From Proteiniborus sp. DW1 (GTDB lineage Bacteria; Bacillota; Clostridia; Tissierellales; Proteiniboraceae): DNA of 64,000 bases. Numbering within the stretch: the stretch's first letter is position 1; the number at the start of each line of letters is the position of its first letter. The stretch lies in the NCBI RefSeq assembly GCF_900095305.1, contig NZ_FMDO01000007.1, positions 62,001 through 126,000 on the forward strand, given 5' to 3'. Below are positions 1-64,000 of this stretch, one piece after another. Position numbers and translations under genes: made by a program. The notes below the pieces were generated by a model that did not search any database, was not told the origin of the DNA, and saw nothing but the letters and a program-made list of their open reading frames with translations.

Positions 1-389
1 CAGCTCTGGATTTCAAAGTAAATACTCCAGAAAAACCTATATATGTAGAGCTTGATGGAAAAAAGACATGGAGGGTATTCGAAAACCTCATTAGCAATAT
101 ACTTAAATATTCAATGGCAAATACAAGAGTATATATAGATATATCAGAAAATGATAATAATGTTATTGTTACTATGAAAAACATATCAAATCATGAACTG
201 GATTTTAATTCAGAGGAATTGTTTGAAAGATTTATTCGTGGTGATAGGTCTAGGAACACAGAAGGCTCTGGGCTAGGTCTAGCCATAGCAAAGAGTATAG
301 TAGAGCTTCAAGGTGGAAGAATAGATATAGAAATTGATGGAGACTTATTTAAGTCAATAGTGTATTTTAACAAGATGCAATTAAGCTAG
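1..389 (+). CDS. Sensor histidine kinase, C-terminal fragment (cut by window edge)
   Basis: Only the ATP-binding end is present; reading starts at base 3 and no start codon is in the window. The N-box is visible as ENLISNILKYS, followed by an F-box-like FERFIRGDRSR stretch and the G2 box GSGLGLAIAKS. The G1 position reads KNIS rather than DNGxG, a degenerate form I associate with membrane-bound VanS/WalK-like kinases of clostridia. It would autophosphorylate a histidine located before the window and pass phosphate to a response regulator not visible here. A strong terminator overlaps the stop codon, so it is the last gene of its operon and is separate from the flagellar genes. The signal is unknown. 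Confidence 0.85.
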   Translation, partial: ALDFKVNTPEKPIYVELDGKKTWRVFENLISNILKYSMANTRVYIDISENDNNVIVTMKNISNHELDFNSEELFERFIRGDRSRNTEGSGLGLAIAKSIVELQGGRIDIEIDGDLFKSIVYFNKMQLS

Positions 390-415
390 GAAATCTATTA
401 ATTTCCTAGCTTTTT
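385..415 (+). terminator. Rho-independent terminator after histidine kinase
   Basis: Ten-base arms GCTAGGAAAT and ATTTCCTAGC around a 6-base loop are followed by TTTTT. The stop codon TAG lies inside the left arm. Confidence 0.9.
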
Positions 416-440
416 ATGACTTAACTCAATTTTTTGAATG
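415..440 (+). repeat. Left-half remnant of dispersed hairpin repeat R2
   Basis: The sequence TATGACTTAACTCAAT directly after the terminator T-run matches the left end of the fuller copies at 10595 and 18659, which also sit directly after terminator T-runs. The right end of the repeat is not recognisable here. Confidence 0.4.
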
Positions 441-448
441 TATAATAT

Positions 449-475
449 TAAAGTTTTTCCTCAAATTGCCGATAT
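449..475 (+). promoter_or_regulatory. Sigma-D (sigma-28) flagellar promoter for flaG operon
   Basis: TAAA at 449-452, exactly 15 bases, then GCCGATAT at 468-475. This matches the Firmicute sigma-D consensus TAAA-N15-GCCGATAT without mismatch and lies 36 bases upstream of the flaG start. Confidence 0.85.
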
Positions 476-510
476 TAAATGTAGATAAACTTGATGTGGA
501 GGGAAAGAGC

Positions 511-870
511 ATGAGAGTAGAGAGTATAAAAACTACTGAAATACAGTTTAGCTCACAGCGTCTAAGTGCAGGGGATAGCATGCAGAGAGAGTTGCAAAAG
601 AATACAGAAAAAGAGAATACTGAAGCAGTTTCCACAAAAAAATATTCTGAAGAAGACATAAAAACAGCAATAGGAAACGTAAACAAGGCACTAAATCCTT
701 ATGATAGAAAGCTTGAGTTTTCAATACATGAGGCTACTAATCTAATATCTGTAAAGGTAATAGATACAAACACTGACGAGGTAATTAGAGAAATCCCGCC
801 TGAAAAAATACTTGATATGGTTGCTAAGCTATGGGAGATGGCAGGTATTATTGTAGATAAGAAAATTTAA
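511..870 (+). CDS. flaG: FlaG family flagellar protein
   Basis: A protein of 119 residues with a variable, charged N-terminal half and the conserved FlaG C-terminal half ending REIPPEKILDMVAKLWEMAG. FlaG proteins are associated with filament length control and are usually encoded next to fliD, as here. An in-frame ATG at 466 exists, but the ATG at 511 is preferred because GTGGAGGG stands just before it and because 466 lies inside the sigma-D promoter. It is the first gene of the flaG-fliD-fliS-fliT-like set. Its biochemical role is not well defined in any organism. Confidence 0.85.
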   Translation: MRVESIKTTEIQFSSQRLSAGDSMQRELQKNTEKENTEAVSTKKYSEEDIKTAIGNVNKALNPYDRKLEFSIHEATNLISVKVIDTNTDEVIREIPPEKILDMVAKLWEMAGIIVDKKI

Positions 871-883
871 GTGAGGTGAAAAT

Positions 884-2569
884 ATGAGCAGTATAAGATT
901 AACTGGGCTGGCCACTGGAATAGATACAGATGCAATGATAAAAGAGCTTATGAAAGCAGAAAGAACCAGAGTAGACAAGGTACAGCAGGATAAGCAAATA
1001 TTACAATGGAGACAAGAACTGTATAATTCAATCAATAAAGATTTTGCAAACTTTATATTAAATACCAGAAAAGAGTTTGGATTAAATGTGACGACAATTA
1101 CTGGTAGTATAGACGGCAAGTCCTTAAATAACTTAACATGGGTAAAAAAAGCAGTGTCCTCCAATGAAAATATAGTTAAGGCAAGTACTACATCCCAAGC
1201 TGCTAATGGAACTCATGAGATAACTGTACATAGATTAGCTGATGGGGTTAAGGGAGTTAGTAGTAAGGATATTAGAGAAGATATAGACAAAATATTAACA
1301 AGTTTAGGTGCTGAAATAGATGGAGAAGATGGAGAAAAAATAAAGATTCCTGAGTCTTTTAGCTTTGAAATTAATGACAAAACTATTACTGTAAATAAAA
1401 ATGACACCATGAGTACAATAATAAAGCGAATAAATGATTCAGGGGCGGGAGTACAAGCATCTTACGATGCTAATATAGGTAGATTTTTTATTCAAACAAA
1501 GACTACAGGGACAGATGCGAAACTTTCTTTCAGAGGAACAGATGAACTATCTAGAAACTTTATAGATGCTTTAAAATTAAATATTACATCTGGAGATACT
1601 ACTCTATATACATATAGCGAATCTGAACATCTGTTTGACAAAGATCAGTTTACTGGTACAAATGCCCTTATATCCTTCAATGGTGCTACAGGTATAGAGC
1701 AACCTACTAACCAATTCACCATCAACGGCATTAGTCTTGATCTTAGACAAGCTGATCCAGATACCAAAATAACTATAAGAGTAGATACAGACGTAGACGC
1801 AGTATACAATAAGATTAAAGATTTTGTGGACAAATATAATGAAATAATGGATAAAATGGGTAAGCTCTTAAGCGAAAAGAAGTATAGGGATTATAGACCT
1901 TTAACTTCGGAACAAAAAGAAGCCATGAAAGAAAAAGAAATCGAGCTATGGGAAGAAAAAGCTAAGAGTGGAATCCTAAGAAATGACACTGTAATCTCAA
2001 GTATTATGCAAAACATAAGAAGCTCTTTATACAGTAAAGTTGACAAGCTTGAAAATAGTCCTCTTAACTCACTGTATCAATTAGGTATAGAAACTGAAGA
2101 GTACTCACCAGGAGCTATAGGTGGTAAATTACAAATAGATGAAGAAAAACTAAGAAAAATGATAACAGAAGATGTAAATGGTGTGCTAGAGGTATTATTT
2201 AGTGAAGCGAAAACTACCATAGAGGATGGAAGAACGGTTCCTGTAAAGGAATCAGGTGGAGTAATTACAAGAATATTTAACAACATGATAGATGGAATGA
2301 GTGATATTCTTGGCAAGGCTGGTCCAGGAGAAGATTCTAACTTATATAGAAATATAAATACAAGGCTAATGATAGACTTTGTTACTGAACATAGCAGTAT
2401 GAGCACGCTGGATAAGGATATTAAAGATATAGATGAAAGAATAAAAGACTTGAATACAATGCTAATAAATAAAGAGAATAGGTATTACAGCAAATTTGCT
2501 GCTATGGAGAAGTTCATACAACAAATGAATAGTCAGAGTAGTTGGTTGATGCAGCAGCTTGGCATGTAA
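884..2569 (+). CDS. fliD: Flagellar hook-associated protein 2 (filament cap FliD)
   Basis: At 561 residues it is within the usual FliD range. The N-terminus has the characteristic RLTGLATGIDTDAMIKELM and the C-terminus ends in a coiled-coil segment finishing SSWLMQQLGM, both diagnostic of FliD. A FliD C-terminal domain covers roughly residues 300-545. FliD is secreted through the flagellar export apparatus and forms the cap under which flagellin polymerises. The start follows a GTGAGGTG ribosome site and lies 13 bases after flaG. fliS follows 25 bases downstream. No flagellin gene is in the window. Confidence 0.95.
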   Translation: MSSIRLTGLATGIDTDAMIKELMKAERTRVDKVQQDKQILQWRQELYNSINKDFANFILNTRKEFGLNVTTITGSIDGKSLNNLTWVKKAVSSNENIVKASTTSQAANGTHEITVHRLADGVKGVSSKDIREDIDKILTSLGAEIDGEDGEKIKIPESFSFEINDKTITVNKNDTMSTIIKRINDSGAGVQASYDANIGRFFIQTKTTGTDAKLSFRGTDELSRNFIDALKLNITSGDTTLYTYSESEHLFDKDQFTGTNALISFNGATGIEQPTNQFTINGISLDLRQADPDTKITIRVDTDVDAVYNKIKDFVDKYNEIMDKMGKLLSEKKYRDYRPLTSEQKEAMKEKEIELWEEKAKSGILRNDTVISSIMQNIRSSLYSKVDKLENSPLNSLYQLGIETEEYSPGAIGGKLQIDEEKLRKMITEDVNGVLEVLFSEAKTTIEDGRTVPVKESGGVITRIFNNMIDGMSDILGKAGPGEDSNLYRNINTRLMIDFVTEHSSMSTLDKDIKDIDERIKDLNTMLINKENRYYSKFAAMEKFIQQMNSQSSWLMQQLGM

Positions 2570-2594
2570 AAAATAGAAAGGTGGCTACAAAGCA

Positions 2595-2996
2595 ATGACT
2601 TATAATAATATGTATCAACAATACCAGCAATATCGTCAAAATTCAATAACAACAGCATCTCCAGAGGAGCTAACTTTAATGCTCTATAATGGAGCTATTA
2701 AGTTCATCAACCTAGGAAAGGTCTATATAGAAAAAAAAGAAATAGAGCAAGCTAATAGTGCTATTAAAAGAGCGCAAGATATTATTCATGAGTTAAATAA
2801 TACTTTAGATATGAGCTATGAAATATCAAATAATCTTAGAAGTATATATACTTTTATATTAGAAAAATTAATAGATGCAAATATTAAAAAAGATGTGAAA
2901 TGTTTAGATGAGGCTTTACCACTAATAGAAGAAATCCGAGATACTTGGAAGGAAGCTATGAAAGAAGCCAGAAAAATTAAATATGGAGCTCTTTAG
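2595..2996 (+). CDS. fliS: Flagellar export chaperone FliS
   Basis: This is a small, almost entirely helical protein of 133 residues. It carries the FliS signature ITTASPEELTLMLYNGAIKF near residues 17-36 and helix heptads further on. FliS binds the disordered C-terminus of flagellin in the cytoplasm and prevents early polymerisation. It lies 25 bases after fliD and its stop codon abuts the ribosome site of the next gene, so these genes are cotranscribed and probably translationally coupled. Confidence 0.95.
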   Translation: MTYNNMYQQYQQYRQNSITTASPEELTLMLYNGAIKFINLGKVYIEKKEIEQANSAIKRAQDIIHELNNTLDMSYEISNNLRSIYTFILEKLIDANIKKDVKCLDEALPLIEEIRDTWKEAMKEARKIKYGAL

Positions 2997-3005
2997 GTGG
3001 GGATT

Positions 3006-3476
3006 ATGGTAGAAAATATTATTATCGAAATGATAGAATTAACAGAGAAAAAGCTAGAAAGTCTAGATGTGATTTTAAATTTAAAATCAAAGCAAAAAGA
3101 AGTTATTGATCAGGAAAACATGGACGATTTAAGCACCATAATAGACTCAATACAAGAGCAAATAAATATAATTGATAAAATAGATTCTCTATACATCCTG
3201 AAATTAAATGAGCTTAAGTCCAGTACAGGCATGGAGAGTATTGCTCAACTAAACAATGAGATGTATCCTAAATCAAGAGTTTTACAAGATAAACTAAGCA
3301 AAACTAATTCCAAGCTCCAGTTAATCAAAGCTCTTGATGATGAAAACAATCATTTAATAAATGAAAAATTCCAAGAAACAAAAGATATGTTGAAAAACCT
3401 AAGACAAGGTAAAAAAATGGCGAAGGGTTACTTTACAGAATATAACGGAACAATGTTCATAGATGAAAGAAATTAG
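3006..3476 (+). CDS. FliT/FlgN-like flagellar chaperone candidate
   Basis: A helical, charged, 156-residue protein with long coiled-coil-like stretches and no transmembrane segment. It sits at the fliT position directly after fliS. Size, composition and place agree with FlgN/FliT-type chaperones, which hold hook-associated proteins before export, but I see no clear family motif. A GTG at 2997 is in frame; ATG 3006 is chosen because AGGTGGGG stands just before it. A bidirectional terminator follows the stop codon. Confidence 0.6.
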   Translation: MVENIIIEMIELTEKKLESLDVILNLKSKQKEVIDQENMDDLSTIIDSIQEQINIIDKIDSLYILKLNELKSSTGMESIAQLNNEMYPKSRVLQDKLSKTNSKLQLIKALDDENNHLINEKFQETKDMLKNLRQGKKMAKGYFTEYNGTMFIDERN

Positions 3477-3480
3477 CTAA

Positions 3481-3520
3481 AAAGAGATTGTGCAATTAAC
3501 AGTGCACAATCTCTTTTTTT
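3481..3520. terminator. Bidirectional terminator between convergent genes
   Basis: Thirteen-base arms, AAAGAGATTGTGC and its complement at 3504-3516, enclose about 10 bases. T-runs on both strands would serve the flagellar operon and the minus-strand gene that ends at 3527. Confidence 0.9.
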
Positions 3521-3526
3521 CTAGTA

Positions 3527-4414
3527 CTAGACTGATAGCTTGAATATGTTTCTAAGCTCTAAAAGTAGTTCAAGAGAGTTTTTTAGATGATAATTATATA
3601 CAATATCAAGATCACTTAGCTCATCTGTTCCTTCCACATTCATATTGTATTTACTATTTATAATATTAGAGTTTTCAATATTTACATTTAAGTTAGAGCC
3701 CATTTCAGCTAATATAGTAAGATTGTTATATAGCTTCTTCAATAAAACCATGGAATGTTCTAGATTTATATCACCTAAGCCTTTTCTATAGAGCTTAATG
3801 TTCATTTCCTTTATTAATATAGGATACTCTTTATTAATAATTTCAAGCTCATTTTCAATATTAGTCAAGTATTCCTTATCTGTATCTGGCTCCTTTTTTA
3901 AAATGATAGTTCTTAGAGCTTTAGAAAAATCATCTATTATTTTTAAAGATGCTTCATGTATTTTATTTTTAGTAAGTGGTGGAGAAATCACAAAGTTAAC
4001 TATTACAGCTACAACTATTCCAACCATAGTGTCAAGAATACGATTCAAACTATAATGTAATTCCTGACCTTTTTCTACATTCATTATAATGGAAATAAAT
4101 ACTATGGTGGCTATTGATATGGATTTAGTCCAGTTTAATTTGTTACACAGATAGATAACTACTATTATACCGATTCCAATAATTATAGGGTTACCAATGG
4201 ATATAAAAGAACATAATAGTCCAATTGCTGCGCCTAACATGGTTCCTAGGATCCTGTCTCTTCCCATTCTATATGAATCTACTAGGTTGCCTTGCATAGC
4301 TATTATTGCTGCGACTCCTGCAAAAAATGGGGAGTTTAGATTAAGAGCATAACCCAAACTAATACTTATAGTTACAGCAATGGATGTTTTAATTGTCCGC
4401 ATACCTATTTTCAT
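3527..4414 (-). CDS. FUSC / aromatic acid exporter family (ArAE_1) membrane protein
   Basis: About 295 residues. The N-terminal half holds roughly six hydrophobic membrane segments, including the family-typical KTSIAVTISISLGYAL and GRDRILGTMLGAAIGL stretches. The C-terminal half is a soluble helical domain of about 150 residues. Related proteins are putative proton-coupled exporters of aromatic acids, but substrates are rarely known. A GTG at 4465 extends the frame but has no ribosome site; the ATG at 4414 has AAGGATGATT upstream and gives the usual family N-terminus. The gene converges on the flagellar operon, and its 5' side faces the DnaA-box cluster. Confidence 0.75.
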   Translation of the reverse strand: MKIGMRTIKTSIAVTISISLGYALNLNSPFFAGVAAIIAMQGNLVDSYRMGRDRILGTMLGAAIGLLCSFISIGNPIIIGIGIIVVIYLCNKLNWTKSISIATIVFISIIMNVEKGQELHYSLNRILDTMVGIVVAVIVNFVISPPLTKNKIHEASLKIIDDFSKALRTIILKKEPDTDKEYLTNIENELEIINKEYPILIKEMNIKLYRKGLGDINLEHSMVLLKKLYNNLTILAEMGSNLNVNIENSNIINSKYNMNVEGTDELSDLDIVYNYHLKNSLELLLELRNIFKLSV

Positions 4415-4610
4415 ACTAATCATCCTTATTAAAACAGTGTTTATATAAGCTATTATCAATTTCACCTATATATATATTAATATTTTATGTACATAATGTC
4501 TATATACTATATATAGCCCTGAATAACATTAGTAAACACAAAAAAGCACAAGTATAACTTTTGATTATTTGCAAACCTTCAGATATATAGTAGTAAAATG
4601 TAGAAAATAA

Positions 4611-4745
4611 GTTTTCCACTTTATGAGTACATGTTGTCCACAATAAGATTAGTACAAATATACAGTTTTCCACAGATTTATACACATTATCCACAGACAA
4701 TCACATCACTTATCCACAAATAAACAACAGGGTTGCTGTGGATAT
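4611..4745. promoter_or_regulatory. DnaA-box cluster 1 (seven boxes)
   Basis: Matches to TTATNCACA or one-base variants: TTTTCCACT 4611-4619, TTGTCCACA 4634-4642, TTTTCCACA 4666-4674, TTATACACA 4678-4686, TTATCCACA 4687-4695, TTATCCACA 4710-4718, and TGTGGATAT (minus) 4737-4745. The two central boxes abut. Six of seven point the same way. No dnaA, dnaN or other origin gene is nearby, so this is a non-origin cluster in the gap between the FUSC gene and hpf. Confidence 0.75.
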
Positions 4746-4873
4746 TGTTTAAATAATTATATGAAATGACGAATTATAAAAGAAGGTGTTTTTTAGTTTG
4801 GACAATGGGTATCATATAAGTATAAACGAACACTTTTAAAACTACATAATTTTTTAAAAATTTCGAGAAGTTA

Positions 4874-4900
4874 AAAGGATAATTAAATTTTATGTAGAAT
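4874..4900 (+). promoter_or_regulatory. Sigma-H-like promoter for hpf
   Basis: AAAGGATAA, 11 bases, then GTAGAAT. This matches the Bacillus sigma-H consensus RnAGGAwWW-N11-12-RnnGAAT at every defined position. It lies 66 bases before the hpf start. The hpf orthologue of Bacillus (yvyD) is known to be partly sigma-H dependent. Confidence 0.6.
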
Positions 4901-4965
4901 TTTATATTTAATAACTGAATATAGTTTTTATAATCAATCATTTAAACTGAGAGGAGTTGAAGTAT

Positions 4966-5499
4966 ATGAAAATTACTATCAGCGGCAAAAATATGGCAGT
5001 AACAGATGCATTAAGAGAAGTCACAGAAAAAAAGTTGAGCAAGCTAGATAAATACTTCTTTGAAGATGTACCAGTGGACGTTACATTAAGTGTTGAGAAG
5101 AATAGGCAGATTATTGAAGTCACAATTCCTTTTTCAGGTGCTATCATTAGGGCAGAAGAGTCTACAGAGGATATGTATCAATCAATAGATAAGGTTGTTG
5201 ATATTTTAGAAAGACAGATAAGAAAACATAAGACAAAGCTTCAAAAGAAAAACAAGGGATTTGAGACTATTAGATTTGAAAACGTTCAGGCACTTCCAGT
5301 CGGAGAAAATGGAAAAGAATCCAGTATTGTAAGAACAAAGAGATTTGCTATGAAGCCAATGGATGCTGAGGAAGCAGTACTACAAATGGAACTACTTAGA
5401 CATGCTTTTTACGTATTTAGAAATGCTGAAACAGACGAAGTAAATGTTGTATATAAAAGGAAAGATGGAAACTATGGGTTGATTGAACCAGAGTTTTAA
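4966..5499 (+). CDS. hpf: Ribosome hibernation promoting factor, long form
   Basis: The protein has 177 residues. Residues 1 to about 100 form the HPF/RaiA fold, which binds the 30S decoding region, and residues about 120-177 are the C-terminal domain of the long form, with the conserved RTKRFAMKPMDAEEAVLQME segment. Long HPF dimerises through that domain and joins two 70S ribosomes into inactive 100S particles in stationary phase. An upstream in-frame TTG at 4957 is rejected: GAGGAG at 4951-4956 stands 9 bases before ATG 4966. The sigma-H-like promoter and the DnaA-box cluster lie upstream. The gene is followed by its own terminator. Confidence 0.95.
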   Translation: MKITISGKNMAVTDALREVTEKKLSKLDKYFFEDVPVDVTLSVEKNRQIIEVTIPFSGAIIRAEESTEDMYQSIDKVVDILERQIRKHKTKLQKKNKGFETIRFENVQALPVGENGKESSIVRTKRFAMKPMDAEEAVLQMELLRHAFYVFRNAETDEVNVVYKRKDGNYGLIEPEF

Positions 5500-5514
5500 T
5501 ATATATAATATATT

Positions 5515-5541
5515 TGCGACAGAGATTATCTGTCGCATTTT
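5515..5541 (+). terminator. Terminator after hpf
   Basis: Nine-base arms TGCGACAGA and TCTGTCGCA around a 5-base loop, then TTTTG. Confidence 0.8.
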
Positions 5542-5570
5542 GAATTTTCTAAGGGAATTTATAAACATAT

Positions 5571-5597
5571 AAAGGGATTAGTCTAAATGCATAGAAT
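5571..5597 (+). promoter_or_regulatory. Sigma-H-like promoter, one mismatch, before DUF5317 gene
   Basis: AAAGGGATT, 11 bases, ATAGAAT. One base (the A of AGGA read as G) differs from RnAGGAwWW-N11-12-RnnGAAT. It lies 42 bases before the next gene. Confidence 0.35.
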
Positions 5598-5639
5598 ATT
5601 TACATTATAATATGTCATTTGACGAAGGGGGATTTTAAG

Positions 5640-6233
5640 TTGCTGATAGAAAGCATGGTTTTAGCTATTTTATTTGGCAAAATAAGAGGGGGTAAGGTCT
5701 CTAGGTTGTCTAATTTAGAATTTAAGAGGGTTTGGGTATTTGTTTTGGCACTGATAATTCAAGTTGGGGTAATATTGTTTGCGGTAAACGGAAATGAGTT
5801 TGCACTTAAGTATATAAGAGAGATTAACGCAATTTCTTATGTACTTCTGTTTGCAGGTTTCGTAATTAATGCAAAACAGAGAGTGCTGATTACGATGTTA
5901 CTAGGGATGTTAATGAATGTTCTTGTAATGTTCTCTAATGGATGGCAAACACCTATTTCTATTGATGGACTGACCTTAGCTGGTTATGAGGAATTGGCGA
6001 AACTCACATTATCTGGTAAATTGGCTTTTTATACACCATTAAGTGAGACCACAAAATATGGATTTTTAAGCAAGATAATTACTATCCCACCGCCATATTT
6101 TTTTCCACAAGTGCTTAGTATAGGAGATGTATTTATAGCTCTAGGATTATTTACATTTGTACAAAGTATAATGACTAACGATGGATTTGGGAAGAGTGGT
6201 GTAGTTAGATTCAATTATAAGAGTAAAATATAG
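5640..6233 (+). CDS. DUF5317 family membrane protein
   Basis: A 197-residue hydrophobic protein with about five membrane segments, an N-terminal LFGKIRGGKVSRLSNLEF loop and a conserved FPQVLSIGDVFIALGLFTF segment near the C-terminus, typical of DUF5317 proteins of Clostridia. Function is unknown for the whole family. The start is taken as TTG 5640, eight bases after AAGGGGG; an in-frame TTG at 5619 lies before the ribosome site. It is a single gene between hpf and the structured RNA upstream of secA. Confidence 0.7.
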   Translation: MLIESMVLAILFGKIRGGKVSRLSNLEFKRVWVFVLALIIQVGVILFAVNGNEFALKYIREINAISYVLLFAGFVINAKQRVLITMLLGMLMNVLVMFSNGWQTPISIDGLTLAGYEELAKLTLSGKLAFYTPLSETTKYGFLSKIITIPPPYFFPQVLSIGDVFIALGLFTFVQSIMTNDGFGKSGVVRFNYKSKI

Positions 6234-6238
6234 AAAAA

Positions 6239-6267
6239 TTACATAAATATAGGCTTGCCTATATAAG
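6239..6267 (+). promoter_or_regulatory. Sigma-A promoter for the 6S-like RNA
   Basis: TTACAT 6239-6244, 17 bases, TATAAG 6262-6267 (or TATATA at 6260). Transcription would begin about 6270, at the AAAATCCTGC start of the structured RNA. Confidence 0.5.
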
Positions 6268-6269
6268 AA

Positions 6270-6485
6270 AATCCTGCAATTTGGAAATTGTTCTTAATAG
6301 AAGCATCTTGTGAAGGCGCTATTATATAACGAATAGGCAAGTTCTAGTTTGTAATACTTATAATCAAGAACTTGCCCTTATGAGTTTTAAGCAGATTGCC
6401 GAAATCTTTGGTTTCGTGCAAGTTGTTTATGCAGTGACTCAAGAAAAGCTTCCTTGAATGCGTGAGATAGAAGCTTTTCTTATTT
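6270..6485 (+). ncRNA. ssrS: 6S-RNA-like structured RNA candidate
   Basis: No gene fits here, but the stretch is highly structured. The 5' end AAAATCCTGCA resembles the start of Bacillus 6S-1 RNA as I recall it. CTGCA near the 5' end can pair with TGCAG at 6430. A 10-bp apical stem (GGCAAGTTCT 6336-6345 with AGAACTTGCC 6367-6376) caps the molecule. A small hairpin CGAAATCTTTGGTTTCG lies on the 3' side of what would be the central bubble. The 12-bp hairpin 6441-6481 would end transcription. 6S RNA imitates an open promoter and holds housekeeping RNA polymerase. The family call rests on architecture and the 5' end; another structured RNA or a secA leader is possible. Confidence 0.5.
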
Positions 6486-6487
6486 AA
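6441..6487 (+). terminator. Terminator of the structured RNA upstream of secA
   Basis: Arms AAGAAAAGCTTC 6441-6452 and GAAGCTTTTCTT 6470-6481 around 17 bases, then a weak ATTTAATT tail. Confidence 0.65.
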
Positions 6488-6560
6488 TTGTTTGCTTGTA
6501 ATTATTTGTCATCAATGATACAATAAATTGATAAGGCAAAAAAATAGAGAGGTGAGAATT

Positions 6561-9302
6561 ATGAAGAGGATTTTCGAAAAGTTCTTTGGTACTCACAGTG
6601 AAAGAGAGATAAAGAAAATAGAACCGATTATAAATAAAATTGAAGCATTAGATGAAACTATGCAAAAGCTAACAGACAGTGAATTAAAGGCAAAAACTCA
6701 AGAATTTAAGAATAGATTGAATAATGGAGAGACATTAGATGATATATTACCTGAAGCCTTTGCTACAGTTAGAGAAGCATCCCACAGGGTTTTAGGTATG
6801 AAGCATTATAGAGTACAGCTAATAGGAGGTGTTGTTCTTCACCAAGGAAGAATTGCTGAGATGAAAACAGGTGAAGGAAAAACACTTGTTGCAACACTTC
6901 CTGTATATTTAAATGCTCTTACAGGTAAAGGAGTCCACGTGGTTACAGTAAACGATTATCTTGCTCAAAGAGATAAAGACTGGATGGGCAAGGTATATGA
7001 GTTCCTAGGTCTATCAGTAGGATGTATAGTACATGATATGGATAATAGTGCAAGAAGAGCAGCATATAATGCAGACATAACCTATGGAACTAACAACGAA
7101 TATGGATTTGATTATTTAAGAGACAACATGGTCATATATAAGCATGAAATGGTTCAAAGAGAGCTAAACTATGCTATAGTTGACGAGGTAGACAGTATTT
7201 TAATTGACGAGGCCAGAACTCCTCTTATTATCTCTGGTGAAGGTGATAAATCTACAAAGCTTTACTATGCAGCTAATCAATTTGTTAAGACGTTAAAGGG
7301 TAGAATAATAGACCCTAATGAGGAGAAAGTAAGCAAATTTGATAGAGAATATAAGGAAGAGACAGTAGATTTTGTTGTTGATGAAAAATCTAGAAATGTA
7401 ACGATTACTGAGAGGGGAGTAGAAAAGGCAGAAAAAGCCTTTGGCGTAGAAAACCTTGCAGACCCTTCTAATATGGAGTTATCACATCATATAAATCAGG
7501 CCTTAAAGGCTAATAATTTAATGAAAAGAGATATAGACTATGTAGTTAAAGATGGAGAAGTCATCATAGTAGATGAATTCACTGGAAGACTTATGTTTGG
7601 TAGAAGATATAGTGAAGGACTTCATCAAGCTATAGAAGCTAAGGAAGGACTTGATGTAAGAAGAGAATCTAAGACTTTAGCTACTATTACATTTCAGAAC
7701 TACTTTAGAATGTATAAAAAGCTTTCAGGTATGACAGGTACTGCAAAAACTGAAGAAGATGAGTTTAGAGAAATATATAATGTAGATGTTATAGAGATTC
7801 CAACTAATAAAGCTGTTATTAGAAAAGATTATCCTGATGCAGTATATAAAAATGAAGAATTTAAATTTAAAGCAGTTGTAAATGAAATAAAAGAGAGAAA
7901 TAGCAAGGGACAGCCTGTTCTTGTAGGTACTATTTCTATTGAAAAATCAGAGTTATTAAGTAAAATGCTTAAAAAAGAAGGTATAAAGCATGAGGTATTA
8001 AATGCTAAGCACCATGAAAGAGAGGCTGAGATAGTAGCACAAGCAGGTAGATTTGGTATGGTTACCATAGCTACTAACATGGCAGGACGTGGTACAGACA
8101 TAGTTTTAGGTGGTAACCCAGAGTTTATAGCTAAAAGCGAAATGAAGAAAAAGGGCTATAGTGATGAAATCATATCTGTAGTAGATAGCTTTGCAGATAC
8201 AGAGGATGAAGAAATACTTGCTGCAAGAAAGGTATATAGAGAATTATTAGATGAAGCTAAAAAGCACACTATAGAAGAAAGTGAAAAGGTAATACAGGCA
8301 GGTGGGCTTCACATAATAGGTACTGAAAGACATGAATCTAGACGTATAGACAATCAGCTTAGAGGTCGTGCTGGACGACAAGGAGATCCAGGTTCATCAA
8401 GATTTTATGTATCGTTAGAAGACGATTTAATGAGACTCTTTGGAAGTGATAGGATCAAAGGCATGGTAGAGAGCCTTGGTATGCCGGATGATGAACCATT
8501 AGAACACAACCTTCTATCAAAATCCATAGAGAGTGCACAAAGTAGGATAGAGGGACGTAACTTCAGTATCAGAAAGCATGTTCTTCAATATGATGATGTT
8601 ATGAACAAGCAAAGAGAAGTAATATATGCTGAAAGAAGAAAGGTACTTGAAGGAGAAAATTTAAGAGACTATATTCTTTCAATGGCTGAAGGCATAATTG
8701 ATGGCGCTATAGCAATCTATACAGAAGGACTAAAATATCCAGAAGAATGGGATTTAAAAGGACTTGTAGACTATATTTCAGGATTTATGCCCATTAAGCC
8801 TATGGTTAGCTTTGGAAATATAGAAGAGCTTACAAAGGATAGTCTAAAGGATATATTAGTAGACGCTTCCACTAAGTTCTATGAAAATAAAGAAAAGGAA
8901 ATTGGGGAAGAAGTAATTAGAGACCTTGAAAGAGTCATATTGTTAAAAATTGTAGATACAAAATGGATGGACCATATCGATGCAATGGATCAGCTAAAAC
9001 AGGGTATAGGTCTAAGAGCGATGGGTAACGAAGACCCAGTAATAGCTTATCAGGTAGAAGGTTTTGATATGTTCGAAGAAATGACTAAGAGCATTCAAGA
9101 AGACACAGTAAGAGCACTGTTCCATCTTGAAAAGCCAGAAAAGGTAGAAAGAGAAAGAGTAGTCAAGGTAACAAGAACAAGTCACGGTGAACCTGAAAAG
9201 AAATCAAAACCAGTAGTAAAAGGCGAAAAAATAGGCAGAAACGATCCATGTCCATGTGGCAGCGGGAAGAAATATAAGAAATGTTGTGGGCAAAACGAGT
9301 AG
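6561..9302 (+). CDS. secA: Protein translocase ATPase SecA
   Basis: The motor of general secretion, pushing preproteins through SecYEG by ATP hydrolysis. It has 913 residues. The start is set at ATG 6561, after AGAGGTGAG, giving MKRIFEKFF. The Walker A motif is MKTGEGKTL near residue 105 and the DEAD-like motif [16 protein letters not shown] near 215. The second motor half holds [10 protein letters not shown] and [21 protein letters not shown]. The C-terminus carries the zinc-binding SEC-C tail [14 protein letters not shown], which contacts SecB or ribosomes in other bacteria. It lies 5' of prfB, a common secA-prfB order in Firmicutes. No accessory secA2 features are seen. Confidence 0.98.
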
Positions 9303-9330
9303 AACAGAATTATAAAATCTAAGATAGAGC

Positions 9331-9395
9331 TGTCATCCTGAGCGTAAGCGAATGTATCTCTCTTTGAGATCTTTCACTGACGTTCAGGATAAGAT
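9331..9395 (+). repeat. Dispersed imperfect hairpin repeat R1, copy 1
   Basis: ATCCTGAGCGT and ACGTTCAGGAT form an 11-bp outer stem (one G-U) around an inner ATCTC/GAGAT stem. A diverged relative lies at 15191. The TCATCCTGAGCG core resembles a type of intergenic repeat common in bacteria. Confidence 0.5.
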
Positions 9396-9466
9396 TAAGA
9401 GTGCATATTTTATCCATATTCCGGGGACATGTAATAAAGATTGGGAATACAGAAGGAGCTGATGAT

Positions 9467-10571
9467 TTGATAGAATTTGAAATATATAAAGAACGAATAT
9501 CTAAATTACGGGAAGAATTAATAGAGGTTGGTGTTTCTCTTTGACTTAGAAGGTCTTAGAGAAACAGTAAAAAAACTAGAAGAAAAAACATACGAACAAG
9601 ACTTTTGGTCAGATGTAGGGAAAGCCCAAAAGACTATGCAAGAGATTACCTTTATAAAAGATAAAATAACAGAATACGAAGAAATATCATCACAACTGGA
9701 AGATATGGAAGTACTTCTTCAGCTATTAGAAGAAGAAGAGGATCCTACTTCCGAAAAAGAATTGCGGCAAGGTACAGAAGATGTGGAAGAAAAGATAGGA
9801 AACCTTAGAGTGAAGACATTACTTAGTGGAGAATATGACAAAAACGGAGCAATACTTTCTATTCATGCAGGAGCAGGTGGACTAGAAGCTCAGGATTGGG
9901 CAGAAATGCTCTTAAGGATGTATAAAAGATGGGCAGAAAGAAAGGGCTATAGTACAGCGATTCTTGACATACTTTCTGATACAGAGGGAGGAATAAAAAG
10001 CGTAACTCTTTCAATAAGAGGGATAAATGCCTATGGGTATCTAAAATCTGAAAAAGGAGTTCATAGGCTGGTAAGGATTTCACCATATGACTCTTCAGGT
10101 AGGAGACATACCTCCTTTGCATCAGTAGATGTATTTCCAGAGCTAGATGAAAACATAGAAATAGACATAAATCCTAATGATTTAAAAATAGACACATATA
10201 GATCAGGAGGAGCAGGAGGACAGCACGTAAATACTACAGACTCAGCCATAAGGATAACTCATATACCTACAGGTATAGTAGTCCAATGTCAGAGTGAAAG
10301 ATCTCAGCATAGCAACAAGGCTACAGCAATGAGAATGCTCATGGCAAAGCTAATAGAAATTAAAGAACTTGAGCAAAAGGAGAAAATAGAAGATATTCAA
10401 GGTCAATATAATCAAATAGGCTGGGGCTCTCAAATAAGATCATATGTATTTCATCCATATAGTCTAGTAAAGGATCACAGAACAAATGCAGAAACAGGCA
10501 ACACTTCAAGCGTAATGGATGGAAGCCTAGATATGTTCATGAATGAATATTTAAAACACAAAGCAAAATAG
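9467..10571 (+). CDS. prfB: Peptide chain release factor 2, with programmed +1 frameshift
   Basis: RF2 reads UGA and UAA. The first 25 codons start at TTG 9467, nine bases after AAGGAG, and end in CTT TGA at 9539-9544. Skipping T9542 gives CTT GAC and joins the main frame, for 367 residues in all. This is the classic autoregulatory CUU-UGA-C site: low RF2 favours the shift. The GGQ motif occurs as SGGAGGQHVNTTDSAIR. The RF2 specificity tripeptide SPF reads SPYDSSGRRHTSF here, an accepted variant. The expected Shine-Dalgarno-like stimulator just before CTT is weak. A coordinate span without the shift would miss the N-terminus. Confidence 0.95.
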
Positions 10572-10596
10572 TCATCAATATGATGGCTATTTTTTA
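10571..10596 (+). terminator. Terminator after prfB
   Basis: GTCATCA and TGATGGC arms (one G-U) with a short loop, then TATTTTTTAT. The T-run merges with repeat R2. Confidence 0.7.
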
Positions 10597-10650
10597 TGAC
10601 CTAACCCGATTTCCTGAACGCTTTTTCAGGAAATCGATGGTAGGTCAAAC
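10595..10650. repeat. Dispersed hairpin repeat R2, copy 1
   Basis: The ends are TATGACCTAACCCGATT and TAGGTCAAAC; the middle is a hairpin with arms TTCCTGAA and TTCAGGAA. The outer GACCTA and TAGGTC also pair. Copy 2 at 18659 keeps the ends but has a different, still self-complementary, middle stem. Confidence 0.65.
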
Positions 10651-10684
10651 TGGGGAAAATATCCTAATCCTTTTTTATGTTAAT

Positions 10685-10711
10685 AGAGGAAATTACAATA
10701 AAATGTAGAAT
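10685..10711 (+). promoter_or_regulatory. Sigma-H-like promoter for chemoreceptor gene
   Basis: AGAGGAAAT, 11 bases, GTAGAAT: a full match to RnAGGAwWW-N11-12-RnnGAAT, 65 bases upstream of the chemoreceptor start. Confidence 0.55.
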
Positions 10712-10775
10712 ATTGTTGTAGGGGTCATTGTAGCCTAGGTTATTATTCGTCTAAAGGAATAGGGGGAAGATGAAA

Positions 10776-12893
10776 ATGAACAGTAAAAATTTGTTTTCTA
10801 AAATGAAGAGGGATAAGAAGGAGAAAAAAGAAATAATAAGCAAGTCCAACAGAAAAAGTTTGTTACTAAGTAGAATAAAATCGTTCAAAAGAAAAGATGA
10901 CAAAGCAAATAACCTTAAGACAAAAAGAAAAATAGCAAATCAATTGACCAAGATAGTTATGGTTCTTGCAATCTTACCATTACTATTTATAGGAATTACA
11001 AACTATTTTATGGAAACTGAGAGAAGCATTAAAAGTATTGAGGAATCAAATCTAAATATGGCTAAATCCATATCTAATCAAGTAGAAGCACAGATAAACG
11101 GTTTGTTTGACGTGTTAAAAATATTGCATTTATCTAATGATTTTATCAATTTAGATATAAGCAAAGCAAGAGGGATTCTTACAAAAACCGTATATGAATA
11201 CGATAGTATAAATTCAATTCAAGTCTATGACGAAAAAGGAAATCAGCTTTTATCAAGTAAAAATATGGATACTGATGTAAATGTTTCAGGTGAGGAATGG
11301 TTTCAAAAGACCTTAGAAGAAGAAAGATATGTATCTGATTCCCATATAGAAGATATGCTACCAGAAATAATAATAGCTATGCCTATAAAAAATGTAGTAA
11401 ATCAAACAAAAGCAGTTATATCTGCTAATATTAGTTTGAAAAACCTGACTTCTATAGCCGAGGAATTTAAAATGGGTGAAACAGGCAATACTTATATAGT
11501 GGACAGAAATGGAGTAATGATTGTGCATATGGACTATAGAAACAAGGTATTTACTCCGTTTGATGCTAAGGAAGCAGGTATAGAAGGTGTAGTTAAGGTA
11601 TTAGAAGGAAATTCAGGTGTAAGTACGTATAAAAATGAAAATAATGAAACAGTATTGGGTGCTTATTGCTATATGCCATCTACAGGTTTTGGAATACTTG
11701 TAGAACAGAATGAAGCAGAGGTAACTAAATCAGCTGTTATAAATTTTGGAAGAACCTTATGGGTAACAATAGTAGCAGTATTTATTATCATATTCCTAAC
11801 TTCAATTATTTCAAGAAGATTTTCTGCGCCAATAGTTAATCTTGTTAAAGTGGTAGATGAAATTGGGAGTGGAGATTTAACAAAGAGAGTTAAGGTGAAT
11901 TCAAAAAATGAAATAGGAAAGCTTCAACATGAGTTTAATAAGATGGTGGATTCTTTATATAATATTATATCTAATGTAAGTCAGGCTATAATAAACTTTA
12001 AGGAAAATGTAGAACAATTAAGCCAGAATACTGAGTTAACTGTAGTAGCTTCTGAAGAGATAACCAGAATAGTACAACAGGTTGCATCTGGTGCTGAGGA
12101 CCAACTTAAAAATGTTGAGGATACCATAGGATTAGTTGAAGGAATAGCGAAAAATGTAGAAGTGGTAGATGCTAATGCCAATAGTATTTTAGTAGCAACT
12201 AGCGAAGCCTCACATATTGCAAAAGAAGGCTCAAAGGATGTGGAAAGCACAAGAAGCTCAATGTACTCAATAGCATCAAAAGTAAAACAGTCAGCTGAAC
12301 AGATTCAAGCGCTAAATGAAAGAACCAATGAGATAGGAAATATTATTACCTTTATAGACAATATTTCAAAACAAACTAATTTGCTTGCACTAAATGCTGC
12401 TATTGAAGCTGCTAGAGCAGGTGAATATGGTAAAGGCTTTACAGTAGTTGCAGAAGAGGTAAGAAATCTAGCAGAGCAGACTAGTGATGCTTCAAATAAT
12501 ATAGTGAATCTTATTAGTCAAATTCAATTGGAGATGGATAAAGTATCAAAATCAATGGAGGAAGGAATTATAGAGGTAGATAAAGGAAGTCAAGCAATTG
12601 AGAAGACAATTTCGTCCTTTGAGAAAATAGTAAGGGAAACTGATAAAGTATTTCAAGGTGTAGAGGATTTTGCTGTAGTAGTTGAAGAATTATCAGAGAA
12701 CATGAATAAAATAGAAGGCTCTATAGCTTTGGTAAGTGCAGTATCACAGCAGACAGCAGCAGGTACCCAGACTATAATGGCAAGTACAGAAGAACAGCAA
12801 TCAGCTATTCATCAAGTCAACCAAGCCATAGAAGATCTTAACAAAATGACAGATAGCTTAAATGAAATGATAAAAGGCTTTAAAATAAACTAA
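10776..12893 (+). CDS. Methyl-accepting chemotaxis protein with extracellular dCache-type sensor
   Basis: About 705 residues. A basic cytoplasmic head of some 50 residues comes first, then a membrane segment ([17 protein letters not shown]). A sensor region of about 260 residues is of dCache type (ends [15 protein letters not shown]). It is followed by a second membrane segment near 330-350, a HAMP domain, and a long helical signalling domain whose hairpin tip is [25 protein letters not shown]. It would report an unknown ligand to CheA/CheW. ATG 10770 is also in frame but only three bases from AGGGGG; ATG 10776 has better spacing. A full-consensus sigma-H-like promoter lies upstream instead of the usual sigma-D motif. 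Confidence 0.93.
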
Positions 12894-12899
12894 AATACA

Positions 12900-12934
12900 A
12901 AGGATTCAGTATATTAATATATTGAATCCTTGAT
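12900..12934 (+). terminator. Terminator-like hairpin after chemoreceptor gene
   Basis: Arms AAGGATTCA and TGAATCCTT around an AT-rich self-complementary loop; the T-run after it is poor. Confidence 0.6.
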
Positions 12935-13011
12935 TTGACACTTTATGAATAGGATGAACAGGCTCTAATAAATACAGTAATTAAGATATTTGAAAAAAGG
13001 AGAGAGAAATT

Positions 13012-15165
13012 TTGGATTTAATTTTAAGATTAGCTGAGGAGTTTAAGTTAAAAAAATTTCAAGTGGAGAACACAGTAAAGCTTATAGATGAGGGAAATAC
13101 AATACCTTTTATAGCAAGGTATAGAAAAGAGCAAACAGGTGAATTAAGTGATGTTGTATTAAGAGACTTGTTCGAAAGACTTACATATTTAAGGAATCTT
13201 GAAAGCAGACAAAATGAAGTAATTCGTCTAATAGAAGAGCAAGGAAAACTAACAGATGAATTGAAAAAGGAAATATTATCTGCTGAAACACTTCAGAGAA
13301 TAGATGATTTATATAGACCATATAGACCAAAGAGAAGGACAAGAGCAATAATCGCTAAGGAAAAGGGTTTAGAACCTCTAGCTGATATTATATTATCTCA
13401 AACCATTAATCAAGGAAGCCTAGATGAAATAGGATCTCCATACATAGATTCAGAAAAAGAAGTAAATACCATAGAAGAGGCTTTCCAAGGTGCTATGGAT
13501 ATAATAGCAGAAATAATATCTGATAATGCTGAGTTCAGAGATATAATTAGAAAAATAGTTTTTGACAAAGGAATAGTTGTCACAACTGCGTCAGATGAGA
13601 AGACTGACTCTGTATATGAAATGTATTATGACTATAAGGAACCTGTTAAAGCAATTGCAAATCATAGGATATTAGCAATAAACAGAGGCGAAAAAGAAAA
13701 GTTTTTAAGAGTTAAGATAGACAGTCCAGATGATGAAATAATAGATATATTAAAGTCAAAGGTATTGACCAATGAAAAAGCAATAACAACACAGTACTTG
13801 ATTTCAGGTATTGAAGATGGATATAAAAGGCTTATTTCACCTTCTATTGAAAGAGAAATAAGAAATACACTTACTGAAAGAGCAGAGGAGCAGGCTATTA
13901 AGGTATTTGGAATCAACCTAAAGCCTCTACTAATGCAACCACCTGTAAAAGGTAAGGTTGTTATGGGCTTTGACCCTGCATACAGAACTGGATGTAAAAT
14001 TGCAATAGTAGATGAAACAGGTAAGCTTTTAGATTATACAACTGTTTATCCGACAGAACCTCAGAATAAAGTAGAAGAAACTAAAAAGGAGTTAATAGAC
14101 CTTATCAAAAAATATAATGTAGATATTATCGCTATTGGGAATGGCACTGCTTCTAGAGAATCAGAGACCATAGTAGCAGATATGCTGAGGGACCTTGACA
14201 GAAAGGTGTATTATACTATAGTTAGCGAAGCAGGAGCATCTGTATATTCTGCATCTAAGATAGCAAATGAAGAATATCCTGATATAAATGTATCTATAAG
14301 GGGAGCTATTTCCATAGGCAAAAGACTTCAAGACCCTCTTGCGGAGTTAGTAAAAATTGACCCCAAAAGTGTTGGTGTGGGACAATACCAGCATGATTTG
14401 AATCAAGGAAAACTAGATGAAACTCTAAAAGGCGTTGTGGAAGACTGTGTAAATAGTGTAGGAGTTGATTTAAATACGGCTTCTGTATCACTGCTTAGCT
14501 ATGTTTCAGGTATTACATCAAGTGTTGCAAAGAATATAGTTAGTTATAGAGAAGAAATGGGTAAATTCACCAATAGAAAAGAACTTCTGAAAGTAAAAAG
14601 GCTAGGAGATGCTACATTTGTACAATGTGCAGGTTTTTTAAGAATATCTGATGGGGATAATCCTCTTGATAATACAGCTGTTCACCCAGAATCCTATGAT
14701 GTAGCATTTAAGCTTATTGAAAAATTGGGATTCTCTAAAGATGATATTAAAACAGGAAAATTTAAGGAAATAGACTCAATGATAAATGAAAAAAATATTA
14801 TAAGGCTTGCTGAAGAACTTCAAATAGGAGTTCCGACCCTGAGAGATATTGTTAAAGAATTAAAAAAGCCAGGCAGGGACCCTAGAGAAGATATGCCAAA
14901 GCCAATCTTTAGGACTGATGTATTAAAGATAGAAGACTTAAAACCCGATATGATACTGACAGGAACGGTAAGAAATGTAGTAGATTTTGGAGCATTTGTA
15001 GATATAGGAGTTAAGCAAGACGGTTTAGTCCATATTTCTCATTTATCTAATAAGTTTGTAAAGAACCCAATGGAAGTAGTCTCAGTAGGAGACATTGTAA
15101 ATGTAAGGATACTTGATGTGGACATTGAAAAGGGAAGAATATCCCTCAGCATGAAGGAAGTCTAG
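13012..15165 (+). CDS. tex: Tex-family S1 RNA-binding protein
   Basis: It has 717 residues, the usual Tex length. In order: helical Tex N-terminal domain, YqgF/RNase H-like domain around residues 320-450 (VVMGFDPAYRTGCKIAIVD), helix-hairpin-helix segments near 490-560, and a C-terminal S1 domain (LTGTVRNVVDFGAFVDIG) near 640-715. Tex is a nucleic-acid-binding protein tied to transcription in several bacteria; its exact task in clostridia is not settled. The start is TTG 13012 after AAAAAGGAGAG. It stands alone between two signalling genes. Confidence 0.95.
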   Translation: MDLILRLAEEFKLKKFQVENTVKLIDEGNTIPFIARYRKEQTGELSDVVLRDLFERLTYLRNLESRQNEVIRLIEEQGKLTDELKKEILSAETLQRIDDLYRPYRPKRRTRAIIAKEKGLEPLADIILSQTINQGSLDEIGSPYIDSEKEVNTIEEAFQGAMDIIAEIISDNAEFRDIIRKIVFDKGIVVTTASDEKTDSVYEMYYDYKEPVKAIANHRILAINRGEKEKFLRVKIDSPDDEIIDILKSKVLTNEKAITTQYLISGIEDGYKRLISPSIEREIRNTLTERAEEQAIKVFGINLKPLLMQPPVKGKVVMGFDPAYRTGCKIAIVDETGKLLDYTTVYPTEPQNKVEETKKELIDLIKKYNVDIIAIGNGTASRESETIVADMLRDLDRKVYYTIVSEAGASVYSASKIANEEYPDINVSIRGAISIGKRLQDPLAELVKIDPKSVGVGQYQHDLNQGKLDETLKGVVEDCVNSVGVDLNTASVSLLSYVSGITSSVAKNIVSYREEMGKFTNRKELLKVKRLGDATFVQCAGFLRISDGDNPLDNTAVHPESYDVAFKLIEKLGFSKDDIKTGKFKEIDSMINEKNIIRLAEELQIGVPTLRDIVKELKKPGRDPREDMPKPIFRTDVLKIEDLKPDMILTGTVRNVVDFGAFVDIGVKQDGLVHISHLSNKFVKNPMEVVSVGDIVNVRILDVDIEKGRISLSMKEV

Positions 15166-15190
15166 GCATTATATTGCTAGAAACAATCTA

Positions 15191-15250
15191 TCATGCTAAG
15201 TTAAGCTAATTTATCTCTCTTGGAGAAATTCCGCTATGTCTGGAATGATT
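15191..15250 (+). repeat. Dispersed repeat R1, diverged copy 2
   Basis: Bases 15191-15230 align with 9333-9371 with few changes and one gap (shared core TTATCTCTCTT / GTATCTCTCTT); the 3' part is much more diverged. The hairpin pairing is largely lost. Confidence 0.4.
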
Positions 15251-15283
15251 GTTAAGATACTATAGTTATACTCTAGGAGAAAT

Positions 15284-16942
15284 ATGGAGGATAGAAAAGT
15301 GGATAGAATTCAATTACATAAAATAAATGAGAGATTGGAGTTTATAAACGAGCTAATTCTAGATGTAGCATATAGGCAGAGCAATGAAGAGGTGTTAGAT
15401 ACAGCATTGAAAAAAATTATGGAGATGCTCCAGATAGATTATGGATATGTAGTCAGCTACACTGAAATTGATAAAACAATAAGAAATGTTGAAATACAGT
15501 GCAATCTACCAGATGGTTTTTTAGAAGAAGTAATAAACTATAGATTTGAAAATATTTTAGTGAGAGACTCCATAAGAGATTCCATGAAAAAAGAGGTTTC
15601 AATAGTATCAAAAGAAGATCTTAGTACTCCATATCAAAAGTATATAAGTAAAAAATATGGATTTGAGACTATGATAATTGTGCCTATAGGATTTAACGAT
15701 GTTTTTTCAACTATATTAATGCTATTATTTTTGCGTAAAGAAAAAGATAATATTCTAGAGTATGTACCACTTCTAGAGACTATAGGAAATACTCTTTGGG
15801 TACTATTACACAAACAAAAGATATATAGGGAATATCAAAACAATATCATTAGAACAGAAAAGCTCAAAGTTTTAGGAGAATTAGCAGGGGGAATAGCCCA
15901 TGATTTTAATAATTTATTGACTACAATCCTAGGATTTTCTCAAATTGTACTAACACGAGAACTAAGCGAAGATATAAGAACATTTATTGATATAATATAT
16001 AAGTCAGCTATTGACGGGAAGAGGATAGTGGAAAGAATACAAAGCTTTAATCGTAAGCAATTAGGTAGAAGCAAAGAAGTGCATCTTATAAACCTAATAG
16101 TTGAAAGTGGAATAGAGATGGCTAGACCTAGGTGGAAGCACTTCTATGAAACACATGGTAATAATCTTATTATAATTAAGGAGCTTAAATCTAATAGCAA
16201 AATATATTGCGTAGAGCATGAAATAAGAGAAGTAATTATAAACTTATTATCAAATGCTATGGATGCAATGGAACAGGGTGGTACTCTTACTATTAAGACT
16301 TATGATGAAGATGATAAAGTAGTAATTGAAATAAGTGACACAGGCCCAGGTATTTCGGATGAGGTCAGAGAACAAATTTTCGAACCTTTTTATAGTACTA
16401 AGGGGGTAAATGGTACAGGTTTAGGTCTTAGTATTGTAAGAGACATCATAAATGCCCATGAGGGAAATATCAAGCTTAAAAGTGAGATAGGTAAAGGTTC
16501 CACATTTAAATTATACTTTAATAAATACATAGAAAAGGAAGATGCTCTTATATCATTTGATTCAGATACTGACATCAACCTAAACTTAGACAAAGAAGTT
16601 AATATTCTAGTTGTAGACGATATACCACAGGTTGGAAATACGGTGGTGGAGATGTTAAAAACTATTGGCCTACATGCTGATATAGAAACTGAAAGCACAA
16701 AAGTAATACATAGGTTATTACAAAAAAAATATGATATAATTGTATGTGATTTAGCTATGCCTGAGTTGAATGGTATAAGCTTGAGCCAACAAGTAAAAGA
16801 AAAATATTCTAATATTAAATTTATGATACTAACTGGTTGGCCTGAAAGATTAAAAAAGGAAGACCATAACAGCATAGATCTAATATTGAGAAAGCCAATT
16901 ACTATGGAGGAATTAGCCCAAGCTATTAAAAATATATTATAA
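15284..16942 (+). CDS. Cytoplasmic hybrid histidine kinase (GAF-like, HisKA, HATPase, receiver)
   Basis: There is no membrane segment in its 552 residues. Residues about 25-175 look like a GAF-type sensor. The HisKA H-box is GGIAHDFNNLL with phospho-acceptor His206. The HATPase domain shows N-box and GPGISDEVREQIFEPFYSTKG followed by GTGLGLSIV. The C-terminal receiver domain (about 435-552) has the acidic pair in VVDD, Asp489 in CDLAMP and Lys537. There is no output domain, so phosphate must leave through a separate phosphotransfer or regulator protein, or the receiver controls the kinase itself. No partner is encoded next to it. Start ATG 15284 follows AGGAG. Confidence 0.9.
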   Translation: MEDRKVDRIQLHKINERLEFINELILDVAYRQSNEEVLDTALKKIMEMLQIDYGYVVSYTEIDKTIRNVEIQCNLPDGFLEEVINYRFENILVRDSIRDSMKKEVSIVSKEDLSTPYQKYISKKYGFETMIIVPIGFNDVFSTILMLLFLRKEKDNILEYVPLLETIGNTLWVLLHKQKIYREYQNNIIRTEKLKVLGELAGGIAHDFNNLLTTILGFSQIVLTRELSEDIRTFIDIIYKSAIDGKRIVERIQSFNRKQLGRSKEVHLINLIVESGIEMARPRWKHFYETHGNNLIIIKELKSNSKIYCVEHEIREVIINLLSNAMDAMEQGGTLTIKTYDEDDKVVIEISDTGPGISDEVREQIFEPFYSTKGVNGTGLGLSIVRDIINAHEGNIKLKSEIGKGSTFKLYFNKYIEKEDALISFDSDTDINLNLDKEVNILVVDDIPQVGNTVVEMLKTIGLHADIETESTKVIHRLLQKKYDIIVCDLAMPELNGISLSQQVKEKYSNIKFMILTGWPERLKKEDHNSIDLILRKPITMEELAQAIKNIL

Positions 16943-17040
16943 GCTGTAACGGGGAATTCATTTATCCTAGGGACTTACATGAAAACATTTATTTTGTTTT
17001 ATAAGACTAGTGTAACAATAGTTTAGCGATAGTTTATTAT

Positions 17041-17072
17041 TGTTTAACTATCTTTAGCTACTGTTTAACTAT
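17041..17072 (+). repeat. Short direct repeat upstream of amidohydrolase gene
   Basis: TGTTTAACTAT occurs at 17041-17051 and again at 17062-17072, two helical turns apart, with related TTTAGC and AGTTTA words around. It could be a binding site or slippage; nothing more can be said. Confidence 0.3.
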
Positions 17073-17102
17073 AGTTCAATATATTAACAAGGGGGAATTT
17101 TG

Positions 17103-18260
17103 ATGCTATTAATTAAGAATGCCAGAATCTATACAATGACGGAAAACGGAGTAATAGAAAATGGGAGTATTTTAGTAGAGGATGGAAAGATAAAAGAGGT
17201 AGGCAGGGATATAGTTGCTCCACTTGATGCAGAGATAATTGATGTAGAAGGTAGATTAGTTACACCAGGCTTTATAGATGCACATTGCCATTTAGGAATG
17301 TGGGAAGATGGAATAGGATTTGAAGGTAGTGATGGAAATGAATTTGTTGATCCAGTTACACCACACCTAAGAGCCATAGATGGAATAAATCCAATGGATG
17401 TTACATTTAAAGAAGCTAGAGAAGGTGGAGTTACATGTGTAGCTACAGGTCCAGGTAGTGCAAATGTAGTAGGAGGACAGTTTGTTGCTATAAAGACTTA
17501 TGGAGATAGAATAGATGATATGATAGTAAAAGAACCATTGGCTATGAAAATTGCCTTTGGAGAAAATCCGAAAAGAGTATACGATGGCCAAAAGAAATCT
17601 CCAGTTACTAGGATGGCTACTGCTGCCATACTTAGAGATACACTTTCTAAGGCTAAAAGATATGTAGAGAAACTGGAAAAATCAAAGGATGACCCGTCCA
17701 AAGCTCCGGAATTTGATATGAAAATGGAAGCAATGGCAAAGGTTATTAGAAAGGAACTTCCACTAAAAGCTCATGCTCATAGAGCTGATGACATATTTAC
17801 AGCTATAAGAATAGCAAAGGAATTTGATATAGATATTACTCTAGAACACTGTACAGAAGGACATTTAATAGCTACTCATCTTGCAAATGAAGGGAAACCA
17901 GCTATAGTAGGACCTACTCTTTCTGACAGGTCAAAATTTGAACTTAGAAACCTTACATTTGATACTCCTAAGGTGCTACATGATGCAGGAGTTAAAATAG
18001 CCATAATGACAGATTCACCTGTAATACCACTACAGTACCTTCCAATCTGTGCAGGTTTAGCAGTTAGAGCAGGATTAGATGAAATGGAAGCATTCAAAGC
18101 CATTACAATCAATCCAGCTGAAATATTAGGAATACAAGATAGAGTTGGAAGCATAGAAGTAGGCAAAGATGCAGATATAGTAATATTTGATGGAAATCCA
18201 TTAACAGATTTAGGCTGTAAGACTCATTCTGTATTTATTGATGGAAAGAGAATAAAATAG
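17103..18260 (+). CDS. Amidohydrolase family metal-dependent hydrolase
   Basis: At 385 residues it has the composite-domain amidohydrolase fold: N-terminal beta domain, GFIDAHCHLG with the metal-binding HxH near residue 60, further histidines in KAHAHRADD and LEHCTEGH, and the catalytic Asp in IMTDSPVIP. It resembles imidazolonepropionase-like and other uncharacterised cyclic amide hydrolases; the substrate is unknown. No histidine degradation genes are nearby. The start is ATG 17103, with AGGGGG upstream; TTG 17100 is also in frame. A terminator follows, so it is probably monocistronic. It is distinct from the enamidase at 59516 although of the same superfamily. Confidence 0.85.
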   Translation: MLLIKNARIYTMTENGVIENGSILVEDGKIKEVGRDIVAPLDAEIIDVEGRLVTPGFIDAHCHLGMWEDGIGFEGSDGNEFVDPVTPHLRAIDGINPMDVTFKEAREGGVTCVATGPGSANVVGGQFVAIKTYGDRIDDMIVKEPLAMKIAFGENPKRVYDGQKKSPVTRMATAAILRDTLSKAKRYVEKLEKSKDDPSKAPEFDMKMEAMAKVIRKELPLKAHAHRADDIFTAIRIAKEFDIDITLEHCTEGHLIATHLANEGKPAIVGPTLSDRSKFELRNLTFDTPKVLHDAGVKIAIMTDSPVIPLQYLPICAGLAVRAGLDEMEAFKAITINPAEILGIQDRVGSIEVGKDADIVIFDGNPLTDLGCKTHSVFIDGKRIK

Positions 18261-18270
18261 ATTATGACGA

Positions 18271-18299
18271 AAAAAGCGGAGAAGTTTCTCTGCTTTTTG
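18271..18299 (+). terminator. Terminator after amidohydrolase gene
   Basis: AAAAAGCGGAGAA and TTCTCTGCTTTTT arms with a 2-base centre (the loop opens to about 4) and a T-run. Confidence 0.85.
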
Positions 18300-18384
18300 T
18301 ATTGTGTAGAAATTGAACGAAAACTAAAGGGATGGTGGAGTAGAAAACAAAAGATTTTTGGAGAAGTTAGTTTTCTAATCATTA

Positions 18385-18413
18385 TTGACAATATAATACT
18401 ATTATGAGATAAT
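18385..18413 (+). promoter_or_regulatory. Sigma-A promoter for FMN riboswitch/ribU
   Basis: TTGACA 18385-18390, 17 bases, GATAAT 18408-18413; transcription would start about 20 bases before the riboswitch. Confidence 0.75.
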
Positions 18414-18440
18414 TAAATTGTTAAAAATATAATATTAAAA

Positions 18441-18552
18441 TCTTCAGGGCAGGGTGTAATTCCCGACCGGCGGTATAGTCCGCGAGCTGCTAATGCAGTT
18501 GACTTGGTGAGATTCCAAGACCGACAGTAAAGTCTGGATGAGAGAAGGTTTT
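18441..18552 (+). promoter_or_regulatory. FMN riboswitch (RFN element)
   Basis: The conserved blocks are all present in order: TTCAGGGCAGGGTG, TTCCCGACCGGCGGT, AGTCCGCGAGC, the variable stem, GGTGAGATTCCAAGACCGACAGT and GGATGAGAGAAGG. FMN binding would favour the terminator at 18629-18659. The regulated gene is the riboflavin transporter at 18824. Confidence 0.97.
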
Positions 18553-18628
18553 GCTAATATCCATTTACATAATGTATTTCGAATTTTTTCGAAGCTGACA
18601 GTGATTAACGGATATAGATTAGCTTATC

Positions 18629-18659
18629 AAGCCCTGATGTTATTCTTCAGGGCTTTTTT
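18629..18659 (+). terminator. Riboswitch-controlled terminator
   Basis: AAGCCCTGA and TCAGGGCTT arms, 9-base loop, TTTTTT. The CTTCAGGGC arm resembles the 5' strand of the riboswitch P1, which suggests how ligand binding and termination compete. Confidence 0.85.
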
Positions 18660-18716
18660 ATGACTTAACCCGATTGTTTCGGATGCTTTTCCGAAAGAAT
18701 CGTAGGTAGGTCAAAC
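18659..18716. repeat. Dispersed hairpin repeat R2, copy 2
   Basis: TATGACTTAACCCGATT at the left end and TAGGTCAAAC at the right end match copy 1. The middle stem (TTTCGGA with TCCGAAA) differs from copy 1 but still pairs, so structure is kept while sequence is not. Confidence 0.65.
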
Positions 18717-18823
18717 GCACCGAGCACCAAATTTATGGAGGGTAGTTGATCGAATAAATTTGTGTTGCTGACTGTGAATACCAATTGCTCTGAAGGAAAA
18801 TTATGATTTGGAGGGATGGTATA

Positions 18824-19426
18824 ATGTTAATGGTAAAAGGACAAATTAACACAAGGACAATGGTAAAAACAGCAGTACTATCAGTTTTAGCATTTTTAAT
18901 AATGTACTTTGAAATGCCTTTATGGTTTACACCACCTTTTTTAAAGGTAGACTTAAGTGATATTCCAGCATTAATAGGTGCATTTGCATTAGGTCCAATA
19001 GCAGGAGTAGTTATTGAGTTAATTAAGAATATTTTAAATTTAGCAATTGAAGGTACTACAACAGCAGCAGTAGGAGAACTTGCAAACTTTTTTGTAGGAA
19101 GTATATTCGTTTTTGTTGCAGGATTTATTTATCAAAAGTATAAATCATTTAAGAGTGCTATATCAGGTATGATAGTTGCAACCATAGCTATGACACTTGT
19201 AGCTTCAGTTCTAAACTATTATTTCCTTATACCTTTCTATGCAAAGTTATTTGGAGTATCAGTAGACAAATACGTAGAGATGGGGGCACAGGTAAACAGA
19301 TTTGTCACAGACTATAAAAGTTTTATATTGTGCGGTATATTACCTTTTAATTTCGTAAAAGGAGTTATGGTATCGCTTATAACAATACCACTATATAAAA
19401 GAGTATCACCAATATTACACAGATAA
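18824..19426 (+). CDS. ribU: Riboflavin ECF transporter S component RibU
   Basis: A 200-residue integral membrane protein with about six hydrophobic segments and RibU signatures: FLKVDLSDIPALIGAFALGPIAG near the N-terminus and the C-terminal LPFNFVKG. The S component binds riboflavin and works with the shared EcfAA'T module, which is not in this window. The start is ATG 18824, eight bases after GGAGGG; the in-frame ATG at 18803 precedes that site. The FMN riboswitch upstream strongly supports the substrate. Flavin supply matters here because several encoded enzymes (Bcd, Etf, NdhF, probably Hnr) are flavoproteins. Confidence 0.93.
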   Translation: MLMVKGQINTRTMVKTAVLSVLAFLIMYFEMPLWFTPPFLKVDLSDIPALIGAFALGPIAGVVIELIKNILNLAIEGTTTAAVGELANFFVGSIFVFVAGFIYQKYKSFKSAISGMIVATIAMTLVASVLNYYFLIPFYAKLFGVSVDKYVEMGAQVNRFVTDYKSFILCGILPFNFVKGVMVSLITIPLYKRVSPILHR

Positions 19427-19446
19427 TTAATATTTTAGTAGTCTTT

Positions 19447-19477
19447 AATCATCCTGCAGATACAGGGTGATTTTTTT
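19447..19477 (+). terminator. Terminator after ribU
   Basis: AATCATCCTG and CAGGGTGATT arms, 6-base loop, seven T. Confidence 0.85.
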
Positions 19478-19637
19478 ATATACTTGTATATCCATCTTAA
19501 ACTGGATATAATAGTTTTGTAACCCATAGGAAAGTCTTAAATTTCCTTTATTATTAACTTTTTGCAAAATGGGTTTCAATAAGACTTCCTCAGTTTATTA
19601 GAGTTTCATAGAAGTTTTTATTAGATAAAAAGGAAGG

Positions 19638-20111
19638 ATGAAGCAATTGCTTAAAATAAATATAAATAACATAACAGAAACAGAAAAAGTCGGCTACATA
19701 CTTGGTAAACTTCTAACAGGTGGCGAAGTAATATGCATGACAGGTGATTTAGGTGCAGGTAAGACTACTATGACTCAGTCTATAGCAAAAGGCTTAGATG
19801 TAGATGACTATGTAACCAGCCCTACATTTACTATAATAAATGAATACCAGGGCAGATGCCCGTTATATCATTTTGACGTCTACAGAATTAACGATGTAGA
19901 TGAAATGTATGATTTAGGATATGAAGAGTACTTTTATTCAGATGGAGTATCTATTATAGAATGGGCAGACATAATTAAAGAAATACTCCCTAAGGAAAGA
20001 CTGAATATTGAAATCAATAAAAAAGATAATATAGATAATAGAGAGATAATTATATATGGAAATGGAGAAAAATATATAAATATCATTAAATTACTTTCAG
20101 AGAAAATATAA
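19638..20111 (+). CDS. tsaE: tRNA threonylcarbamoyladenosine (t6A) biosynthesis ATPase TsaE
   Basis: This P-loop protein of about 157 residues has Walker A GDLGAGKTT near residue 38 and the TsaE signatures TSPTFTIINEY and LYHFDVYR, with EWAD further on. It works with TsaB and TsaD to attach threonylcarbamoyl to A37 of ANN-decoding tRNAs. ATG 19638 abuts GGAAGG; an in-frame TTG at 19647 has better spacing and would give 154 residues, so the start is uncertain by three codons. tsaB and rimI follow in the common tsaE-tsaB-rimI order. Confidence 0.95.
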   Translation: MKQLLKININNITETEKVGYILGKLLTGGEVICMTGDLGAGKTTMTQSIAKGLDVDDYVTSPTFTIINEYQGRCPLYHFDVYRINDVDEMYDLGYEEYFYSDGVSIIEWADIIKEILPKERLNIEINKKDNIDNREIIIYGNGEKYINIIKLLSEKI

Positions 20112-20143
20112 TACGATTATTGATAGATAAAGGAGCTGAAAAA

Positions 20144-20866
20144 ATGAAAGTTTTAGCCATAGATACATCCAGCGTGTCTGCAACATGTGCAATAATAGAT
20201 GACGATAGGCTATTAGTGGAGTACACTCTCAATCATAAGCTAACTCATTCACAGAAAATAATGCCTATGATAAAAGAAGTACTTAGTAGCTTAAGTTTAA
20301 AACCTGAAGACATAGATATATTTGCAGTTGCAAAGGGACCAGGCTCATTTACTGGACTAAGAATAGGAGTAGCTACAGTAAATGGACTAGCCCAATCAGT
20401 AAACAAAAAAGTAATAGGAGTACCTACACTTGATGCACTTGCCTTTAATTTACCATATTGTGAAGGAATAGTAGTTCCTATAATGGATGCTAGAAGGGAT
20501 AGAGTATTTACAGGAATATATAAATGGACTAATGGGAATTTACATATAATCAAAGAGCAAGCAGCTTTAGAGGTTAAAGAACTTATAGATATATTAAAAG
20601 AAAGACCAGAAAAAATAGTCCTTGTAGGAGATGGAACTCTTGTTTATAGAGATGTATTTTCAGAAGCATTAGGAGAAAAGGCTATATTTGCTCCAAGAAG
20701 TGCAAATATGGCAAGAGCTTCTTCAGTGGCTGAGCTTGCAATGGCTAAAGCTTTACAAGGAAAGGTAGAGAGCTACTTTGAACTAGTTCCTGACTATTTA
20801 AGAGAATCCCAAGCTCAAAGAGAATACAATGAAAAACATAATATAGCCGGTGACAATAATGAGTGA
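20144..20866 (+). CDS. tsaB: t6A biosynthesis protein TsaB
   Basis: Its 240 residues have the ASKHA-fold N-terminus (VLAIDTSSVSATCAII) and KGPGSFTGLRIGVATVNGLA, characteristic of TsaB. It is the inactive paralogue that scaffolds TsaD in t6A formation. Start ATG 20144 follows AAGGAGC; the ATG at 20120 is upstream of that site. The 3' end overlaps the start of rimI by 8 bases, indicating coupled translation. Confidence 0.95.
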   Translation: MKVLAIDTSSVSATCAIIDDDRLLVEYTLNHKLTHSQKIMPMIKEVLSSLSLKPEDIDIFAVAKGPGSFTGLRIGVATVNGLAQSVNKKVIGVPTLDALAFNLPYCEGIVVPIMDARRDRVFTGIYKWTNGNLHIIKEQAALEVKELIDILKERPEKIVLVGDGTLVYRDVFSEALGEKAIFAPRSANMARASSVAELAMAKALQGKVESYFELVPDYLRESQAQREYNEKHNIAGDNNE

Positions 20867-21323
20867 TGTAATAATTAGAGAGATGACTGAAAAAGATATA
20901 GACCAAGTGCTAGAAATTGAAAAAGAAGCCTTTGAAACACCTTGGTCCAGAGAAGCATTTGTATTAGAATTAGTGAAAAATCAATTAGCAAAATATATAG
21001 TAGCTGAGAAGGATGATAAAATTGTAGGATATGGTGGACTGTGGCTCATACTTGATGAAGGACATATAACTAACATAGCCGTAAGTTCACTTTATAGAGG
21101 ACAAGGTATAGGTAACTTGCTTATTGAAAGGTTAATAGAGATATGCGAGGAAAGAGGAATAAACAACATGACTTTAGAAGTGAGAAAGTCAAACTTAGTA
21201 GCTCAATCATTATATAAAAAGTATGATTTTATAGACTGTGGAATTAGAAAAGGCTACTATACAGATACAAAAGAAGATGCAGTTATTATGTGGAGGATAG
21301 GTGAAGCAAGGGGACGGAGTTAG
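20859..21323 (+). CDS. rimI: Ribosomal protein N-acetyltransferase-like (RimI)
   Basis: A GNAT-fold protein of 154 residues. The acetyl-CoA-binding motif is SSLYRGQGIGNLLIERL and the RimI-type motif LEVRKSNLVAQSLYKKYDF follows. RimI acetylates the N-terminus of ribosomal protein S18 in enterobacteria; in Firmicutes the substrate range is less certain. Start ATG 20859 is chosen over GTG 20850 because GGTGA lies six bases before it. It is the last gene of the tsaE-tsaB-rimI group; tsaD stands apart at 26446, beyond the export genes. Confidence 0.92.
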   Translation: MSDVIIREMTEKDIDQVLEIEKEAFETPWSREAFVLELVKNQLAKYIVAEKDDKIVGYGGLWLILDEGHITNIAVSSLYRGQGIGNLLIERLIEICEERGINNMTLEVRKSNLVAQSLYKKYDFIDCGIRKGYYTDTKEDAVIMWRIGEARGRS

Positions 21324-21457
21324 TGCTTCGCTCTTGTTTGTTAAATTTGTAGCTAAAATAATGAAATTATATATAATTATTATAATTATAGTTGAAGTAT
21401 ATTTAGTAAAAGTTTAGTCTAATATGATTAAGTAATATTTTTCTAGGAGGGAAAGAC

Positions 21458-22741
21458 ATGAAGAAAAAAACTATAGGAATAGTCATAGCAGCTATATTAG
21501 GTTTAGCTGTAATAACTGCTGGAGTGATGAAGGCAAAAAATACAGAAAAGGTTGCCAGTACATATGTATCAGTAGTGGAAGTAGAAGTAGAAAAGGATTT
21601 TGATTCAACCTTGATTACTGAAGGAACTTTGAAATCCAAGGAGCAAAGAAATGTGGTTTCAGATCTTCCTTATGTGATACAGGAAGTAGTATTTAAAGAA
21701 GGTGACAAAGTATCAGAAGGAGACATATTATTAAAGCTTGATGTAAAAGATTTAGAGTATAAAATAGAAACTGCTGAACTAAGTCTCGAAATGGAAAGAC
21801 AAAGGCTCAAAAATCTAGAAAGACAACTTAGTGAATCAAGTAATACATTAGAGATTGAGAAAAATCTTGAAAATGCTAGATTAGCCTATGAAAATGCTCA
21901 AACTAAGTACGAAAACTCTAAAACTCTATATGATGCAGGAGCCGTAAGTAAGGAAATGCTAGATTCTGATGAAGCTAATATGATTACTGCAAAAAACAAC
22001 TATGAGTTAGCACAAAAGCAAATAGAAGAAGCTCAAAATAAAGAAGACTTAAAATCTAATATAGATATTCAGAGAAAAAATGTAGAGATTCAAGAAATAT
22101 CTCTAAAGTCTCAAAAGGAAGCATTGGAGCAGTCAATTATTAAAAGTCCTATATCAGGAACTATAGTGCAAGCAAATGCCCGTGTAGGAATACCTGCTAC
22201 ATCTGCAGCACCACTTTTTGTTATAGAGGACACAGATAATCTAGAAATAGAAGTTGGTATAGGGGAGTATGACATAAGCGAAATACAAATAGGACAAAAG
22301 GTAAAGGTTACAGGAGAAGCCTTTAAGGACAGAGAAATAAATGGAGTAGTATCTTTTATAGCACCATCTGCAACTATAGTATCTACTGGAACTGGAAAAG
22401 AAACACAAGTTATTGTTAAAATAGATATACCTAATGCTGATAATTATCTAAGACCAGGATTTACAGCTAATGTAGCTATTAATACAGCATATAAAAAAGA
22501 AGCATTAGTTTTACCTTATGAAACAGTATATGAGAAGAAGGATGGAACAAAGGTAGTATTTAAAGTTGAAGATAATAAGATAAAGGAAATTCCTATCTCT
22601 ATAGGAATTCAAGGTGACCTAAAGCAAGAAGTAATTTCACCAGATATTAAGCTAGGGGATAAGATAGTTACAAATCCTACTGAAAAACTTTATGATGGTT
22701 TAGAGGTTTCAATTTTAAATAGTATAGGTGAGCAGAAATGA
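21458..22741 (+). CDS. Membrane fusion / adaptor protein of a MacAB-like exporter
   Basis: A 427-residue protein with one N-terminal membrane anchor (residues about 4-22), a biotinyl-lipoyl-like domain split by a long coiled-coil hairpin (about 100-215), then beta-barrel domains including ISGTIVQANARVG. It corresponds to YknX of Bacillus. It lies outside the membrane and would work with the ATPase and permease encoded next. GGAGGG precedes the ATG. The stop codon overlaps the next start (ATGA). The cargo is unknown; Bacillus YknWXYZ protects against a toxic peptide, and it too includes a Yip1 protein. Confidence 0.9.
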   Translation: MKKKTIGIVIAAILGLAVITAGVMKAKNTEKVASTYVSVVEVEVEKDFDSTLITEGTLKSKEQRNVVSDLPYVIQEVVFKEGDKVSEGDILLKLDVKDLEYKIETAELSLEMERQRLKNLERQLSESSNTLEIEKNLENARLAYENAQTKYENSKTLYDAGAVSKEMLDSDEANMITAKNNYELAQKQIEEAQNKEDLKSNIDIQRKNVEIQEISLKSQKEALEQSIIKSPISGTIVQANARVGIPATSAAPLFVIEDTDNLEIEVGIGEYDISEIQIGQKVKVTGEAFKDREINGVVSFIAPSATIVSTGTGKETQVIVKIDIPNADNYLRPGFTANVAINTAYKKEALVLPYETVYEKKDGTKVVFKVEDNKIKEIPISIGIQGDLKQEVISPDIKLGDKIVTNPTEKLYDGLEVSILNSIGEQK

Positions 22742-23451
22742 TAAAGATAGAAAACTTAGGAAAGATATATGATACTGGCAAGATATCCGTAGAGGCGCTT
22801 AAAGGTATAAACCTTGAAGTAAAAGAAAATGAATTTGTTTCCATAATGGGAACTTCAGGTTCAGGAAAATCTACTCTAATGAATATATTAGGCTGTTTAG
22901 ATAGACCTACATCAGGGAGATATTCTTTAGATGGAGTAGCAGTAGAAAAATTAAATGAAGCGGAACTTGCAACAATTAGAAATAAGAAAATAGGTTTTGT
23001 CTTTCAATCCTTTAATCTGCTGCCTCGTACTTCTGCATTAAAAAATGTTGAACTTCCAATGACTTATGCTGGGATACCTAAAAAGGAAAGAAGATTAAAA
23101 GCCTTAGAAGTATTAGAAAAGGTAGGATTAGGAGAAAGAGTAGGTCATTTACCAAATGAGCTTTCTGGTGGTCAAAAGCAAAGGGTAGCTATTGCAAGAG
23201 CCTTAGTCAATAACCCTGCAATACTGCTTGCTGATGAACCTACAGGAAATCTTGACACCAAATCTGGTGAAGAGATTATGGCAATATTCCAGCAGCTTAA
23301 TAGGGAAGGAGTTACCATAATATTAGTAACCCATGAGCCTGAAATTGCTCAGCATACCAAAAGAATAGTACTATTTAGGGATGGATGTATAATAGATGAT
23401 AGAGAAGTAGAAAATCAAGTTATTATAAAGCCACAGTCAGTAAGTGAGTAA
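22738..23451 (+). CDS. ABC transporter ATPase, MacB/YknY (LolD-like) type
   Basis: A complete ATPase of 237 residues: Walker A GTSGSGKST, Q-loop FVFQSFNLLPRTSALKNVELP, signature ELSGGQKQRVAIARALV, Walker B ILLADEPTGNLD, and switch histidine VTHE. The NLLPRTSALKNVELP segment is typical of the mechanotransmission subfamily that serves MacB-type permeases. Its start overlaps the adaptor stop by 4 bases, and the permease follows 15 bases later. Confidence 0.95.
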   Translation: MIKIENLGKIYDTGKISVEALKGINLEVKENEFVSIMGTSGSGKSTLMNILGCLDRPTSGRYSLDGVAVEKLNEAELATIRNKKIGFVFQSFNLLPRTSALKNVELPMTYAGIPKKERRLKALEVLEKVGLGERVGHLPNELSGGQKQRVAIARALVNNPAILLADEPTGNLDTKSGEEIMAIFQQLNREGVTIILVTHEPEIAQHTKRIVLFRDGCIIDDREVENQVIIKPQSVSE

Positions 23452-23466
23452 TATAGAGGTGATAGG

Positions 23467-24687
23467 ATGAATTTTTTAGAGAGTATAGGCTCTGCGTTAT
23501 CTAGTCTTTGGGCTAATAAAATGCGTACTTTTTTGACTATGCTTGGAATTATCATAGGAATAGCTTCAGTTATAACAATAGTATCATTAGGTCAAGGAAG
23601 CCAGGCTCAGATAGGGAATGAGTTTGAAAAAATGGGTGCAAATTTAGTAGCTATTTATACAAACTGGGAAGAAGATCTAAATAGAAATGATTACTTTAAT
23701 GATGAGGATTTAAAGACAGTTAAGAGAGTATTTGGAGATAGGATAACAGGGGTTTCTGTTGTTCTTGGAACTAGTGGTACAGCTTCTAAAGGTAGAAACA
23801 ATGGCTCTGTAAGCTTATATGGTGTTAGTGAAGATTATAATAAAATGACACCAGTAGATATTATTAGTGGAAGATTTTTATTAGAATCTGATATAAAGGC
23901 TGGAAGAAAGGTTGCTATAATAGATGAAAGACTGGCAGACAAATTATTTAAGAGAAAAGATGTATTAGGAGAGAACTTAATAGTAGATACTGGCTACTCT
24001 AAGATTTCTTTAACTATTATAGGTATTTATGAGACTCCTAGTGGGACTCTTGAAAATCTTGCACAGCAGCTTATGGGAGATAATACTAACATTTATGTTC
24101 CATATACTATGATGAGGAGTTTAGGATATGGCGATATATATAGCCAGTTCCAACTGAACGTGGTAGATAGTAAAGAAATAGATGAAGTAAGTAAAGAAGT
24201 AATCAATGTGCTAGAAAGAAGACATAGAGTCGTTGGTAAAAACTACTATCTATATCAGAGTGCACAGCAGCAGATGGATATGATGAATAATGTGCTTGGT
24301 ATGGTAGCTAGTGTTATTGGAGCTATAGCAGCTATATCTCTTTTAGTCGGAGGAATAGGAGTTATGAACATAATGCTTGTATCAGTTACAGAAAGGACTA
24401 GGGAGATAGGTATAAGAAAGTCCATTGGTGCTACAAGGAAGGATATACTAGTACAATTCTTAGTAGAAGCTATGATTGTATCGGGAACTGGTGGGCTAAT
24501 AGGGACAGTTTTAGGACTTACAATACAGGGCATAATTTCTATGTCAATAGGAATACCGCCATCTGCTTCCTTAGGCACTATATTAATAGCTGTACTATTC
24601 TCAGCAGCAGTAGGTATATTTTTTGGGATATACCCTGCGAACAAGGCAGCAAAGCTTGATCCAATAGAAGCTTTGAGGTATGAATAA
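23467..24687 (+). CDS. ABC transporter permease, MacB/YknZ type
   Basis: 406 residues with the MacB plan: one N-terminal membrane helix with NKMRTFLTMLGIIIGIASVI, a large extracytoplasmic domain (about 45-270), then three C-terminal helices with GGIGVMNIMLVSVTERTREI and RKSIGATRKDI coupling segments. It moves substrates at the outer face by mechanotransmission rather than by classic transport. GAGGTGATAGG precedes the ATG. It is the third gene of the four-gene export operon. Confidence 0.95.
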   Translation: MNFLESIGSALSSLWANKMRTFLTMLGIIIGIASVITIVSLGQGSQAQIGNEFEKMGANLVAIYTNWEEDLNRNDYFNDEDLKTVKRVFGDRITGVSVVLGTSGTASKGRNNGSVSLYGVSEDYNKMTPVDIISGRFLLESDIKAGRKVAIIDERLADKLFKRKDVLGENLIVDTGYSKISLTIIGIYETPSGTLENLAQQLMGDNTNIYVPYTMMRSLGYGDIYSQFQLNVVDSKEIDEVSKEVINVLERRHRVVGKNYYLYQSAQQQMDMMNNVLGMVASVIGAIAAISLLVGGIGVMNIMLVSVTERTREIGIRKSIGATRKDILVQFLVEAMIVSGTGGLIGTVLGLTIQGIISMSIGIPPSASLGTILIAVLFSAAVGIFFGIYPANKAAKLDPIEALRYE

Positions 24688-24705
24688 TATGAGAGGGGTG
24701 TTAAA

Positions 24706-25434
24706 ATGGAAGAAAATATTAACCAAAATCAAAGTGCAGTAAAACCTTTTAGCTGGTGGGAAAGACTAAAATATGTTTTCATAAGTCCAAGTAAGGCCTT
24801 TGAAAACATAAAGGAACATCCAAGGGTATTGTTTCCTATGCTTATAATACTAATTGGTATGCTAGCTATAACGGTACCGAGGCTTAATATGATGAAGGAG
24901 CTTTTGAGAGATACCTATATACAGCAATATGCACAAAGTGGAGTGGAAGTTACAGAAGGGTTTATTGATAACATGGTAATGGGTGGTATTGTTGGTGCTA
25001 TTGTTGGACCCATCATTGGTGCAGTAGTTGTATGGCTAGTAAAAAGCGCACTAATAAATGCATTTTCTGGCTTTGTAAATGGGACTGGAACATTTAAACA
25101 AGCACTTTCAGTAATTACATATTCTTATTTCCCAGTTTTTTTAGGAAATATTATAATTACTATAATATTGTTGATTACTAAGCAAAGTAATATTATTACA
25201 TCCTTAGCAGTTTTTCTTCCTGATTCCCAGGCAGGTACATTTTTATACGCTATATTAGCAAACCTAGATATATTTGTTATTTGGTATCAGATACTTGCTA
25301 TTATAGGTATATCAAAAGTGTATTCTATTAGCAAGAAAAGCTCTTCTATACTAGTTCTGGGTACATGGTTTATATATATATTGATTATCTCTGGATTAGG
25401 GTCATTAGGAGCTATGGCTTTAGGAATAGCTTAA
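24706..25434 (+). CDS. Yip1 domain membrane protein
   Basis: A 242-residue protein with a short cytoplasmic N-terminus (WWERLKYVFISPSKAFENIKEHP, the typical Yip1-family opening) and about five membrane segments. In Bacillus the Yip1 protein YknW assists assembly of the YknXYZ exporter; the same gene neighbourhood here, in another order, supports an equivalent helper. GAGAGGGG precedes the ATG 18 bases after the permease. A strong terminator ends the operon. Confidence 0.85.
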   Translation: MEENINQNQSAVKPFSWWERLKYVFISPSKAFENIKEHPRVLFPMLIILIGMLAITVPRLNMMKELLRDTYIQQYAQSGVEVTEGFIDNMVMGGIVGAIVGPIIGAVVVWLVKSALINAFSGFVNGTGTFKQALSVITYSYFPVFLGNIIITIILLITKQSNIITSLAVFLPDSQAGTFLYAILANLDIFVIWYQILAIIGISKVYSISKKSSSILVLGTWFIYILIISGLGSLGAMALGIA

Positions 25435-25462
25435 GATTTTTAAAAATTAACAATTTGATTTT

Positions 25463-25498
25463 ATAAACACAGGTTTTTTGATCTGTGTTTATTTTTTT
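25463..25498 (+). terminator. Terminator after the export operon
   Basis: Ten-base perfect arms ATAAACACAG and CTGTGTTTAT, 10-base loop, seven T. Confidence 0.9.
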
Positions 25499-25589
25499 GG
25501 CTGCGAGTAGATTTGATAAAAAATATAATATCTACAAATAATAAAATAAGTTATAAAATAAGTTACAAAAAACAAATGGAGGGATATGA

Positions 25590-25814
25590 ATGGCAAGCAA
25601 GGAACAATTGAGAAGAGTTGCAGAAAAATGTAGTGAGCATAGATATACATCAGATGATAATAGGTTAATGTCTTCAACAAATCCATCTGGATATGTAACA
25701 AAAAGCTGTGAAAACTGTATTCATTTCACAAAAGATCATAAATGCGACCTAGATTTAACTGATGAGATTTTGGTAAATATGGCTATGGAAATGGATTATG
25801 ATGAGTGGAAATAA
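25590..25814 (+). CDS. Small cysteine-containing protein, function unknown
   Basis: A protein of 74 residues that I do not recognise. Cys14, Cys40, Cys43 and Cys52 (one pair as CENC) could bind a metal; otherwise it is acidic and soluble. GGAGGG stands eight bases before the ATG, and codon use is like its neighbours, so it is probably real. It sits alone between the export operon and a convergent small gene. Confidence 0.6.
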   Translation: MASKEQLRRVAEKCSEHRYTSDDNRLMSSTNPSGYVTKSCENCIHFTKDHKCDLDLTDEILVNMAMEMDYDEWK

Positions 25815-25846
25815 GACATAGTTTAGAACTACCAGATGAATACATG

Positions 25847-25874
25847 AAAAGCTGGGTCAAACTACCCAGCTTAA
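25847..25874. terminator. Hairpin between two convergent small genes
   Basis: AAGCTGGGT and ACCCAGCTT, perfect 9-base arms with a 6-base loop; T-runs are weak on both strands. Confidence 0.6.
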
Positions 25875-25880
25875 ACTAAT

Positions 25881-26063
25881 CTAGTATTGAATTTCATCAT
25901 GCTCATTATTTTCCTGTTCCATTACATAACCTTCATTAAAGAATTTATCTTGTACTGCCATCATGAGAGCATAGTCCCCATAGCTTATGCCTTTTAACAT
26001 ACCATCAGGCATTATATTAGCAGAAGAAAGTTTCCAATAAAAAGGTCTTCTATTATTAGCCAC
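25881..26063 (-). CDS. Small protein, function unknown
   Basis: Sixty residues from a GTG start with AGGAG seven bases upstream on the minus strand. It contains RRPFYWKLSSANIMPDGMLKG and an acidic tail, with no membrane segment or metal motif. Good ribosome site and convergent hairpin favour a real gene. I do not recognise the family. Confidence 0.5.
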   Translation of the reverse strand: MANNRRPFYWKLSSANIMPDGMLKGISYGDYALMMAVQDKFFNEGYVMEQENNEHDEIQY

Positions 26064-26445
26064 GACATCACTCCTAAGGAAATTTTTTTATCCTTATGAA
26101 ATTCAGCCTATGGATAAATTTTTATAGACTATTAAGTCTATAACTATATTTTCTGTTAATCATGAAGATAATATTTAGACAATATTTAGAATAAAAATGT
26201 CTTCATTCAATTTTAAAAATAATTAATTACAGTCATTCTGAGGAAAAATAGTTCAGTGTAAAGCTATATATGAGATTAAGAAAATGAAATATGGTAATAT
26301 GGTTTTTATGAGGATATAATATATGATATAGTATCATAAAGGTTATGTCCTGTGTCAGTCGGGACGTAATTAAAGAGATTGTGTTATAGAGTTAGATTAT
26401 TCACTTAAATTCAGGGTAACAACGGTATGGTTTGGAGGAAATGAA
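26064..26445. other. Intergenic stretch upstream of tsaD
   Basis: No gene is seen. Two inverted repeats occur: TTATAGACT/AGTCTATAA at 26122-26143, and TATGATA/TATCATA at 26322-26338 next to a TATAAT at 26315-26320. The second could be an operator on the tsaD promoter, but the AT richness makes chance likely. Confidence 0.35.
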
Positions 26446-27483
26446 ATGAAAGAAGCAAAAAAAGACATAATCACATTAGCCATTGAAACATCTTGTGATG
26501 AAACTGCTGCGGCAGTTTTAAAAAATGGCAGATATGTACTATCAAATGTTATATCTTCACAGATAGAAATACATAAAAAGTTTGGAGGAGTAGTACCAGA
26601 GGTGGCTTCAAGAAAGCATATAGAGAATATAAATGTAATCATACAAAATGCATTAGATGATGCAAAAATAACTCTAGATGATGTGGATAATATAGGTGTA
26701 ACCTATGGACCAGGTCTTGTAGGAGCTCTTTTAGTAGGTATATCTACTGCAAAGGCCCTTGCTTTCGGTAAAAATATACCTCTGGTTCCGGTAAATCACA
26801 TAGAAGGTCATATTTATGCTAACTTCATAGAATATACTGAGTTAGAGCCACCTTTTGTATGTCTTATAGTATCTGGTGGACATACTCATTTAGTATATAT
26901 GAAGGACTACGGGGAATATGAACTTCTTGGCAGAACTAGAGATGATGCAGCAGGAGAAGCATTTGATAAAATAGCTAGAGCATTAGGACTAGGATATCCT
27001 GGAGGCCCACTTATAGATAAGCTTGCTGCCATAGGCAATAAGCATGCAGTGGAGTTTCCAAGAGTATATCTTGAAGAAGGCAGCTATGATTTTAGTTTTA
27101 GTGGTCTTAAGTCTGCTGTGCTTAACTATCTAAATACTGTAAAGCAAAAAGGAGAAGATATATCAGTAGAGGACGTGGCAGCCAGTTTTCAACAATCTGT
27201 AATAGAAGTGCTGACAGAAAAAGCAATAAGTGCTGCGAAACAGATGCATTCAAATACTATAGTAGTGGCAGGTGGAGTAGCTGCCAATCAAGGGCTTAGA
27301 GATATGTTGACTGAAAGAGGAAAGAAGGAAGGATTAAATATTAAATTTCCTTCTAGGATTTTATGTACAGATAATGCAGCTATGATAGGCTGTTCGGCCT
27401 ATTATAACTTTATAAAAGGAAATATAGCAAGTCTTGATTTAAATGCAGTGCCTAATTTGAGGCTAGAGGATAAGATAGTTTAG
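26446..27483 (+). CDS. tsaD: tRNA N6-threonylcarbamoyladenosine transferase TsaD
   Basis: A 345-residue member of the Kae1/TsaD family, with [14 protein letters not shown] at the N-terminus, metal-binding histidines in [18 protein letters not shown], and the late [10 protein letters not shown] motif. It transfers the threonylcarbamoyl group to A37 of tRNA, together with TsaB and TsaE encoded at 19638-20866. GGAGG precedes the ATG. Its separation from tsaEB by the export operon is unremarkable. The downstream gap holds the second DnaA-box cluster. Confidence 0.97.
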
Positions 27484-27634
27484 GGATTATTAAGGCATTT
27501 CTTCTGTGACTAGATTATTTGACAGAACATATAGAAGATAATAAGTTGCATATTAAAACGGCTTAGGTTTTACATTATGTTTATTATATTATGTAAATTA
27601 GATTCTCTAATTTTTGACATAATTAGTCACAAAA

Positions 27635-27774
27635 TTATTCACAACTTGTCCACATTGTTATAGATATAAATTTAGGTTTTCTGTGGATAATGTGGAAACA
27701 GTATTATGAAGTACGTATAATATTGCATAATAATGTGGATAACCTTGTGGATTATGTGAATAATATGTGGATTA
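27635..27774. promoter_or_regulatory. DnaA-box cluster 2 (eight boxes)
   Basis: Plus strand: TTATTCACA 27635-27643, TTGTCCACA 27646-27654. Minus strand, written as on plus: TGTGGATAA 27682-27690, TGTGGAAAC 27691-27699, TGTGGATAA 27734-27742, TGTGGATTA 27746-27754, TGTGAATAA 27755-27763, TGTGGATTA 27766-27774. Four are exact TTATNCACA matches. The gap is between two converging genes (tsaD and the ABC-F gene), so promoter control is unlikely here. Confidence 0.75.
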
Positions 27775-28036
27775 AATGGGAAAAATAAAATTCTTTGTTA
27801 TTAAGTTGGGATAATATAGTATAATATCTAATTTTATGTGTTTACATAATCCGACAAAGTAATGTATCAATAACAAGTTTTTACAAATATAAGAGAATTA
27901 TTGCATAATATGTCTAATAGAATTCTTATTGAACCTCTTAAGGACAATATTGACACCGATAAAAAACATCAATAGTATATATGAAATCGATGATATATAA
28001 AGGATAGCAATAGAAGTAACAAGTTATATAAATGGC

Positions 28037-28083
28037 GAATACCTATTATTCAGATATAACTTATATCTGAATAATAGGTATTC
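28037..28083. repeat. Perfect 23-bp palindrome with one central base
   Basis: The arms at 28037-28059 and 28061-28083 are exact reverse complements around C28060. It lies 46 bases past the stop of the minus-strand ABC-F gene. As RNA it would fold into a very stable hairpin, possibly that gene's terminator, but no T-run follows on the minus strand. Confidence 0.8.
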
Positions 28084-28128
28084 ATTTAATCTTTTAACTA
28101 ACATACTTAAATCTATATGTTCTTATAA

Positions 28129-30069
28129 TTAGTCTAATTTTTCTTCTTCAGATATTTCTTCAGTCAATACAACCCATTCATCATACAGCTTATCTAGTTC
28201 GTCCTTAAGCTTGAGGATTTCTTGATGAATACTTTGACTTTTTTCATGGTCAGAATATACACTGGGGTCACACATTTCATTTTCTAGCTCATGAATCTTA
28301 TTTTCATGCTCTGATATGTTTTTTTCCAAGCTTTTTATTATTTCTCTTTGCTTTTTCTCAAGAAGCTTTTTATCTTTTTCCTTTTTCTTTTCAGCCTTAA
28401 GCTGAGTTTTTGTTTTTTGTACTTCATTATCTTCATCATCATAAATAGGGGCATTCTTTTTTTCTAGATAATATGAATAATTACCTAGATATTCAGAGAT
28501 ACCTGCACTAGATAGGTCTAGTATTTTATTTGCCACTTTGTTTAAGAAGTATCTATCATGTGATATTACTAGAAGAGTTCCATCATAGTTTTGTAGAGCA
28601 TCTTCTAGGACCTCTTTAGAATCTATGTCTAGGTGATTTGTAGGCTCATCCATCAGGAGCAGATTTGCTTTTGACATCATAAGCTTAATAAGTGCCACTC
28701 TGCTTTTTTCTCCACCACTTAACTCTGATATTTCCTTAAAAATATCATCACCAAAGAATAGAAACTGGGCTAGAAGAGATCTTATTTGGTAGTGGTCTAA
28801 TGATGGATTTTCATCCCATATTTCATCAACAAGGGTTTTTTCATCATTAAGATTAGATTGCTCCTGATCGAAATACCCTATATTTACATGGTGACCGAGT
28901 TCAATTTTGCCATCACTAATAGGGACTTTACCCATGACCATTTTGAAAAGAGTTGTCTTTCCAACACCATTAGGACCAATAAGTCCTACTTTTTCTCCTC
29001 TGTATATCTTAAAATTCACATTGCTAAACAGCTTATGGTCACCAAAGTATTTACTTAGATTTTCTACAGATATAACATCATTTCCGCTCTTTATTTTTGG
29101 CTCAAATTTAATTTTAGACTTTTTATTCTCACCAAGAGGAGTCTCAATTCTCTTCATTTTATCAAGCATTTTTTGCCTGCTTTGAGCTTGCCTAATGTAT
29201 CTTTGACCACCGTAGGACATAAATCTTCTAATGATTTCTTCCTGTCTAGAAATCTCCTTTTGTTGTTCCTCATATTTTTTTTCTAAAAGTTCTAGCTCAT
29301 CTTTTCTTTTTTTCATAAAGGTAGTATAATTTCCACTATATATTTTAAGTTGAGTGTTTTCCAAATAAAATATTTTAGATACAGTATTGTCAAGAAAGTA
29401 CCTATCATGTGATATTATTATTGCTGCACCCTTATATTCTTTAATGTATCTTTCTAGCCAGTCTATAGCTTGTATGTCAAGATGGTTAGTGGGCTCGTCT
29501 AAAAGTAGAATATCAGGCTTGCTTAGAAGTAGCTTTGCAAGCATAACTCTCGCCTTTTGGCCACCACTTAAATGAGATATGGGCATATAAAATTGCTCTT
29601 CACTAAAGCCTAATCCCTTTAGAGTACCTTTAATTTCACTTTTAAAACCATATCCATTTTTGTTTTGAAACTCTTCCATAAGATGGGCATATTCATCCAT
29701 TAATGAATCTAATAAATTAGACCCTTGTTTTTGTCCTTCAATACTAATACTATTTTCAAGCTCTCTTAATCTATTTTCCATTTTTATTAAAGGTATAAAT
29801 ACTTCCATAACCTCATCAAAAATGGATTTATCGCTTTCTATTTGTGTATGCTGTTCAAGATAGCCTATTTTACAATCCTTTGATACATATATTTCACCTG
29901 AATCCATAGAAGTTTTTCCACATAGAATATTAAATAAAGTTGACTTGCCAGCACCATTAAGGCCAACAAGACCAATCTTTTCATTATCATTAAGTGAAAA
30001 AGTGATTTTATCCAGTATTGTATCTACTACATAGCTTTTAGATATATTGCTGCATGATAAAACTATCAC
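28129..30069 (-). CDS. ABC-F family ATPase
   Basis: Two ABC ATPase domains in one 646-residue chain with no membrane segment. Walker A is GLNGAGKST and GPNGVGKTT; signatures are LSGGQKARVMLAKLL and LSGGEKSRVALIKLM; both Walker B regions read LLLDEPTNHLD or LLMDEPTNHLD. A charged linker lies between the domains, and a basic coiled-coil C-terminal extension (about 540-640) resembles YdiF/Uup-type members. ABC-F proteins act on the ribosome as translation factors or in antibiotic resistance; which applies cannot be told. GTG 30069 follows AAGGAGG. Divergent from rex. Confidence 0.93.
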   Translation of the reverse strand: MIVLSCSNISKSYVVDTILDKITFSLNDNEKIGLVGLNGAGKSTLFNILCGKTSMDSGEIYVSKDCKIGYLEQHTQIESDKSIFDEVMEVFIPLIKMENRLRELENSISIEGQKQGSNLLDSLMDEYAHLMEEFQNKNGYGFKSEIKGTLKGLGFSEEQFYMPISHLSGGQKARVMLAKLLLSKPDILLLDEPTNHLDIQAIDWLERYIKEYKGAAIIISHDRYFLDNTVSKIFYLENTQLKIYSGNYTTFMKKRKDELELLEKKYEEQQKEISRQEEIIRRFMSYGGQRYIRQAQSRQKMLDKMKRIETPLGENKKSKIKFEPKIKSGNDVISVENLSKYFGDHKLFSNVNFKIYRGEKVGLIGPNGVGKTTLFKMVMGKVPISDGKIELGHHVNIGYFDQEQSNLNDEKTLVDEIWDENPSLDHYQIRSLLAQFLFFGDDIFKEISELSGGEKSRVALIKLMMSKANLLLMDEPTNHLDIDSKEVLEDALQNYDGTLLVISHDRYFLNKVANKILDLSSAGISEYLGNYSYYLEKKNAPIYDDEDNEVQKTKTQLKAEKKKEKDKKLLEKKQREIIKSLEKNISEHENKIHELENEMCDPSVYSDHEKSQSIHQEILKLKDELDKLYDEWVVLTEEISEEEKLD

Positions 30070-30220
30070 TTTGTTTCCTCCTTGCCTTATCTAATAATTA
30101 TAATTTTATCAAAAAACGTTTAAAAATGAAACAATAGGGTATGATTTTTAAATAGATAAGATACAATAGAGCTAAGAGGTTTACATTATTGATATGCAAG
30201 GAAGTGTTAGCATTATAAAA

Positions 30221-30249
30221 TTGACAGTAAATTAACTGGGTGGTATAAT
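30221..30249 (+). promoter_or_regulatory. Sigma-A promoter for rex
   Basis: TTGACA, 17 bases, TATAAT: full consensus, 56 bases upstream of the rex start. Confidence 0.85.
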
Positions 30250-30304
30250 AGCTTAAACATTTCCTTTGTGAGAAAATCTTGATTAGAGTAGGTGGATAAT
30301 TTTT

Positions 30305-30943
30305 ATGGAGAGAGAAAATAAAGTTTCTATGGCAGTCATAAGAAGACTTCCTAAATACTACAGATACTTAGGAGAACTATTAGAAAAAGATATAAATAGA
30401 ATATCATCTCAAGAATTAAGTAATATAACTGGTTTTACAGCTTCCCAAATTAGGCAGGATTTAAATAATTTTGGTGGTTTTGGGCAACAAGGTTATGGTT
30501 ATAATGTTGAAGAATTGCATAAGCAGCTTGGAAAAATCTTGGGATTAGATAGAACCTATAAAGCAGTTATAGTAGGTGCAGGGAACTTAGGTCAAGCAGT
30601 AGCAAACTATAGAGGATTCGAAGATGCTGGTTTCAGGCTTTTAGCATTATTTGATAAAAACCCTAAACTAATAGGGCTAAAGATTAGAGATATTGAAATA
30701 CATGATGTTGACATGCTTGAAGACTTTATTACTGATAATAAAGTCGAAATAGGAATCATAACTACACCAAAGGAACAGGCTCAGTGGGTAGCGGATATAT
30801 TTGTAAAAAGCAATATAAAGGGCATATGGAATTTTGCTCCTACTGATTTAAAGATTCCTGAAGATGTTGTCGTTGAAAATGTTCATTTAAACGAAAGCTT
30901 GTTTATCTTATCATATATGTACAAAGAAGTGAATAATAAGTAA
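30305..30943 (+). CDS. rex: Redox-sensing transcriptional repressor Rex
   Basis: A 212-residue repressor. The winged-helix DNA-binding domain covers residues 1-80 (RLPKYYRYLGELL, SQELSNITGFTASQIRQDLN), and the Rossmann domain has GAGNLGQAVANY and ALFDKNPKLIG. Rex binds DNA when the NADH/NAD ratio is low and releases on NADH, controlling fermentation genes in Firmicutes. It lies upstream of bcd-etfBA, a known type of Rex target in clostridia. I could not find a convincing TTGTTAA-N4-TTAACAA operator before bcd. Confidence 0.96.
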   Translation: MERENKVSMAVIRRLPKYYRYLGELLEKDINRISSQELSNITGFTASQIRQDLNNFGGFGQQGYGYNVEELHKQLGKILGLDRTYKAVIVGAGNLGQAVANYRGFEDAGFRLLALFDKNPKLIGLKIRDIEIHDVDMLEDFITDNKVEIGIITTPKEQAQWVADIFVKSNIKGIWNFAPTDLKIPEDVVVENVHLNESLFILSYMYKEVNNK

Positions 30944-30985
30944 AAGTGTCCCAGTACTGGACACAGTATAAAGTTATAGTATACA

Positions 30986-31021
30986 AAACAGACTACATTC
31001 TAGAATATAGTCTGTTTTTTT
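30986..31021 (+). terminator. Terminator after rex
   Basis: AAACAGACTA pairs with TAGTCTGTTT around a self-complementary ATTCTAGAAT, followed by a T-run. An extra GTGTCC/GGACAC inverted repeat lies just before, at 30946-30964. Confidence 0.85.
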
Positions 31022-31338
31022 GTTGTATTGTTCTTAGATAAAGTAAATTACTTGTCGATTTTTTAAATAGATAATAAAATATAATTGAATCATTTTTAGG
31101 TTTGTTATCAATTTAACGTAGTTGATAATTTAATACATTATAACCAATATGTAAGCTTGTAAAATACCTGTTTATTGAATTGATGTTAAGAAAATGTAAG
31201 ATAAAAAATAACTAAGGCAATAGATTATTGAACTATATTAGCGTATAATAAAATTAATGACAAGGAGTTTACATACTTGAAACTAAGTATGTCTAAAAAT
31301 TATCAATGTTTCATAGAGAATAATGAGGAGGGAATGAC
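31022..31338. other. AT-rich leader upstream of bcd
   Basis: No gene is seen. A TATAAT-like element occurs near 31243, and the inverted repeat ACATACTT/AAGTATGT (6-base spacer) lies about 50 bases before the bcd start. TTATCAA/TTGATAA is another loose inverted repeat at about 31105-31130. None is a clear Rex site. Confidence 0.35.
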
Positions 31339-32478
31339 ATGAATTTTAGCTTTACTAGCGAGCAGGAAATGATAAGAAAGACCATGAGGGAATTTGCTGA
31401 AAAAGAAATAAAGCCTATAGCGGCTGAAATTGACGAGACAGAAAGATTCCCTATGGAAAGTGTACAAAAGATGGCAAGATATAACATGTTAGGTATACCA
31501 GTGCCAGAGCAGTATGGTGGAGCAGGGGGAGATGATATAGCTTATGCTATAGCTGTAGAGGAATTATCTAGAGTATGTGGAACTACGGGGGTAATATGTT
31601 CTGCACATACATCTCTTGGATGTTGGCCTATTCTAAAGTATGGTACGGAAGAACAAAAGCAAAAATACCTGATTCCAATGGCTAAGGGTGAATATCTAGG
31701 AGCTTTTGGTCTTACAGAGCCAAATGCAGGAACTGATGCAGCTGGACAACAAACTGTGGCAGTTCCTGATGGTGATGACTATGTATTAAATGGAACTAAA
31801 ATATTTATAACAAATGGTGGACAGGCAGATGTTTACATAATTTTCGCTATGACTGATAAGTCTAAAGGCACTAGAGGAATAAGTGCATTTATAGTAGAAA
31901 AGAATTTTCCAGGATTTAAAATTGGTAAAAAGGAAAACAAGATGGGTATTAGGGCTTCTTCTACTACTGAACTTATATTCGAGAACTGTAGAGTTCCGAA
32001 GGAAAATCTACTAGGGGAGTTAGGTAAAGGCTTTAAAATAGCTATGACCACACTTGATGGTGGAAGAATTGGTATAGCTGCACAAGCATTAGGAATAGCT
32101 CAAGGAGCATTAGATGAGACTATTAAGTTTGTTAAAGAAAGGCAGCAATTCGGCAGGGCAATAGGACAGTTCCAAGGAGTTCAATGGATGATTGCTGATA
32201 TGGTTACTAAGGTAGAGGCTGCTAGACTAATGGTATACAATGCTGCTTATAGAAAATCAGCAGGGCTAGATTATGGTAATGCTGCTGCAATGGCAAAGCT
32301 ATTCGCATCTGAGACAGCTATGGAAGTAACTACAAAGGCAGTACAGCTACATGGTGGCTATGGGTTTACTAAAGATTATCCTGTTGAAAGAATGATGAGA
32401 GATGCTAAGATAACTGAAATATATGAAGGAACTTCTCAAGTTCAAAAAATGGTAATATCAGCAAATGCATTGAGATAG
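31339..32478 (+). CDS. bcd: Acyl-CoA dehydrogenase, probably butyryl-CoA dehydrogenase
   Basis: It has 379 residues, typical length, in the order: N-terminal helical domain, FAD-contacting middle ([30 protein letters not shown]), and C-terminal helices with the catalytic base region IYEGTSQVQ. It reduces crotonyl-CoA to butyryl-CoA with electrons from EtfAB. The adjacent etfB and etfA support a Bcd-Etf complex, which in clostridia can bifurcate electrons to ferredoxin. Thiolase, hydroxybutyryl-CoA dehydrogenase and crotonase genes are absent here, so another short acyl-CoA substrate remains possible. GAGGAGGG precedes the ATG. Confidence 0.92.
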
Positions 32479-32496
32479 AAAAGGAGTGAGAATGCT

Positions 32497-33291
32497 ATGA
32501 GAATAATTGTTTGTGTAAAGCAAGTTCCCGATACTAACGAAGTCAGAATAGATCCAGTAAAAGGAACTCTTATTCGTGAAGGTGTTCCAAGTATTATAAA
32601 TCCAGATGATAAAAATGCTTTAGAGGAAGCTCTAAAAATAAAGGAAGCTCATGATGATGTAGAAGTAATAGTGCTTTCAATGGGACCTCCTCAAGCTAAA
32701 GAAGCTTTAAAGGAAGCTATTGCAATGGGAGCAGATGAGGCTATACTATTAAGTGATAGAGCTTTTGCAGGGGCTGATACATGGGCTACATCTATTACAT
32801 TGGCTGCTGCTATAAGAAAAATTGGGAAATACGACATAATATTCTGTGGTAGACAAGCTATAGATGGAGATACAGCTCAGGTGGGACCACAAATAGCTGA
32901 ACATCTAGGACTTCCTCAAATTACATATGTGGAGAAACTTGAACTAAGTGGCAAAGGTGTTATTGCACATAGAGCATTAGAGGATGGTTATTATGTAATT
33001 AAGTCAGAGATGCCAGTGGTTCTTACTGCCATAAAAGAATTAAATGAACCTAGATATCCTTCTATTAAAGGCATATATAAGGCCTATAGAAATGAAGAAT
33101 TAGTCAAAGTTTGGACGGTTGATGACATAGATGTAGATAGGGAACAAATTGGCCTTAAAGGTTCACCTACTCAGGTTAAAAAATCATTTACACCTGCATC
33201 AAGTAAAACAGGTGGTGAAATGCTAACTGGTAGTCCAAGTGAAATTGCAAGACAGTTTGTAGTGAGGTTAAAGGAGAGACAAATTATATAG
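32497..33291 (+). CDS. etfB: Electron transfer flavoprotein beta subunit
   Basis: Its 264 residues carry the EtfB opening IIVCVKQVPDTNEVRIDP and the later GRQAIDGDTAQVGPQIAE and SEMPVVLTAIKELNEPRYP segments. It pairs with EtfA and passes electrons to Bcd. It lies 18 bases after bcd with AAGGAGTGAG before the ATG. Bifurcating Etf proteins carry an FAD in this subunit; sequence inspection alone does not settle whether this one bifurcates, although the linked Bcd makes it plausible. Confidence 0.95.
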   Translation: MRIIVCVKQVPDTNEVRIDPVKGTLIREGVPSIINPDDKNALEEALKIKEAHDDVEVIVLSMGPPQAKEALKEAIAMGADEAILLSDRAFAGADTWATSITLAAAIRKIGKYDIIFCGRQAIDGDTAQVGPQIAEHLGLPQITYVEKLELSGKGVIAHRALEDGYYVIKSEMPVVLTAIKELNEPRYPSIKGIYKAYRNEELVKVWTVDDIDVDREQIGLKGSPTQVKKSFTPASSKTGGEMLTGSPSEIARQFVVRLKERQII

Positions 33292-33362
33292 TCGTATTAT
33301 GCAAATGTTCACTTAATATTTCTATCCTAGTAGTATTAAATTTTTATGTTGAGGTGATATAA

Positions 33363-34583
33363 ATGGCTGTTAAGGTTATAGATGAAAAGTGTACTGGCTG
33401 TACTACATGTGTTGATGCCTGTCCGTTTGAAGCTATAGAGATGAAAGAAGATAAAGCATATATCAAAGATAGCTGCACAACATGTGGTGCTTGTGTAGAT
33501 GCTTGTCCCTTTGATGCAATAGTCAAAGAAGACGAGGCTAAGATAGAAACAGATGACATATCTAAATACAGAGGAGTTTGGGTTTTTGCAGAGCAAAGAG
33601 AAGGTAAATTATTAAACGTTTCAGTTGAGCTTTTAGGAGAAGGTAGAAAAATAGCAGATAAACTGGGAGTAGAGTTAACAGCAGTTTTACTTGGGAACAA
33701 GGTAGACGATATTGCAGAAAAGCTAGTTAAATATGGTGCAGATGTGGTATTATATGCCGAAAGTGAATTGTTAGAAACATATACAACAGATGGATATACA
33801 AAGGTTATATCAGATTTAGTTAAAGAAAGAAAACCAGAAATTATTCTAATAGGTGCAACTAATATAGGTAGGGACCTAGGCCCTAGGGTTTCTGCAAGGG
33901 TACATACAGGCCTTACTGCGGATTGTACAAGACTAGAAATAGATGAAGAGGATAATAAGCTTCTTATGACAAGACCTGCCTTTGGTGGAAATTTAATGGC
34001 TACTATAGTATGTCCTGATCACAGACCACAGATGTCTACAGTTCGACCAGGAGTAATGGAAAGAGCAAAATATGACGAAAATAGAAAAGGCAAGATTGAG
34101 TTAGTAGATATTGAGGTGACCAAGGAAGATATTAAAGCTAAGGTTGAAAATGTAGTTAAATCAGGTAAAGCAGAAGTTCCATTAGAGGAAGCTAAGATAA
34201 TAGTAGCAGGAGGAAGGGGCTTAGGAACTAGAGAAGGCTTTGAGCTAGTAGAAAAGCTTGCTAAGAAGTTAGGAGGGGTTGTAGGTGCTTCCAGAGCTAC
34301 AGTAGATGAAGGATGGATTGAACATTCTCATCAAGTAGGTCAAACAGGAAAAACTGTAAGACCTAAGCTATATATAGCTTGTGGTATATCAGGAGCTATT
34401 CAGCACTTAGCAGGTATGCAGGATGCCGAATGTATAATAGCTATTAACAAGAATCCTGATGCACCAATATTTAAAATCGCAGACTATGGAATAGTTGGAG
34501 ATGTAAACGAAATAATACCAGCAATTCTTGAATCATTAGATAATGTAGATGATATACTGGCAGCTGTAAAGGCAATGGCATAA
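33363..34583 (+). CDS. etfA: Electron transfer flavoprotein alpha subunit with N-terminal ferredoxin domain
   Basis: 406 residues, longer than usual EtfA because residues 1-60 are a two-cluster ferredoxin domain: CTGCTTCVDACP and CTTCGACVDACP. EtfA domains follow, with the FAD-binding C-terminus GRGLGTREGFELVEKLA, GQTGKTVRPKLYIACGISGAIQH and INKNPDAPIF. The extra domain suggests direct exchange with ferredoxin. GAGGTGAT stands before the ATG, 71 bases after etfB. It is the last gene of the unit. Confidence 0.95.
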   Translation: MAVKVIDEKCTGCTTCVDACPFEAIEMKEDKAYIKDSCTTCGACVDACPFDAIVKEDEAKIETDDISKYRGVWVFAEQREGKLLNVSVELLGEGRKIADKLGVELTAVLLGNKVDDIAEKLVKYGADVVLYAESELLETYTTDGYTKVISDLVKERKPEIILIGATNIGRDLGPRVSARVHTGLTADCTRLEIDEEDNKLLMTRPAFGGNLMATIVCPDHRPQMSTVRPGVMERAKYDENRKGKIELVDIEVTKEDIKAKVENVVKSGKAEVPLEEAKIIVAGGRGLGTREGFELVEKLAKKLGGVVGASRATVDEGWIEHSHQVGQTGKTVRPKLYIACGISGAIQHLAGMQDAECIIAINKNPDAPIFKIADYGIVGDVNEIIPAILESLDNVDDILAAVKAMA

Positions 34584-34800
34584 GAATCTATAAAATGTAC
34601 AAAAAGGTAAGATACGACGAAGGCTTTCGTCGTTCTTGCTTTTTTGAGTCTATTAGCTTGTAAAAAATGGAGTAATATTTAGTGCTTTCTGTAATTTGAA
34701 AAAAATGTAGAAATTTATATAATTTTAGGGTATAATCATAAAAATACTATCTTTGTTTAAGATGTCTTGTTTTATCATTTTATTTGAAAAGGAGGGGAAA

Positions 34801-36855
34801 ATGATGAAAAAGAAAAATAGAAGTAGGAAAGTTATGAAGGCTATAGGAGATAGCAGGGTGAATCTAGGAATTCGAGGTAAAATATCAATTGTTTTTGTTT
34901 TAATTATTACTTTATCTAATATGGTTTTGGGCTTAGGAGCTTATTTTACTTCTAAAGCTGTAGTTAGAGACCAATTTGAGGACTTAACTAAAACTCTTGG
35001 CAACGAAATAAGTAGGACTATAGAGTCATACTTTCATAGCTTCGAAGAGGCAATCAAGTTTATGGCTACAGATTCAAATGTAAGATCAGTTAACTCAAAT
35101 GAGGAATCTGCTACATGGATGGTAAAGAGCTTTGAAAATTTCATAAATAGTTATACTGATGTTACGAACGTCTATTTAGGAACAGAAAAAGGTGATATGT
35201 ATTTATATCCTAAAAGTGAATTACCTTCGGATTACGATCCTAGAAAAAGAGATTGGTACATAGAAACTGTAAATAATAAGGAGTTAACATGGGTAGCCCC
35301 TTACATAGATACAGGGACTAAGGAACTAGTCATAACAGCAGGAGTACCTATATATGAGGCTGTAAATCCAAATAAACTAATAGGAGTGTTAGCAATAGAT
35401 GTTAAACTAGACACTCTATCTGATATTATTACTTCTATAACTATAGGGAAAGATAGCTTCCCTATACTGTATGATAAAGAAGGTACTGTTCTTATACATA
35501 AAAACAAAGATTTAATTGGGCAGCCATCTACTATTCCTAAGCTTATAGAAGCTATAAAATCTGGCGATGTAAGTTTTTTAGAGTATAATAGTGATGAAAA
35601 TGGTATTGAGAAAAGGAAATTAGCAACCATTAGCGTGCTAGACAGACTAGACTGGAGAATAGTTTCAGGCATAAATCTAGAAGAAATCTCAAGCCATACC
35701 TCAAAGTTATTATTCAATACATCTTTAATTTGCTTTATTTCTATTGTAGTAACGATAATATTTGCTTTTATTTTTTCAAGAACTCTGACTCGACCAATAA
35801 AATCTCTTTCTTATAATATGGAAAAGGTAAAAGAGGGAGATTTTACATCTAGACCTAATATTAAGACAAGAGATGAAATTGGTTTACTTGGAGAAAGTTT
35901 TAATATTATGATAGATAATCTATCTAATCTTATAAATGTAATTCAGAATGTTTCTTATGAAGTATCAGAATCTGCTCAGCACTTAGCTGATACAGCAGAA
36001 GAGACTAGTATATCATCAGAAGAAGTTACAAGAACAGTAGAAGAAATAGCAAAAGGAGCTTCTGAGCAAGCTCATGATACTGAAACAGGAGTTATGCTGG
36101 TGACAAATCTTGCTGACAGGTTTGTAGAGCTTGCCAATAGTTCTAATGAAATGTTTGAAGTGGCTAGAGATGTAATGAACACTAGCATAAACAGCGTTAA
36201 GATAGTTGATGAACTACATTCAAAGACAGAGTTAAATAATGTCGCTACTAATGAGGTAGAAAATGAGATACTTAATCTAGATGAAAAAATAAGGTTCATT
36301 GGAGAGATACTTCAAACTATTAACTCAATTGCAGAGCAGACTAATTTACTAGCACTGAATGCATCTATTGAAGCTGCTAGGGCAGGAGAACATGGTAGGG
36401 GCTTTGCAGTCGTAGCAGATGAGATAAGAAAGTTATCATATGAATCTAGAGAGTCTTCGGATAAAATTAAGGACATCGTAGAAACCATTCAAAATGATAG
36501 TAAACATACTGTAGATACAATGAAGATTATGAAGGAGAGGACAGAGGAACAAACTCAGGCTGTAAAAGAAGTCAACAATGCTTTTGATAAGATATCTAGT
36601 GCAGTAGAGAAAATAGCTCAGAAAATCGAAATGATTCATAACTATGTCAATGACATGAACAGAGATAAGGATAAAATCGTAGAGTCAATTGAAAGCATAT
36701 CAGCAATATCTGAAGAGACTGCAGCGGCATCCGAAGAGGTAACTGCATCTATGGAACAGCAATCCGCTGCTGTAAATGAGGTAGCAGAAGCAGCTTTAAG
36801 GTTAAATGAACTTGCCATGGAATTAAATAAAGAAATTACAAGATTTAAAATTTAG
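34801..36855 (+). CDS. Methyl-accepting chemotaxis protein with dCache sensor
   Basis: About 684 residues. There is a membrane helix near 25-48, then an extracellular dCache_1 sensor ([20 protein letters not shown] and [15 protein letters not shown] are diagnostic). A second helix near 310-330 leads into HAMP and a signalling domain with the tip [23 protein letters not shown]. The DPRKRDWY-type sensor often binds amino acids or related small ligands; the ligand here is unknown. GGAGGGG lies just before ATG 34801 (34804 also possible). The in-frame ATG at 34753 precedes the ribosome site. Its own terminator follows. Confidence 0.93.
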
Positions 36856-36878
36856 AAGCAGCCTATTGGCTGCTTTTT
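36856..36878 (+). terminator. Terminator after second chemoreceptor
   Basis: AGCAGCC and GGCTGCT arms around TATT, then TTTT. Confidence 0.85.
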
Positions 36879-36943
36879 AAGTGTATAAAGACAGTAATCT
36901 ATGATACAATATACTTGTAGTTTAACAATTTGGGGGAATTCAT

Positions 36944-37759
36944 ATGGAAATAATCGCCCTAATAGGCCATAGCGGTACAGGAAAGAGCTACAAGGCAATT
37001 GCTGTAGCTAAAGAAAGGGATATAGAATATATTATTGATGATGGGCTATTAATAAGGGGAAATAAGATAGTAGCTGGAAAATCTGCAAAGAGAGAAAATA
37101 CCATAGTTAGTGCTATTAGAAGAGCTGTGTTTATGGACAATGTCCATAGATTAGAAGTGAGAAATGCAATAATAAAGCATAATCCTTCTAAGATATTGAT
37201 ACTAGGCACTTCAGATAAAATGATAGACAAGATTACAAGCTCCCTAAGACTTCCTGAGGCATGTGAGAGAATTTATATCGAGGATATTTCAACTGAAGAA
37301 GAAATAGACATAGCCAGGAAATACAGAAAAAAGGAAGGGAAGCATGTTATTCCAGTTCCTACCTTTGAGGTGAAAAAGGATTTTTCTGGGTATTTCATTG
37401 ACAGCCTAAAAATATGGAGAAAGAAAGAGAATCCTAAAGAGCATACGGTATATGAAAAGACTGTAGTAAGGCCTACTTTTAGTTATCATGGTAAATACAC
37501 TATTTCAGACGGTGTAATAAAGGATTTATTGAGACATGTTGCAAGTAAAGTTATTGGAATTTCGAAGGTTTATGGCGTACAGATAAAGAGCCTAGAGCAA
37601 GGGATTATTATTAGTTTTAATGTGGAATTTATGTATGGAAATCCAATAATGCCTTTGATTACACTTATGCAGAAGCAGATTATCTATGAGGTTGAGAATA
37701 TGACTTCATTAAATATCCTTGCAGTTGATGTAACTGTTAAGAAAATAGTCATACCTTAA
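36944..37759 (+). CDS. P-loop NTPase fused to Asp23/Gls24-like domain
   Basis: A 271-residue protein. Residues 1 to about 150 form a small P-loop domain with Walker A GHSGTGKS at 7-14 and a probable Walker B region in KILILGTSD. After a linker, residues about 165-271 resemble the Asp23/Gls24 (DUF322) fold: SYHGKYTISDGVIKDLLRHVA and the paired beta strands at the end. Asp23 proteins are envelope- or stress-associated in Firmicutes; the ATPase fusion has no function I know. GGGGG precedes the ATG. It is monocistronic, with strong terminators on both sides. Confidence 0.75.
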   Translation: MEIIALIGHSGTGKSYKAIAVAKERDIEYIIDDGLLIRGNKIVAGKSAKRENTIVSAIRRAVFMDNVHRLEVRNAIIKHNPSKILILGTSDKMIDKITSSLRLPEACERIYIEDISTEEEIDIARKYRKKEGKHVIPVPTFEVKKDFSGYFIDSLKIWRKKENPKEHTVYEKTVVRPTFSYHGKYTISDGVIKDLLRHVASKVIGISKVYGVQIKSLEQGIIISFNVEFMYGNPIMPLITLMQKQIIYEVENMTSLNILAVDVTVKKIVIP

Positions 37760-37766
37760 ATATAGA

Positions 37767-37810
37767 AAACTCCCTTCTTCTATTGATTTCAAGAAGAAAG
37801 GAGTTTTTTT
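37767..37810. terminator. Bidirectional terminator
   Basis: AAACTCC-TTCTTCT and AGAAGAA-GGAGTTT arms with a 10-base loop and a run of seven T on the plus strand; the minus-strand chemoreceptor gene ends just beyond. Confidence 0.9.
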
Positions 37811-37818
37811 ATAAGTTT

Positions 37819-39891
37819 TTATAGTTTAAATGTGTTTACAAGATTATTTAATTCATTAACAACTTCACGTAGATCAATAGCCATTTGGGCAATACTTTCT
37901 ATTGTAGCAGTTTGCTCCTCAGTTGTAGCAGCAACTTCTTCTGAAGAAGCTGCTGACTCCTCAGATATGGCTGAAATACTCTCTATAGATGAAACTACTC
38001 TATTCTTAGTCTCATCAACTACATTTACCTTATCTAATAACATATTTATTTGATGTACAGACTTTTCTATAGACTCATAGATTAACATAAATGCCTTACC
38101 ATTTTCATCCACTGCTACATTAGATTCATTAAATATCTGGTTGAATGTATCTACATTTGCCTTGGTTTTAGACATGTTTTCACGTATATTAGATATAATA
38201 CCTTCTATTTCATCAGAATATCGTGCAGATTGCTCAGCAAGTTTTCTTATTTCATCTGCAACTACAGCAAATCCTCTACCATTTTCGCCTGCTCTAGCTG
38301 CCTCAATAGAAGCATTTAACGAAAGCAAGTTTGTCTGCTCAGATATAGACTGAATCGTATTTACTATATCATGAATAGAGTTAGATTGATTTGATAAGTC
38401 ATTTATATTGTTAGATACTTCAACAGCTAACTTAGCATTTTGGTTAAACTTATCTTGAAGAACCTTTATTTTCTCAACGCCTTCAATACTATGTTTGCTC
38501 ATTTCGTCTGAAAAGCCTTTTAATCTAGAAACACTTTCACCAATATCATTTATTTCCCTAGCTAAGATTAATAGTTGCTCTGTACCTTCTTGTGTTTCTT
38601 TAGCTTGCTCTGTAGCTCCAGCTGCCATTTCTTCTATAGCTCTTGCAACCTCTTGAAGAGCAATAGAAGTTTCGTCTGTGGCAGTTACTAGCCTTGTTGA
38701 ATATTGATCTAAATGAATAGAGTTTTTTGAAATCTTATTTACCATTTCTCTTAGAGCTTTTCTCATTTTGTCTACTGATACTGCCATCAATCCCGTTTCA
38801 TCTCTTAAAGAATATAACTTTTTATCTTCATATTCTATTAAGTCAAATTCAGATGTTCTATTAATAAATCCTGTTAAGCTGACTATAGGTGAAGAAATTC
38901 TCTTACCAAATATAAATGCAACTGCAATAGATATTATTATTCCTCCTATAGCTAGTGAGATAAGAAGTTGAATCAAGCCATGCATTTCCTTATATATTTC
39001 AGTTATTGGAGCAATAACTATTAATGTGTAACCATTGCAAGTTCTAGCATATCCTAATAATTTATCCTCACCCCCAAAAAATGTTTCTAAGACGTCTGAT
39101 GACTTTTGTTCTATGGTATCTACTATGTACTTGTATTGGCCATTGTTTATTGTACCTATGTTATCGTTCACATTTAATGTAGGGTGAACTAAATAATCAT
39201 ACTCCTCGTTTAGGAGAAAAGCATATCCTGTATCAAAAATCTTAACTTCATTTACAAGTTTTTTAAGATCTTCAAACTCAATTCTGACTCCTGCAACACC
39301 TACAACTTGATTATTTATTATTATTGGAGAAGCAAAGTTTACAATTTCAGTATTAGTCTTTTCATCTATATAAGGATGTGACCAAATACTTCTTTTTTCA
39401 TTGATTACGTTAGTGTACCAGATGTTATTGTTACTTGTTTTACTGTAATCCTTAGCCTTAAGGTTTTCTACCTTGTTTAAGGCACTTGAATCTTTAACTT
39501 TTACATAGTCTAGATACTTAAAATCTCCTGTCAATTCAGGCCTAAAATAAACAAAGATGCCACTAATACCTTCACTGGACTTTCCAACATTTTTTACTAT
39601 ATGATCAAGATCGCTTAAATAATGCTCTGAAGCTTCAGGATCATTAAGCAAAGATATGACATCCTTTGTATCAGTTATTGTTGATATGAGAACCTTAACT
39701 GAATTTTCAAAATGGCTTATTGACTGATCCAGCTTATTTACACTACTAGTGGCAGTTAGTAAAATATTTTCGTGTGCCCCCTTCATTATTACTTTACTGC
39801 TAGATATTGTACTTACTGAGCCAATAATTACTGTTAACACTACAGTACAAGTTAGTATGGATGCTATAACTTTTGTCCTAATACTTTTCAA
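37819..39891 (-). CDS. Methyl-accepting chemotaxis protein with dCache sensor
   Basis: About 690 residues. A membrane helix sits near residues 10-30, then a dCache_1 sensor with the sites [20 protein letters not shown] and [19 protein letters not shown] second helix (about 310-335) and HAMP follow, then a signalling domain with tip [25 protein letters not shown]. The ATG at 39906 overlaps GGGAGG, so the TTG at 39891, eight bases after it, is the likelier start. It is the third chemoreceptor in the window and is similar in plan, but not in sensor sequence, to the one at 34801. Confidence 0.92.
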
Positions 39892-40181
39892 TTTTATTCC
39901 TCCCATATGTAAAATATTATAGAAGGGTAATTTGGTTAATTGGGAATGTTTCAGTTAATTTTACTACATATTGCTTCTTATTAAAAGAATAGAATAGGAT
40001 GAAATATCGTAGAAATATAAATATATATGCATAATACACCAATAATCTAAATTTTTCATTATTTATTAAAAATATGAAAACTAGTATTAAAGACCTAAAT
40101 ATTATATATTAAATTTTTGAAACATATAGAGAGTTATTCTGTATTTTTGTATCGAATTTAACATAGTGTTTTTGCATCTTA
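39892..40181. other. AT-rich gap between chemoreceptor and glutamate dehydrogenase genes
   Basis: Divergent promoter region with no gene. A TATAAT on the minus strand at about 39918-39923 could belong to the chemoreceptor gene; its -35 is poor. Nothing else stands out before the promoter at 40182. Confidence 0.4.
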
Positions 40182-40210
40182 TTTACAGAATGATACTAAT
40201 ATGTTATAAT
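40182..40210 (+). promoter_or_regulatory. Sigma-A promoter for glutamate dehydrogenase
   Basis: TTTACA, 17 bases, TATAAT; it implies a leader of about 95 bases. Confidence 0.75.
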
Positions 40211-40312
40211 TACCATGAAATCTAGTAGTAAGGGCACTTAGGAAAACGATTTACTATGTAAGTCGGATATTATGTTAGTTTTTAAAATGCTAATATTTAA
40301 GGGGGAACTGAA

Positions 40313-41572
40313 ATGGCGGAAAAAACTTTAAATCCTTTTGAGATTGTTCAACAGCAGATAAAGTCAGCATGTGACAAATTAGGAACGGAAGAGGCTGTCT
40401 ATGAACTGCTTAAGCAACCTCTAAGAACACTCGAAGTTAATTTTCCTGTTAAGATGGATGATGGTAGTATAAGAGTATTTACTGGCTATAGGGCACAACA
40501 TAATGATGCTCTTGGTCCAGCAAAAGGAGGAATAAGATTCCATCCAGGAGTTAATTTTGATGAAGTTAAAGCATTATCAGCATGGATGACATTTAAGTGC
40601 GGGGTAGTAGGAGTTCCATATGGTGGAGGAAAAGGTGGAGTAATTGTTGATCCTTCAGAATTATCTCAAGGAGAACTAGAAAGACTTTGTAGAGCTTACA
40701 TAGTAGCGATATCACCTATTATTGGGGAAAAGAAAGATATACCAGCACCGGATGTCGGTACCAACCCGCAAGTAATGTCTTGGATGACAGATGAGTATTC
40801 TAAGATGAGGGGAGAAAATGTACCTGGAATAATTACTGGAAAACCTGTTGCTTATGGAGGATCTCTAGCTAGAAATGAAGCTACTGGATATGGAGTTGCT
40901 TTAATGATGAGAGAAGCGGCTAAGAAAAATGGCTTGGATATGAAGGACCTAAAAGTAGCAGTCCAAGGTTTTGGTAACGTAGGAAGTTTTGCTGCATTAT
41001 ATGCTCAGGAAATGGGTGCAAAAGTCGTTGCGATATCAGATTTTTCATGTTGTTTAGTTGATGAAAATGGAATAGATGTGAAGGCTCTAAAAGAATATTC
41101 TACTAACAATAAAAATAGATTCATAACTGGATTTGGTAATGGGACCAAAGAACTTGACAGAGAAGAGATATTTGGAGTAGAATGCGATCTTTTCTCACCA
41201 TGCGCATTAGAGAATGCTATAACAAGCCAAACTGTAGATAAAATAAAAGCTAAAATAGTAGTTGAAGGAGCTAACGGACCAACTACTCCAGAGGCTAATA
41301 AAGTTCTTAATGAAAAAGGTGTCTTTACAGTACCTGATATATTAGCTAATGCTGGAGGCGTAACTGTATCTTACTTTGAATGGGTACAAAACTTAATGAA
41401 CCATTACTGGTCATTTGAAGAAGTACAACAAAAACAAGAACAGTTAATGGTTAAGGCATTTAATGAAATAATAGATTTATCAGAGCAATACAATGTTGAT
41501 ATGAGAACAGCTGGATACATGATATCTATCAAGAAGGTAGCAGATGCAATGAAGTTAAGAGGATGGTATTAA
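40313..41572 (+). CDS. gdhA: Glutamate dehydrogenase
   Basis: At 419 residues it is the hexameric-class length typical of clostridia and archaea. Catalytic and substrate regions are visible: GYRAQHNDALGPAKGGIRFHP, MTFKCGVVGVPYGGGKGG with the lysines, and PAPDVGTNPQVMSWM; the NAD(P) fold has VQGFGNVGSFAAL. It interconverts glutamate and 2-oxoglutarate plus ammonia, central to amino acid fermentation and ammonia handling. It precedes the nicotinate region, whose ring opening releases ammonia, but it has its own promoter and two terminators, so the link may be only neighbourhood. AAGGGGG precedes the ATG. Confidence 0.96.
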   Translation: MAEKTLNPFEIVQQQIKSACDKLGTEEAVYELLKQPLRTLEVNFPVKMDDGSIRVFTGYRAQHNDALGPAKGGIRFHPGVNFDEVKALSAWMTFKCGVVGVPYGGGKGGVIVDPSELSQGELERLCRAYIVAISPIIGEKKDIPAPDVGTNPQVMSWMTDEYSKMRGENVPGIITGKPVAYGGSLARNEATGYGVALMMREAAKKNGLDMKDLKVAVQGFGNVGSFAALYAQEMGAKVVAISDFSCCLVDENGIDVKALKEYSTNNKNRFITGFGNGTKELDREEIFGVECDLFSPCALENAITSQTVDKIKAKIVVEGANGPTTPEANKVLNEKGVFTVPDILANAGGVTVSYFEWVQNLMNHYWSFEEVQQKQEQLMVKAFNEIIDLSEQYNVDMRTAGYMISIKKVADAMKLRGWY

Positions 41573-41590
41573 AATATAGAAATAACATAC

Positions 41591-41623
41591 AACCCTTGGT
41601 AACAATTTATCAGGGGTTTTTTT
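41591..41623 (+). terminator. First terminator after glutamate dehydrogenase
   Basis: AACCC(T)TG and CA(G)GGGTT arms with a long loop and seven T. Confidence 0.7.
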
Positions 41624-41626
41624 AGA

Positions 41627-41667
41627 AAGCACGACTTTTCATCATTGAGAAGTCGTGCTTTTTTTTT
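41627..41667. terminator. Second, strong terminator after glutamate dehydrogenase
   Basis: AAGCACGACTT and AAGTCGTGCTT, 11-base perfect arms extended by TC/GA, followed by a long T-run. The tandem pair insulates the nicotinate regulator. Confidence 0.9.
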
Positions 41668-41849
41668 GAGAATTATGCTAATTCTCATGTTTATTTGTTG
41701 ATTAAAAACTTTATAATATATGGAACATATGTCGAATTTACACTAACTATTTCGACATTGTTAATATTCTGATATAATATATTTAAATTGACAAATAAAA
41801 TTCATGACTTGTACTATTTTATATAAACATAAGGAGGTTCTAGTTTTAT

Positions 41850-43424
41850 ATGGACAGGATTCCAACAATACTTATAGATTCACTTCCTATTATTGCTAAG
41901 GTTACTTCTGGATATTCGACACTTACTAACAAAAATGGTGAAAGATTAAAGACTGTAGATTCTTCTGGACGCGAAATAGAAGATCTAAAGGGAATATACT
42001 ATGACTTAGCAAAGCAAGCAGCAGATGAACAAAAGCCTATATATGGTATGTCACAGATTGAAACTGGAGCAGAAACCTGGTGTATACCAATAGGGGATTA
42101 TGTATTATGTTGTAGTAATGTTGAGCGGATTAAATATAGTAATGCTCTTAAGCAGTCCTTGATTGATGCTTTACCTTTTATTGCCCGTGTTGCAGGAGGA
42201 GAGGCAGTGGTATTTGACGGCGAAGGTAAAAGATTGGCATCAATTAATTCAAATGGAGAGGTAAACGAAAAGTTTTTAGGAACCATAAGCAAAGATGCGA
42301 ATGAAGCAATGAAAGCACAGAAACCTGTTATTGGTGAATCAAACTATATTAGTGGTGCAAGTGCTGTTAGGATTCCAATGGGTAAGGATTTTGGCTTCGG
42401 ATTTAATAATGAGGACCATATTCAGAAAAACAATAGTTTAATGAATGAAATGAAGAAATATCAAAATGCAAAATATAACTTTTCTGATATTATAGGAAAT
42501 ACTAAAGAAATAGGTAGAGCAAAGGAAATAGCTAATATAGCTGCCCAGTCTAGCTCAAATGTTTTAATCTTTGGTGAAACTGGAACAGGAAAGGAAGTTT
42601 TTGCTCAATCTATTCATAATGCAAGCAATAGGGCTAATAAGCCTTTTGTAGCTATAAACTGCTCTGCCATACCTCAAAATCTTATGGAAAGTAGTTTTTT
42701 TGGATATGAAAGTGGAGCCTTTACGGGAGCAAAAAAAGGTGGTTCTGCTGGAGTTTTCGAACAAGCTAACGGAGGAACGTTATTCCTTGATGAGATTAGT
42801 GAAATGCATCTAGATCTCCAATCAAAGATACTGAGGGTTCTACAGGAAAGGGAAGTAAGGAGAATAGGAAGTGAGAAAGTAATTCATCTGGATATAAGAA
42901 TAATATCTGCTTCTAACAAGGATTTGGACAAGCTAGTCAATGAAGGGAAGTTTAGACAGGACTTATTTTATAGATTAAACGTCCTTGATATACAGCTTCC
43001 TTCATTAAGATATATAAAAGAAGATATTCCGTTACTTGTTAAACATGCAATTAAAAAAATGAATATTATTTTTGGAAGATTTGTGGAAGGTATAGACGAT
43101 GAGGCTTTAGGTACTCTCGTAAATTATAGTTGGCCTGGTAATATTAGAGAGTTGATGAATTGTGTTGAAAAAGCATTTAATATTATTGGTAATGAGAGAA
43201 TAATAAGGGTGAAGCATTTACCTAGAAACATTAAGGAAAGCCTTAATGTTTTAGATGTCAACGATGAGGGGCTTGAAGAAATGCTAAAAAGATATGAGCG
43301 AGAAATAATTCTTAAAGCTCTTAAAATAAATAATGGGATTAAGTCTAAAGCAGCTAATTATCTAAAAATTAGTACAACTACTTTGTGGAGGAAAATAAAT
43401 CAATTGAATATTGAGAATGAATAG
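41850..43424 (+). CDS. Sigma-54-dependent transcriptional activator with duplicated N-terminal domain
   Basis: The 524 residues divide into three parts. Residues about 7-88 and 105-190 are two copies of one domain: LIDSLPIIAKVTSG against LIDALPFIARVAGG, then KNGERLKTVDSSGRE against GEGKRLASINSNGEV, and QKPIYGMSQIETGA against QKPVIGESNYISGA. An AAA+ domain follows with Walker A GETGTGKE and the sigma-54-contacting ESGAFTGAKKGG; the C-terminal Fis-type helix-turn-helix is KSKAANYLKISTTTLWRKI. It has no receiver, PAS or known ligand domain, so the duplicated part is probably the sensor. AAGGAGG precedes the ATG. Its position and the sites at 43427 and 49790 suggest it controls nicotinate degradation. 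Confidence 0.88.
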   Translation: MDRIPTILIDSLPIIAKVTSGYSTLTNKNGERLKTVDSSGREIEDLKGIYYDLAKQAADEQKPIYGMSQIETGAETWCIPIGDYVLCCSNVERIKYSNALKQSLIDALPFIARVAGGEAVVFDGEGKRLASINSNGEVNEKFLGTISKDANEAMKAQKPVIGESNYISGASAVRIPMGKDFGFGFNNEDHIQKNNSLMNEMKKYQNAKYNFSDIIGNTKEIGRAKEIANIAAQSSSNVLIFGETGTGKEVFAQSIHNASNRANKPFVAINCSAIPQNLMESSFFGYESGAFTGAKKGGSAGVFEQANGGTLFLDEISEMHLDLQSKILRVLQEREVRRIGSEKVIHLDIRIISASNKDLDKLVNEGKFRQDLFYRLNVLDIQLPSLRYIKEDIPLLVKHAIKKMNIIFGRFVEGIDDEALGTLVNYSWPGNIRELMNCVEKAFNIIGNERIIRVKHLPRNIKESLNVLDVNDEGLEEMLKRYEREIILKALKINNGIKSKAANYLKISTTTLWRKINQLNIENE

Positions 43425-43426
43425 CG

Positions 43427-43440
43427 TTTCAAAATTGAAA
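43427..43440. promoter_or_regulatory. Candidate activator site (TTTCA-N4-TGAAA), ndhF side, site 1
   Basis: TTTCAAAATTGAAA, two bases after the activator's stop codon and about 265 bases upstream of the sigma-54 promoter. A half-site TTTTGAAA follows at 43453-43460. Confidence 0.5.
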
Positions 43441-43500
43441 TTTGCATTGCGATTTTGAAATACTGATTACTGTTGAATTTGTAAAGCTAGTAGTTTTTTT

Positions 43501-43540
43501 CTGAAAACATTTCAAAAATGAAAATGTTTTCAGAATTTTT
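43501..43540 (+). terminator. Hairpin after activator gene; contains candidate activator site 2
   Basis: CTGAAAACATTTCA pairs with TGAAA(A)TGTTTTCAG, one bulged A, then AATTTTTTTATT. It reads as the activator's terminator. The hairpin centre, 43510-43523, is itself TTTCA-AAAA-TGAAA, the same word as the other sites, so the stretch may do both jobs. Confidence 0.65.
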
Positions 43541-43693
43541 TTATTATTTTACATACAATCCACAATGATTTTTAAAGTTCATTAGTGAGAAAATAAACTT
43601 AAAAGATTATTTGTTAAAAGGTTGTAACAGTAGATGATTATATAGATTGCATAGCTACTTGGAAATAGTTATTTTTTTATCAGTATTTATAAC

Positions 43694-43711
43694 TTGGCAA
43701 GGCTTTTGCAT
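43694..43711 (+). promoter_or_regulatory. Sigma-54 promoter for ndhFSLM
   Basis: TTGGCA at 43694-43699 and TTGCAT at 43706-43711, with GG to GC spacing of exactly 12, matching TTGGCAC-N5-TTGCW apart from one base. It lies about 80 bases before the ndhF start. Confidence 0.85.
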
Positions 43712-43790
43712 AAATACACTATAAGAAATTGCAGCAGCTTAAGAACCAAAATTTGAAATATTCAAGTTAATAATGTGTAGGAGGGATAAG

Positions 43791-44663
43791 ATGAAACAAT
43801 TTTGTTACTATGCTCCATCAACAATTGAGGAAGCAGTAAAGATACTAACGGGAGCAGATGAGAATACTCAAATTATAGCCGGAGGGACTGACTTTATTGT
43901 TCAAATAAATCAAAAGATGATTTCTCCAGAAAAAGTAGTGGATATTAAAAAAATTAAGGAAATGAAGTATGTAAAAGAGGAAAATGGATTCATAAAGATT
44001 GGTGCTGCTACTAATTTTAGTGAACTAGACTGCTCTGAAATATTATTAAGAAAGGCTAAGGCTCTCGCTATAGCTTGTGGAGAAGTTGGCTCTACACAAA
44101 TTAGAAATCTAGGAACTATTGGAGGCAATATAGTAAATGCTTCTGCTGCAGGAGATTCTATAGCCGCTCTTATGGCTCTTGATGCTTCAGTTGTTTTAAA
44201 AAGTGAAAAAGAAGAAAGAGTTATGAAATTAGAAGAATTCTACCAGGGTCCTGGGAACTGCCAAATTAGAAAAGATGAACTATTGACTGAGATATTTTTC
44301 CAAAGTCCTAATGAAAGGACAGCTACAAGTTTTAAAAAGCTAGGAAAAAGAAAAGCTTTAGCTATAGTTGTTATAAGTGCAGGAGCTTTAATCGAAAAGG
44401 ATACTGATAACAAATGTACAAAGGCACAAATTTCATTAGGTGCTATTTCAAGATATCCAATAAGAGTTAGAGAAGCTGAAAAACTATTAATTGGAAAAGA
44501 ATTAAATGAGCAAAATATTGAAGCGTGTTTAGAGAAGTTAGCTGAAATAACAGACATCAGTGTTACCAACTCACCTTTTAAACACTTGGCCCTCTATAAG
44601 AGTTCAGCTATTAAGGGTATTGCAAGAGATATGTTTGCTGATATATTGGCAGATTTAAAATAG
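43791..44663 (+). CDS. ndhF: Nicotinate dehydrogenase FAD subunit
   Basis: 290 residues of the CO-dehydrogenase-type flavoprotein family: N-terminal FAD-binding IIAGGTDFIVQINQ and the middle TIGGNIVNASAAGDSIAALMALDA segment, then the C-terminal CODH_FAD domain. It carries electrons from the iron-sulfur subunit to NADP in the enzyme that hydroxylates nicotinate at C6. ATG 43791 after AGGAGGG is preferred to ATG 43773. It opens the sigma-54-driven operon ndhF-ndhS-ndhL-ndhM, the same four-subunit set as in Eubacterium barkeri. Confidence 0.93.
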   Translation: MKQFCYYAPSTIEEAVKILTGADENTQIIAGGTDFIVQINQKMISPEKVVDIKKIKEMKYVKEENGFIKIGAATNFSELDCSEILLRKAKALAIACGEVGSTQIRNLGTIGGNIVNASAAGDSIAALMALDASVVLKSEKEERVMKLEEFYQGPGNCQIRKDELLTEIFFQSPNERTATSFKKLGKRKALAIVVISAGALIEKDTDNKCTKAQISLGAISRYPIRVREAEKLLIGKELNEQNIEACLEKLAEITDISVTNSPFKHLALYKSSAIKGIARDMFADILADLK

Positions 44664-44693
44664 TATTATCTATCAAAAGAGGAGGTTTATATT

Positions 44694-45158
44694 TTGGAGA
44701 AAATAAAAATATCGTTTAACCTAAATAATGAAGATGTAACTATAGATATAAATCCAAATAAGAGATTAATAGACATGCTTAGAGAGGATTTTAAACTAAC
44801 AAGTGTTAAGGAAGGGTGTTCTGAAGGTGAGTGTGGTGCTTGTACTGTAATAGTAGATAGCTGTGCAGTAACTTCTTGTATTATGCTAGCTCCTCAAGTT
44901 CATGGAAGTACTGTAATTACCCTTGAAGGTTTATCTAAGAATGGCGATTTAGATAAGCTTCAACAGGCATTTATTGATGCTGGTGCTATTCAATGTGGTT
45001 TTTGTACTCCAGGAATGATACTTTCAGCTAAGGCTTTGTTTATGAAAAAATCTAATCCATCAAGAGAAGAGATTAAAAAAGCAATGTCAGGAAATATTTG
45101 TAGATGTACTGGATATAAAAAAATAATTGATGCAGTTGAAATAGCAAGAGATAAATAA
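44694..45158 (+). CDS. ndhS: Nicotinate dehydrogenase small [2Fe-2S] subunit
   Basis: 154 residues in two domains. Residues 1-80 are a plant-type [2Fe-2S] ferredoxin with CSEGECGACTVIVDSCAVTSC. Residues 81-154 are the four-helix domain of xanthine dehydrogenase-type enzymes with CGFCTPGM and GNICRCTGY. The two clusters link the molybdenum site in NdhL/M to FAD in NdhF. The start is TTG 44694, with GAGGAGG nine bases upstream. Confidence 0.95.
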   Translation: MEKIKISFNLNNEDVTIDINPNKRLIDMLREDFKLTSVKEGCSEGECGACTVIVDSCAVTSCIMLAPQVHGSTVITLEGLSKNGDLDKLQQAFIDAGAIQCGFCTPGMILSAKALFMKKSNPSREEIKKAMSGNICRCTGYKKIIDAVEIARDK

Positions 45159-45176
45159 ATGAAAGGAGGAACTAGA

Positions 45177-46451
45177 GTGGACAATTTAAATATAATTGGC
45201 AAGAGCGTTGAAAAAAAAGATTCACTTAGTAAAGCAATAGGTACAGCAATTTTTTCGGCTGATATAGAATTAGATAATATGTTATATGGTTCAGTTAAAA
45301 GAAGTACTGTAGCTTCTGCTATTTTAAAAAATATTGATACTAGTAAAGCAAAGGCGTTGCCAGGAGTTGCTGCTGTACTGACATACAAAGACATACCTGG
45401 AGATAATAGAGTAGGTATCATAATTAAAGATGAACCCATACTAGTTGATGACAAAATTAGAAGAATAGGTGATGCTCTGGCAATAGTTGCTGCTGAGACA
45501 AAAGAAATTGCCGAGGAAGCCTTAGATTTAATAGAAGTAGAATATGAAGAATTAGAAGGAATATTTACTATAGAAGATGCACTAAAAGAAGGGGTACATG
45601 CAATTCATGGAAACTCAAATGTTCTTCAAAATAAGGATTTGATTTTTGGTGATGTAGATGAAGCGTTTAAGCAATGTGATGTAATAGTTGAAGATACTTA
45701 TAAGACAAATTATTTTGCTCACATGTTTATCGAACCTGAGGCTGGTGTTGCCAAGTATGAAAACGGTATTTTAACATTCTGGAGCTCAACTCAGAATCCT
45801 CACTTTGATAGAGGCGAAGTGGCAAGAATGCTTAAACTTCCACAAAGTAAGGTTAGAAGTATTCAAGCTACTACAGGTGGTGGATTTGGAGGAAAGCTTG
45901 ATATATCAGTACAATGCCATGCTGCTTTATTGGCATATTATACTGGTAGACCAGTGAAGTTTGTTAGAAGTAGAGAAGAGTCTATGAAAGTTTCTTCAAA
46001 AAGACACCCTATGACTTTGAAGCTTAAAACAGGAGCAACAAGAGATGGAAAAATTTTAGCTTTAGATGCACATATAACAGGAGATACAGGTGCATACGCA
46101 TCATATGGACCTGCTGTTATAGGTAGAGCAATGACTCACTTAACTGGACCTTATGAGATTCCAAATGTAAGAGTTAAAGCAACTTTTGTATATACTAACA
46201 ACCCAATGGCAGGTGCATTTAGAGGCTTTGGAGTTCCACAAGCAGCTATAGCCCATGAAGGACAAATGGATTTACTTGCCAAAAAGTTAGGAATGGATCC
46301 AATCGAGCTAAGATTAAAGAATGCTCTAAGAGTTGGTTCTGTCACATCTACGGGTCAACTACTAACCGATGGTGTCGGTATAGTTGAGACTATAGAGAAA
46401 GCAGTGGAAAAAGCAAAAGAAGTGATTTTTACTGAAGGAGAGGTGAAATAG
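45177..46451 (+). CDS. ndhL: Nicotinate dehydrogenase large molybdopterin subunit
   Basis: About 424 residues, equal to the first half of the molybdenum subunit of xanthine dehydrogenase: an N-terminal a/b hammerhead domain (GVAAVLTYKDIPGDNRVG), then the first molybdopterin-binding domain with TTGGGFGGKLD, YTGRPVKFVRSREESM and GAFRGFGVPQA. The protein stops where other family members continue; ndhM supplies the rest. GTG 45177 is chosen, eight bases after AAAGGAGG; the ATG at 45159 lies before that site. The stop is two bases from the ndhM start. Confidence 0.93.
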   Translation: MDNLNIIGKSVEKKDSLSKAIGTAIFSADIELDNMLYGSVKRSTVASAILKNIDTSKAKALPGVAAVLTYKDIPGDNRVGIIIKDEPILVDDKIRRIGDALAIVAAETKEIAEEALDLIEVEYEELEGIFTIEDALKEGVHAIHGNSNVLQNKDLIFGDVDEAFKQCDVIVEDTYKTNYFAHMFIEPEAGVAKYENGILTFWSSTQNPHFDRGEVARMLKLPQSKVRSIQATTGGGFGGKLDISVQCHAALLAYYTGRPVKFVRSREESMKVSSKRHPMTLKLKTGATRDGKILALDAHITGDTGAYASYGPAVIGRAMTHLTGPYEIPNVRVKATFVYTNNPMAGAFRGFGVPQAAIAHEGQMDLLAKKLGMDPIELRLKNALRVGSVTSTGQLLTDGVGIVETIEKAVEKAKEVIFTEGEVK

Positions 46452-46452
46452 G

Positions 46453-47436
46453 ATGAAGAAAAGAGGAGTCGGAGTAGGATGTATGTGGTATGGAATAGGA
46501 AATACAGGATTACCAAATCCTGCTGCAGCCTTTGTAGAAGTACATGGAGATGGCTCTGTGACAGCTTTAGTTGGTTGTGCAGATATAGGACAAGGCTCTT
46601 CAACAGTAATGGCGCAAATTGTCGCTGAGACATTGGGAGTTAACTATGAAGATGTGAATGTGACTGCTGCTGATACAGGAGTGACACCAGAAGGTGGAGC
46701 TACTTCAGCAAGTAGACAAACATACATTTCTGGTAATGCGTGTCTTGCGGCAGCTAAAATGGCAAAAAAAACCTTAATAGAGGTAGCTGCTGAAGTTCTT
46801 GGTGTAGATGAGGAACTAGTCAACATTAAGAATAAAAAAGTAATAGTTACAAATGATGAATCAAAGCAAATGGATTTCTCTGTTCTTATGGATGAGATGA
46901 AGAAGAGAGGTAAGATTGCACTTGGAAGCGGTTCATTTAACCCTGATACAACAGCTCTAGATCCCGTTAACATGCAAGGTATACCATATGCTTGCTATGC
47001 ATATGCAACAAATATTGTAGAGGTAGAAGTAGATACAGAAACAGGAGAAGTACAAGTGTTAAAGGTAGTAGCTGCACACGACGTTGGACAGACTATTAAT
47101 GAAAAAATGGCTGAGGGACAAATAGAAGGTGGAGCTGCCATGGGAATGGGACTTGCTTTACTAGAAAAGGTTGAAGTAGAAAAAGGAGTTATTAAAAATC
47201 CAGGTTTTTCAAAGTATTTAGTTTATACAGCTGCGGATATGCCAGAAATATATCCAATACTTGTAGAAGATCCTACATTAACTGGGCCTTATGGTGCAAA
47301 GGGATTAGGAGAACCTGCTCTAATACCTGTAATACCAGCAATCTTAAATGCTATTTATGATGCTATTGGAGTTAGGTTTACTGAAGTTCCTGTAACACCT
47401 GAAGCAATAATAGAGGCATTAAAAAACAAAAACTAA
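46453..47436 (+). CDS. ndhM: Nicotinate dehydrogenase medium molybdopterin subunit
   Basis: 327 residues equal to the C-terminal half of a xanthine dehydrogenase molybdenum subunit: GCADIGQGSSTVMAQI, TPEGGATSASRQTYISG, and the active-site glutamate in GPYGAKGLGEPALIPV near residue 290. With NdhL it forms the catalytic site for C6 hydroxylation. The E. barkeri enzyme also has this split and contains labile selenium; its insertion factors are not seen in this window. AGAGGTG lies inside the end of ndhL, so the two are probably translated in a coupled way. Confidence 0.93.
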   Translation: MKKRGVGVGCMWYGIGNTGLPNPAAAFVEVHGDGSVTALVGCADIGQGSSTVMAQIVAETLGVNYEDVNVTAADTGVTPEGGATSASRQTYISGNACLAAAKMAKKTLIEVAAEVLGVDEELVNIKNKKVIVTNDESKQMDFSVLMDEMKKRGKIALGSGSFNPDTTALDPVNMQGIPYACYAYATNIVEVEVDTETGEVQVLKVVAAHDVGQTINEKMAEGQIEGGAAMGMGLALLEKVEVEKGVIKNPGFSKYLVYTAADMPEIYPILVEDPTLTGPYGAKGLGEPALIPVIPAILNAIYDAIGVRFTEVPVTPEAIIEALKNKN

Positions 47437-47459
47437 AAAAATATTAGGGGGTAGTTTCA

Positions 47460-48515
47460 TTGAGTAAAAATGAAAACACAGCGCCAGCATCAAAACAAAG
47501 CTTTTTAAAGAGGAAGAATATTGAAATCTCTGTTAAAAGGTACCTAATTGATGCCATGGGTACAATGGCACTTGGTCTTTTTGCATCCTTATTAATTGGT
47601 ACTATATTAAACACTTTAGGGACTAAGCTAAACATACCTTTTCTAAGTGAAACCTTGTGGCCTATAGCTAAAGATATGACTGGAGCAGCTATAGGGGTTG
47701 CCGTAGCTTATGGTTTACAAGCTCCTCCACTAGTATTGTTTGCTTCCACTATTACAGGTGCAGCGGGAAATGCATTGGGTGGACCAGCTGGAGCCTTTGT
47801 TGCAGCGGTACTTGGTGCTGAACTTGGTAAAATTGTATCTAAAGAAACTAAGCTTGATATTATAGTTACACCAGCAGTTACGATTATTGTAGGAGTTTTA
47901 GTTGGAACAGCTATAGGACCAGCAGTTAATGGATTTATGACAGCAACTGGTGAGTTAATAATGTATGCAACAACTTTACAGCCATTCTTAATGGGAATAA
48001 TAGTTTCTGTTATAGTTGGTATGGTTTTAACTCTTCCAGTTAGTAGTGCTGCTCTTTGTATGATGCTATCTCTTGGTGGAATAGCAGGTGGAGCTGCAGT
48101 TGCAGGATGTTGTGCTCAAATGGTTGGTTTTGCTGTGATGAGCTTTAAAGAAAATGGTTGGGGAGGATTAGTTGCACAGGGATTAGGAACATCTATGCTT
48201 CAAGTACCTAATATAGTTAAGAACTGGAAAGTATGGATTCCTCCTACATTAGTTTCAGCTATAACAGGACCTATGTCGACAATATTATTTAAAATGGAAT
48301 GTACTCCAATGGGTGCAGGTATGGGAACTAGTGGTTTTGTTGGACAATTTGGTACTATAGAAGCTATGGAGGCTGCTGGTAAAGGTGGAGCCATGATGTG
48401 GGTTGGAATCTTAGTACTACATATTTTAGTACCAGCTGTACTTACTCCTATAGTAGCTAATGTTATGAGAAAAATGGGCTGGATTAAAGAGGGAGACTTA
48501 AAGTTAAGCTTATAA
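47460..48515 (+). CDS. PfoR / PTS_EIIC_2-like membrane protein, candidate transporter
   Basis: A 351-residue protein with about nine glycine- and alanine-rich membrane segments. It matches the stand-alone EIIC-like family (COG3641, PfoR) as I know it: ITGAAGNALGGPAGAFVAAVLGAELGK, and the late MGAGMGTSGFVGQFGTI. No EIIA or EIIB partner is present, so sugar phosphorylation is unlikely. Being in the ndh operon, directly after ndhM, it may bring in nicotinate or a related acid; this is inference. The start is TTG 47460, about nine bases after AGGGGG. Confidence 0.75.
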   Translation: MSKNENTAPASKQSFLKRKNIEISVKRYLIDAMGTMALGLFASLLIGTILNTLGTKLNIPFLSETLWPIAKDMTGAAIGVAVAYGLQAPPLVLFASTITGAAGNALGGPAGAFVAAVLGAELGKIVSKETKLDIIVTPAVTIIVGVLVGTAIGPAVNGFMTATGELIMYATTLQPFLMGIIVSVIVGMVLTLPVSSAALCMMLSLGGIAGGAAVAGCCAQMVGFAVMSFKENGWGGLVAQGLGTSMLQVPNIVKNWKVWIPPTLVSAITGPMSTILFKMECTPMGAGMGTSGFVGQFGTIEAMEAAGKGGAMMWVGILVLHILVPAVLTPIVANVMRKMGWIKEGDLKLSL

Positions 48516-48575
48516 TCAGTAAAAGCTTTAAATATTGTCTATAAAATTTGGGATAATTTGGTTAGGAATGTTTTT

Positions 48576-48609
48576 GCCACTAGCAGAGTAGAGATACTCT
48601 ACTAGTGGC
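48576..48609 (+). terminator. Strong intergenic hairpin after the PfoR-like gene
   Basis: GCCACTAG-AGAGTA and TACTCT-CTAGTGGC pair with one C/A mismatch around GAGA. No T-run follows, so it may be a processing or partial-termination element rather than a full terminator. Confidence 0.55.
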
Positions 48610-48649
48610 TATGTTAATTATATTAGAGTACTTGAATGAGGGGGCCTAG

Positions 48650-49732
48650 ATGAATGATTTAATACTTTACACCATATTTGCATTTGCTGTGCTAGGATGT
48701 ATTGATAAAATTATAGGAAATAAATTTGAATTAGGTGCCAAATTTACTGAAGGCTTTTTAGCTATGGGAAACCTAGCTATACCTGTAATCGGAATATATG
48801 CACTGGCACCTATAATTGGAGATATATTACTAAAAATTACTTTTCCTTTTTTTCAATTAACAAATATTGATCCTTCAATACTACCAGCATCTATATTTGC
48901 TGTTAATATGGGAGGATATGTTTCAGCTGTGAGAATGGCCCAAGCAACGGAAATGGGAGTTTTTTCTGGGATTATTTTAGCATCTACGTTAGGTGCAACG
49001 GTAGGTTTTACGATTCCTGCTGGAGTTGAAATTATTGAAAAAGAGGATCAAATCTATTTTGCTAAGGGAATATTAGCAGGAGTTGTTACTATACCATTAG
49101 GATGTATTGTAGGAGGTGTGGTTTTAAGGATTCCAACACTGATTCTTATACTTAATATATTACCAATTATGTTAATTGCTCTAATTTTTGCAATAGGTCT
49201 ATCGAGATGGCCAAATAAACTATTAAGAGGGTTTACATACTTTAGTAAGGTAACCACAACCATAGGTGCATTAGGAGTTATCTTAAGCATATTTGAGAGA
49301 ATTTCAGGGCTAAATCTGATAGCGGGCTTAGGTTCGTTTGATGAAGGGTTGAGAATAGTAGGAAGCATAACTGTAGTATTATGTGGTGCCTTTCCTATGA
49401 TTCATGTAATAACAAAAGTTTTCAAGAATTCACTTATGAGGCTTGGGAACAAGGTGGGGGTTGGAGAAAATGCTATTATTGCTATGTTGATCTCCTTATC
49501 AAGTAATGTCCCTGCTTTCATTATGATGAAGGACATGAATATTAAAGGAAAAGTTCTATTATCAGCTTTTATGGTGAGTGGAGCATTTACTTTTGGCGGT
49601 CAGCTTGGATTTGTAGCTAGTGTAGATAAAACTGCTATTATTCCATTCATTGTTGCAAAGATAATAGCTGGTTCTAGTGCAATTATTTTAGCTATGATAC
49701 TTATGAGAGAAAGTGTTGAAGCGAATATATAG
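48650..49732 (+). CDS. EutH-like membrane protein, candidate transporter
   Basis: 360 residues with about ten membrane segments, of the EutH (ethanolamine permease) family: FTEGFLAMGNLAIPVIGIYALAP, PSILPASIFAVNMGGY, and SSNVPAFIMMKDMNIKGKVLLSAFMVSGAF. No other ethanolamine utilisation gene (eutBC, shell proteins) is near, so the name should not be taken as function. It lies between the two nicotinate operons, ahead of the second sigma-54 promoter. GAGGGGG precedes the ATG. Import of nicotinate or export of a product such as propionate is possible. Confidence 0.8.
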   Translation: MNDLILYTIFAFAVLGCIDKIIGNKFELGAKFTEGFLAMGNLAIPVIGIYALAPIIGDILLKITFPFFQLTNIDPSILPASIFAVNMGGYVSAVRMAQATEMGVFSGIILASTLGATVGFTIPAGVEIIEKEDQIYFAKGILAGVVTIPLGCIVGGVVLRIPTLILILNILPIMLIALIFAIGLSRWPNKLLRGFTYFSKVTTTIGALGVILSIFERISGLNLIAGLGSFDEGLRIVGSITVVLCGAFPMIHVITKVFKNSLMRLGNKVGVGENAIIAMLISLSSNVPAFIMMKDMNIKGKVLLSAFMVSGAFTFGGQLGFVASVDKTAIIPFIVAKIIAGSSAIILAMILMRESVEANI

Positions 49733-49789
49733 TTGATGGTTAATATTTTTAGATATATGGTTTTTTATCTTAAATTTCAATAATATGAA

Positions 49790-49803
49790 TTTCAAAATTG
49801 AAT
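49790..49803. promoter_or_regulatory. Candidate activator site, hgd side, site 3
   Basis: TTTCA-AAAT-TGAAT, one base from the 43427 site, centred about 142 bases upstream of the -24 element. A one-mismatch TTACA-AATA-TGAAA copy follows at 49809-49822. Confidence 0.5.
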
Positions 49804-49873
49804 ATGCATTACAAATATGAAATGCTGTTTAATAAGACTATTGTAATAAGTACAGGATTGAACCAAAATAGCA

Positions 49874-49887
49874 TTTCAAAAATGAAA
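49874..49887. promoter_or_regulatory. Candidate activator site, hgd side, site 4
   Basis: TTTCA-AAAA-TGAAA inside GCATTTCAAAAATGAAATATGC, about 55 bases upstream of the -24 element; identical to the word in the hairpin at 43510. Confidence 0.55.
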
Positions 49888-49936
49888 TATGCAATTAAAA
49901 ATATTGCTATTCTCCCCAATTTTTAAGGGAAAAAAG

Positions 49937-49954
49937 TTGGCACAATAATTGCTA
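49937..49954 (+). promoter_or_regulatory. Sigma-54 promoter for hgd operon
   Basis: TTGGCAC at 49937-49943, five bases, TTGCTA at 49949-49954: a full match to TTGGCAC-N5-TTGCW with 12-base GG to GC spacing. It lies about 65 bases before hgd. Confidence 0.92.
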
Positions 49955-50018
49955 TGTATACTGATATAACAGAAAAATAAAACATAAATATATAGAAGCA
50001 AAAAACAGGAGGTATAGT

Positions 50019-50915
50019 ATGAAAATAGGTTTTATTGGCTTAGGGGTCATGGGGAAAAGAATGGCTGCTAATGTACTTAAGAGTGGCTACCAGCTTATAG
50101 TATCTGACCTAAATAATGATGCAGTAAAAGAATTGGTAGAGATGGGTGCAGAGGAAGGACAGACTCCTGCTGAAGTTGCAAAGGATGCAGATATTGTACT
50201 TACATCGCTTCCGAACTCTGCTATTGTAGAAAATGTTGTTTTAGGAGAAAATGGGATTCTAGAAGGTGCTAAAGAAGGAGCAGTAATAGTTGATTTAAGT
50301 AGTATAACACCAAAATCAATACAAAATATTGCTGAAAAAGCTAATCATAAAGGTGTAGAAGTTTTAGATGCTCCTGTAAGCGGTGGAGCAGCAGGTGCAG
50401 AAAAGGGCACTCTTACAATTATGGTTGGAGGAAATAAAGAGTCCTTTGAAAAGGCTCTCCCTGTATTAAATTGTATAGGAACTAAAGTATATCATGTTGG
50501 TGAAGTTGGTGCAGGAGATACAGTAAAGCTAGTGAATAATCTTCTACTAGGAGCTAATATGGTAGCAGTTGCTGAGGCTTTAGCTTTAGGAGTTAAGGCA
50601 GGTCTTAAACCAGATGTTTTATACGACATAATTAGTCAAAGCTCAGGTGCTTCATATGCATTAACGGCAAAATATAAAAACTTTATAGCTAAAGGTAATT
50701 TTGAACCAGGATTTATGATTGATTTGCAGTATAAAGATCTACAGCTTGCGGTAGATACTGCTAAGGATTTAAAGATGCCATTAATTATAGGAAACTTATC
50801 ACAGCAAATGTTTGAAGCTGCAAGAGCAAAAGGATTAGGAGCTGAAGATATCTCAGCTGTATTAAAGTTATATGAAGATTGGGGAAATATAGAAGTAAGA
50901 GAGGAGCGGGCTTAG
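50019..50915 (+). CDS. hgd: 2-(Hydroxymethyl)glutarate dehydrogenase
   Basis: 298 residues of the beta-hydroxyacid dehydrogenase family: NAD(P)-binding GFIGLGVMGKRMAANVLKSG, substrate-binding DAPVSGGAAGAEKGTLTIMVGG, and the catalytic lysine in GDTVKLVNN near residue 170. By family alone it could be tartronate semialdehyde or hydroxyisobutyrate dehydrogenase; position in a complete nicotinate cluster makes reduction of 2-formylglutarate to 2-(hydroxymethyl)glutarate by far the best call. ACAGGAGG precedes the ATG. It is the first gene of the second operon, and hmd starts two bases after its stop. Confidence 0.92.
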   Translation: MKIGFIGLGVMGKRMAANVLKSGYQLIVSDLNNDAVKELVEMGAEEGQTPAEVAKDADIVLTSLPNSAIVENVVLGENGILEGAKEGAVIVDLSSITPKSIQNIAEKANHKGVEVLDAPVSGGAAGAEKGTLTIMVGGNKESFEKALPVLNCIGTKVYHVGEVGAGDTVKLVNNLLLGANMVAVAEALALGVKAGLKPDVLYDIISQSSGASYALTAKYKNFIAKGNFEPGFMIDLQYKDLQLAVDTAKDLKMPLIIGNLSQQMFEAARAKGLGAEDISAVLKLYEDWGNIEVREERA

Positions 50916-50917
50916 CT

Positions 50918-52324
50918 ATGGAACTTAAGGCTATGATTAATGAAAGAATGCCATTGACTCTTGGAGACATAGTAGAAATTGCAGGTAAAATAGATGTAAG
51001 GTTTGTTGATGTAATTCTAGCTGAAGCGGAAATTCAGACAGGAAAAAATAGAGAAGAAGTGCTAGAAGAAGCGCTAAAAGAGTTTGAACATAATTTACAG
51101 GCAATAGAGCTGGGCCTAACTACAGGAAGCAGCTTACTTCTTGGTACAACTGGTTCAGAGCTAAATAATATGGAAGGTTTCAGACTATTTCAAGATGAAT
51201 TTGTAGACAAAGCTCTGGTATACACAATAGCTGCTCAAGTAGGAAATCATGGTATAGGACTAAATCCATGCGCAGGTACTGGAGATTCTTGTCCTTACAC
51301 AGGTTTTATTAAAGCAATGCTTGAAATTGGATATGAAAAAAGTAGGGTAGCAGAAATAGCTGCAATAATATTAAAAGTAGGTTCAATGTTTAGGGTGGGC
51401 AAGACAACTACTGGATGTAATATGGAAGGATTTGGTGCAGGCTCTGCAGCTATAGCAGCAGCAACAGTTGAGTTGTGTGGGGGTAGTGCAAAGGATGTAG
51501 AACGTGCAATGGTAATAGCGATATCCCCAACCATAGGCGTTCCATGTACCCCTAGAGTTATGGTTCCTGCACTATGTGCGACTCATATAGGAGGAGCTAT
51601 ATTAAATGGTATATTATCGGCTAAACTAGCTGTTAAAACAAGCATAGAAGTAAATGTGCCTATAGATGTAATGTTAGCTATGGCAGCTGAAATTCACCCA
51701 ATATCAGCTAAATCTTTAGTGCCTACAGTAGTAGAGTTTATGCAACCATTCTTTAAGACTAAAGAACCTGTGGAAAGATTGATAGATCAGAAAATTAAAG
51801 ATGAAGAGAAGGTTCATATAGAACAAACATTAGTTAAAGCTAAAGAAATAGCTAAGAGGTTGGCTAAAGGTGCTAAACCTATTACAAATACTTTAGGAGA
51901 AGCAGTTGTTGGAGGAAGTAGTCAAGCTGTTGGTTCACCAACAAATACGGGAAGAATCGCACACTTTTTATCAAAAGGAAAAATAAATAAAGTAAAAATC
52001 GAACTTTATCCCGAATTATTTGCACGTAGGGGAATAAATGTTCCAGGTGTGTTAATGGGAGCAGTATATGGCTCATCAACTGCAGATGGAAAAATGTATA
52101 AGGAAGTAATGGAATTAGTAGAGAAAGAAGGAATAGCAGTAGAAATAGTTAAAGTGGATGAGTATCAAGTTCAAAGAGTTACAATTGTAACTGATGAAGG
52201 AACATTCATGGTAGATGCATTAAATAGAGGTGGAGGAAGGCTGGTTCTTCGTGATGCTACACCTTCAAAACAGGAAGCTGTTAATATAGCTAATAAATTA
52301 GGTATAGTGCTAGTTGAAGCGTAG
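50918..52324 (+). CDS. hmd: 2-(Hydroxymethyl)glutarate dehydratase (serine dehydratase-like, iron-sulfur)
   Basis: 468 residues related to iron-sulfur L-serine dehydratases, with both halves in one chain. The alpha-like region has NPCAGTGDSCPYTGF, GKTTTGCNMEGFGAGSAA and PTIGVPCTPRVM, whose cysteines are probable [4Fe-4S] ligands; the beta-like region follows (GGSSQAVGSPTNTGRIAHFL). It would remove water from 2-(hydroxymethyl)glutarate to give 2-methyleneglutarate. True serine dehydratase is the alternative, but the place between hgd and dmdA decides. ATG 50918 follows GAGGAGCGG and gives the natural N-terminus MELKAMINERMPL. Confidence 0.87.
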   Translation: MELKAMINERMPLTLGDIVEIAGKIDVRFVDVILAEAEIQTGKNREEVLEEALKEFEHNLQAIELGLTTGSSLLLGTTGSELNNMEGFRLFQDEFVDKALVYTIAAQVGNHGIGLNPCAGTGDSCPYTGFIKAMLEIGYEKSRVAEIAAIILKVGSMFRVGKTTTGCNMEGFGAGSAAIAAATVELCGGSAKDVERAMVIAISPTIGVPCTPRVMVPALCATHIGGAILNGILSAKLAVKTSIEVNVPIDVMLAMAAEIHPISAKSLVPTVVEFMQPFFKTKEPVERLIDQKIKDEEKVHIEQTLVKAKEIAKRLAKGAKPITNTLGEAVVGGSSQAVGSPTNTGRIAHFLSKGKINKVKIELYPELFARRGINVPGVLMGAVYGSSTADGKMYKEVMELVEKEGIAVEIVKVDEYQVQRVTIVTDEGTFMVDALNRGGGRLVLRDATPSKQEAVNIANKLGIVLVEA

Positions 52325-52340
52325 AAAGAAGGTGAAATAA

Positions 52341-53546
52341 TTGAACATTATAGAAAGAATTATCGCAAAAAAGGCTAATAAGGAAAGTGTTAGGGTTGGA
52401 GAGGAGCTAAGTGTGAAAATCGATTTAGCAATAGCTCATGATGTTACTGGTCCTTTAGCAATAGAGCAATTTTTAAAAATAGGATGTAATGAGGTATTTG
52501 ATAAGGACAAAGTTGTATTTGTAATGGATCATAACATTCCTTGTTCATCAGTTGATTCTAGAATTCAACATAGGACAATACATGAGTTTTGTGATAGATT
52601 TGGCGCTAAAATGTACAAGAGAGCTGAAGGGGTTATCCATCAGGTCGTACATGAAGAAGGCCTATATAAAAAAGGAGATATAATTGTAGGAGCTGATTCT
52701 CATACTTGTACAGCAGGAGCTTTTGGAGCAGTGGCTATACCACTAGGTTCAACTGAGCTTGCAGCAGTTATGGCTTTAGGAGAACTTGACTTAGAAGTAC
52801 CAGAAACTTATCTGATTAATATTGATGGAAAATTAAATCCTGGTGTTTATGGAAAAGATATTATCTTATATATAATAGGCAGGTTTGGGACAAATGGATT
52901 TACAGATAAAGCAGTTATTATTAGTGGAAGTACAATATTGGGACTAAGCAATGATGATAAGATGACAATCTCCAATATGATGATAGAAATGGGTGCTATG
53001 ATTGGTTTTATAGACCAAGGAGACGAAGAAATTGGTAAAGTAAAGGTTGTGTATAATATAAATGCAGCTAATATTCCTCCTGTGGTCGCTTGTCCTTCAT
53101 CACCAGGAAATGTAAGGGCCATTAAGGAAATAGAAGGGATAAAGATAAATCAAGCAGTTATCGGAAGCTGTACAAATGGTAGACTGTCAGATATGAGAAT
53201 AGCTGCTGAAGTATTAAAGGGTAGAAAGATTGCCCATGGAGTAAATATGGTAATAGTTCCAGCTTCAAAGAGAATCTTAGATAAAATGGAAGAAGAAGGG
53301 CTAACAAAGATATTTAGAGAAGCAGGAGCAATAGTTACTAATCCTGGATGTGGACCATGCTTTGGGGCACATCAAGGGCTACTATCAAAAGATGATGTAG
53401 CCATATCTTCAACAAATAGAAATTTCCCAGGAAGAATGGGACATAAGGAAGCAAAGATTTATTTAGCTTCTCCTAGAACAGTTGCAGAAAGTGCTATAAG
53501 AGGATGTATTACATGTCCTGGCACAGTAATTCCATTGGAGGGGTAG
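52341..53546 (+). CDS. dmdA: 2,3-Dimethylmalate dehydratase large subunit
   Basis: 401 residues of the aconitase/LeuC family, without the C-terminal swivel domain. Family motifs include MDHNIPCSSVDSRIQHR and GADSHTCTAGAFGA. The three cluster cysteines lie in GSCTNGRLSDM and NPGCGPCFGAH. It hydrates dimethylmaleate to (2R,3S)-2,3-dimethylmalate together with DmdB. On family alone it could be isopropylmalate isomerase or homoaconitase, but no leucine genes are near and the flanking genes form the nicotinate pathway. The start is TTG 52341 with AAGGTGA upstream. Confidence 0.9.
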   Translation: MNIIERIIAKKANKESVRVGEELSVKIDLAIAHDVTGPLAIEQFLKIGCNEVFDKDKVVFVMDHNIPCSSVDSRIQHRTIHEFCDRFGAKMYKRAEGVIHQVVHEEGLYKKGDIIVGADSHTCTAGAFGAVAIPLGSTELAAVMALGELDLEVPETYLINIDGKLNPGVYGKDIILYIIGRFGTNGFTDKAVIISGSTILGLSNDDKMTISNMMIEMGAMIGFIDQGDEEIGKVKVVYNINAANIPPVVACPSSPGNVRAIKEIEGIKINQAVIGSCTNGRLSDMRIAAEVLKGRKIAHGVNMVIVPASKRILDKMEEEGLTKIFREAGAIVTNPGCGPCFGAHQGLLSKDDVAISSTNRNFPGRMGHKEAKIYLASPRTVAESAIRGCITCPGTVIPLEG

Positions 53547-53551
53547 TTAGA

Positions 53552-54070
53552 ATGGACAAGATAAAAGGAAAAGCATTTATGCTTGATGAAAATGTCGATA
53601 CAGATCAAATACTTCCTGGATATGCCATGAGCTATCCAGTAGAAGAATTGAAAAAGGTCACACTAAAAGGAAGTATAATTCCAGATTTCCCAGAGAGAGT
53701 TAAACCAGGGGACATAATAATAGCTGATCATAACTTTGGATGTGGTTCTAGCAGAGAACAGGCACCTGTAGCACTAAAAAGCTCTGGAGTAGGAATAATC
53801 ATAGCTAAATCATTTGCAAGAATCTTTAGGAGGAATGCGATAAATATCGGACTTCCAGTAGTGACTTGTGAGTATATAAGGGAAATTAGAAAAGAAGCAA
53901 AAGAAAATGATGAGTTTGAAGTAGATTTAATTAAAGGCACAATAACTAACTTGAGAACACAAAATCAGTACAAATTAAATCAACTCTCTGAAACCACACT
54001 TGAAACACTAAAAGCAGGTGGACTGATTAATAAAGTTAGACAAAAACTTATGAAAAGGGGTGCTATCTAA
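53552..54070 (+). CDS. dmdB: 2,3-Dimethylmalate dehydratase small subunit
   Basis: 172 residues of the LeuD-type swivel domain: [39 protein letters not shown] and [16 protein letters not shown]. It completes the active site of DmdA. ATG 53552 after GGAGGGG is the likely start; an in-frame ATG at 53504 lies inside dmdA. Its stop overlaps the mgm start as TAATG, showing tight coupling. Confidence 0.92.
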
Positions 54071-55929
54071 TGGCTAAATTGAGACCAAATACAGAAAGAA
54101 TTATTAGAGAAGACATAGATAGAATAAAGGCGTACGAAAAAGCTTTCGGTGTTAAGATGCCATATATAGATGAAAACGGAGAAATACAGGGACTACCTGA
54201 TGCTTATCCAAGAGAGGTTAATGGTGTAGTTCGCAGTGGTTACAGATTAACAGAACTTGGTAGACAAGCTGTTAAAACAGGCAACCCTGTATTAAACCCT
54301 ATACTTGGAAGAAATAGCTCTGAGGAAACATACAAAGAATCACAACACATGTATGATATGGCTGAAAAGCTTGGCGTTACAATATTTCAGTTTGTACATT
54401 CTGAGGCAACAAGGCATATTGATCCCCTTGATGGAATAGAGCTAATAGAACAATCTAGAGGTAAAGGTGGAATCACACCAGCTGGAGAAAGAGAATTCGT
54501 TCAAATGGGCGGAGGTTCGAAACACCCAATAAGAATAAATGCTACTGGTGATACTACTCACTTAAATGTGTTAAATGCATTAATAGCTGGATTTGATGGT
54601 ACAGATTTAGGTCCAGTTATACACGTTCACTTTGGTGGGAGAGGAATCCATGACTTTAGAACAAAGGTAGTAAATGGATTCAAGGCAATCCAAATATGTG
54701 CAGAAAACAACATATTTGTTCAGCTTGATACACATAAGCATATTAACAATATAATGGGTACAGATGGAATGGCTTTAGCGATGGTTCTATTATCTGAGGG
54801 ACTAGCAGTAAAAGCAGGATTGGATAGAGCCTTAAGTGCTATTCAAATGAATGTAGGTGGGATTAACTTACTTGCAGATTTGGCTTTAGTAAAGGCATTT
54901 AGAGAGACTATCTGGAGTGAATTTATTATAGCAGTACCAGAAACCTTCCAAAACCCACCAGCAGATCTTATTGCAGAACAAGCTCATTTTGCTAGAATGG
55001 CAGTCTCAGCTAAATTAGCAGGAGCAAACTTCTATAGACCAAAGGCTGCAGAAAATGTAGGTATTCCAACTGGTGAATCAATGGCTAAGGCAATGTGGGC
55101 TACACAAAATGTATTTGAGGGAACATATAAAGTGGATATTCAGGATCCATTTATAGACCAAAGAAAAGAAGAAATAAAGGCTGAAGCAATGGCGGTATTA
55201 ACAGCTGCATTAAAAAGAGATAAAATGCTAAGACCAGAAGAGGTAAATGCAGAATTCTGGGCTCAATATGATGAACATGAGCTTATTGACCTAATAGTAG
55301 AGGCTGGTAGAAGTGGTATATTAGATACCCCAAGAGCAGGAGGTTGGGATCTAAAGAGATTTGTTAAGACAAATAGAGACAAAGATGGTATCAGAAGGTA
55401 TATAGCAGGCTATACTCCACTAGGAGTAGATGAAAAGTATATGCCTATTACTAAAGAAAATGTAGAAGTTCAAAAAGAAACTCCAATAACAAAAAAAGAA
55501 AAAGTAGTTTTAGCAACTGTAGGTGCAGATGCCCACGTAGTTGGAATCAATATGGTAAAAGAGGCAATACAAAAAGCAGGATACGAAGTAATATTCCTAA
55601 GGGGAATGAATCTACCAGAAACAGTAGCTGAAGTTGCAGCTGAAACTAAGGCAAGTGTTGTTGGAGTAAGTAACTTATTAGGACTTGGAATAACCTTATT
55701 CCCTAGAGTAGCTAAAAGACTTGAAGAACTTGGGCTAAGAGATGATGTAGTACTTCTAGCTGGCGGTAGAATTGCAGAAAAAGAAGAAGAACATGCTATG
55801 TATGAGAAAAAAATCAAAGAAGAGGGAACAGGTTTCCTTGGAGTTGATAACTTCTTTGGACCAGGAACAGACCTTGATGAATGTGTTAAATGGATAGAAG
55901 AACAGTTAAATAAAAAGAAAGGTAAATAA
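54070..55929 (+). CDS. mgm: 2-Methyleneglutarate mutase (adenosylcobalamin-dependent)
   Basis: 619 residues, close to the E. barkeri enzyme. A substrate barrel of about 470 residues is followed by a C-terminal B12-binding domain with [14 protein letters not shown] (cobalt-ligand histidine near residue 488), [10 protein letters not shown] and VLLAGGR, the DxHxxG-SxL-GG pattern of base-off mutases. It rearranges 2-methyleneglutarate to (R)-3-methylitaconate by a radical carbon shift. Only glutamate-type family members share this single-chain layout. B12 synthesis genes are absent from the window; a likely reactivase is encoded at 57113. Confidence 0.96.
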
Positions 55930-55955
55930 ATTTTTAGCAGTGAGGAGGCACAAAT

Positions 55956-57104
55956 ATGGAACAGATTAAAACACCTGTTGTTATTATGAGAGCTGGTACA
56001 AGTAAGGGAATCTTTATTAAAGAAGAAAATTTACCTAAAGACCCAAAAGAAAGAGATGAACTTATATTAAAAATATTTGGAAGCCCAGACATCAGGCAAA
56101 TTGATGGCTTAGGTGGGGCAGATCCATTAACTAGCAAACTAGCTATTATAGGACCATCTACAAGAGAAGATGCAGATGTTGACTACACATTTGGACAAGT
56201 ATCTTATGTAGCACCAAAAATAGATTATTCAGGAAATTGTGGAAATATCTCTGCAGGCGTTGGACCATTTGCAGTAGATGAAGGGCTTGTAAAGGTTGAG
56301 GAACCTTTCACAACTGTAAGAGTACACAATACCAATACAGGTAAATTAATAATTGAAAGAGTTGAAGTTGTAAATGGTAAGGCTAAAGTAACAGGAGACT
56401 ATAGCATAGCTGGAGTTCCTGGAACAGGCTCAGAGATAGTAATTGACTTTTCAGATACAGCTGGGGCAGCAACTGGAAAGCTTCTGCCTACAGGCAATGT
56501 AATAGATAAAATAGATGTAACAGGATATGGTGAGATAGAAGCTTCTTTAGTAGATGCAGCAAATCCTGTTGTATTTGTGAGAGCAAAAGATTTGGGCTTA
56601 ACAGGTATTGAGACACCATCACAAATAGATGAAAATAAAGCGATGTTAGCTACCCTTGAGGAAATAAGAGGAAAGGCTGCTGTTATGATGGGATTAGTAA
56701 AGGATTGGAAAAATGCAGTTAAAGAAGCTCCTGCATTTCCAATGATAGCATTTATTTCTCCAGCCCAAGACTATGTTGATTTTACAAAAGGTAAAGAAAT
56801 AAGCGAAAATGATGTGGACTTTGTTTCAAGACTTATGTTTATGCAAGTTGTTCACAAAACTTATGCTGGCACAGCAACTATCTGTACTGGAGCAGCTGCG
56901 AGAATAGAAGGTACAATAGTAAACGAAGCAATGAATGCAAAGGGCAAAGGCAAGAATGAAATTCTTAGAATAGGTCATCCAGCTGGAGTAATAACAATAG
57001 AAGTTGCTGCTAGCAAAGTGGATAATTGCTGGAAACTTGAAAAAGCTGCAATAAACAGAACTGCAAGGAGAATCATGGATGGCAACTGTTATACAGTAAA
57101 ATAA
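55956..57104 (+). CDS. mii: 3-Methylitaconate delta-isomerase
   Basis: 382 residues of the PrpF / diaminopimelate epimerase fold: VVIMRAGTSKGIFI at the start, GLGGADPLTSKLAIIG, and DYSGNCGNISAGVGPFAVDEG. Lys61 and Cys95 match, within one residue, the Lys62 and Cys96 I recall from the E. barkeri enzyme. It moves the double bond of (R)-3-methylitaconate to give dimethylmaleate. GAGGAGG precedes the ATG, 26 bases after mgm. PrpF or aconitate isomerase is the family alternative; neighbours settle it. Confidence 0.95.
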   Translation: MEQIKTPVVIMRAGTSKGIFIKEENLPKDPKERDELILKIFGSPDIRQIDGLGGADPLTSKLAIIGPSTREDADVDYTFGQVSYVAPKIDYSGNCGNISAGVGPFAVDEGLVKVEEPFTTVRVHNTNTGKLIIERVEVVNGKAKVTGDYSIAGVPGTGSEIVIDFSDTAGAATGKLLPTGNVIDKIDVTGYGEIEASLVDAANPVVFVRAKDLGLTGIETPSQIDENKAMLATLEEIRGKAAVMMGLVKDWKNAVKEAPAFPMIAFISPAQDYVDFTKGKEISENDVDFVSRLMFMQVVHKTYAGTATICTGAAARIEGTIVNEAMNAKGKGKNEILRIGHPAGVITIEVAASKVDNCWKLEKAAINRTARRIMDGNCYTVK

Positions 57105-57112
57105 GGGATGGA

Positions 57113-58534
57113 ATGAAAATGCAAAAGTACGATTATTTAATTATAGACATAGGAAGTACTTACACAAAGCAAAGGCTGTTTAAAGACTTTGAATTAGTGG
57201 CGACTGTTCAGTCGCCTACTACAGTGGAAAATGTTTATAAAGGAATAAAAGCTGGACAGGACATTATAAAGACAACATTAAGTGAGAGTAAAATAGAATC
57301 GGAACATGTTTTAGCTTCTAGTAGTGCAGCAGGTGGACTAAGAATGGTAGCCATGGGATATATGACTAGAGTTACTGCAAAGGCAGCAAAAGAGGTAGCT
57401 ATGAACTCAGGTTCTAAAATACTGGAGATAGTCTCTAATGAAAATCTACCAGAATACAGAATACAGATTTTAAAGGAAATAAATCCAGATATCATACTTT
57501 TAGCTGGTGGAACTGATTTTGGAGATGAATCTTCACTTATAGAAAATGCACATTTAATAGTAGAAAGTAAAGTCAAAGGTGTAGTAATTATAGCTGGTAA
57601 TATAAGTGCCCAGGCTGAGGCTGCTCAAATATTAAAGGCTGGAAATGTGGCTCATTTAAGAGTTCCAAATATAATGCCCACTATTCATAAGCTAAGAGTA
57701 AAGGAAGCTAGAGAAGCCATTCATAAAGAATTCATTAAACAAATTACTAAAGCACAGGGGTTGAGTATATTACAAGAAGAGATTACTAATGATAAAATCA
57801 TACCTACTCCTGGAGCAGTTTTAATGGCATCTGAGTTACTAGCTAAAGGAACTTATTTAGAAAAAGGAATAGGTGAAATAATCGTAGTTGATTTAGGAGG
57901 AGCAACTACTGATATTCACTCAGTAATACCTGGCTATGCTAATCTAGAGGATGAAGAAATCGGTCTTATTGTAAGCAATGAAAAACAGATATCCTATAGA
58001 ACCGTTGAAGGTAATTTAGGTATGCGTATTAGTGCTATGGGGGTTATAGATGTAGTAAGTCCTAAAGCTATCTTCCACAAAAGAGGAATTAAAGATGAGA
58101 AGTTACTAGAAGAGTTTATTCAGTATTGTATGGAGGTAGAAAGGACGCCTAGGCATATAGCGCAGAACGAAAAGGAATATATGTTTGACACACTTATTGC
58201 AGAAACAGCCGTTGAAGTAGCTTTGAAAAGGCATGCAGGATTTATCTCTACAGTTGCCGACCCCATAACGGGTCTTATGCCAGGAATGCCAGTGGGTAGA
58301 GATTTGAGAAATGTGAACACTATAATCGGCGTTGGAGGGATTTTTTCCCATAGGGATGTTTCAGAAGGAAAAGAGATAATAAGAAATGCATTAAAAGATA
58401 AAGGCATTTCGCTCTTACCAAATGATCCGAAAATAATAATTGATGAAAACTATATATTATATACTGGCGGGCTTATATCTCAGATTGATGAAGATTATGC
58501 ATTTAAGGTACTAAAGAATAGTTTTAAATTATAA
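57113..58534 (+). CDS. MutL/GlmL-type protein, probable reactivase for the B12 mutase
   Basis: 473 residues of the MutL family of ASKHA ATPases (unrelated to mismatch repair MutL). The N-terminal phosphate loop is IIDIGSTYTKQRLF, LLAGGTDFG lies near 130, and the second nucleotide site is VVDLGGATTDIHSV near 260. In glutamate fermenters glmL sits between glmS and glmE and is thought to replace damaged B12 cofactor on the mutase. Here it lies two genes after mgm, which suggests the same service for methyleneglutarate mutase. AGGGATGG lies before ATG 57113; ATG 57119 is also possible. Confidence 0.87.
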   Translation: MKMQKYDYLIIDIGSTYTKQRLFKDFELVATVQSPTTVENVYKGIKAGQDIIKTTLSESKIESEHVLASSSAAGGLRMVAMGYMTRVTAKAAKEVAMNSGSKILEIVSNENLPEYRIQILKEINPDIILLAGGTDFGDESSLIENAHLIVESKVKGVVIIAGNISAQAEAAQILKAGNVAHLRVPNIMPTIHKLRVKEAREAIHKEFIKQITKAQGLSILQEEITNDKIIPTPGAVLMASELLAKGTYLEKGIGEIIVVDLGGATTDIHSVIPGYANLEDEEIGLIVSNEKQISYRTVEGNLGMRISAMGVIDVVSPKAIFHKRGIKDEKLLEEFIQYCMEVERTPRHIAQNEKEYMFDTLIAETAVEVALKRHAGFISTVADPITGLMPGMPVGRDLRNVNTIIGVGGIFSHRDVSEGKEIIRNALKDKGISLLPNDPKIIIDENYILYTGGLISQIDEDYAFKVLKNSFKL

Positions 58535-58551
58535 TACTTGGAGGTAACAGC

Positions 58552-59418
58552 ATGAAAAAAACTACAATATTAAGACAATTACTAAATTCTAAGGAAATAC
58601 TAGTAGCTCCAGGAGCACATGATGCATTAACAGCAAGAGTTATAGAAAAATCAGGATTCAAAGCAATATACATGACAGGATATGGACAAGCAGCTAGCGT
58701 GTTAGGTAAGCCAGACATTGGCTTATTAAGTATGACTGAAATGTTAGATAGAGCTAGAAAATTTGCAAGTGCAGTAAATATACCGGTTATAGCAGATGGA
58801 GATACTGGATTTGGTAATGCCATAACAGTAATGAGAACTGTAGAAGAATATGAAGCAGCAGGGGTTGCAGCTATTCAACTTGAAGATCAGGTTGCACCTA
58901 AAAGATGTGGACATATGCTTGGAAGAAAAGTAGTAAGCCTAGATGAAATGGTTGGTAAAATAAAAGCAGCTGTAGCAGCTAGAAAAGATCCAGATTTCGT
59001 CATAATAGCTCGTACAGATGCACGTACTATTCATGGAATTGACGAAGCAATAAGAAGAGCGAAGGCTTACGAAGAAGCTGGTGCTGATGTAATATTTGTA
59101 GAATCAGTTGAAAGTATAGAGGAAATGAAAAGAGTAAATGAAGAAATCAAGGTTCCTACATTAGCTAACATGGTTGAAGGTGGTAGAACTCCACTTTTAT
59201 TAAATAAGGAGCTAGAAGATATAGGGTATAGTCTAGTTATTTACCCAACAGCATCAACATACGTAACTGCAAAAGCTATGTTTGATCTAATGGAAGCACT
59301 AAAATTAAATGGAACTACTGCAAAAAGTATTGACAAGATGATAACATTCTCAGATTTTAATGATTTAGTAGGATTGGGAAATTATGCAGAGCTTGAAGAC
59401 AAATATGTAAGGGAATAG
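58552..59418 (+). CDS. dml: 2,3-Dimethylmalate lyase
   Basis: 288 residues of the isocitrate lyase / PEP mutase family: APGAHDALTARVIEKSGFKAI, PVIADGDTGFGNA, the loop KRCGHMLGRKVV with the catalytic cysteine, and IIARTDART. It splits (2R,3S)-2,3-dimethylmalate to propionate and pyruvate, the last step of the pathway. 2-Methylisocitrate lyase (PrpB) is the closest alternative, but no methylcitrate cycle genes are present. GGAGG precedes the ATG. A 97-base gap to ena follows without an obvious promoter. Confidence 0.93.
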   Translation: MKKTTILRQLLNSKEILVAPGAHDALTARVIEKSGFKAIYMTGYGQAASVLGKPDIGLLSMTEMLDRARKFASAVNIPVIADGDTGFGNAITVMRTVEEYEAAGVAAIQLEDQVAPKRCGHMLGRKVVSLDEMVGKIKAAVAARKDPDFVIIARTDARTIHGIDEAIRRAKAYEEAGADVIFVESVESIEEMKRVNEEIKVPTLANMVEGGRTPLLLNKELEDIGYSLVIYPTASTYVTAKAMFDLMEALKLNGTTAKSIDKMITFSDFNDLVGLGNYAELEDKYVRE

Positions 59419-59515
59419 CAATAGATTCTTTAGTTATTAACCTGAGCTTAGTTCAGTAGAGCATTATGATCTTGCCCTCACTGGATTTTAGTTAAAATAA
59501 AGGGAGGTAGTTATA

Positions 59516-60676
59516 ATGTCAAGATTAGGTATTAAAAATATTGGAATTTTAGTGACAGGAGATGTAAAAAATCCTATTTCAAATGCAACCACAATTATAG
59601 TAGAAGATGGTAAAATTCTAAAAATAGGAGATGAAAGACTCTTAGATGAATTTAGATGTGACAAAATAGTAGATGCGAAAGGAACAACTGTAGCACCTGG
59701 CTTTATTGATTCACATGTTCATCCTGTATTAGGAGACTTTACACCTAGACAAAGTACAATTGGGTTTATAAATAGCTCTTTACATGGTGGAGTAACTACA
59801 ATGATTTCAGCAGGAGAAGCTCATACTCCTGGTAGACCAAAGGACCCAGCAGGAACTAAGGCGTTAGCTATATTAGGACATAAAAGCTCAAAAAATGCAA
59901 GACCAGGAGGAGTAAAGCTTCATGGTGGGGCCTTAATTCTTGAAAAAGGATTAGTTGAAAAAGACTTTGAAGAACTTGCAAAAGAAGGTGTTTGGTTAGT
60001 AGGAGAAGTAGGTCTTGGCTCAGTGAATAGTCCTGATTTAGCAGCACCAATGGTAAAGTGGGCTAAGAAAAATGGCTTTAAAGTTATGATGCACACAGGT
60101 GGAACTTCAATTCCTGGAAGTAGCACTATAACAGCAGATGATGTTATAAAAACAGACCCAGACGTGGTTTCACATATAAATGGTGGGCCTACTGCAATAG
60201 CACCAGAAGAAGTTGACAAAATAATTGAAAACACTAATATGGCTTTAGAACTTGTACAATGTGGAAACTATAAGGTAATGAAACATACTGTTAATATGGT
60301 GAAAGCAAGAGGTCAATTAGAGAGACTTATTGTTGGAAACGACTCTCCATCAGGTTCAGGTATAATACCTCTAGGCATTTTAAGAACTATGTCATATGTA
60401 GCTTCAGAAACAGATGCCACAGCTGCAGAAGCTATTTGCTTTGCAACAGGTAATACAGCTAAGGTTTATGGATTAAATGTTGGATTTATAGAAGAAGGAA
60501 GAGAAGCAGATTTTGTAATCATGGATGCACCATTAGGTTCAATAGGTGAAGATTCCTTAAAGGCTTTAGAAGCAGGAGACATTCCAGGAGTATCAATGGT
60601 AATAATAGATGGAGAAGTAATGTTTATAAAGAGCAAAAATACACCACCTGCAACTCATAGTGCAGTTATCTGTTAA
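59516..60676 (+). CDS. ena: Enamidase (6-oxotetrahydronicotinate hydrolase)
   Basis: 386 residues of the amidohydrolase superfamily: metal ligands His67 and His69 in GFIDSHVHP, a likely bridging glutamate in LVGEVGLGS, MMHTGGTSIPG, SHINGGPTA, and the catalytic aspartate in VGNDSPSGSG. It opens 1,4,5,6-tetrahydro-6-oxonicotinate to 2-formylglutarate and ammonia. The E. barkeri enzyme is a binuclear metal hydrolase of the same length. AAAGGGAGG precedes the ATG; hnr follows 23 bases later. Confidence 0.95.
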   Translation: MSRLGIKNIGILVTGDVKNPISNATTIIVEDGKILKIGDERLLDEFRCDKIVDAKGTTVAPGFIDSHVHPVLGDFTPRQSTIGFINSSLHGGVTTMISAGEAHTPGRPKDPAGTKALAILGHKSSKNARPGGVKLHGGALILEKGLVEKDFEELAKEGVWLVGEVGLGSVNSPDLAAPMVKWAKKNGFKVMMHTGGTSIPGSSTITADDVIKTDPDVVSHINGGPTAIAPEEVDKIIENTNMALELVQCGNYKVMKHTVNMVKARGQLERLIVGNDSPSGSGIIPLGILRTMSYVASETDATAAEAICFATGNTAKVYGLNVGFIEEGREADFVIMDAPLGSIGEDSLKALEAGDIPGVSMVIIDGEVMFIKSKNTPPATHSAVIC

Positions 60677-60699
60677 GCAAGAAAGGAGAAAAATAGTCT

Positions 60700-62217
60700 A
60701 TGATTGAAGTCATACTGGATAAATGTAAAGGATGTAGCATATGTGTTAAAAACTGTCCATTAGATGCTATAGAAGTAAAGGAGAAAAAGGCTTATACAAA
60801 TGAAAACTGTGTTTCTTGTGGTATTTGTACCAGAGTATGTCCTTTTAAAGCAATTGTAAGAACAGATGAACAAAAACCAGAGACTATAAGGTGTACTCAT
60901 TGTCCTGTTGGATGTACAATACCAGTAGGCAAAACAGGTGCATGTAAGAGATACACAAATGTTAGTGGAGAAATTATAAGAAATAGAAAGCTAGTTGTTG
61001 ATGCAATAACAACTATTCCTAAAACAGAAAGTTTGCCTTATAAGCCTATTGTAACAGCGGTAGGTAGCGGGACAAGCTATCCATGCTGTCGTCCTGCGCC
61101 ATTTATCGTTCAAGATAATGTAGAAGGTGTGGATGTTGTAACTGTTGTAACAGAAGCACCTCTTAGTTATAGTGGTGTGAAAGTTAAGATAGATACTAAT
61201 ATGCACATTGGAGAAGAAGGAGCAAAGGTTAAAAGAGATGGCAAGGTTGTTGGAATGGTAACAACTGAAGAGTATGGTGCAAAAATGCTTACAATAGGTG
61301 GTGCTAATCTTCTTAGCAATGGTAATGATGGATTTATTGTCGCTAGGACTATTGTAGACCTTGCAAATGGTAGAAAGGTTACATTAAAAGTAGAAAATGG
61401 AAGCACACTAGAACTACAGCAAGGTGAAGCGCCTATTATAGATGGTTTAAAGGAAAAGCTTATGAGGGTAGGCTGTGGTAGTGCAACCGTAGGGCTATTT
61501 GCAAGATACTTAAGTAAGGTAGTAGATGAAGCAATAATCTTAGACTACCATGTTATTGGGCTTCTTTCAGAACATCTTGCTGGTGAAGAAGTAGGAATGA
61601 AATATAGTGGAGTAATTCCTTATGGAGTTAAAAGTACAAGAGGAAGATACTTTGGAAATCATGGACATGGTTGGGGTGGAACTGAAATAGTAGACCCAAT
61701 TAATGCAGTAGTATCTGTTAATATGGATATTGCTAAGCCAGGATACAAGATTTTAGTAACTGAAACTACTGGGCAAAAAGCTGCTTTACTAGAAGTCCAA
61801 GCAAATGGAACAGTAAAAGAAATACCAATGACAGAGGAAGTATTGAATGCAGTTAAGTTAATATCAGACACCTGTGAAGAGTCACGAGTTTCAGTAATTT
61901 ACACTGGAGGAACTGGTGGAAGTGCAAGAGGAGGAGTGACTAATCTCCCAAGAAAATTAACTGATGCTATACATGGCGAAGAAGTTAGAATGACTGTAGC
62001 TGGTGCTCCTGTATTTATTCTTCCTGGAGGAGGAATAAACTTTATGGTAGATGTGGCAAAGATGATTCCAGAGGCTACAACTTGGGTTCCAACTCCTGCT
62101 ACTGTAGCCCCAGTTGAGTACACTATGACTAGGGACAAATATGAAGCTCTTGGAGGTCATACAGAGCACATAATCACTAAAGATGAGCTATTAAAAATGC
62201 TAGGAAAAGGGGAATAA
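60700..62217 (+). CDS. hnr: 6-Hydroxynicotinate reductase
   Basis: 505 residues. Residues 1-55 are a two-cluster ferredoxin domain (C9, C12, C15, C19 and C37, C40, C43, C47). A third cysteine set, C65, C68, C72 and C82, lies in CTHCPVGCTIPVGKTGACK. The rest (about 90-505) is the Hnr core with many glycine turns (YTGGTGGSARGGVTNLPRKL, FILPGGGINFMVDVA). It uses reduced ferredoxin to turn 6-hydroxynicotinate into 1,4,5,6-tetrahydro-6-oxonicotinate; the E. barkeri enzyme is reported to hold flavin, some covalently bound. AGAAAGGAG precedes the ATG. ena upstream consumes the product. Confidence 0.93.
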   Translation: MIEVILDKCKGCSICVKNCPLDAIEVKEKKAYTNENCVSCGICTRVCPFKAIVRTDEQKPETIRCTHCPVGCTIPVGKTGACKRYTNVSGEIIRNRKLVVDAITTIPKTESLPYKPIVTAVGSGTSYPCCRPAPFIVQDNVEGVDVVTVVTEAPLSYSGVKVKIDTNMHIGEEGAKVKRDGKVVGMVTTEEYGAKMLTIGGANLLSNGNDGFIVARTIVDLANGRKVTLKVENGSTLELQQGEAPIIDGLKEKLMRVGCGSATVGLFARYLSKVVDEAIILDYHVIGLLSEHLAGEEVGMKYSGVIPYGVKSTRGRYFGNHGHGWGGTEIVDPINAVVSVNMDIAKPGYKILVTETTGQKAALLEVQANGTVKEIPMTEEVLNAVKLISDTCEESRVSVIYTGGTGGSARGGVTNLPRKLTDAIHGEEVRMTVAGAPVFILPGGGINFMVDVAKMIPEATTWVPTPATVAPVEYTMTRDKYEALGGHTEHIITKDELLKMLGKGE

Positions 62218-62219
62218 TT

Positions 62220-63059
62220 ATGCTCAAAAAGCTTCAAGATGAAAGGATATTTATACACCATGGGCCTATACAAATGGTAATAGACGTATCAATAAAAGGA
62301 CAAAGAAATTCAGAAATAGGTGCTGAAGTAGGTAAGCATGTATTAGAACAATTTGATAAGCTAATACAATACATCCCCCAACTAAAAAAAATGCGAACCT
62401 ATAGAAGAACCAGTAACGAATTTCCTGAAGTCCTAAATAAAATGATCGTTGCTGTTGAAAAGAGTGGATATGAAGAACTTAATACTCTTGGAGCTGTGGC
62501 AGGTTCCTTTTCTGATATAGCTCTTCAAAAAGCGATGGAGCTAGGTGGAACTAGAATTATTATAAATAATGGTGGAGATATAGCATTAAAGGATTTAGAA
62601 GGAAAACCAATTAAGGTTGGGATTCCATATACAAATGATAAAGAAAGGGCTCAACTAATTTTAACAATTACTGAAAAACAAGATATTCACGGTATTTGTA
62701 CTAGTGGTATTGGCGGAAGAAGTTTTACGAAAGGTATAGCTACTGCTGCAGTTGCTTTAGCATCTGATGCAGCTACAGCAGATGCTTGTGCCACCTATTT
62801 AGGTAACATGACTAATATAGAAGACGATAATATCATTCGATGTCTCGCTGAAGAAATAGATTCAGAGACTGATATCAAAGGGCAAATGATTACGCTAAAA
62901 GTAGGCGAGATTAGTGAAGAAAAAAAGTATAGGGCACTATTAAATGGACTTAACGTAGCAGAGGATTTGCATAATAAAAAAGTAATAAAAGGTGCCATAA
63001 TCTTGATAGGAAATACAATAGTAAAATACCCAGATAGCTTAACTGTTGAATCTATTTAA
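62220..63059 (+). CDS. UPF0280 family (ApbE-like) protein
   Basis: 279 residues. It has VIDVSIKGQRNSEIGAEVGK near the N-terminus, AVAGSFSDIALQKAMELG, NNGGDIALK and a central SGIGGRSFTKGIATAAVALA stretch with DAATADACATYLGN, features of UPF0280. This family shares the fold of ApbE flavin transferases but has no established function. It starts two bases after the hnr stop with GGGG just before the ATG, so it is translated with hnr. A role in attaching or handling the Hnr flavin is an attractive inference; Hnr shows no canonical ApbE target motif. Confidence 0.8.
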   Translation: MLKKLQDERIFIHHGPIQMVIDVSIKGQRNSEIGAEVGKHVLEQFDKLIQYIPQLKKMRTYRRTSNEFPEVLNKMIVAVEKSGYEELNTLGAVAGSFSDIALQKAMELGGTRIIINNGGDIALKDLEGKPIKVGIPYTNDKERAQLILTITEKQDIHGICTSGIGGRSFTKGIATAAVALASDAATADACATYLGNMTNIEDDNIIRCLAEEIDSETDIKGQMITLKVGEISEEKKYRALLNGLNVAEDLHNKKVIKGAIILIGNTIVKYPDSLTVESI

Positions 63060-63094
63060 ATATAATATTTGTGAGAATTAAGGAGGCTTTACAA

Positions 63095-63679
63095 ATGGAT
63101 ATTAAAATCAGAAAATACTATACTTTTGTAGAAGAAATTAAAGCTGATGGCGGAAAAGAAGTAGAGGGAAGCCATAAAAGAGTATCAATAGCAGTAGTGT
63201 TTGAGAATCCATATGCTGGTAAATATGTAGAGGATCTCTCTCCCTTATCTGATTGGGCTGCTTCAGTAACACCAGATTTAGTAGATAGAGCACTAAAAGC
63301 AGCAGGTATTGAAGTAAATGAAGCTGAAAGCTACGGGAAAGCTGCTATAGTAGGTGGAAATGGAGAGCTTGAGCATGCGGCAGCACTACTCCATCCAACA
63401 TTAGGAAAACCATTTAGAGATGGATTAGGTGGAGGAAAGGCAATAATCCCTTCAGCAAAAAAAATGGGTTATCCAGGCTGTGCAATAGATGTTCCACTAC
63501 ATTTTAAAGATGCAGCATTCGTAAGAACACACTTTGATGCAATGGAAGTAAGAGTACCTGATGCTCCAAGAGACAATGAACTAGTGTTGATATTATCAGT
63601 AACAAATTGTGGAAGACCTCATCCAAGAGTTGGTGGACTACAAAAAGAAGAAGCTAAATGTGAAGATGGTTTAAGATAA
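63095..63679 (+). CDS. AA_synth / DUF1185 family protein
   Basis: 194 residues. KRVSIAVVFENPYAGKYVEDLSPL, GKAAIVGGNGELEHAAALLHP and FRDGLGGGKAIIPSAKKMGYPG are typical of the DUF1185 'amino acid synthesis' family, whose biochemical activity is unknown. Members tend to occur beside amidohydrolases and ring-degrading enzymes, which fits here. ATG 63095 follows AAGGAGG; the upstream in-frame ATG at 63071 lacks such a site. It is the last gene of the second nicotinate operon, before the terminator at 63751. All known pathway steps are already assigned, so its job is open. Confidence 0.8.
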   Translation: MDIKIRKYYTFVEEIKADGGKEVEGSHKRVSIAVVFENPYAGKYVEDLSPLSDWAASVTPDLVDRALKAAGIEVNEAESYGKAAIVGGNGELEHAAALLHPTLGKPFRDGLGGGKAIIPSAKKMGYPGCAIDVPLHFKDAAFVRTHFDAMEVRVPDAPRDNELVLILSVTNCGRPHPRVGGLQKEEAKCEDGLR

Positions 63680-63750
63680 CGATTTTATAGTGAAATAAAA
63701 ATCATAAGATAACATAAAAAAATAATAAAAACTGTATACAACATTCCCTT

Positions 63751-63780
63751 AATGGTCACGGAGGTATCCGTGACCATTTT
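63751..63780. terminator. Terminator of the second nicotinate operon
   Basis: AATGGTCACGG and CCGTGACCATT arms, 11 bases, 6-base loop, then TTTT. Confidence 0.88.
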
Positions 63781-63934
63781 AAATAGTACAAATGCACAAA
63801 GCCCATTTACTTTTAGCTAAAAGTATGAAATAATAAAAAATTGAAATAGTATTTGCATTAAAATACTTTTATGATAATTTTAGCACTTATGATTAAAATA
63901 AATTTGATAGAAAATGTAGGGTGAGGTGTTAAAT

Positions 63935-64000
63935 GTGAAAATAGGGTTTGATAATAAGAAGTACTTAGAGGAACAGTCGAAGTATATCTTAGAAAGGGTA
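63935..64000 (+). CDS. DUF1846-type protein, N-terminal fragment (cut by window edge)
   Basis: The reading frame starts at GTG 63935, six bases after GTGAGGTG, and runs to the window end. The first residues KIGFDNKKYLEEQSKYILER resemble the opening of DUF1846 proteins. Only 22 codons are visible, so the call is provisional. Confidence 0.55.
   Translation, partial: MKIGFDNKKYLEEQSKYILERV

Follow-up and report, generated by a model that had tools for sequence, protein, structure and literature searches.

The stretch of DNA analysed here, 64,000 nucleotides of the genome of Proteiniborus sp. DW1 (hereafter the window), carries two neighbouring operons on its forward strand. The first begins with ndhF, ndhS, ndhL and ndhM (43791..47436), whose molybdenum hydroxylase domains (Pfam and NCBIfam) mark them as the subunits of nicotinate dehydrogenase; their order is that of the Eubacterium barkeri locus. 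It continues with two membrane proteins, one PTS_EIIC_2-like and one EutH-like (47460..49732, forward strand), which are probably transporters. The EutH-like protein, encoded at 48650-49732 between the PTS_EIIC_2-like gene and hgd, is without a match in the two closest clusters, L001 and L036. The second operon (50019..62217, forward strand) contains hgd, hmd, dmdA, dmdB, mgm, mii, a mutL-like gene, dml, the enamidase gene and hnr, identified by their domains and by orthologous clusters in other genomes, and makes up the remainder of the nicotinate-fermentation pathway. These pathway names were assigned from domain matches, gene order and comparison with the E. barkeri pathway. The promoters of the two operons jointly head the complete nicotinate-fermentation pathway of the genome.

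Directly upstream of the ndh operon, next to ndhF, lies a gene (41850..43424, forward strand) for a sigma-54-dependent activator (enhancer-binding protein, EBP) of 524 residues. Its Pfam domains are Sigma54_activat (PF00158; 1.6e-69), the AAA+ domain that interacts with sigma-54, and a C-terminal Fis-type helix-turn-helix (HTH_8; 2.1e-9). The Walker A motif (GETGTGKE) and the GAFTGA loop, within the AAA+ motif ESGAFTGA, are both intact, and the genome holds one copy of rpoN. The initial annotation had placed this protein in the sigma-54 class, and these domains and motifs bear it out.

What does the N-terminal domain of this activator sense? Residues 1-205 belong to no Pfam family, the sole trace being a match to Robl_LC7 (E 0.06) in one family member, and have no sequence relative in the PDB; the genome contains a single copy of the domain. 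Its predicted model (pLDDT 93) consists of two PAS/GAF-like units in tandem, and structure comparison returns PAS/GAF-like small-molecule sensors at Z 6.5-9.1, values too middling to name the ligand of the modelled domain. Two identities for the protein were considered and rejected. Matches to RtcR in PADLOC reflect the common AAA+ and HTH parts alone. PrdR, the best-scoring NCBIfam model, scores 396 bits where its curated cut-off is 795, and aligns with residues 192-519 only, in the AAA+ and HTH part.

Each operon is preceded by a -24/-12 element found by pattern match. That of the ndh operon, TTGGCAAGGCTTTTGCA (43694..43710, forward strand), has its GG at 43696-43697 and its GC at 43708-43709, 12 bases on; some 80 bases separate its end from the ndhF start codon (ATG, 43791), just as the initial annotation had described it (TTGGCA-N6-TTGCAT). 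The element of the hgd operon, TTGGCACAATAATTGCT (49937..49953, forward strand), is a perfect match to TTGGCA-N6-TTGCW with the same 12-base GG-to-GC spacing. This pattern occurs eight times in the whole genome and its reversed control not at all; two of the eight are the sites of the window, and three others adjoin other sigma-54 activator genes.

Upstream of the ndh element lie three palindromic sites, given here without strand. Site A, TTTCAAAATTGAAA (43427..43440), is conserved in related loci. Site B, TTGCGATTTTGAAA (43447..43460), is degenerate and begins 20 bp from A; site C, TTTCAAAAATGAAA (43510..43523), begins 83 bp from A. The TTTCA-N4-TGAAA words first noticed at 43427 and 43510 are therefore sites A and C, while the supposed half-site at 43453 is present in the sequence as the right half of site B. 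Exact TTTCA-N4-TGAAA occurs three times in the whole window against 0.14 expected from shuffles, and the third copy pointed to an equivalent second control region before hgd (49790-49953). There, site A is TTTCAAAATTGAAT (49790..49803), site B is TTACAAATATGAAA (49809..49822) and site C, again TTTCAAAAATGAAA (49874..49887), stands outside any extended hairpin. At both promoters the A-B distance is 19-20 bp and the B-C distance 63-65 bp. The window has two full triplets, and 100 resamples generated from it by a first-order Markov model have none; on these resamples, control spacings and reversed patterns, an origin by chance was rejected. The initial annotation was thus right about a site before ndhF, and it understated the extent of the arrangement, which has three operators at each promoter and recurs before hgd in a copy that it had overlooked. 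Before the activator gene itself we found neither a triplet nor a -24/-12 element that would point to autoregulation; a sigma-70-like TTGACA-18-TACTAT lies there at 41788.

Do the triplet and the activator occur together in other genomes? Relatives were gathered by a search with Hmd, which gave 67 loci, and the triplet follows the pattern TTkCA-N4-TGmAA with A-B distances of 19-22 bp and B-C distances of 52-77 bp; spacing windows, score cut-offs and the genomes to be compared were settled in the course of the analysis, not in advance. A first scan returned 19 triplets, where control spacings gave 0-5. In all, 30 were found across the window and every fetched locus, 25 of them followed by a -24/-12 element at no more than two mismatches. 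They precede ndh, hgd, hmd, ena and related operons in relatives that include Sedimentibacter, Tepidanaerobacter, Dethiosulfatibacter, Sporomusa and Desulfosporosinus, which is the outcome of the search near ndh genes of relatives that the initial annotation had proposed as a check.

By genome-wide search, activators that share the N-terminal domain occur in 20 of 30 pathway genomes and in 2 of the 390 remaining genomes of the class (compared by Fisher's test), and at several loci such an activator adjoins the nicotinate cluster. The triplet stands before pathway operons, usually with a -24/-12 element after it, in 19 of the 20 genomes with the activator and in 2 of the 10 without, counts that are not independent because the genomes are phylogenetically related. 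The activator-negative set consists of pathway genomes searched genome-wide for the activator. Both exceptions in it are metagenome-assembled genomes (MAGs) in which at most about 350 bp separate the triplet from a contig end; truncation at that point may have removed the activator gene. When A-B pairs were sought by pattern, they were found in 13 of 31 genomes, the reversed control giving none in all 31; each pair, including that in G400, lies on a contig with the pathway or the activator. On this comparison of sequences, we conclude that the triplet layout travels with the activator gene across the Bacillota.

Two further loci may be mentioned here. In genome G397 a third triplet with a weak -24/-12 element (L137:13994-14272) precedes a cytosine/purine-type permease, a candidate nicotinate importer. 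At L117:1037-2966 a 4-hydroxybutyryl-CoA dehydratase-like (abfD-like) gene, named by eye, has a distant paralogue of the activator as its neighbour, and two similar palindromes lie 83 bp apart between the two genes. The XanR group, according to the main text of PMC6615313, targets abfD.

How are the sites spaced along the helix? The A-C distances cluster at 73-76, 83-88 and 95-97 bp, that is, in steps of about one helical turn. At a period of 10.5 bp the B-C distances share a phase (R 0.58, a value that 0.02% of uniform draws attain, with promoters that are not independent of one another). The distance from C to the -24 element, by comparison, varies between 63 and about 300 bp, and across the triplet promoters no phasing of C relative to the -24/-12 element was detected. 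DNA loops tolerate variable distances, and an unphased spacing between C and the promoter is what a loop would be expected to show.

Site C of the ndh promoter has a second apparent role. It forms the apex of what looks like the intrinsic terminator of the EBP gene (43499..43545, forward strand), a 14-bp perfect inverted repeat with a T-run and a fold z of -4.3; a stricter, GC-based terminator scan does not list this hairpin. Site C is such an apex with T-run in 8 of 19 activator-adjacent promoters (the window, L001, L002, L003, L036, L049, L108 and L112) and in none of 11 others (Fisher p 0.014, at a cut-off picked after inspection of the data). The first five activator-adjacent promoters were all positive, which suggested a universal feature; the full set of 8 in 19 disposed of that idea. 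The overlap may save space, or it may couple termination to binding of the activator.

What of nicotinate fermenters that lack the activator? The nicotinate cluster of Eubacterium barkeri, reportedly the subject of Alhapel et al. (2006; cited in PMC10331938), encodes homologous enzymes of the same pathway. Unlike the window, with its activator and triplet, E. barkeri has a LysR-type gene beside the cluster (L140:6998-7957); the activator is absent from its genome. LysR-type genes occupy similar positions in L139, L145, L146 and L147, likewise from fermenters without the sigma-54 activator. As classed by eye from translated N-termini, such genes stand beside the cluster in E. barkeri, E. aggregans and Pseudoflavonifractor, and a GntR-like gene, also classed by eye, does so in Desulforhopalus. 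No triplet was found at the nicotinate loci read in these four. The LysR-type genes are an apparent replacement of the regulator for the same pathway. In the MAG locus L004 a different, PAS-type activator gene lies near hgd, with -24/-12-like elements. Two distant orthologues of the activator within nicotinate clusters (L020:7698-9263 and L044:8059-9417) have degenerate Walker A and GAFTGA motifs, and neither a triplet nor a -24/-12 element was found at their loci. This combination fits a lost sigma-54 function, and a conversion to a non-sigma-54 regulator is possible.

To which protein do the palindromes belong? Palindromes do not by themselves name their protein, and these are AT-rich and simple; they might be the sites of another regulator, a repressor or a global factor, while the activator uses others. 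We consider this quite unlikely, since the triplet tracks the activator (19 of 20 genomes with it against 2 of 10 without, both at contig ends), was not found at the loci read in the LysR-bearing fermenters, and in 31 genomes is never represented by a pattern-found A-B pair away from a pathway or activator contig. That the palindrome at 43510 is merely the loop of the activator's terminator, without an operator role, would agree with its 14-bp stem, T-run and fold z, and is nonetheless highly improbable: the same core serves as site C before hgd at the same spacing and without a hairpin, it recurs in relatives whose site C is no terminator, and where stems vary between species the TTTCA-N4-TGAAA core stays. 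The operons might also be transcribed chiefly from sigma-70 promoters, the -24/-12 elements being minor or decayed. Both strands of 41560-43900 do hold 20 sigma-70-like matches against 10.8 in shuffles, in DNA that is AT-rich; yet 25 of the 30 triplet promoters retain a -24/-12 element, whose distance from the triplet varies, and the pattern has eight matches in the genome against none for its control. We judge this reading very unlikely.

The reading that we favour, and hold to be very probably correct on the comparative evidence, is that one sigma-54 activator, encoded beside ndhF, switches on both operons of anaerobic nicotinate fermentation through its A, B and C sites. Control of ndh and hgd by the activator and sigma-54 is supported because triplet and activator co-occur and because the sites recur with -24/-12 elements; the presence of rpoN agrees with it. 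The earlier suggestions that ndhF is under sigma-54 control and that the TTTCA-N4-TGAAA words are putative enhancer sites of the adjacent activator are both favoured by the same comparison. The weak points are the degenerate site B before ndhF and the variable distance from C to the promoter.

How might such a system work? Each palindrome would be occupied by one dimer of the activator, held there by the Fis-type helix-turn-helix, and by analogy with NorR the three dimers of a promoter would nucleate an AAA+ hexamer on sites A, B and C. DNA looping would then carry the hexamer to the sigma-54 RNA polymerase. Activation would be licensed once the tandem N-terminal domain had bound a small pathway molecule, be it nicotinate, 6-hydroxynicotinate or one of the dicarboxylate intermediates. 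At the ndh promoter of this genome, site C would form the terminator of the activator gene as well.

The closest parallel is NorR, the regulator of norVW in E. coli, whose active oligomer is scaffolded by three enhancer sites (PMC2941729). Here too, as read from the sequence, three sites at conserved spacing lie upstream of one sigma-54 promoter, and an N-terminal ligand domain presumably controls an AAA+ activator. The N-terminal domain of NorR, however, is a single GAF domain with iron, its target genes differ, and the merging of site C with a terminator at part of the loci sets the present system apart. Among the 39 groups of sigma-54 activators of the Clostridiales described in the main text of PMC6615313, which include PrdR, the activator of proline reductase, the design is likewise familiar: a one-component activator with a Fis HTH beside its target operon, multiple upstream sites and a -24/-12 element. 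The motif differs from the TGT-N10-12-ACA type, and the window activator resembles PrdR in its AAA+ and HTH parts only. Nicotinate genes appear in none of the 39 groups in that main text. In the searchable literature we found no description of the regulation of anaerobic nicotinate fermentation, in agreement with the initial annotation, which knew of none for sigma-54 control. Sigma-54 control by a neighbouring activator is of a known kind; the nicotinate regulon is new as far as that literature shows, and some of its architecture is unusual.

A bolder proposal, which we regard as possible though doubtful, is that the activator is the founding member of a family of sigma-54 regulators so far unrecognised. 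Its members would carry a tandem PAS- or roadblock-like metabolite sensor and assemble as three dimers on sites in helical phase, with A and C about 7, 8 or 9 turns apart. In some lineages the third site would double as the terminator of the regulator's own gene, where binding might affect read-through into the operon.

For the anaerobic fermentation of nicotinate (vitamin B3), the analysis supplies a predicted regulator, operator code and set of promoters. Target genes are predicted in about twenty genomes, one of them with a candidate nicotinate permease. Spacing and terminator overlap vary naturally among the promoters, and this variation could serve as a compact test of the way in which the hexamer of a sigma-54 activator is assembled on three sites.

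Follow-up and report, generated by a model that had tools for sequence, protein, structure and literature searches.

The window analysed here is a 64-kb stretch of DNA (G000:C7:62001-126000) from a genome of 3.12 Mb in 62 contigs, and all of its features described below lie on the + strand. The list of open reading frames in the window revealed 18 cluster genes arranged head to tail between positions 43,791 and 63,679, with 18 of 18 on this strand. Pfam and NCBIfam assignments agree gene by gene, for all 18, with the families named in a preliminary description of this DNA, which had read the locus as a complete nicotinate-to-propionate pathway; a candidate gene was indeed found for every step known from Eubacterium barkeri. 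In work of Alhapel et al. from 2006, E. barkeri is said to ferment nicotinate to propionate, pyruvate and ammonia, and the pathway is established in that organism.

The cluster begins with the four genes of a putative nicotinate dehydrogenase. The gene for the FAD subunit, ndhF (43791..44663; PF00941, PF03450), is better started at 43,791 because AGGAGG stands before this position. It is followed by ndhS (44694..45158; PF01799, PF00111), encoding the 2x[2Fe-2S] subunit, the [2Fe-2S] cysteines of which are intact as judged by a motif check. The molybdopterin subunit is split into a large chain encoded by ndhL (45159..46451) and a separate medium chain encoded by ndhM (46453..47436), the top PDB matches of which are the E. 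barkeri chains 3hrd_A (E = 1.7e-176) and 3hrd_B (E = 1.6e-122, runner-up 9.2e-50), respectively. Separate NdhL and NdhM chains are reportedly a trait peculiar to E. barkeri; the two are fused in several relatives (L004, L007 and L010). Elsewhere in the genome, we found selD with an in-frame TGA and a gene for the selenium-hydroxylase maturation protein YqeB (TIGR03309), which serve as markers for selenium-dependent hydroxylases (PMC2276186). The selenium supply for such a hydroxylase is thus encoded at the genome level, and NdhFSLM would probably carry labile selenium.

Two genes for membrane proteins come after ndhM. The EIIC-like gene (47460..48515; PF13303) also adjoins the ndh genes, after ndhM, in three other genomes (G399, G298 and G052; loci L091, L094 and L099), and its product is therefore a fair candidate for the nicotinate carrier. 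Other clusters carry transporter genes of other types, such as MFS genes in Sporomusa-type loci and a sodium:sulfate-symporter-type gene in Clostridium magnum. The EutH-like gene (48650..49732; PF04346) is present in the cluster of this genome only. No copy was found in any other cluster inspected, including that of the same-genus genome G399, and its membership in the pathway is unsupported.

The following group of genes starts with hgd (50019..50915), encoding a putative 2-(hydroxymethyl)glutarate dehydrogenase with the E. barkeri structure 3cky as its top PDB match (E = 5.6e-89, runner-up 1.8e-74). The gene hmd for the serine-dehydratase-like 2-(hydroxymethyl)glutarate dehydratase (50918..52324) likely starts at about 50,918, later than the longest open reading frame. 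It is the weakest family assignment in the cluster, as PF03313 (SDH_alpha) scores 32.7 bits (8.2e-8), barely above the cut-off; the assignment is supported by the fact that hmd follows hgd in the majority of other clusters. The two subunits of dimethylmalate dehydratase are assigned to dmdA (52341..53546; PF00330, NF001614), with aconitase-type cysteines at residues 277, 337 and 340, and to dmdB (53552..54070), which scores above the cut-off of the LeuD/DmdB family TIGR02087 and likely starts at about 53,552, again downstream of the start of the longest frame. Next to them lies mgm (54070..55929; PF02310) for the coenzyme-B12-dependent 2-methyleneglutarate mutase with an intact DxHxxG at residue 487, followed by mii (55956..57104) for 3-methylitaconate isomerase, matching E. 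barkeri 3g7k best (E = 1.2e-147, runner-up 5.4e-82). The MutL/GlmL-family gene (57113..58534; PF13941, and TIGR01319 above cut-off) adjoins mii in those clusters that have mii, and its product probably reactivates the B12 mutase. The gene dml (58552..59418; PF13714) encodes a putative 2,3-dimethylmalate lyase with KRCGH at residue 117.

The 3' part of the cluster comprises ena (59516..60676), hnr (60700..62217), the UPF0280/COG2122 gene (62220..63059) and a DUF1185/AA_synth gene (63071..63679; PF06684). The enamidase Ena retains the HxH motif (67/69) and Glu164, and its top PDB match is E. barkeri 2vun (E = 1.3e-156, runner-up 6e-10). E. barkeri chains are the top matches for NdhL, NdhM, Ena, Hgd and Mii, mostly far ahead of the next family. 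The 6-hydroxynicotinate reductase Hnr has an N-terminal 2[4Fe-4S] ferredoxin domain, with the eight cysteines of two [4Fe-4S] motifs in addition to Cys65/68/72/82, and 16 cysteines in total. The core of Hnr gave no convincing match in Foldseek (mean pLDDT of the model 70), and residues of about 156-250 showed weak hints, by VIA and Pfam, of a GCV_T_C-like barrel. Because both Hnr and DUF39 have a UPF0280 partner, we also considered whether the two are distantly homologous and rejected this, as the local hhalign match is short with an E value of 0.04-0.08 compared with 0.03-0.37 for unrelated pairs, and HMM searches between Hnr and DUF39 found nothing.

A scan with Hnr as the query found 16 named loci, including those of Sedimentibacter acidaminivorans, Clostridium magnum, Pelosinus propionicus and several Sporomusa. 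In loci with enough flanking DNA the usual core is hgd-hmd-dmdA-dmdB-mgm-mii-mutL(-dml), modified locally by gene loss and rearrangement. In the same-genus genome G399 the gene order is the same, at 82-96% identity, apart from the missing EutH. Hnr occurs in three of three genomes of the genus and is absent from all 28 genomes that represent other genera of the order; therefore, its distribution is patchy. Best matches of hgd, hmd, dmdAB and dml to unrelated pathways would have spoken against the pathway reading. Hgd matched 3cky best, and in other genera hmd, dmdAB and dml remain together with mgm, mii and hnr. The preliminary description had also claimed that EIIC-like, EutH-like, MutL-like and UPF0280 genes travel along with the pathway, together with a DUF1185 gene. 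MutL, UPF0280 and DUF1185 do accompany the pathway genes widely across clusters; the claim narrows to three other genomes for the EIIC-like gene and falls for EutH. DUF1185 follows hnr-UPF0280 in many clusters and is also widespread without Hnr. It is not specific to Hnr, with 386 plasmid records containing DUF1185 versus 26 containing Hnr.

Based on these assignments, we infer the reactions and their induction in this organism as follows. NdhFSLM would hydroxylate nicotinate, and Hnr would reduce the hydroxylated product. Ring opening and deamination by Ena would be followed by reduction by Hgd and dehydration by Hmd. The B12 mutase Mgm, whose activity the MutL-like protein would maintain, would then rearrange the product, and isomerisation by Mii and hydration by DmdAB would yield the substrate that Dml splits to propionate and pyruvate. 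UPF0280 would attach the covalent flavin to Hnr in an ApbE-like manner. Substrate specificity is not readable from sequence, and the proteobacterial relatives of Hnr have differing gene neighbourhoods, which in some cases include hydantoinase- or acetophenone-carboxylase-like genes, so that the cluster might serve another pyridine or nicotinate precursor, or stay unexpressed. We consider this very unlikely, as NdhL and NdhM score far better against the E. barkeri nicotinate dehydrogenase than against other molybdenum hydroxylases and all later steps of the pathway are present in the cluster.

A sigma-54-dependent activator with AAA+ and Fis-type HTH domains, the likely regulator of the cluster, is encoded directly upstream (41850..43424); its N-terminal region of about 190 residues has no Pfam match. 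Sigma-54 -24/-12 boxes were found ahead of ndhF (TGGCAAGGCTTTTGCA, 43695..43710) and ahead of hgd (TGGCACAATAATTGCT, 49938..49953), and a pattern built from the two has no further occurrence in the 64-kb window. The looser TGGCAN6TTGCW occurs three times in the window versus 0.37 expected. Each of the two intergenic regions contains two palindromes of the 13-mer pattern TTTCAAAAWTGAA. Before ndhF, TTTCAAAATTGAA at 43427..43439 is a candidate upstream activator site, and a second palindrome at 43510..43522 lies inside a hairpin detected by the hairpin scan, which could alternatively terminate the activator gene. Before hgd, the candidate activator sites are TTTCAAAATTGAA at 49790..49802 and TTTCAAAAATGAA at 49874..49886. 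These four are all the occurrences of the pattern in 64 kb, with 0.07 expected, an enrichment that is overstated because the pattern was chosen after seeing the sites. Independent support comes from other loci. Similar palindromes of the GCATTTCAnnnnTGAAATGC type precede ndh or hgd in L007, L010, L012, L013, L015 and L016, and one in L011 is close to a sigma-54 box. In addition, full-length homologues of the activator, with 49-55% identity, are encoded beside the clusters of L007, L010, L012, L015 and L016. The TTTCAnnnnTGAAA sites are candidate activator sites, and the genes probably form two sigma-54 operons that the upstream activator would turn on. A hairpin followed by TTTT at 63751..63778 (z -4.7) is the probable operon terminator.

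The UPF0280 gene stands directly after hnr in 16 of 16 named loci, even where ena and DUF1185 have moved away. Of 398 genomes drawn evenly from the phylum, 15 have full-length Hnr, counting G042, whose Hnr is broken across two contig ends, and exactly the same 15 have the Hnr-type UPF0280 clade, defined by E < 1e-75. The co-occurrence has a Fisher p value of 1.7e-27, shared ancestry being ignored; the 15 genomes span 11 families according to the labels of the genome set. In this set the gap between the two genes is 8-101 bases at 15 of the 16 shared places, and at one it is 3.2 kb. An extra Hnr paralogue (G368:C22) lies on a contig that has no UPF0280. On proteobacterial plasmids, where Hnr is about 42% identical to that of the window, UPF0280 is located beside hnr on the same strand and just downstream in 26 of 26 Hnr records, with a spacing of -1 to 167 bases and one of 596. 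A 27th plasmid with UPF0280, Hydrogenophaga pBPS33-1, is the only one that has no Hnr. Each inspected UPF0280 copy on it is directly beside IS1071, within a repeated unit, and thus seems to have been separated from an earlier neighbour.

A second UPF0280 clade, with E values of about 1e-20 to 1e-26, follows DUF39/PF01837 at 57 of 59 places, and a member of this clade is present in 30 of 30 DUF39 loci examined. Genomes with both partners, G201, G298 and G371 among others, have one UPF0280 per partner. No DUF39/PF01837 was found in the window's genome, and therefore its single UPF0280 cannot serve DUF39; the ordinary ApbE of this genome is a separate gene on C44. The genomic evidence makes the partnership of UPF0280 and Hnr well supported, and UPF0280 most likely serves Hnr alone. 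Our literature search found no paper naming UPF0280 and none linking COG2122 to Hnr.

The AlphaFold2 model of UPF0280 has a mean pLDDT of 92. All Foldseek matches of this model at E <= 0.001 are either 2o34 (DUF375) or ApbE/Ftp/FmnB, and VIA gave a Z score of 22.3 to 2o34 and Z scores of 14-17 over 205-218 residues to ApbE structures, placing the predicted model in the ApbE fold. The motifs NGGD, TSG and ADxxxT are aligned with those of ApbE and largely conserved in both UPF0280 clades; the conserved residues Asp120, Thr161-Gly163, Asp188 and Thr192 correspond to the GG(D/N) and TSG motifs and the metal-site Asp/Thr. The profile comparison by hhalign yielded an E value of 0.009 at low probability, and UPF0280 scores 22.8 bits versus the curated PF02424 cut-off of 25.6. 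The HHxxDP segment of ApbE is a gap in the profile alignment, and UPF0280 has no invariant histidine. The usual flavinylation target motif [DN]xx[ST]GA[ST] is absent from Hnr. Hnr residues that are invariant across both phyla include Thr119, Thr125, Thr148, Thr151, Thr189, Ser261, Ser312, Thr313, Thr328, Thr356, Thr357 and Thr465.

The Hnr of E. barkeri reportedly contains a covalently bound flavin (attributed to Alhapel et al., 2006). The ApbE fold and motifs together with this flavin hence lead to the proposal that UPF0280 attaches the flavin to Hnr. The HHxxDP gap, the PF02424 score and the missing target motif in Hnr count against it, and the chances for and against this chemistry are about equal. 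The pairing bears on the source of the covalent flavin in Hnr and on the molecular role of COG2122. COG2122 is genetically required for homocysteine synthesis with its molecular function given as unknown, and earlier authors judged that the flavin-binding region of ApbE is not retained in it, which also counts against the proposal (PMC5764234). We put forward, somewhat more tentatively, that UPF0280/COG2122 forms a cytoplasmic branch within the ApbE superfamily in which clade 1 flavinylates Hnr and clade 2 acts equivalently on DUF39, both the target site and the catalytic residue being unlike those of ApbE.

Two other roles of UPF0280 have to be weighed. It might mature Hnr otherwise, such as by delivery of persulfide or an Fe-S cluster, with the ApbE fold kept and the flavin chemistry lost, an idea for which the DUF39 homocysteine pathway offers a suggested precedent in COG2122. 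The second clade is paired with DUF39, whose conserved cysteine bears a persulfide; the 16 cysteines of Hnr and the missing HHxxDP fit as well. However, the alignment of the model with ApbE structures over more than 200 residues and the motifs largely kept in both clades argue against it, and we know of no need of ordinary Fe-S proteins for a dedicated partner like UPF0280. We regard such delivery as rather unlikely. UPF0280 might also be no maturation enzyme but a subunit of Hnr with a structural or electron-transfer role, which would fit the near-fixed adjacency and the perfect co-occurrence. This is improbable, since UPF0280 conserves enzyme motifs that would putatively bind metal and nucleotide, and the abstract on E. 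barkeri Hnr reportedly leaves a second subunit unmentioned.

Taken together, the locus represents with high probability a nicotinate fermentation of the E. barkeri type, probably in two sigma-54 operons, with UPF0280 as the partner of Hnr and its proposed ApbE-like flavin transferase. The sigma-54 regulation and the UPF0280-Hnr partnership go beyond the preliminary description, the latter being the main addition. The pathway is of a kind already known, and the same set of genes is seen again in Sedimentibacter, Sporomusa and others. The cluster puts a pathway elucidated in a single organism into an independent lineage, with conserved genes, regulator and promoters. With E. barkeri it shares the enzyme set and the two-piece NdhL/NdhM, in a comparison made through the solved structures only. 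The aerobic nicotinate clusters of the Azorhizobium/Bradyrhizobium type (PMC3511419) have ndh, hnr and ena in common with it, and plasmids related to them share the hnr-UPF0280-DUF1185 adjacency. In contrast, no mgm, mii, dmd or dml genes were seen in the proteobacterial plasmid loci inspected, the proteobacterial Hnr lacks the N-terminal 2[4Fe-4S] domain, and a ferredoxin-NADP reductase gene is near hnr in several of those loci. The flavin transferases of PF02424 resemble UPF0280 in predicted fold and the three motifs, and differ from it in the family score, the HHxxDP segment and the target motif of the acceptor protein. COG2122 of the DUF39 homocysteine pathway (PMC5764234) belongs to the same family as UPF0280 and likewise has a dedicated gene adjoining that of its partner, but it represents the other clade and serves another partner.

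The N-terminal part of the sigma-54 activator, about 190 residues (window 41850-42420), gave no Pfam match. Judged by eye, this region comprises two similar segments of about 95 residues each, and it is kept over its full length in the Sporomusa-type loci. It is possible that the region acts as a sensor for nicotinate or a pathway intermediate. In several genera, methyl-accepting chemotaxis protein genes are found near the nicotinate clusters, as at window 37819-39906 (minus strand) and 34753-36855 (plus strand, dCache type), and in the fetched loci L013 (12373-14379, dCache type) and L006 (12368-13204). The encoded proteins could be nicotinate chemoreceptors.

For 6-hydroxynicotinate reductase, Hnr (window 60700-62217), two methods weakly hinted at a GCV_T_C-like barrel over residues 156-250; the fold of the core outside these residues was not recognised. 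A divergent Hnr paralogue was found in another genome (G368:C22:112668-114170; open frame of 597 aa, E=4.6e-140), with no UPF0280 of the Hnr clade on the same contig. Hnr is absent from the repeated unit bounded by IS1071 on the Hydrogenophaga sp. BPS33 plasmid (L090 4600-23000), in which UPF0280 directly adjoins the transposon. This unit looks like a catabolic cluster that was truncated and amplified. Genome G298 carries two copies of the enamidase gene ena (L094 3273 and 12677), flanking its ndh genes and comparing at 74% and 70% with the window ena.

Immediately upstream of the activator gene lies a glutamate dehydrogenase gene (window 40313-41572), which occupies the same position in the congeneric genome G399 (L092). 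Genes for an acyl-CoA dehydrogenase, EtfB and EtfA (window 31339-34583) possibly encode an electron-bifurcating complex, and this EtfA bears a 2[4Fe-4S] domain at its N-terminus, similar to CarE.

Follow-up and report, generated by a model that had tools for sequence, protein, structure and literature searches.

How is a pathway switched on when its genes are divided between two operons, and do the two operons answer to the same regulator? The question is raised by a stretch of 64 kb from Proteiniborus sp. DW1, hereafter the window, in which an anaerobic nicotinate fermentation cluster is present. Our analysis suggests that a dedicated activator encoded within the cluster very probably drives both operons, through sigma-54 promoters preceded by three-site arrays of a palindromic element.

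The nicotinate cluster and its activator gene

The host genome is 3.1 Mb in size and contains one copy of rpoN. The activator gene, both operons, both promoters, all six sites and the hairpin discussed below lie on the forward strand. The cluster genes are named after the E. barkeri nicotinate pathway and by their conserved order, which is shared, among other relatives, by Sedimentibacter acidaminivorans (L055) and a MAG (L017). The first operon opens with ndhF-ndhS-ndhL-ndhM (43773..47436), assigned from Pfam and NCBIfam matches and from the clusters of relatives as the subunits of nicotinate hydroxylase. Its molybdenum subunit is encoded by two ORFs (ndhL and ndhM, 45159-47436) and is split likewise in related clusters. 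PTS_EIIC_2-like and EutH-like membrane proteins follow ndhM in the same operon (47460-49732); both are candidate nicotinate transporters, and the PTS_EIIC_2-like protein is kept in most related clusters. The second operon (50019..62217) begins with hgd at 50019 and continues with hmd, dmdA, dmdB, mgm, mii, a GlmL-like gene, dml, ena and hnr. The first-pass annotation regarded the two operons as two halves of the pathway, a division that the gene content does not bear out: the ndh operon carries nicotinate hydroxylase, step 1, together with the membrane proteins, and the hgd operon carries nearly all remaining steps, including hnr and ena for steps 2-3.

Between the glutamate dehydrogenase gene gdh (40313-41572) and ndhF lies a gene for a sigma-54 enhancer-binding activator of 524 aa (41850..43424), recognized by Pfam and NCBIfam matches, alignment and models. 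The protein combines a tandem PAS-like sensor (residues 1-190), an AAA+ domain with GAFTGA and Walker A/B motifs, and a Fis-type HTH (HTH_8). The sensor consists of two repeats modelled at high confidence (pLDDT 92.8). Its residues match no Pfam family, and a PDB sequence search with the domain returned nothing significant; in Foldseek, the model matches PAS/Cache-type sensors (MmoS, the N-terminal region of DhaR, dCache receptors) at low TM-scores of ~0.25-0.36. The best NCBIfam match of the whole protein, PrdR (NF041552), falls short of that family with 396 bits against a cut-off of 795, and spans residues 192-519 only, that is, the AAA+ and HTH domains. Nine strong sigma-54 activator domains are encoded in the host genome, hence other activators exist besides this one.

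The activator gene could be expressed from a sigma-70-like promoter, TTGACA-18-TACTAT at 41788-41817, a match not above chance frequency. Autoregulation was considered and rejected, the best upstream site scoring only 8.7 and itself lying inside a terminator loop. Between gdh and the activator gene, a strong terminator hairpin at 41625-41665 presents the degenerate word TTTCATCATTGAGA in its loop, with no array. Two activator homologues in nicotinate-type clusters (L034:7674-9248 and L061:7990-9348) have kept the sensor and HTH and lost GAFTGA, that of L061 being also devoid of the AAA+ lid; any action through sigma-54 has therefore probably been given up.

Equivalent three-site arrays at the two operon heads

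Upstream of hgd, the first-pass annotation had reported two palindromic words, a third copy with one mismatch and a sigma-54 promoter, and each was recovered in place: TTTCAAAATTGAAT at 49790, TTACAAATATGAAA at 49809 with the one mismatch, TTTCAAAAATGAAA at 49874, and TTGGCACAATAATTGCTA at 49937-49954. The last of the words is, as had been noted, identical to the 14-mer at 43510-43523. Alignment of sites from related loci defines the unit as a 20-bp palindrome, GCATTTCA-N4-TGAAATGC. The hgd array thus comprises S1 (GAATTTCAAAATTGAATATG, 49787..49806), S2 (GCATTACAAATATGAAATGC, 49806..49825) and S3 (GCATTTCAAAAATGAAATAT, 49871..49890). The promoter that follows, assigned by sequence match, is one of four perfect TTGGCAYRN4TTGCW matches genome-wide.

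The ndhF side holds two more words besides that at 43510, at 43427-43440 and 43447-43460 (2 mismatches). Its array is formed by S1 (GCGTTTCAAAATTGAAATTT, 43424..43443, directly after the activator stop codon), S2 (GCATTGCGATTTTGAAATAC, 43444..43463) and S3 (ACATTTCAAAAATGAAAATG, 43507..43526, at the apex of a hairpin), ahead of a sigma-54 promoter, TTGGCAAGGCTTTTGCA at 43694..43710, that is conserved in L055, L177 and L178. Promoter assignment at the operon heads follows the TTGGCAY-N5-TTGCW type, with GG and GC 12 bp apart. Since ndhF has S1 and S2 too, the two arrays are equivalent; the idea of matching signals at both heads was sound, although it had overlooked ndhF S1 and S2 and the hairpin at 43510. 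The shared 14-mer, for its part, is not the best evidence for a regulon, since at 43510 it doubles as the apex of a terminator. That role falls to the whole three-site array.

In this layout, S1 and S2 are 19-22 bp apart, S3 follows S2 at ~64 bp, and S3 of hgd stands ~67 bp ahead of the sigma-54 box. The site centres fall at about -168, -149 and -84 relative to the inferred hgd start, and at about -288, -268 and -205 relative to the inferred ndhF start. A further sigma-54-like match, at 58185, falls within glmL with one G of the GG missing; it was regarded as chance. A hairpin rich in G+C was also sought between S3 and the promoter and proved not to be consistent.

Conservation of the array and its association with the activator

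The array recurs in Sedimentibacter, Tepidanaerobacter, Dethiosulfatibacter, Tissierellales, Sporomusa, Desulfosporosinus and several MAGs. In a hand-curated table, some entries of which are near-duplicate or closely related genomes, the S1-S2 spacing is 19-22 bp in 34 of 35 arrays and the S2-S3 spacing 62-66 bp in 25 of 40 (range 53-94). The distance from S3 to the sigma-54 box is 65-69 bp in 15 of 35, the others being mostly longer, up to 220. Helical phasing of the off-mode S2-S3 distances was not significant (Rayleigh p 0.24).

Over the 249 genomes of the order, a strict pattern found ten nicotinate places, spread over five genomes, and five other places, the latter with no nicotinate gene within the surrounding 3 kb; the reversed-pattern control gave three matches. 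A full-length activator orthologue is encoded in six genomes of the order (G000, G155, G156, G161, G162 and G008). These are the five genomes with strict-pattern nicotinate places plus G156, whose arrays were detected by PWM (L177).

On a wider scale, the N-terminal domain of the activator is encoded in 26 of 38 genomes with hmd-type clusters, and at least two sites stand beside the gene in 23 of the 28 loci that have this domain. No arrays were found in the examined cluster DNA of six cluster genomes devoid of it (E. barkeri, E. aggregans, Acetobacterium bakii, a Pseudoflavonifractor, an Oscillibacter and a Dysosmobacter). In some activator-bearing genomes (L049, L050, L052-L054, L062, L064 and L079), arrays adjoin the activator gene but are missing from the cluster proper.

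Two cases separate the activator from the pathway. In L175 (2748-6489), an activator of 47% identity is oriented divergently to an operon with HpaB-family and pyruvate:ferredoxin-oxidoreductase-like genes, with array spacings of 19/64/67; the activator family is therefore not confined to nicotinate clusters. The Tissierellales genome G161 has a third array (L139:12091-13667) ahead of a permease of the cytosine/purine type (PF02133) that might transport nicotinate. In L051 (18493-19569), an array and a sigma-54 box precede a gene for a soluble chemotaxis-receptor-like protein, hinting that chemotaxis belongs to the regulon there.

Many dimeric regulators could use palindromes like these, and the sites might be bound by another protein, for example a repressor, while the activator uses other, unseen sites. 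Such an arrangement would fit the exceptional L059, where an array is present and no activator was found. We nevertheless consider it improbable, for the array precedes a sigma-54 box by a distance suited to an enhancer, adjoins the activator gene in most genomes and accompanies the activator to an unrelated operon in L175. No other regulator gene is common to the related loci, a weak argument given that the queries were window genes only.

A site nested in a terminator-like hairpin

Behind the activator gene, an intrinsic-terminator-like hairpin (43499..43542) contains S3 of the ndhF array. It was detected through repeats and folding (MFE -15.5 kcal/mol), the stem at 43499-43535 being absent from the terminator-scan list. 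Perfect arms of 14 bp (43499-43512 and 43522-43535), followed by TTTTTTT, place the 43510 word at the apex, and the hairpin stands where the activator gene should terminate. The S3 copy of hgd is not a terminator.

The nesting recurs in relatives, with clear terminators at S3 in L018, L019, L178, L202 and L206 and a hairpin without a T run in L177. An automated rule that required a stem plus a T run flagged S3 as a terminator in 8 of 23 cases behind activator genes and in 1 of 12 other cases. Since it under-called, in part through pairing of T tracts into the stem, hairpin energy was compared. By this measure, 12 of the 23 arrays directly after the activator gene have their S3 within a hairpin of -14 kcal/mol or stronger, against 0 of 12 elsewhere (Fisher p 0.002, an optimistic value given the related genomes and a cut set once the energies were known).

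The 43510 word could then be a terminator and nothing else, leaving ndhF without a true S3 and the match to 49874 a coincidence. The perfect arms and T7 of the hairpin speak for this, as does the similar loop word of the array-less terminator at 41625-41665. We hold it to be very improbable, since S3 of relatives keeps its 62-66 bp from S2, terminator or not, and the S3 core is kept while the surrounding stem changes.

The simplest reading of the nesting is economy of space within one intergenic gap. Regulatory coupling of terminator and S3 is possible. In its strongest form, terminator and enhancer would be one functional element, where activator bound at S3 would alter termination or read-through behind its own gene and transcription across the site would displace it, resulting in a feedback switch; this we find rather unlikely. 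A search of the literature on terminator-embedded enhancers found nothing relevant. An operator inside a terminator would be an unusual case of a single sequence with DNA and RNA roles.

Specificity of the array

The window yields 7 occurrences of TTTCANNNNTGAAW, compared with an expectation of 0.91, and this number was attained in 0 of 100 shuffles. The bare 14-mer is weakly enriched genome-wide (37 forward matches vs 25 for the reversed-pattern control) and is by itself unspecific. A genome-wide pattern search placed the array, as two words with a 66-78 bp gap, at two places only, the ndhF and hgd promoters, with 0 for the control. None of the other sigma-54 boxes of the host genome has a site word close upstream, and no arrays occurred in 200 Markov-simulated windows.

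Genome-wide searches were made by pattern, and the PWM scan covered the window. With training that excluded the window, or also L055, the six sites occupy ranks 1-6 across the 64 kb: S2 and S3 of hgd rank 1 and 2, S1 (score 20.4), S2 and S3 of ndhF rank 3, 4 and 5, and S1 of hgd, the weakest of the six, rank 6 with a score of 11.7-12.0, barely above the next background position at 11.1-11.5. The site words and the array at hgd and ndhF are real and above chance. Chance matches in AT-rich DNA, suggested by the modest genome-wide enrichment of the bare 14-mer, are scarcely credible for an array confined to these two promoters in the genome, placed at the top by a PWM whose training sites came from other genomes, and preserved in many genera; they were already refuted at the sequence level by the genome pattern search, the Markov windows and the PWM ranks.

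A proposed mechanism

The co-occurrence of array and activator, the conserved geometry and the uniqueness of the array in the genome strongly support the proposal that the ndhF and hgd heads form one regulon under one sigma-54 activator. The presence of the same array and a second sigma-54 promoter at ndhFSLM would make both operons one small regulon. Against this reading stand the array of L059, the genomes whose arrays are found beside the activator gene alone, and the further activators encoded in the host genome.

From sequence comparison, we infer activator binding, the inducer, a hexamer on three sites, looping and the co-induction of the operons as follows. Nicotinate or an intermediate is probably recognized by the tandem PAS-like domain at the N-terminus of the activator. 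Activator dimers would occupy the three sites, the close pair S1/S2 and S3 ~64 bp nearer the promoter, and the sites would seed an AAA+ hexamer. The hexamer would loop to sigma-54 RNA polymerase at 49937-49954, where ATP hydrolysis would open the promoter and allow transcription of the hgd operon. An array of the same type, with its S3 apparently built into the activator-gene terminator, would drive ndhFSLM from the second promoter.

Comparison with known systems

The Eubacterium barkeri cluster (L028) contains homologous pathway genes. Its regulation probably differs, as there is neither a sensor-domain match in the genome nor an array in the 14 kb examined. We found no regulator for the nicotinate fermentation pathway in the open-access literature, and the layout of a three-site array with a sigma-54 promoter is apparently previously undescribed for this pathway. 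The anaerobic nicotinate (vitamin B3) pathway would gain a candidate dedicated regulator, a motif and a promoter set across Bacillota.

Clostridial sigma-54 activator regulons have been assembled into 39 groups, including PrdR (PMC6615313), and Table 1 of that compilation names no nicotinate target among them. As described there, these regulons resemble the present one in that the activator gene adjoins its target operon, multiple sites lie upstream and the promoter consensus is TTGGCATN5TTGCT. PrdR-type motifs, described as TGT-N10-12-ACA, differ from TTTCA-N4-TGAAA here.

A precedent for the layout is offered by the norVW enhancer of E. coli, where three essential NorR sites scaffold the oligomer (PMC2941729). 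Three putative dimer sites upstream of a sigma-54 promoter are likewise found here, whereas NorR has a GAF sensor in place of tandem PAS-like repeats, and motif and spacing also differ. All three NorR sites being essential, the three sites described here may by analogy play a part in oligomer assembly. Their conserved geometry would make it possible to test, by altered spacings, how an enhancer layout seeds an activator hexamer.
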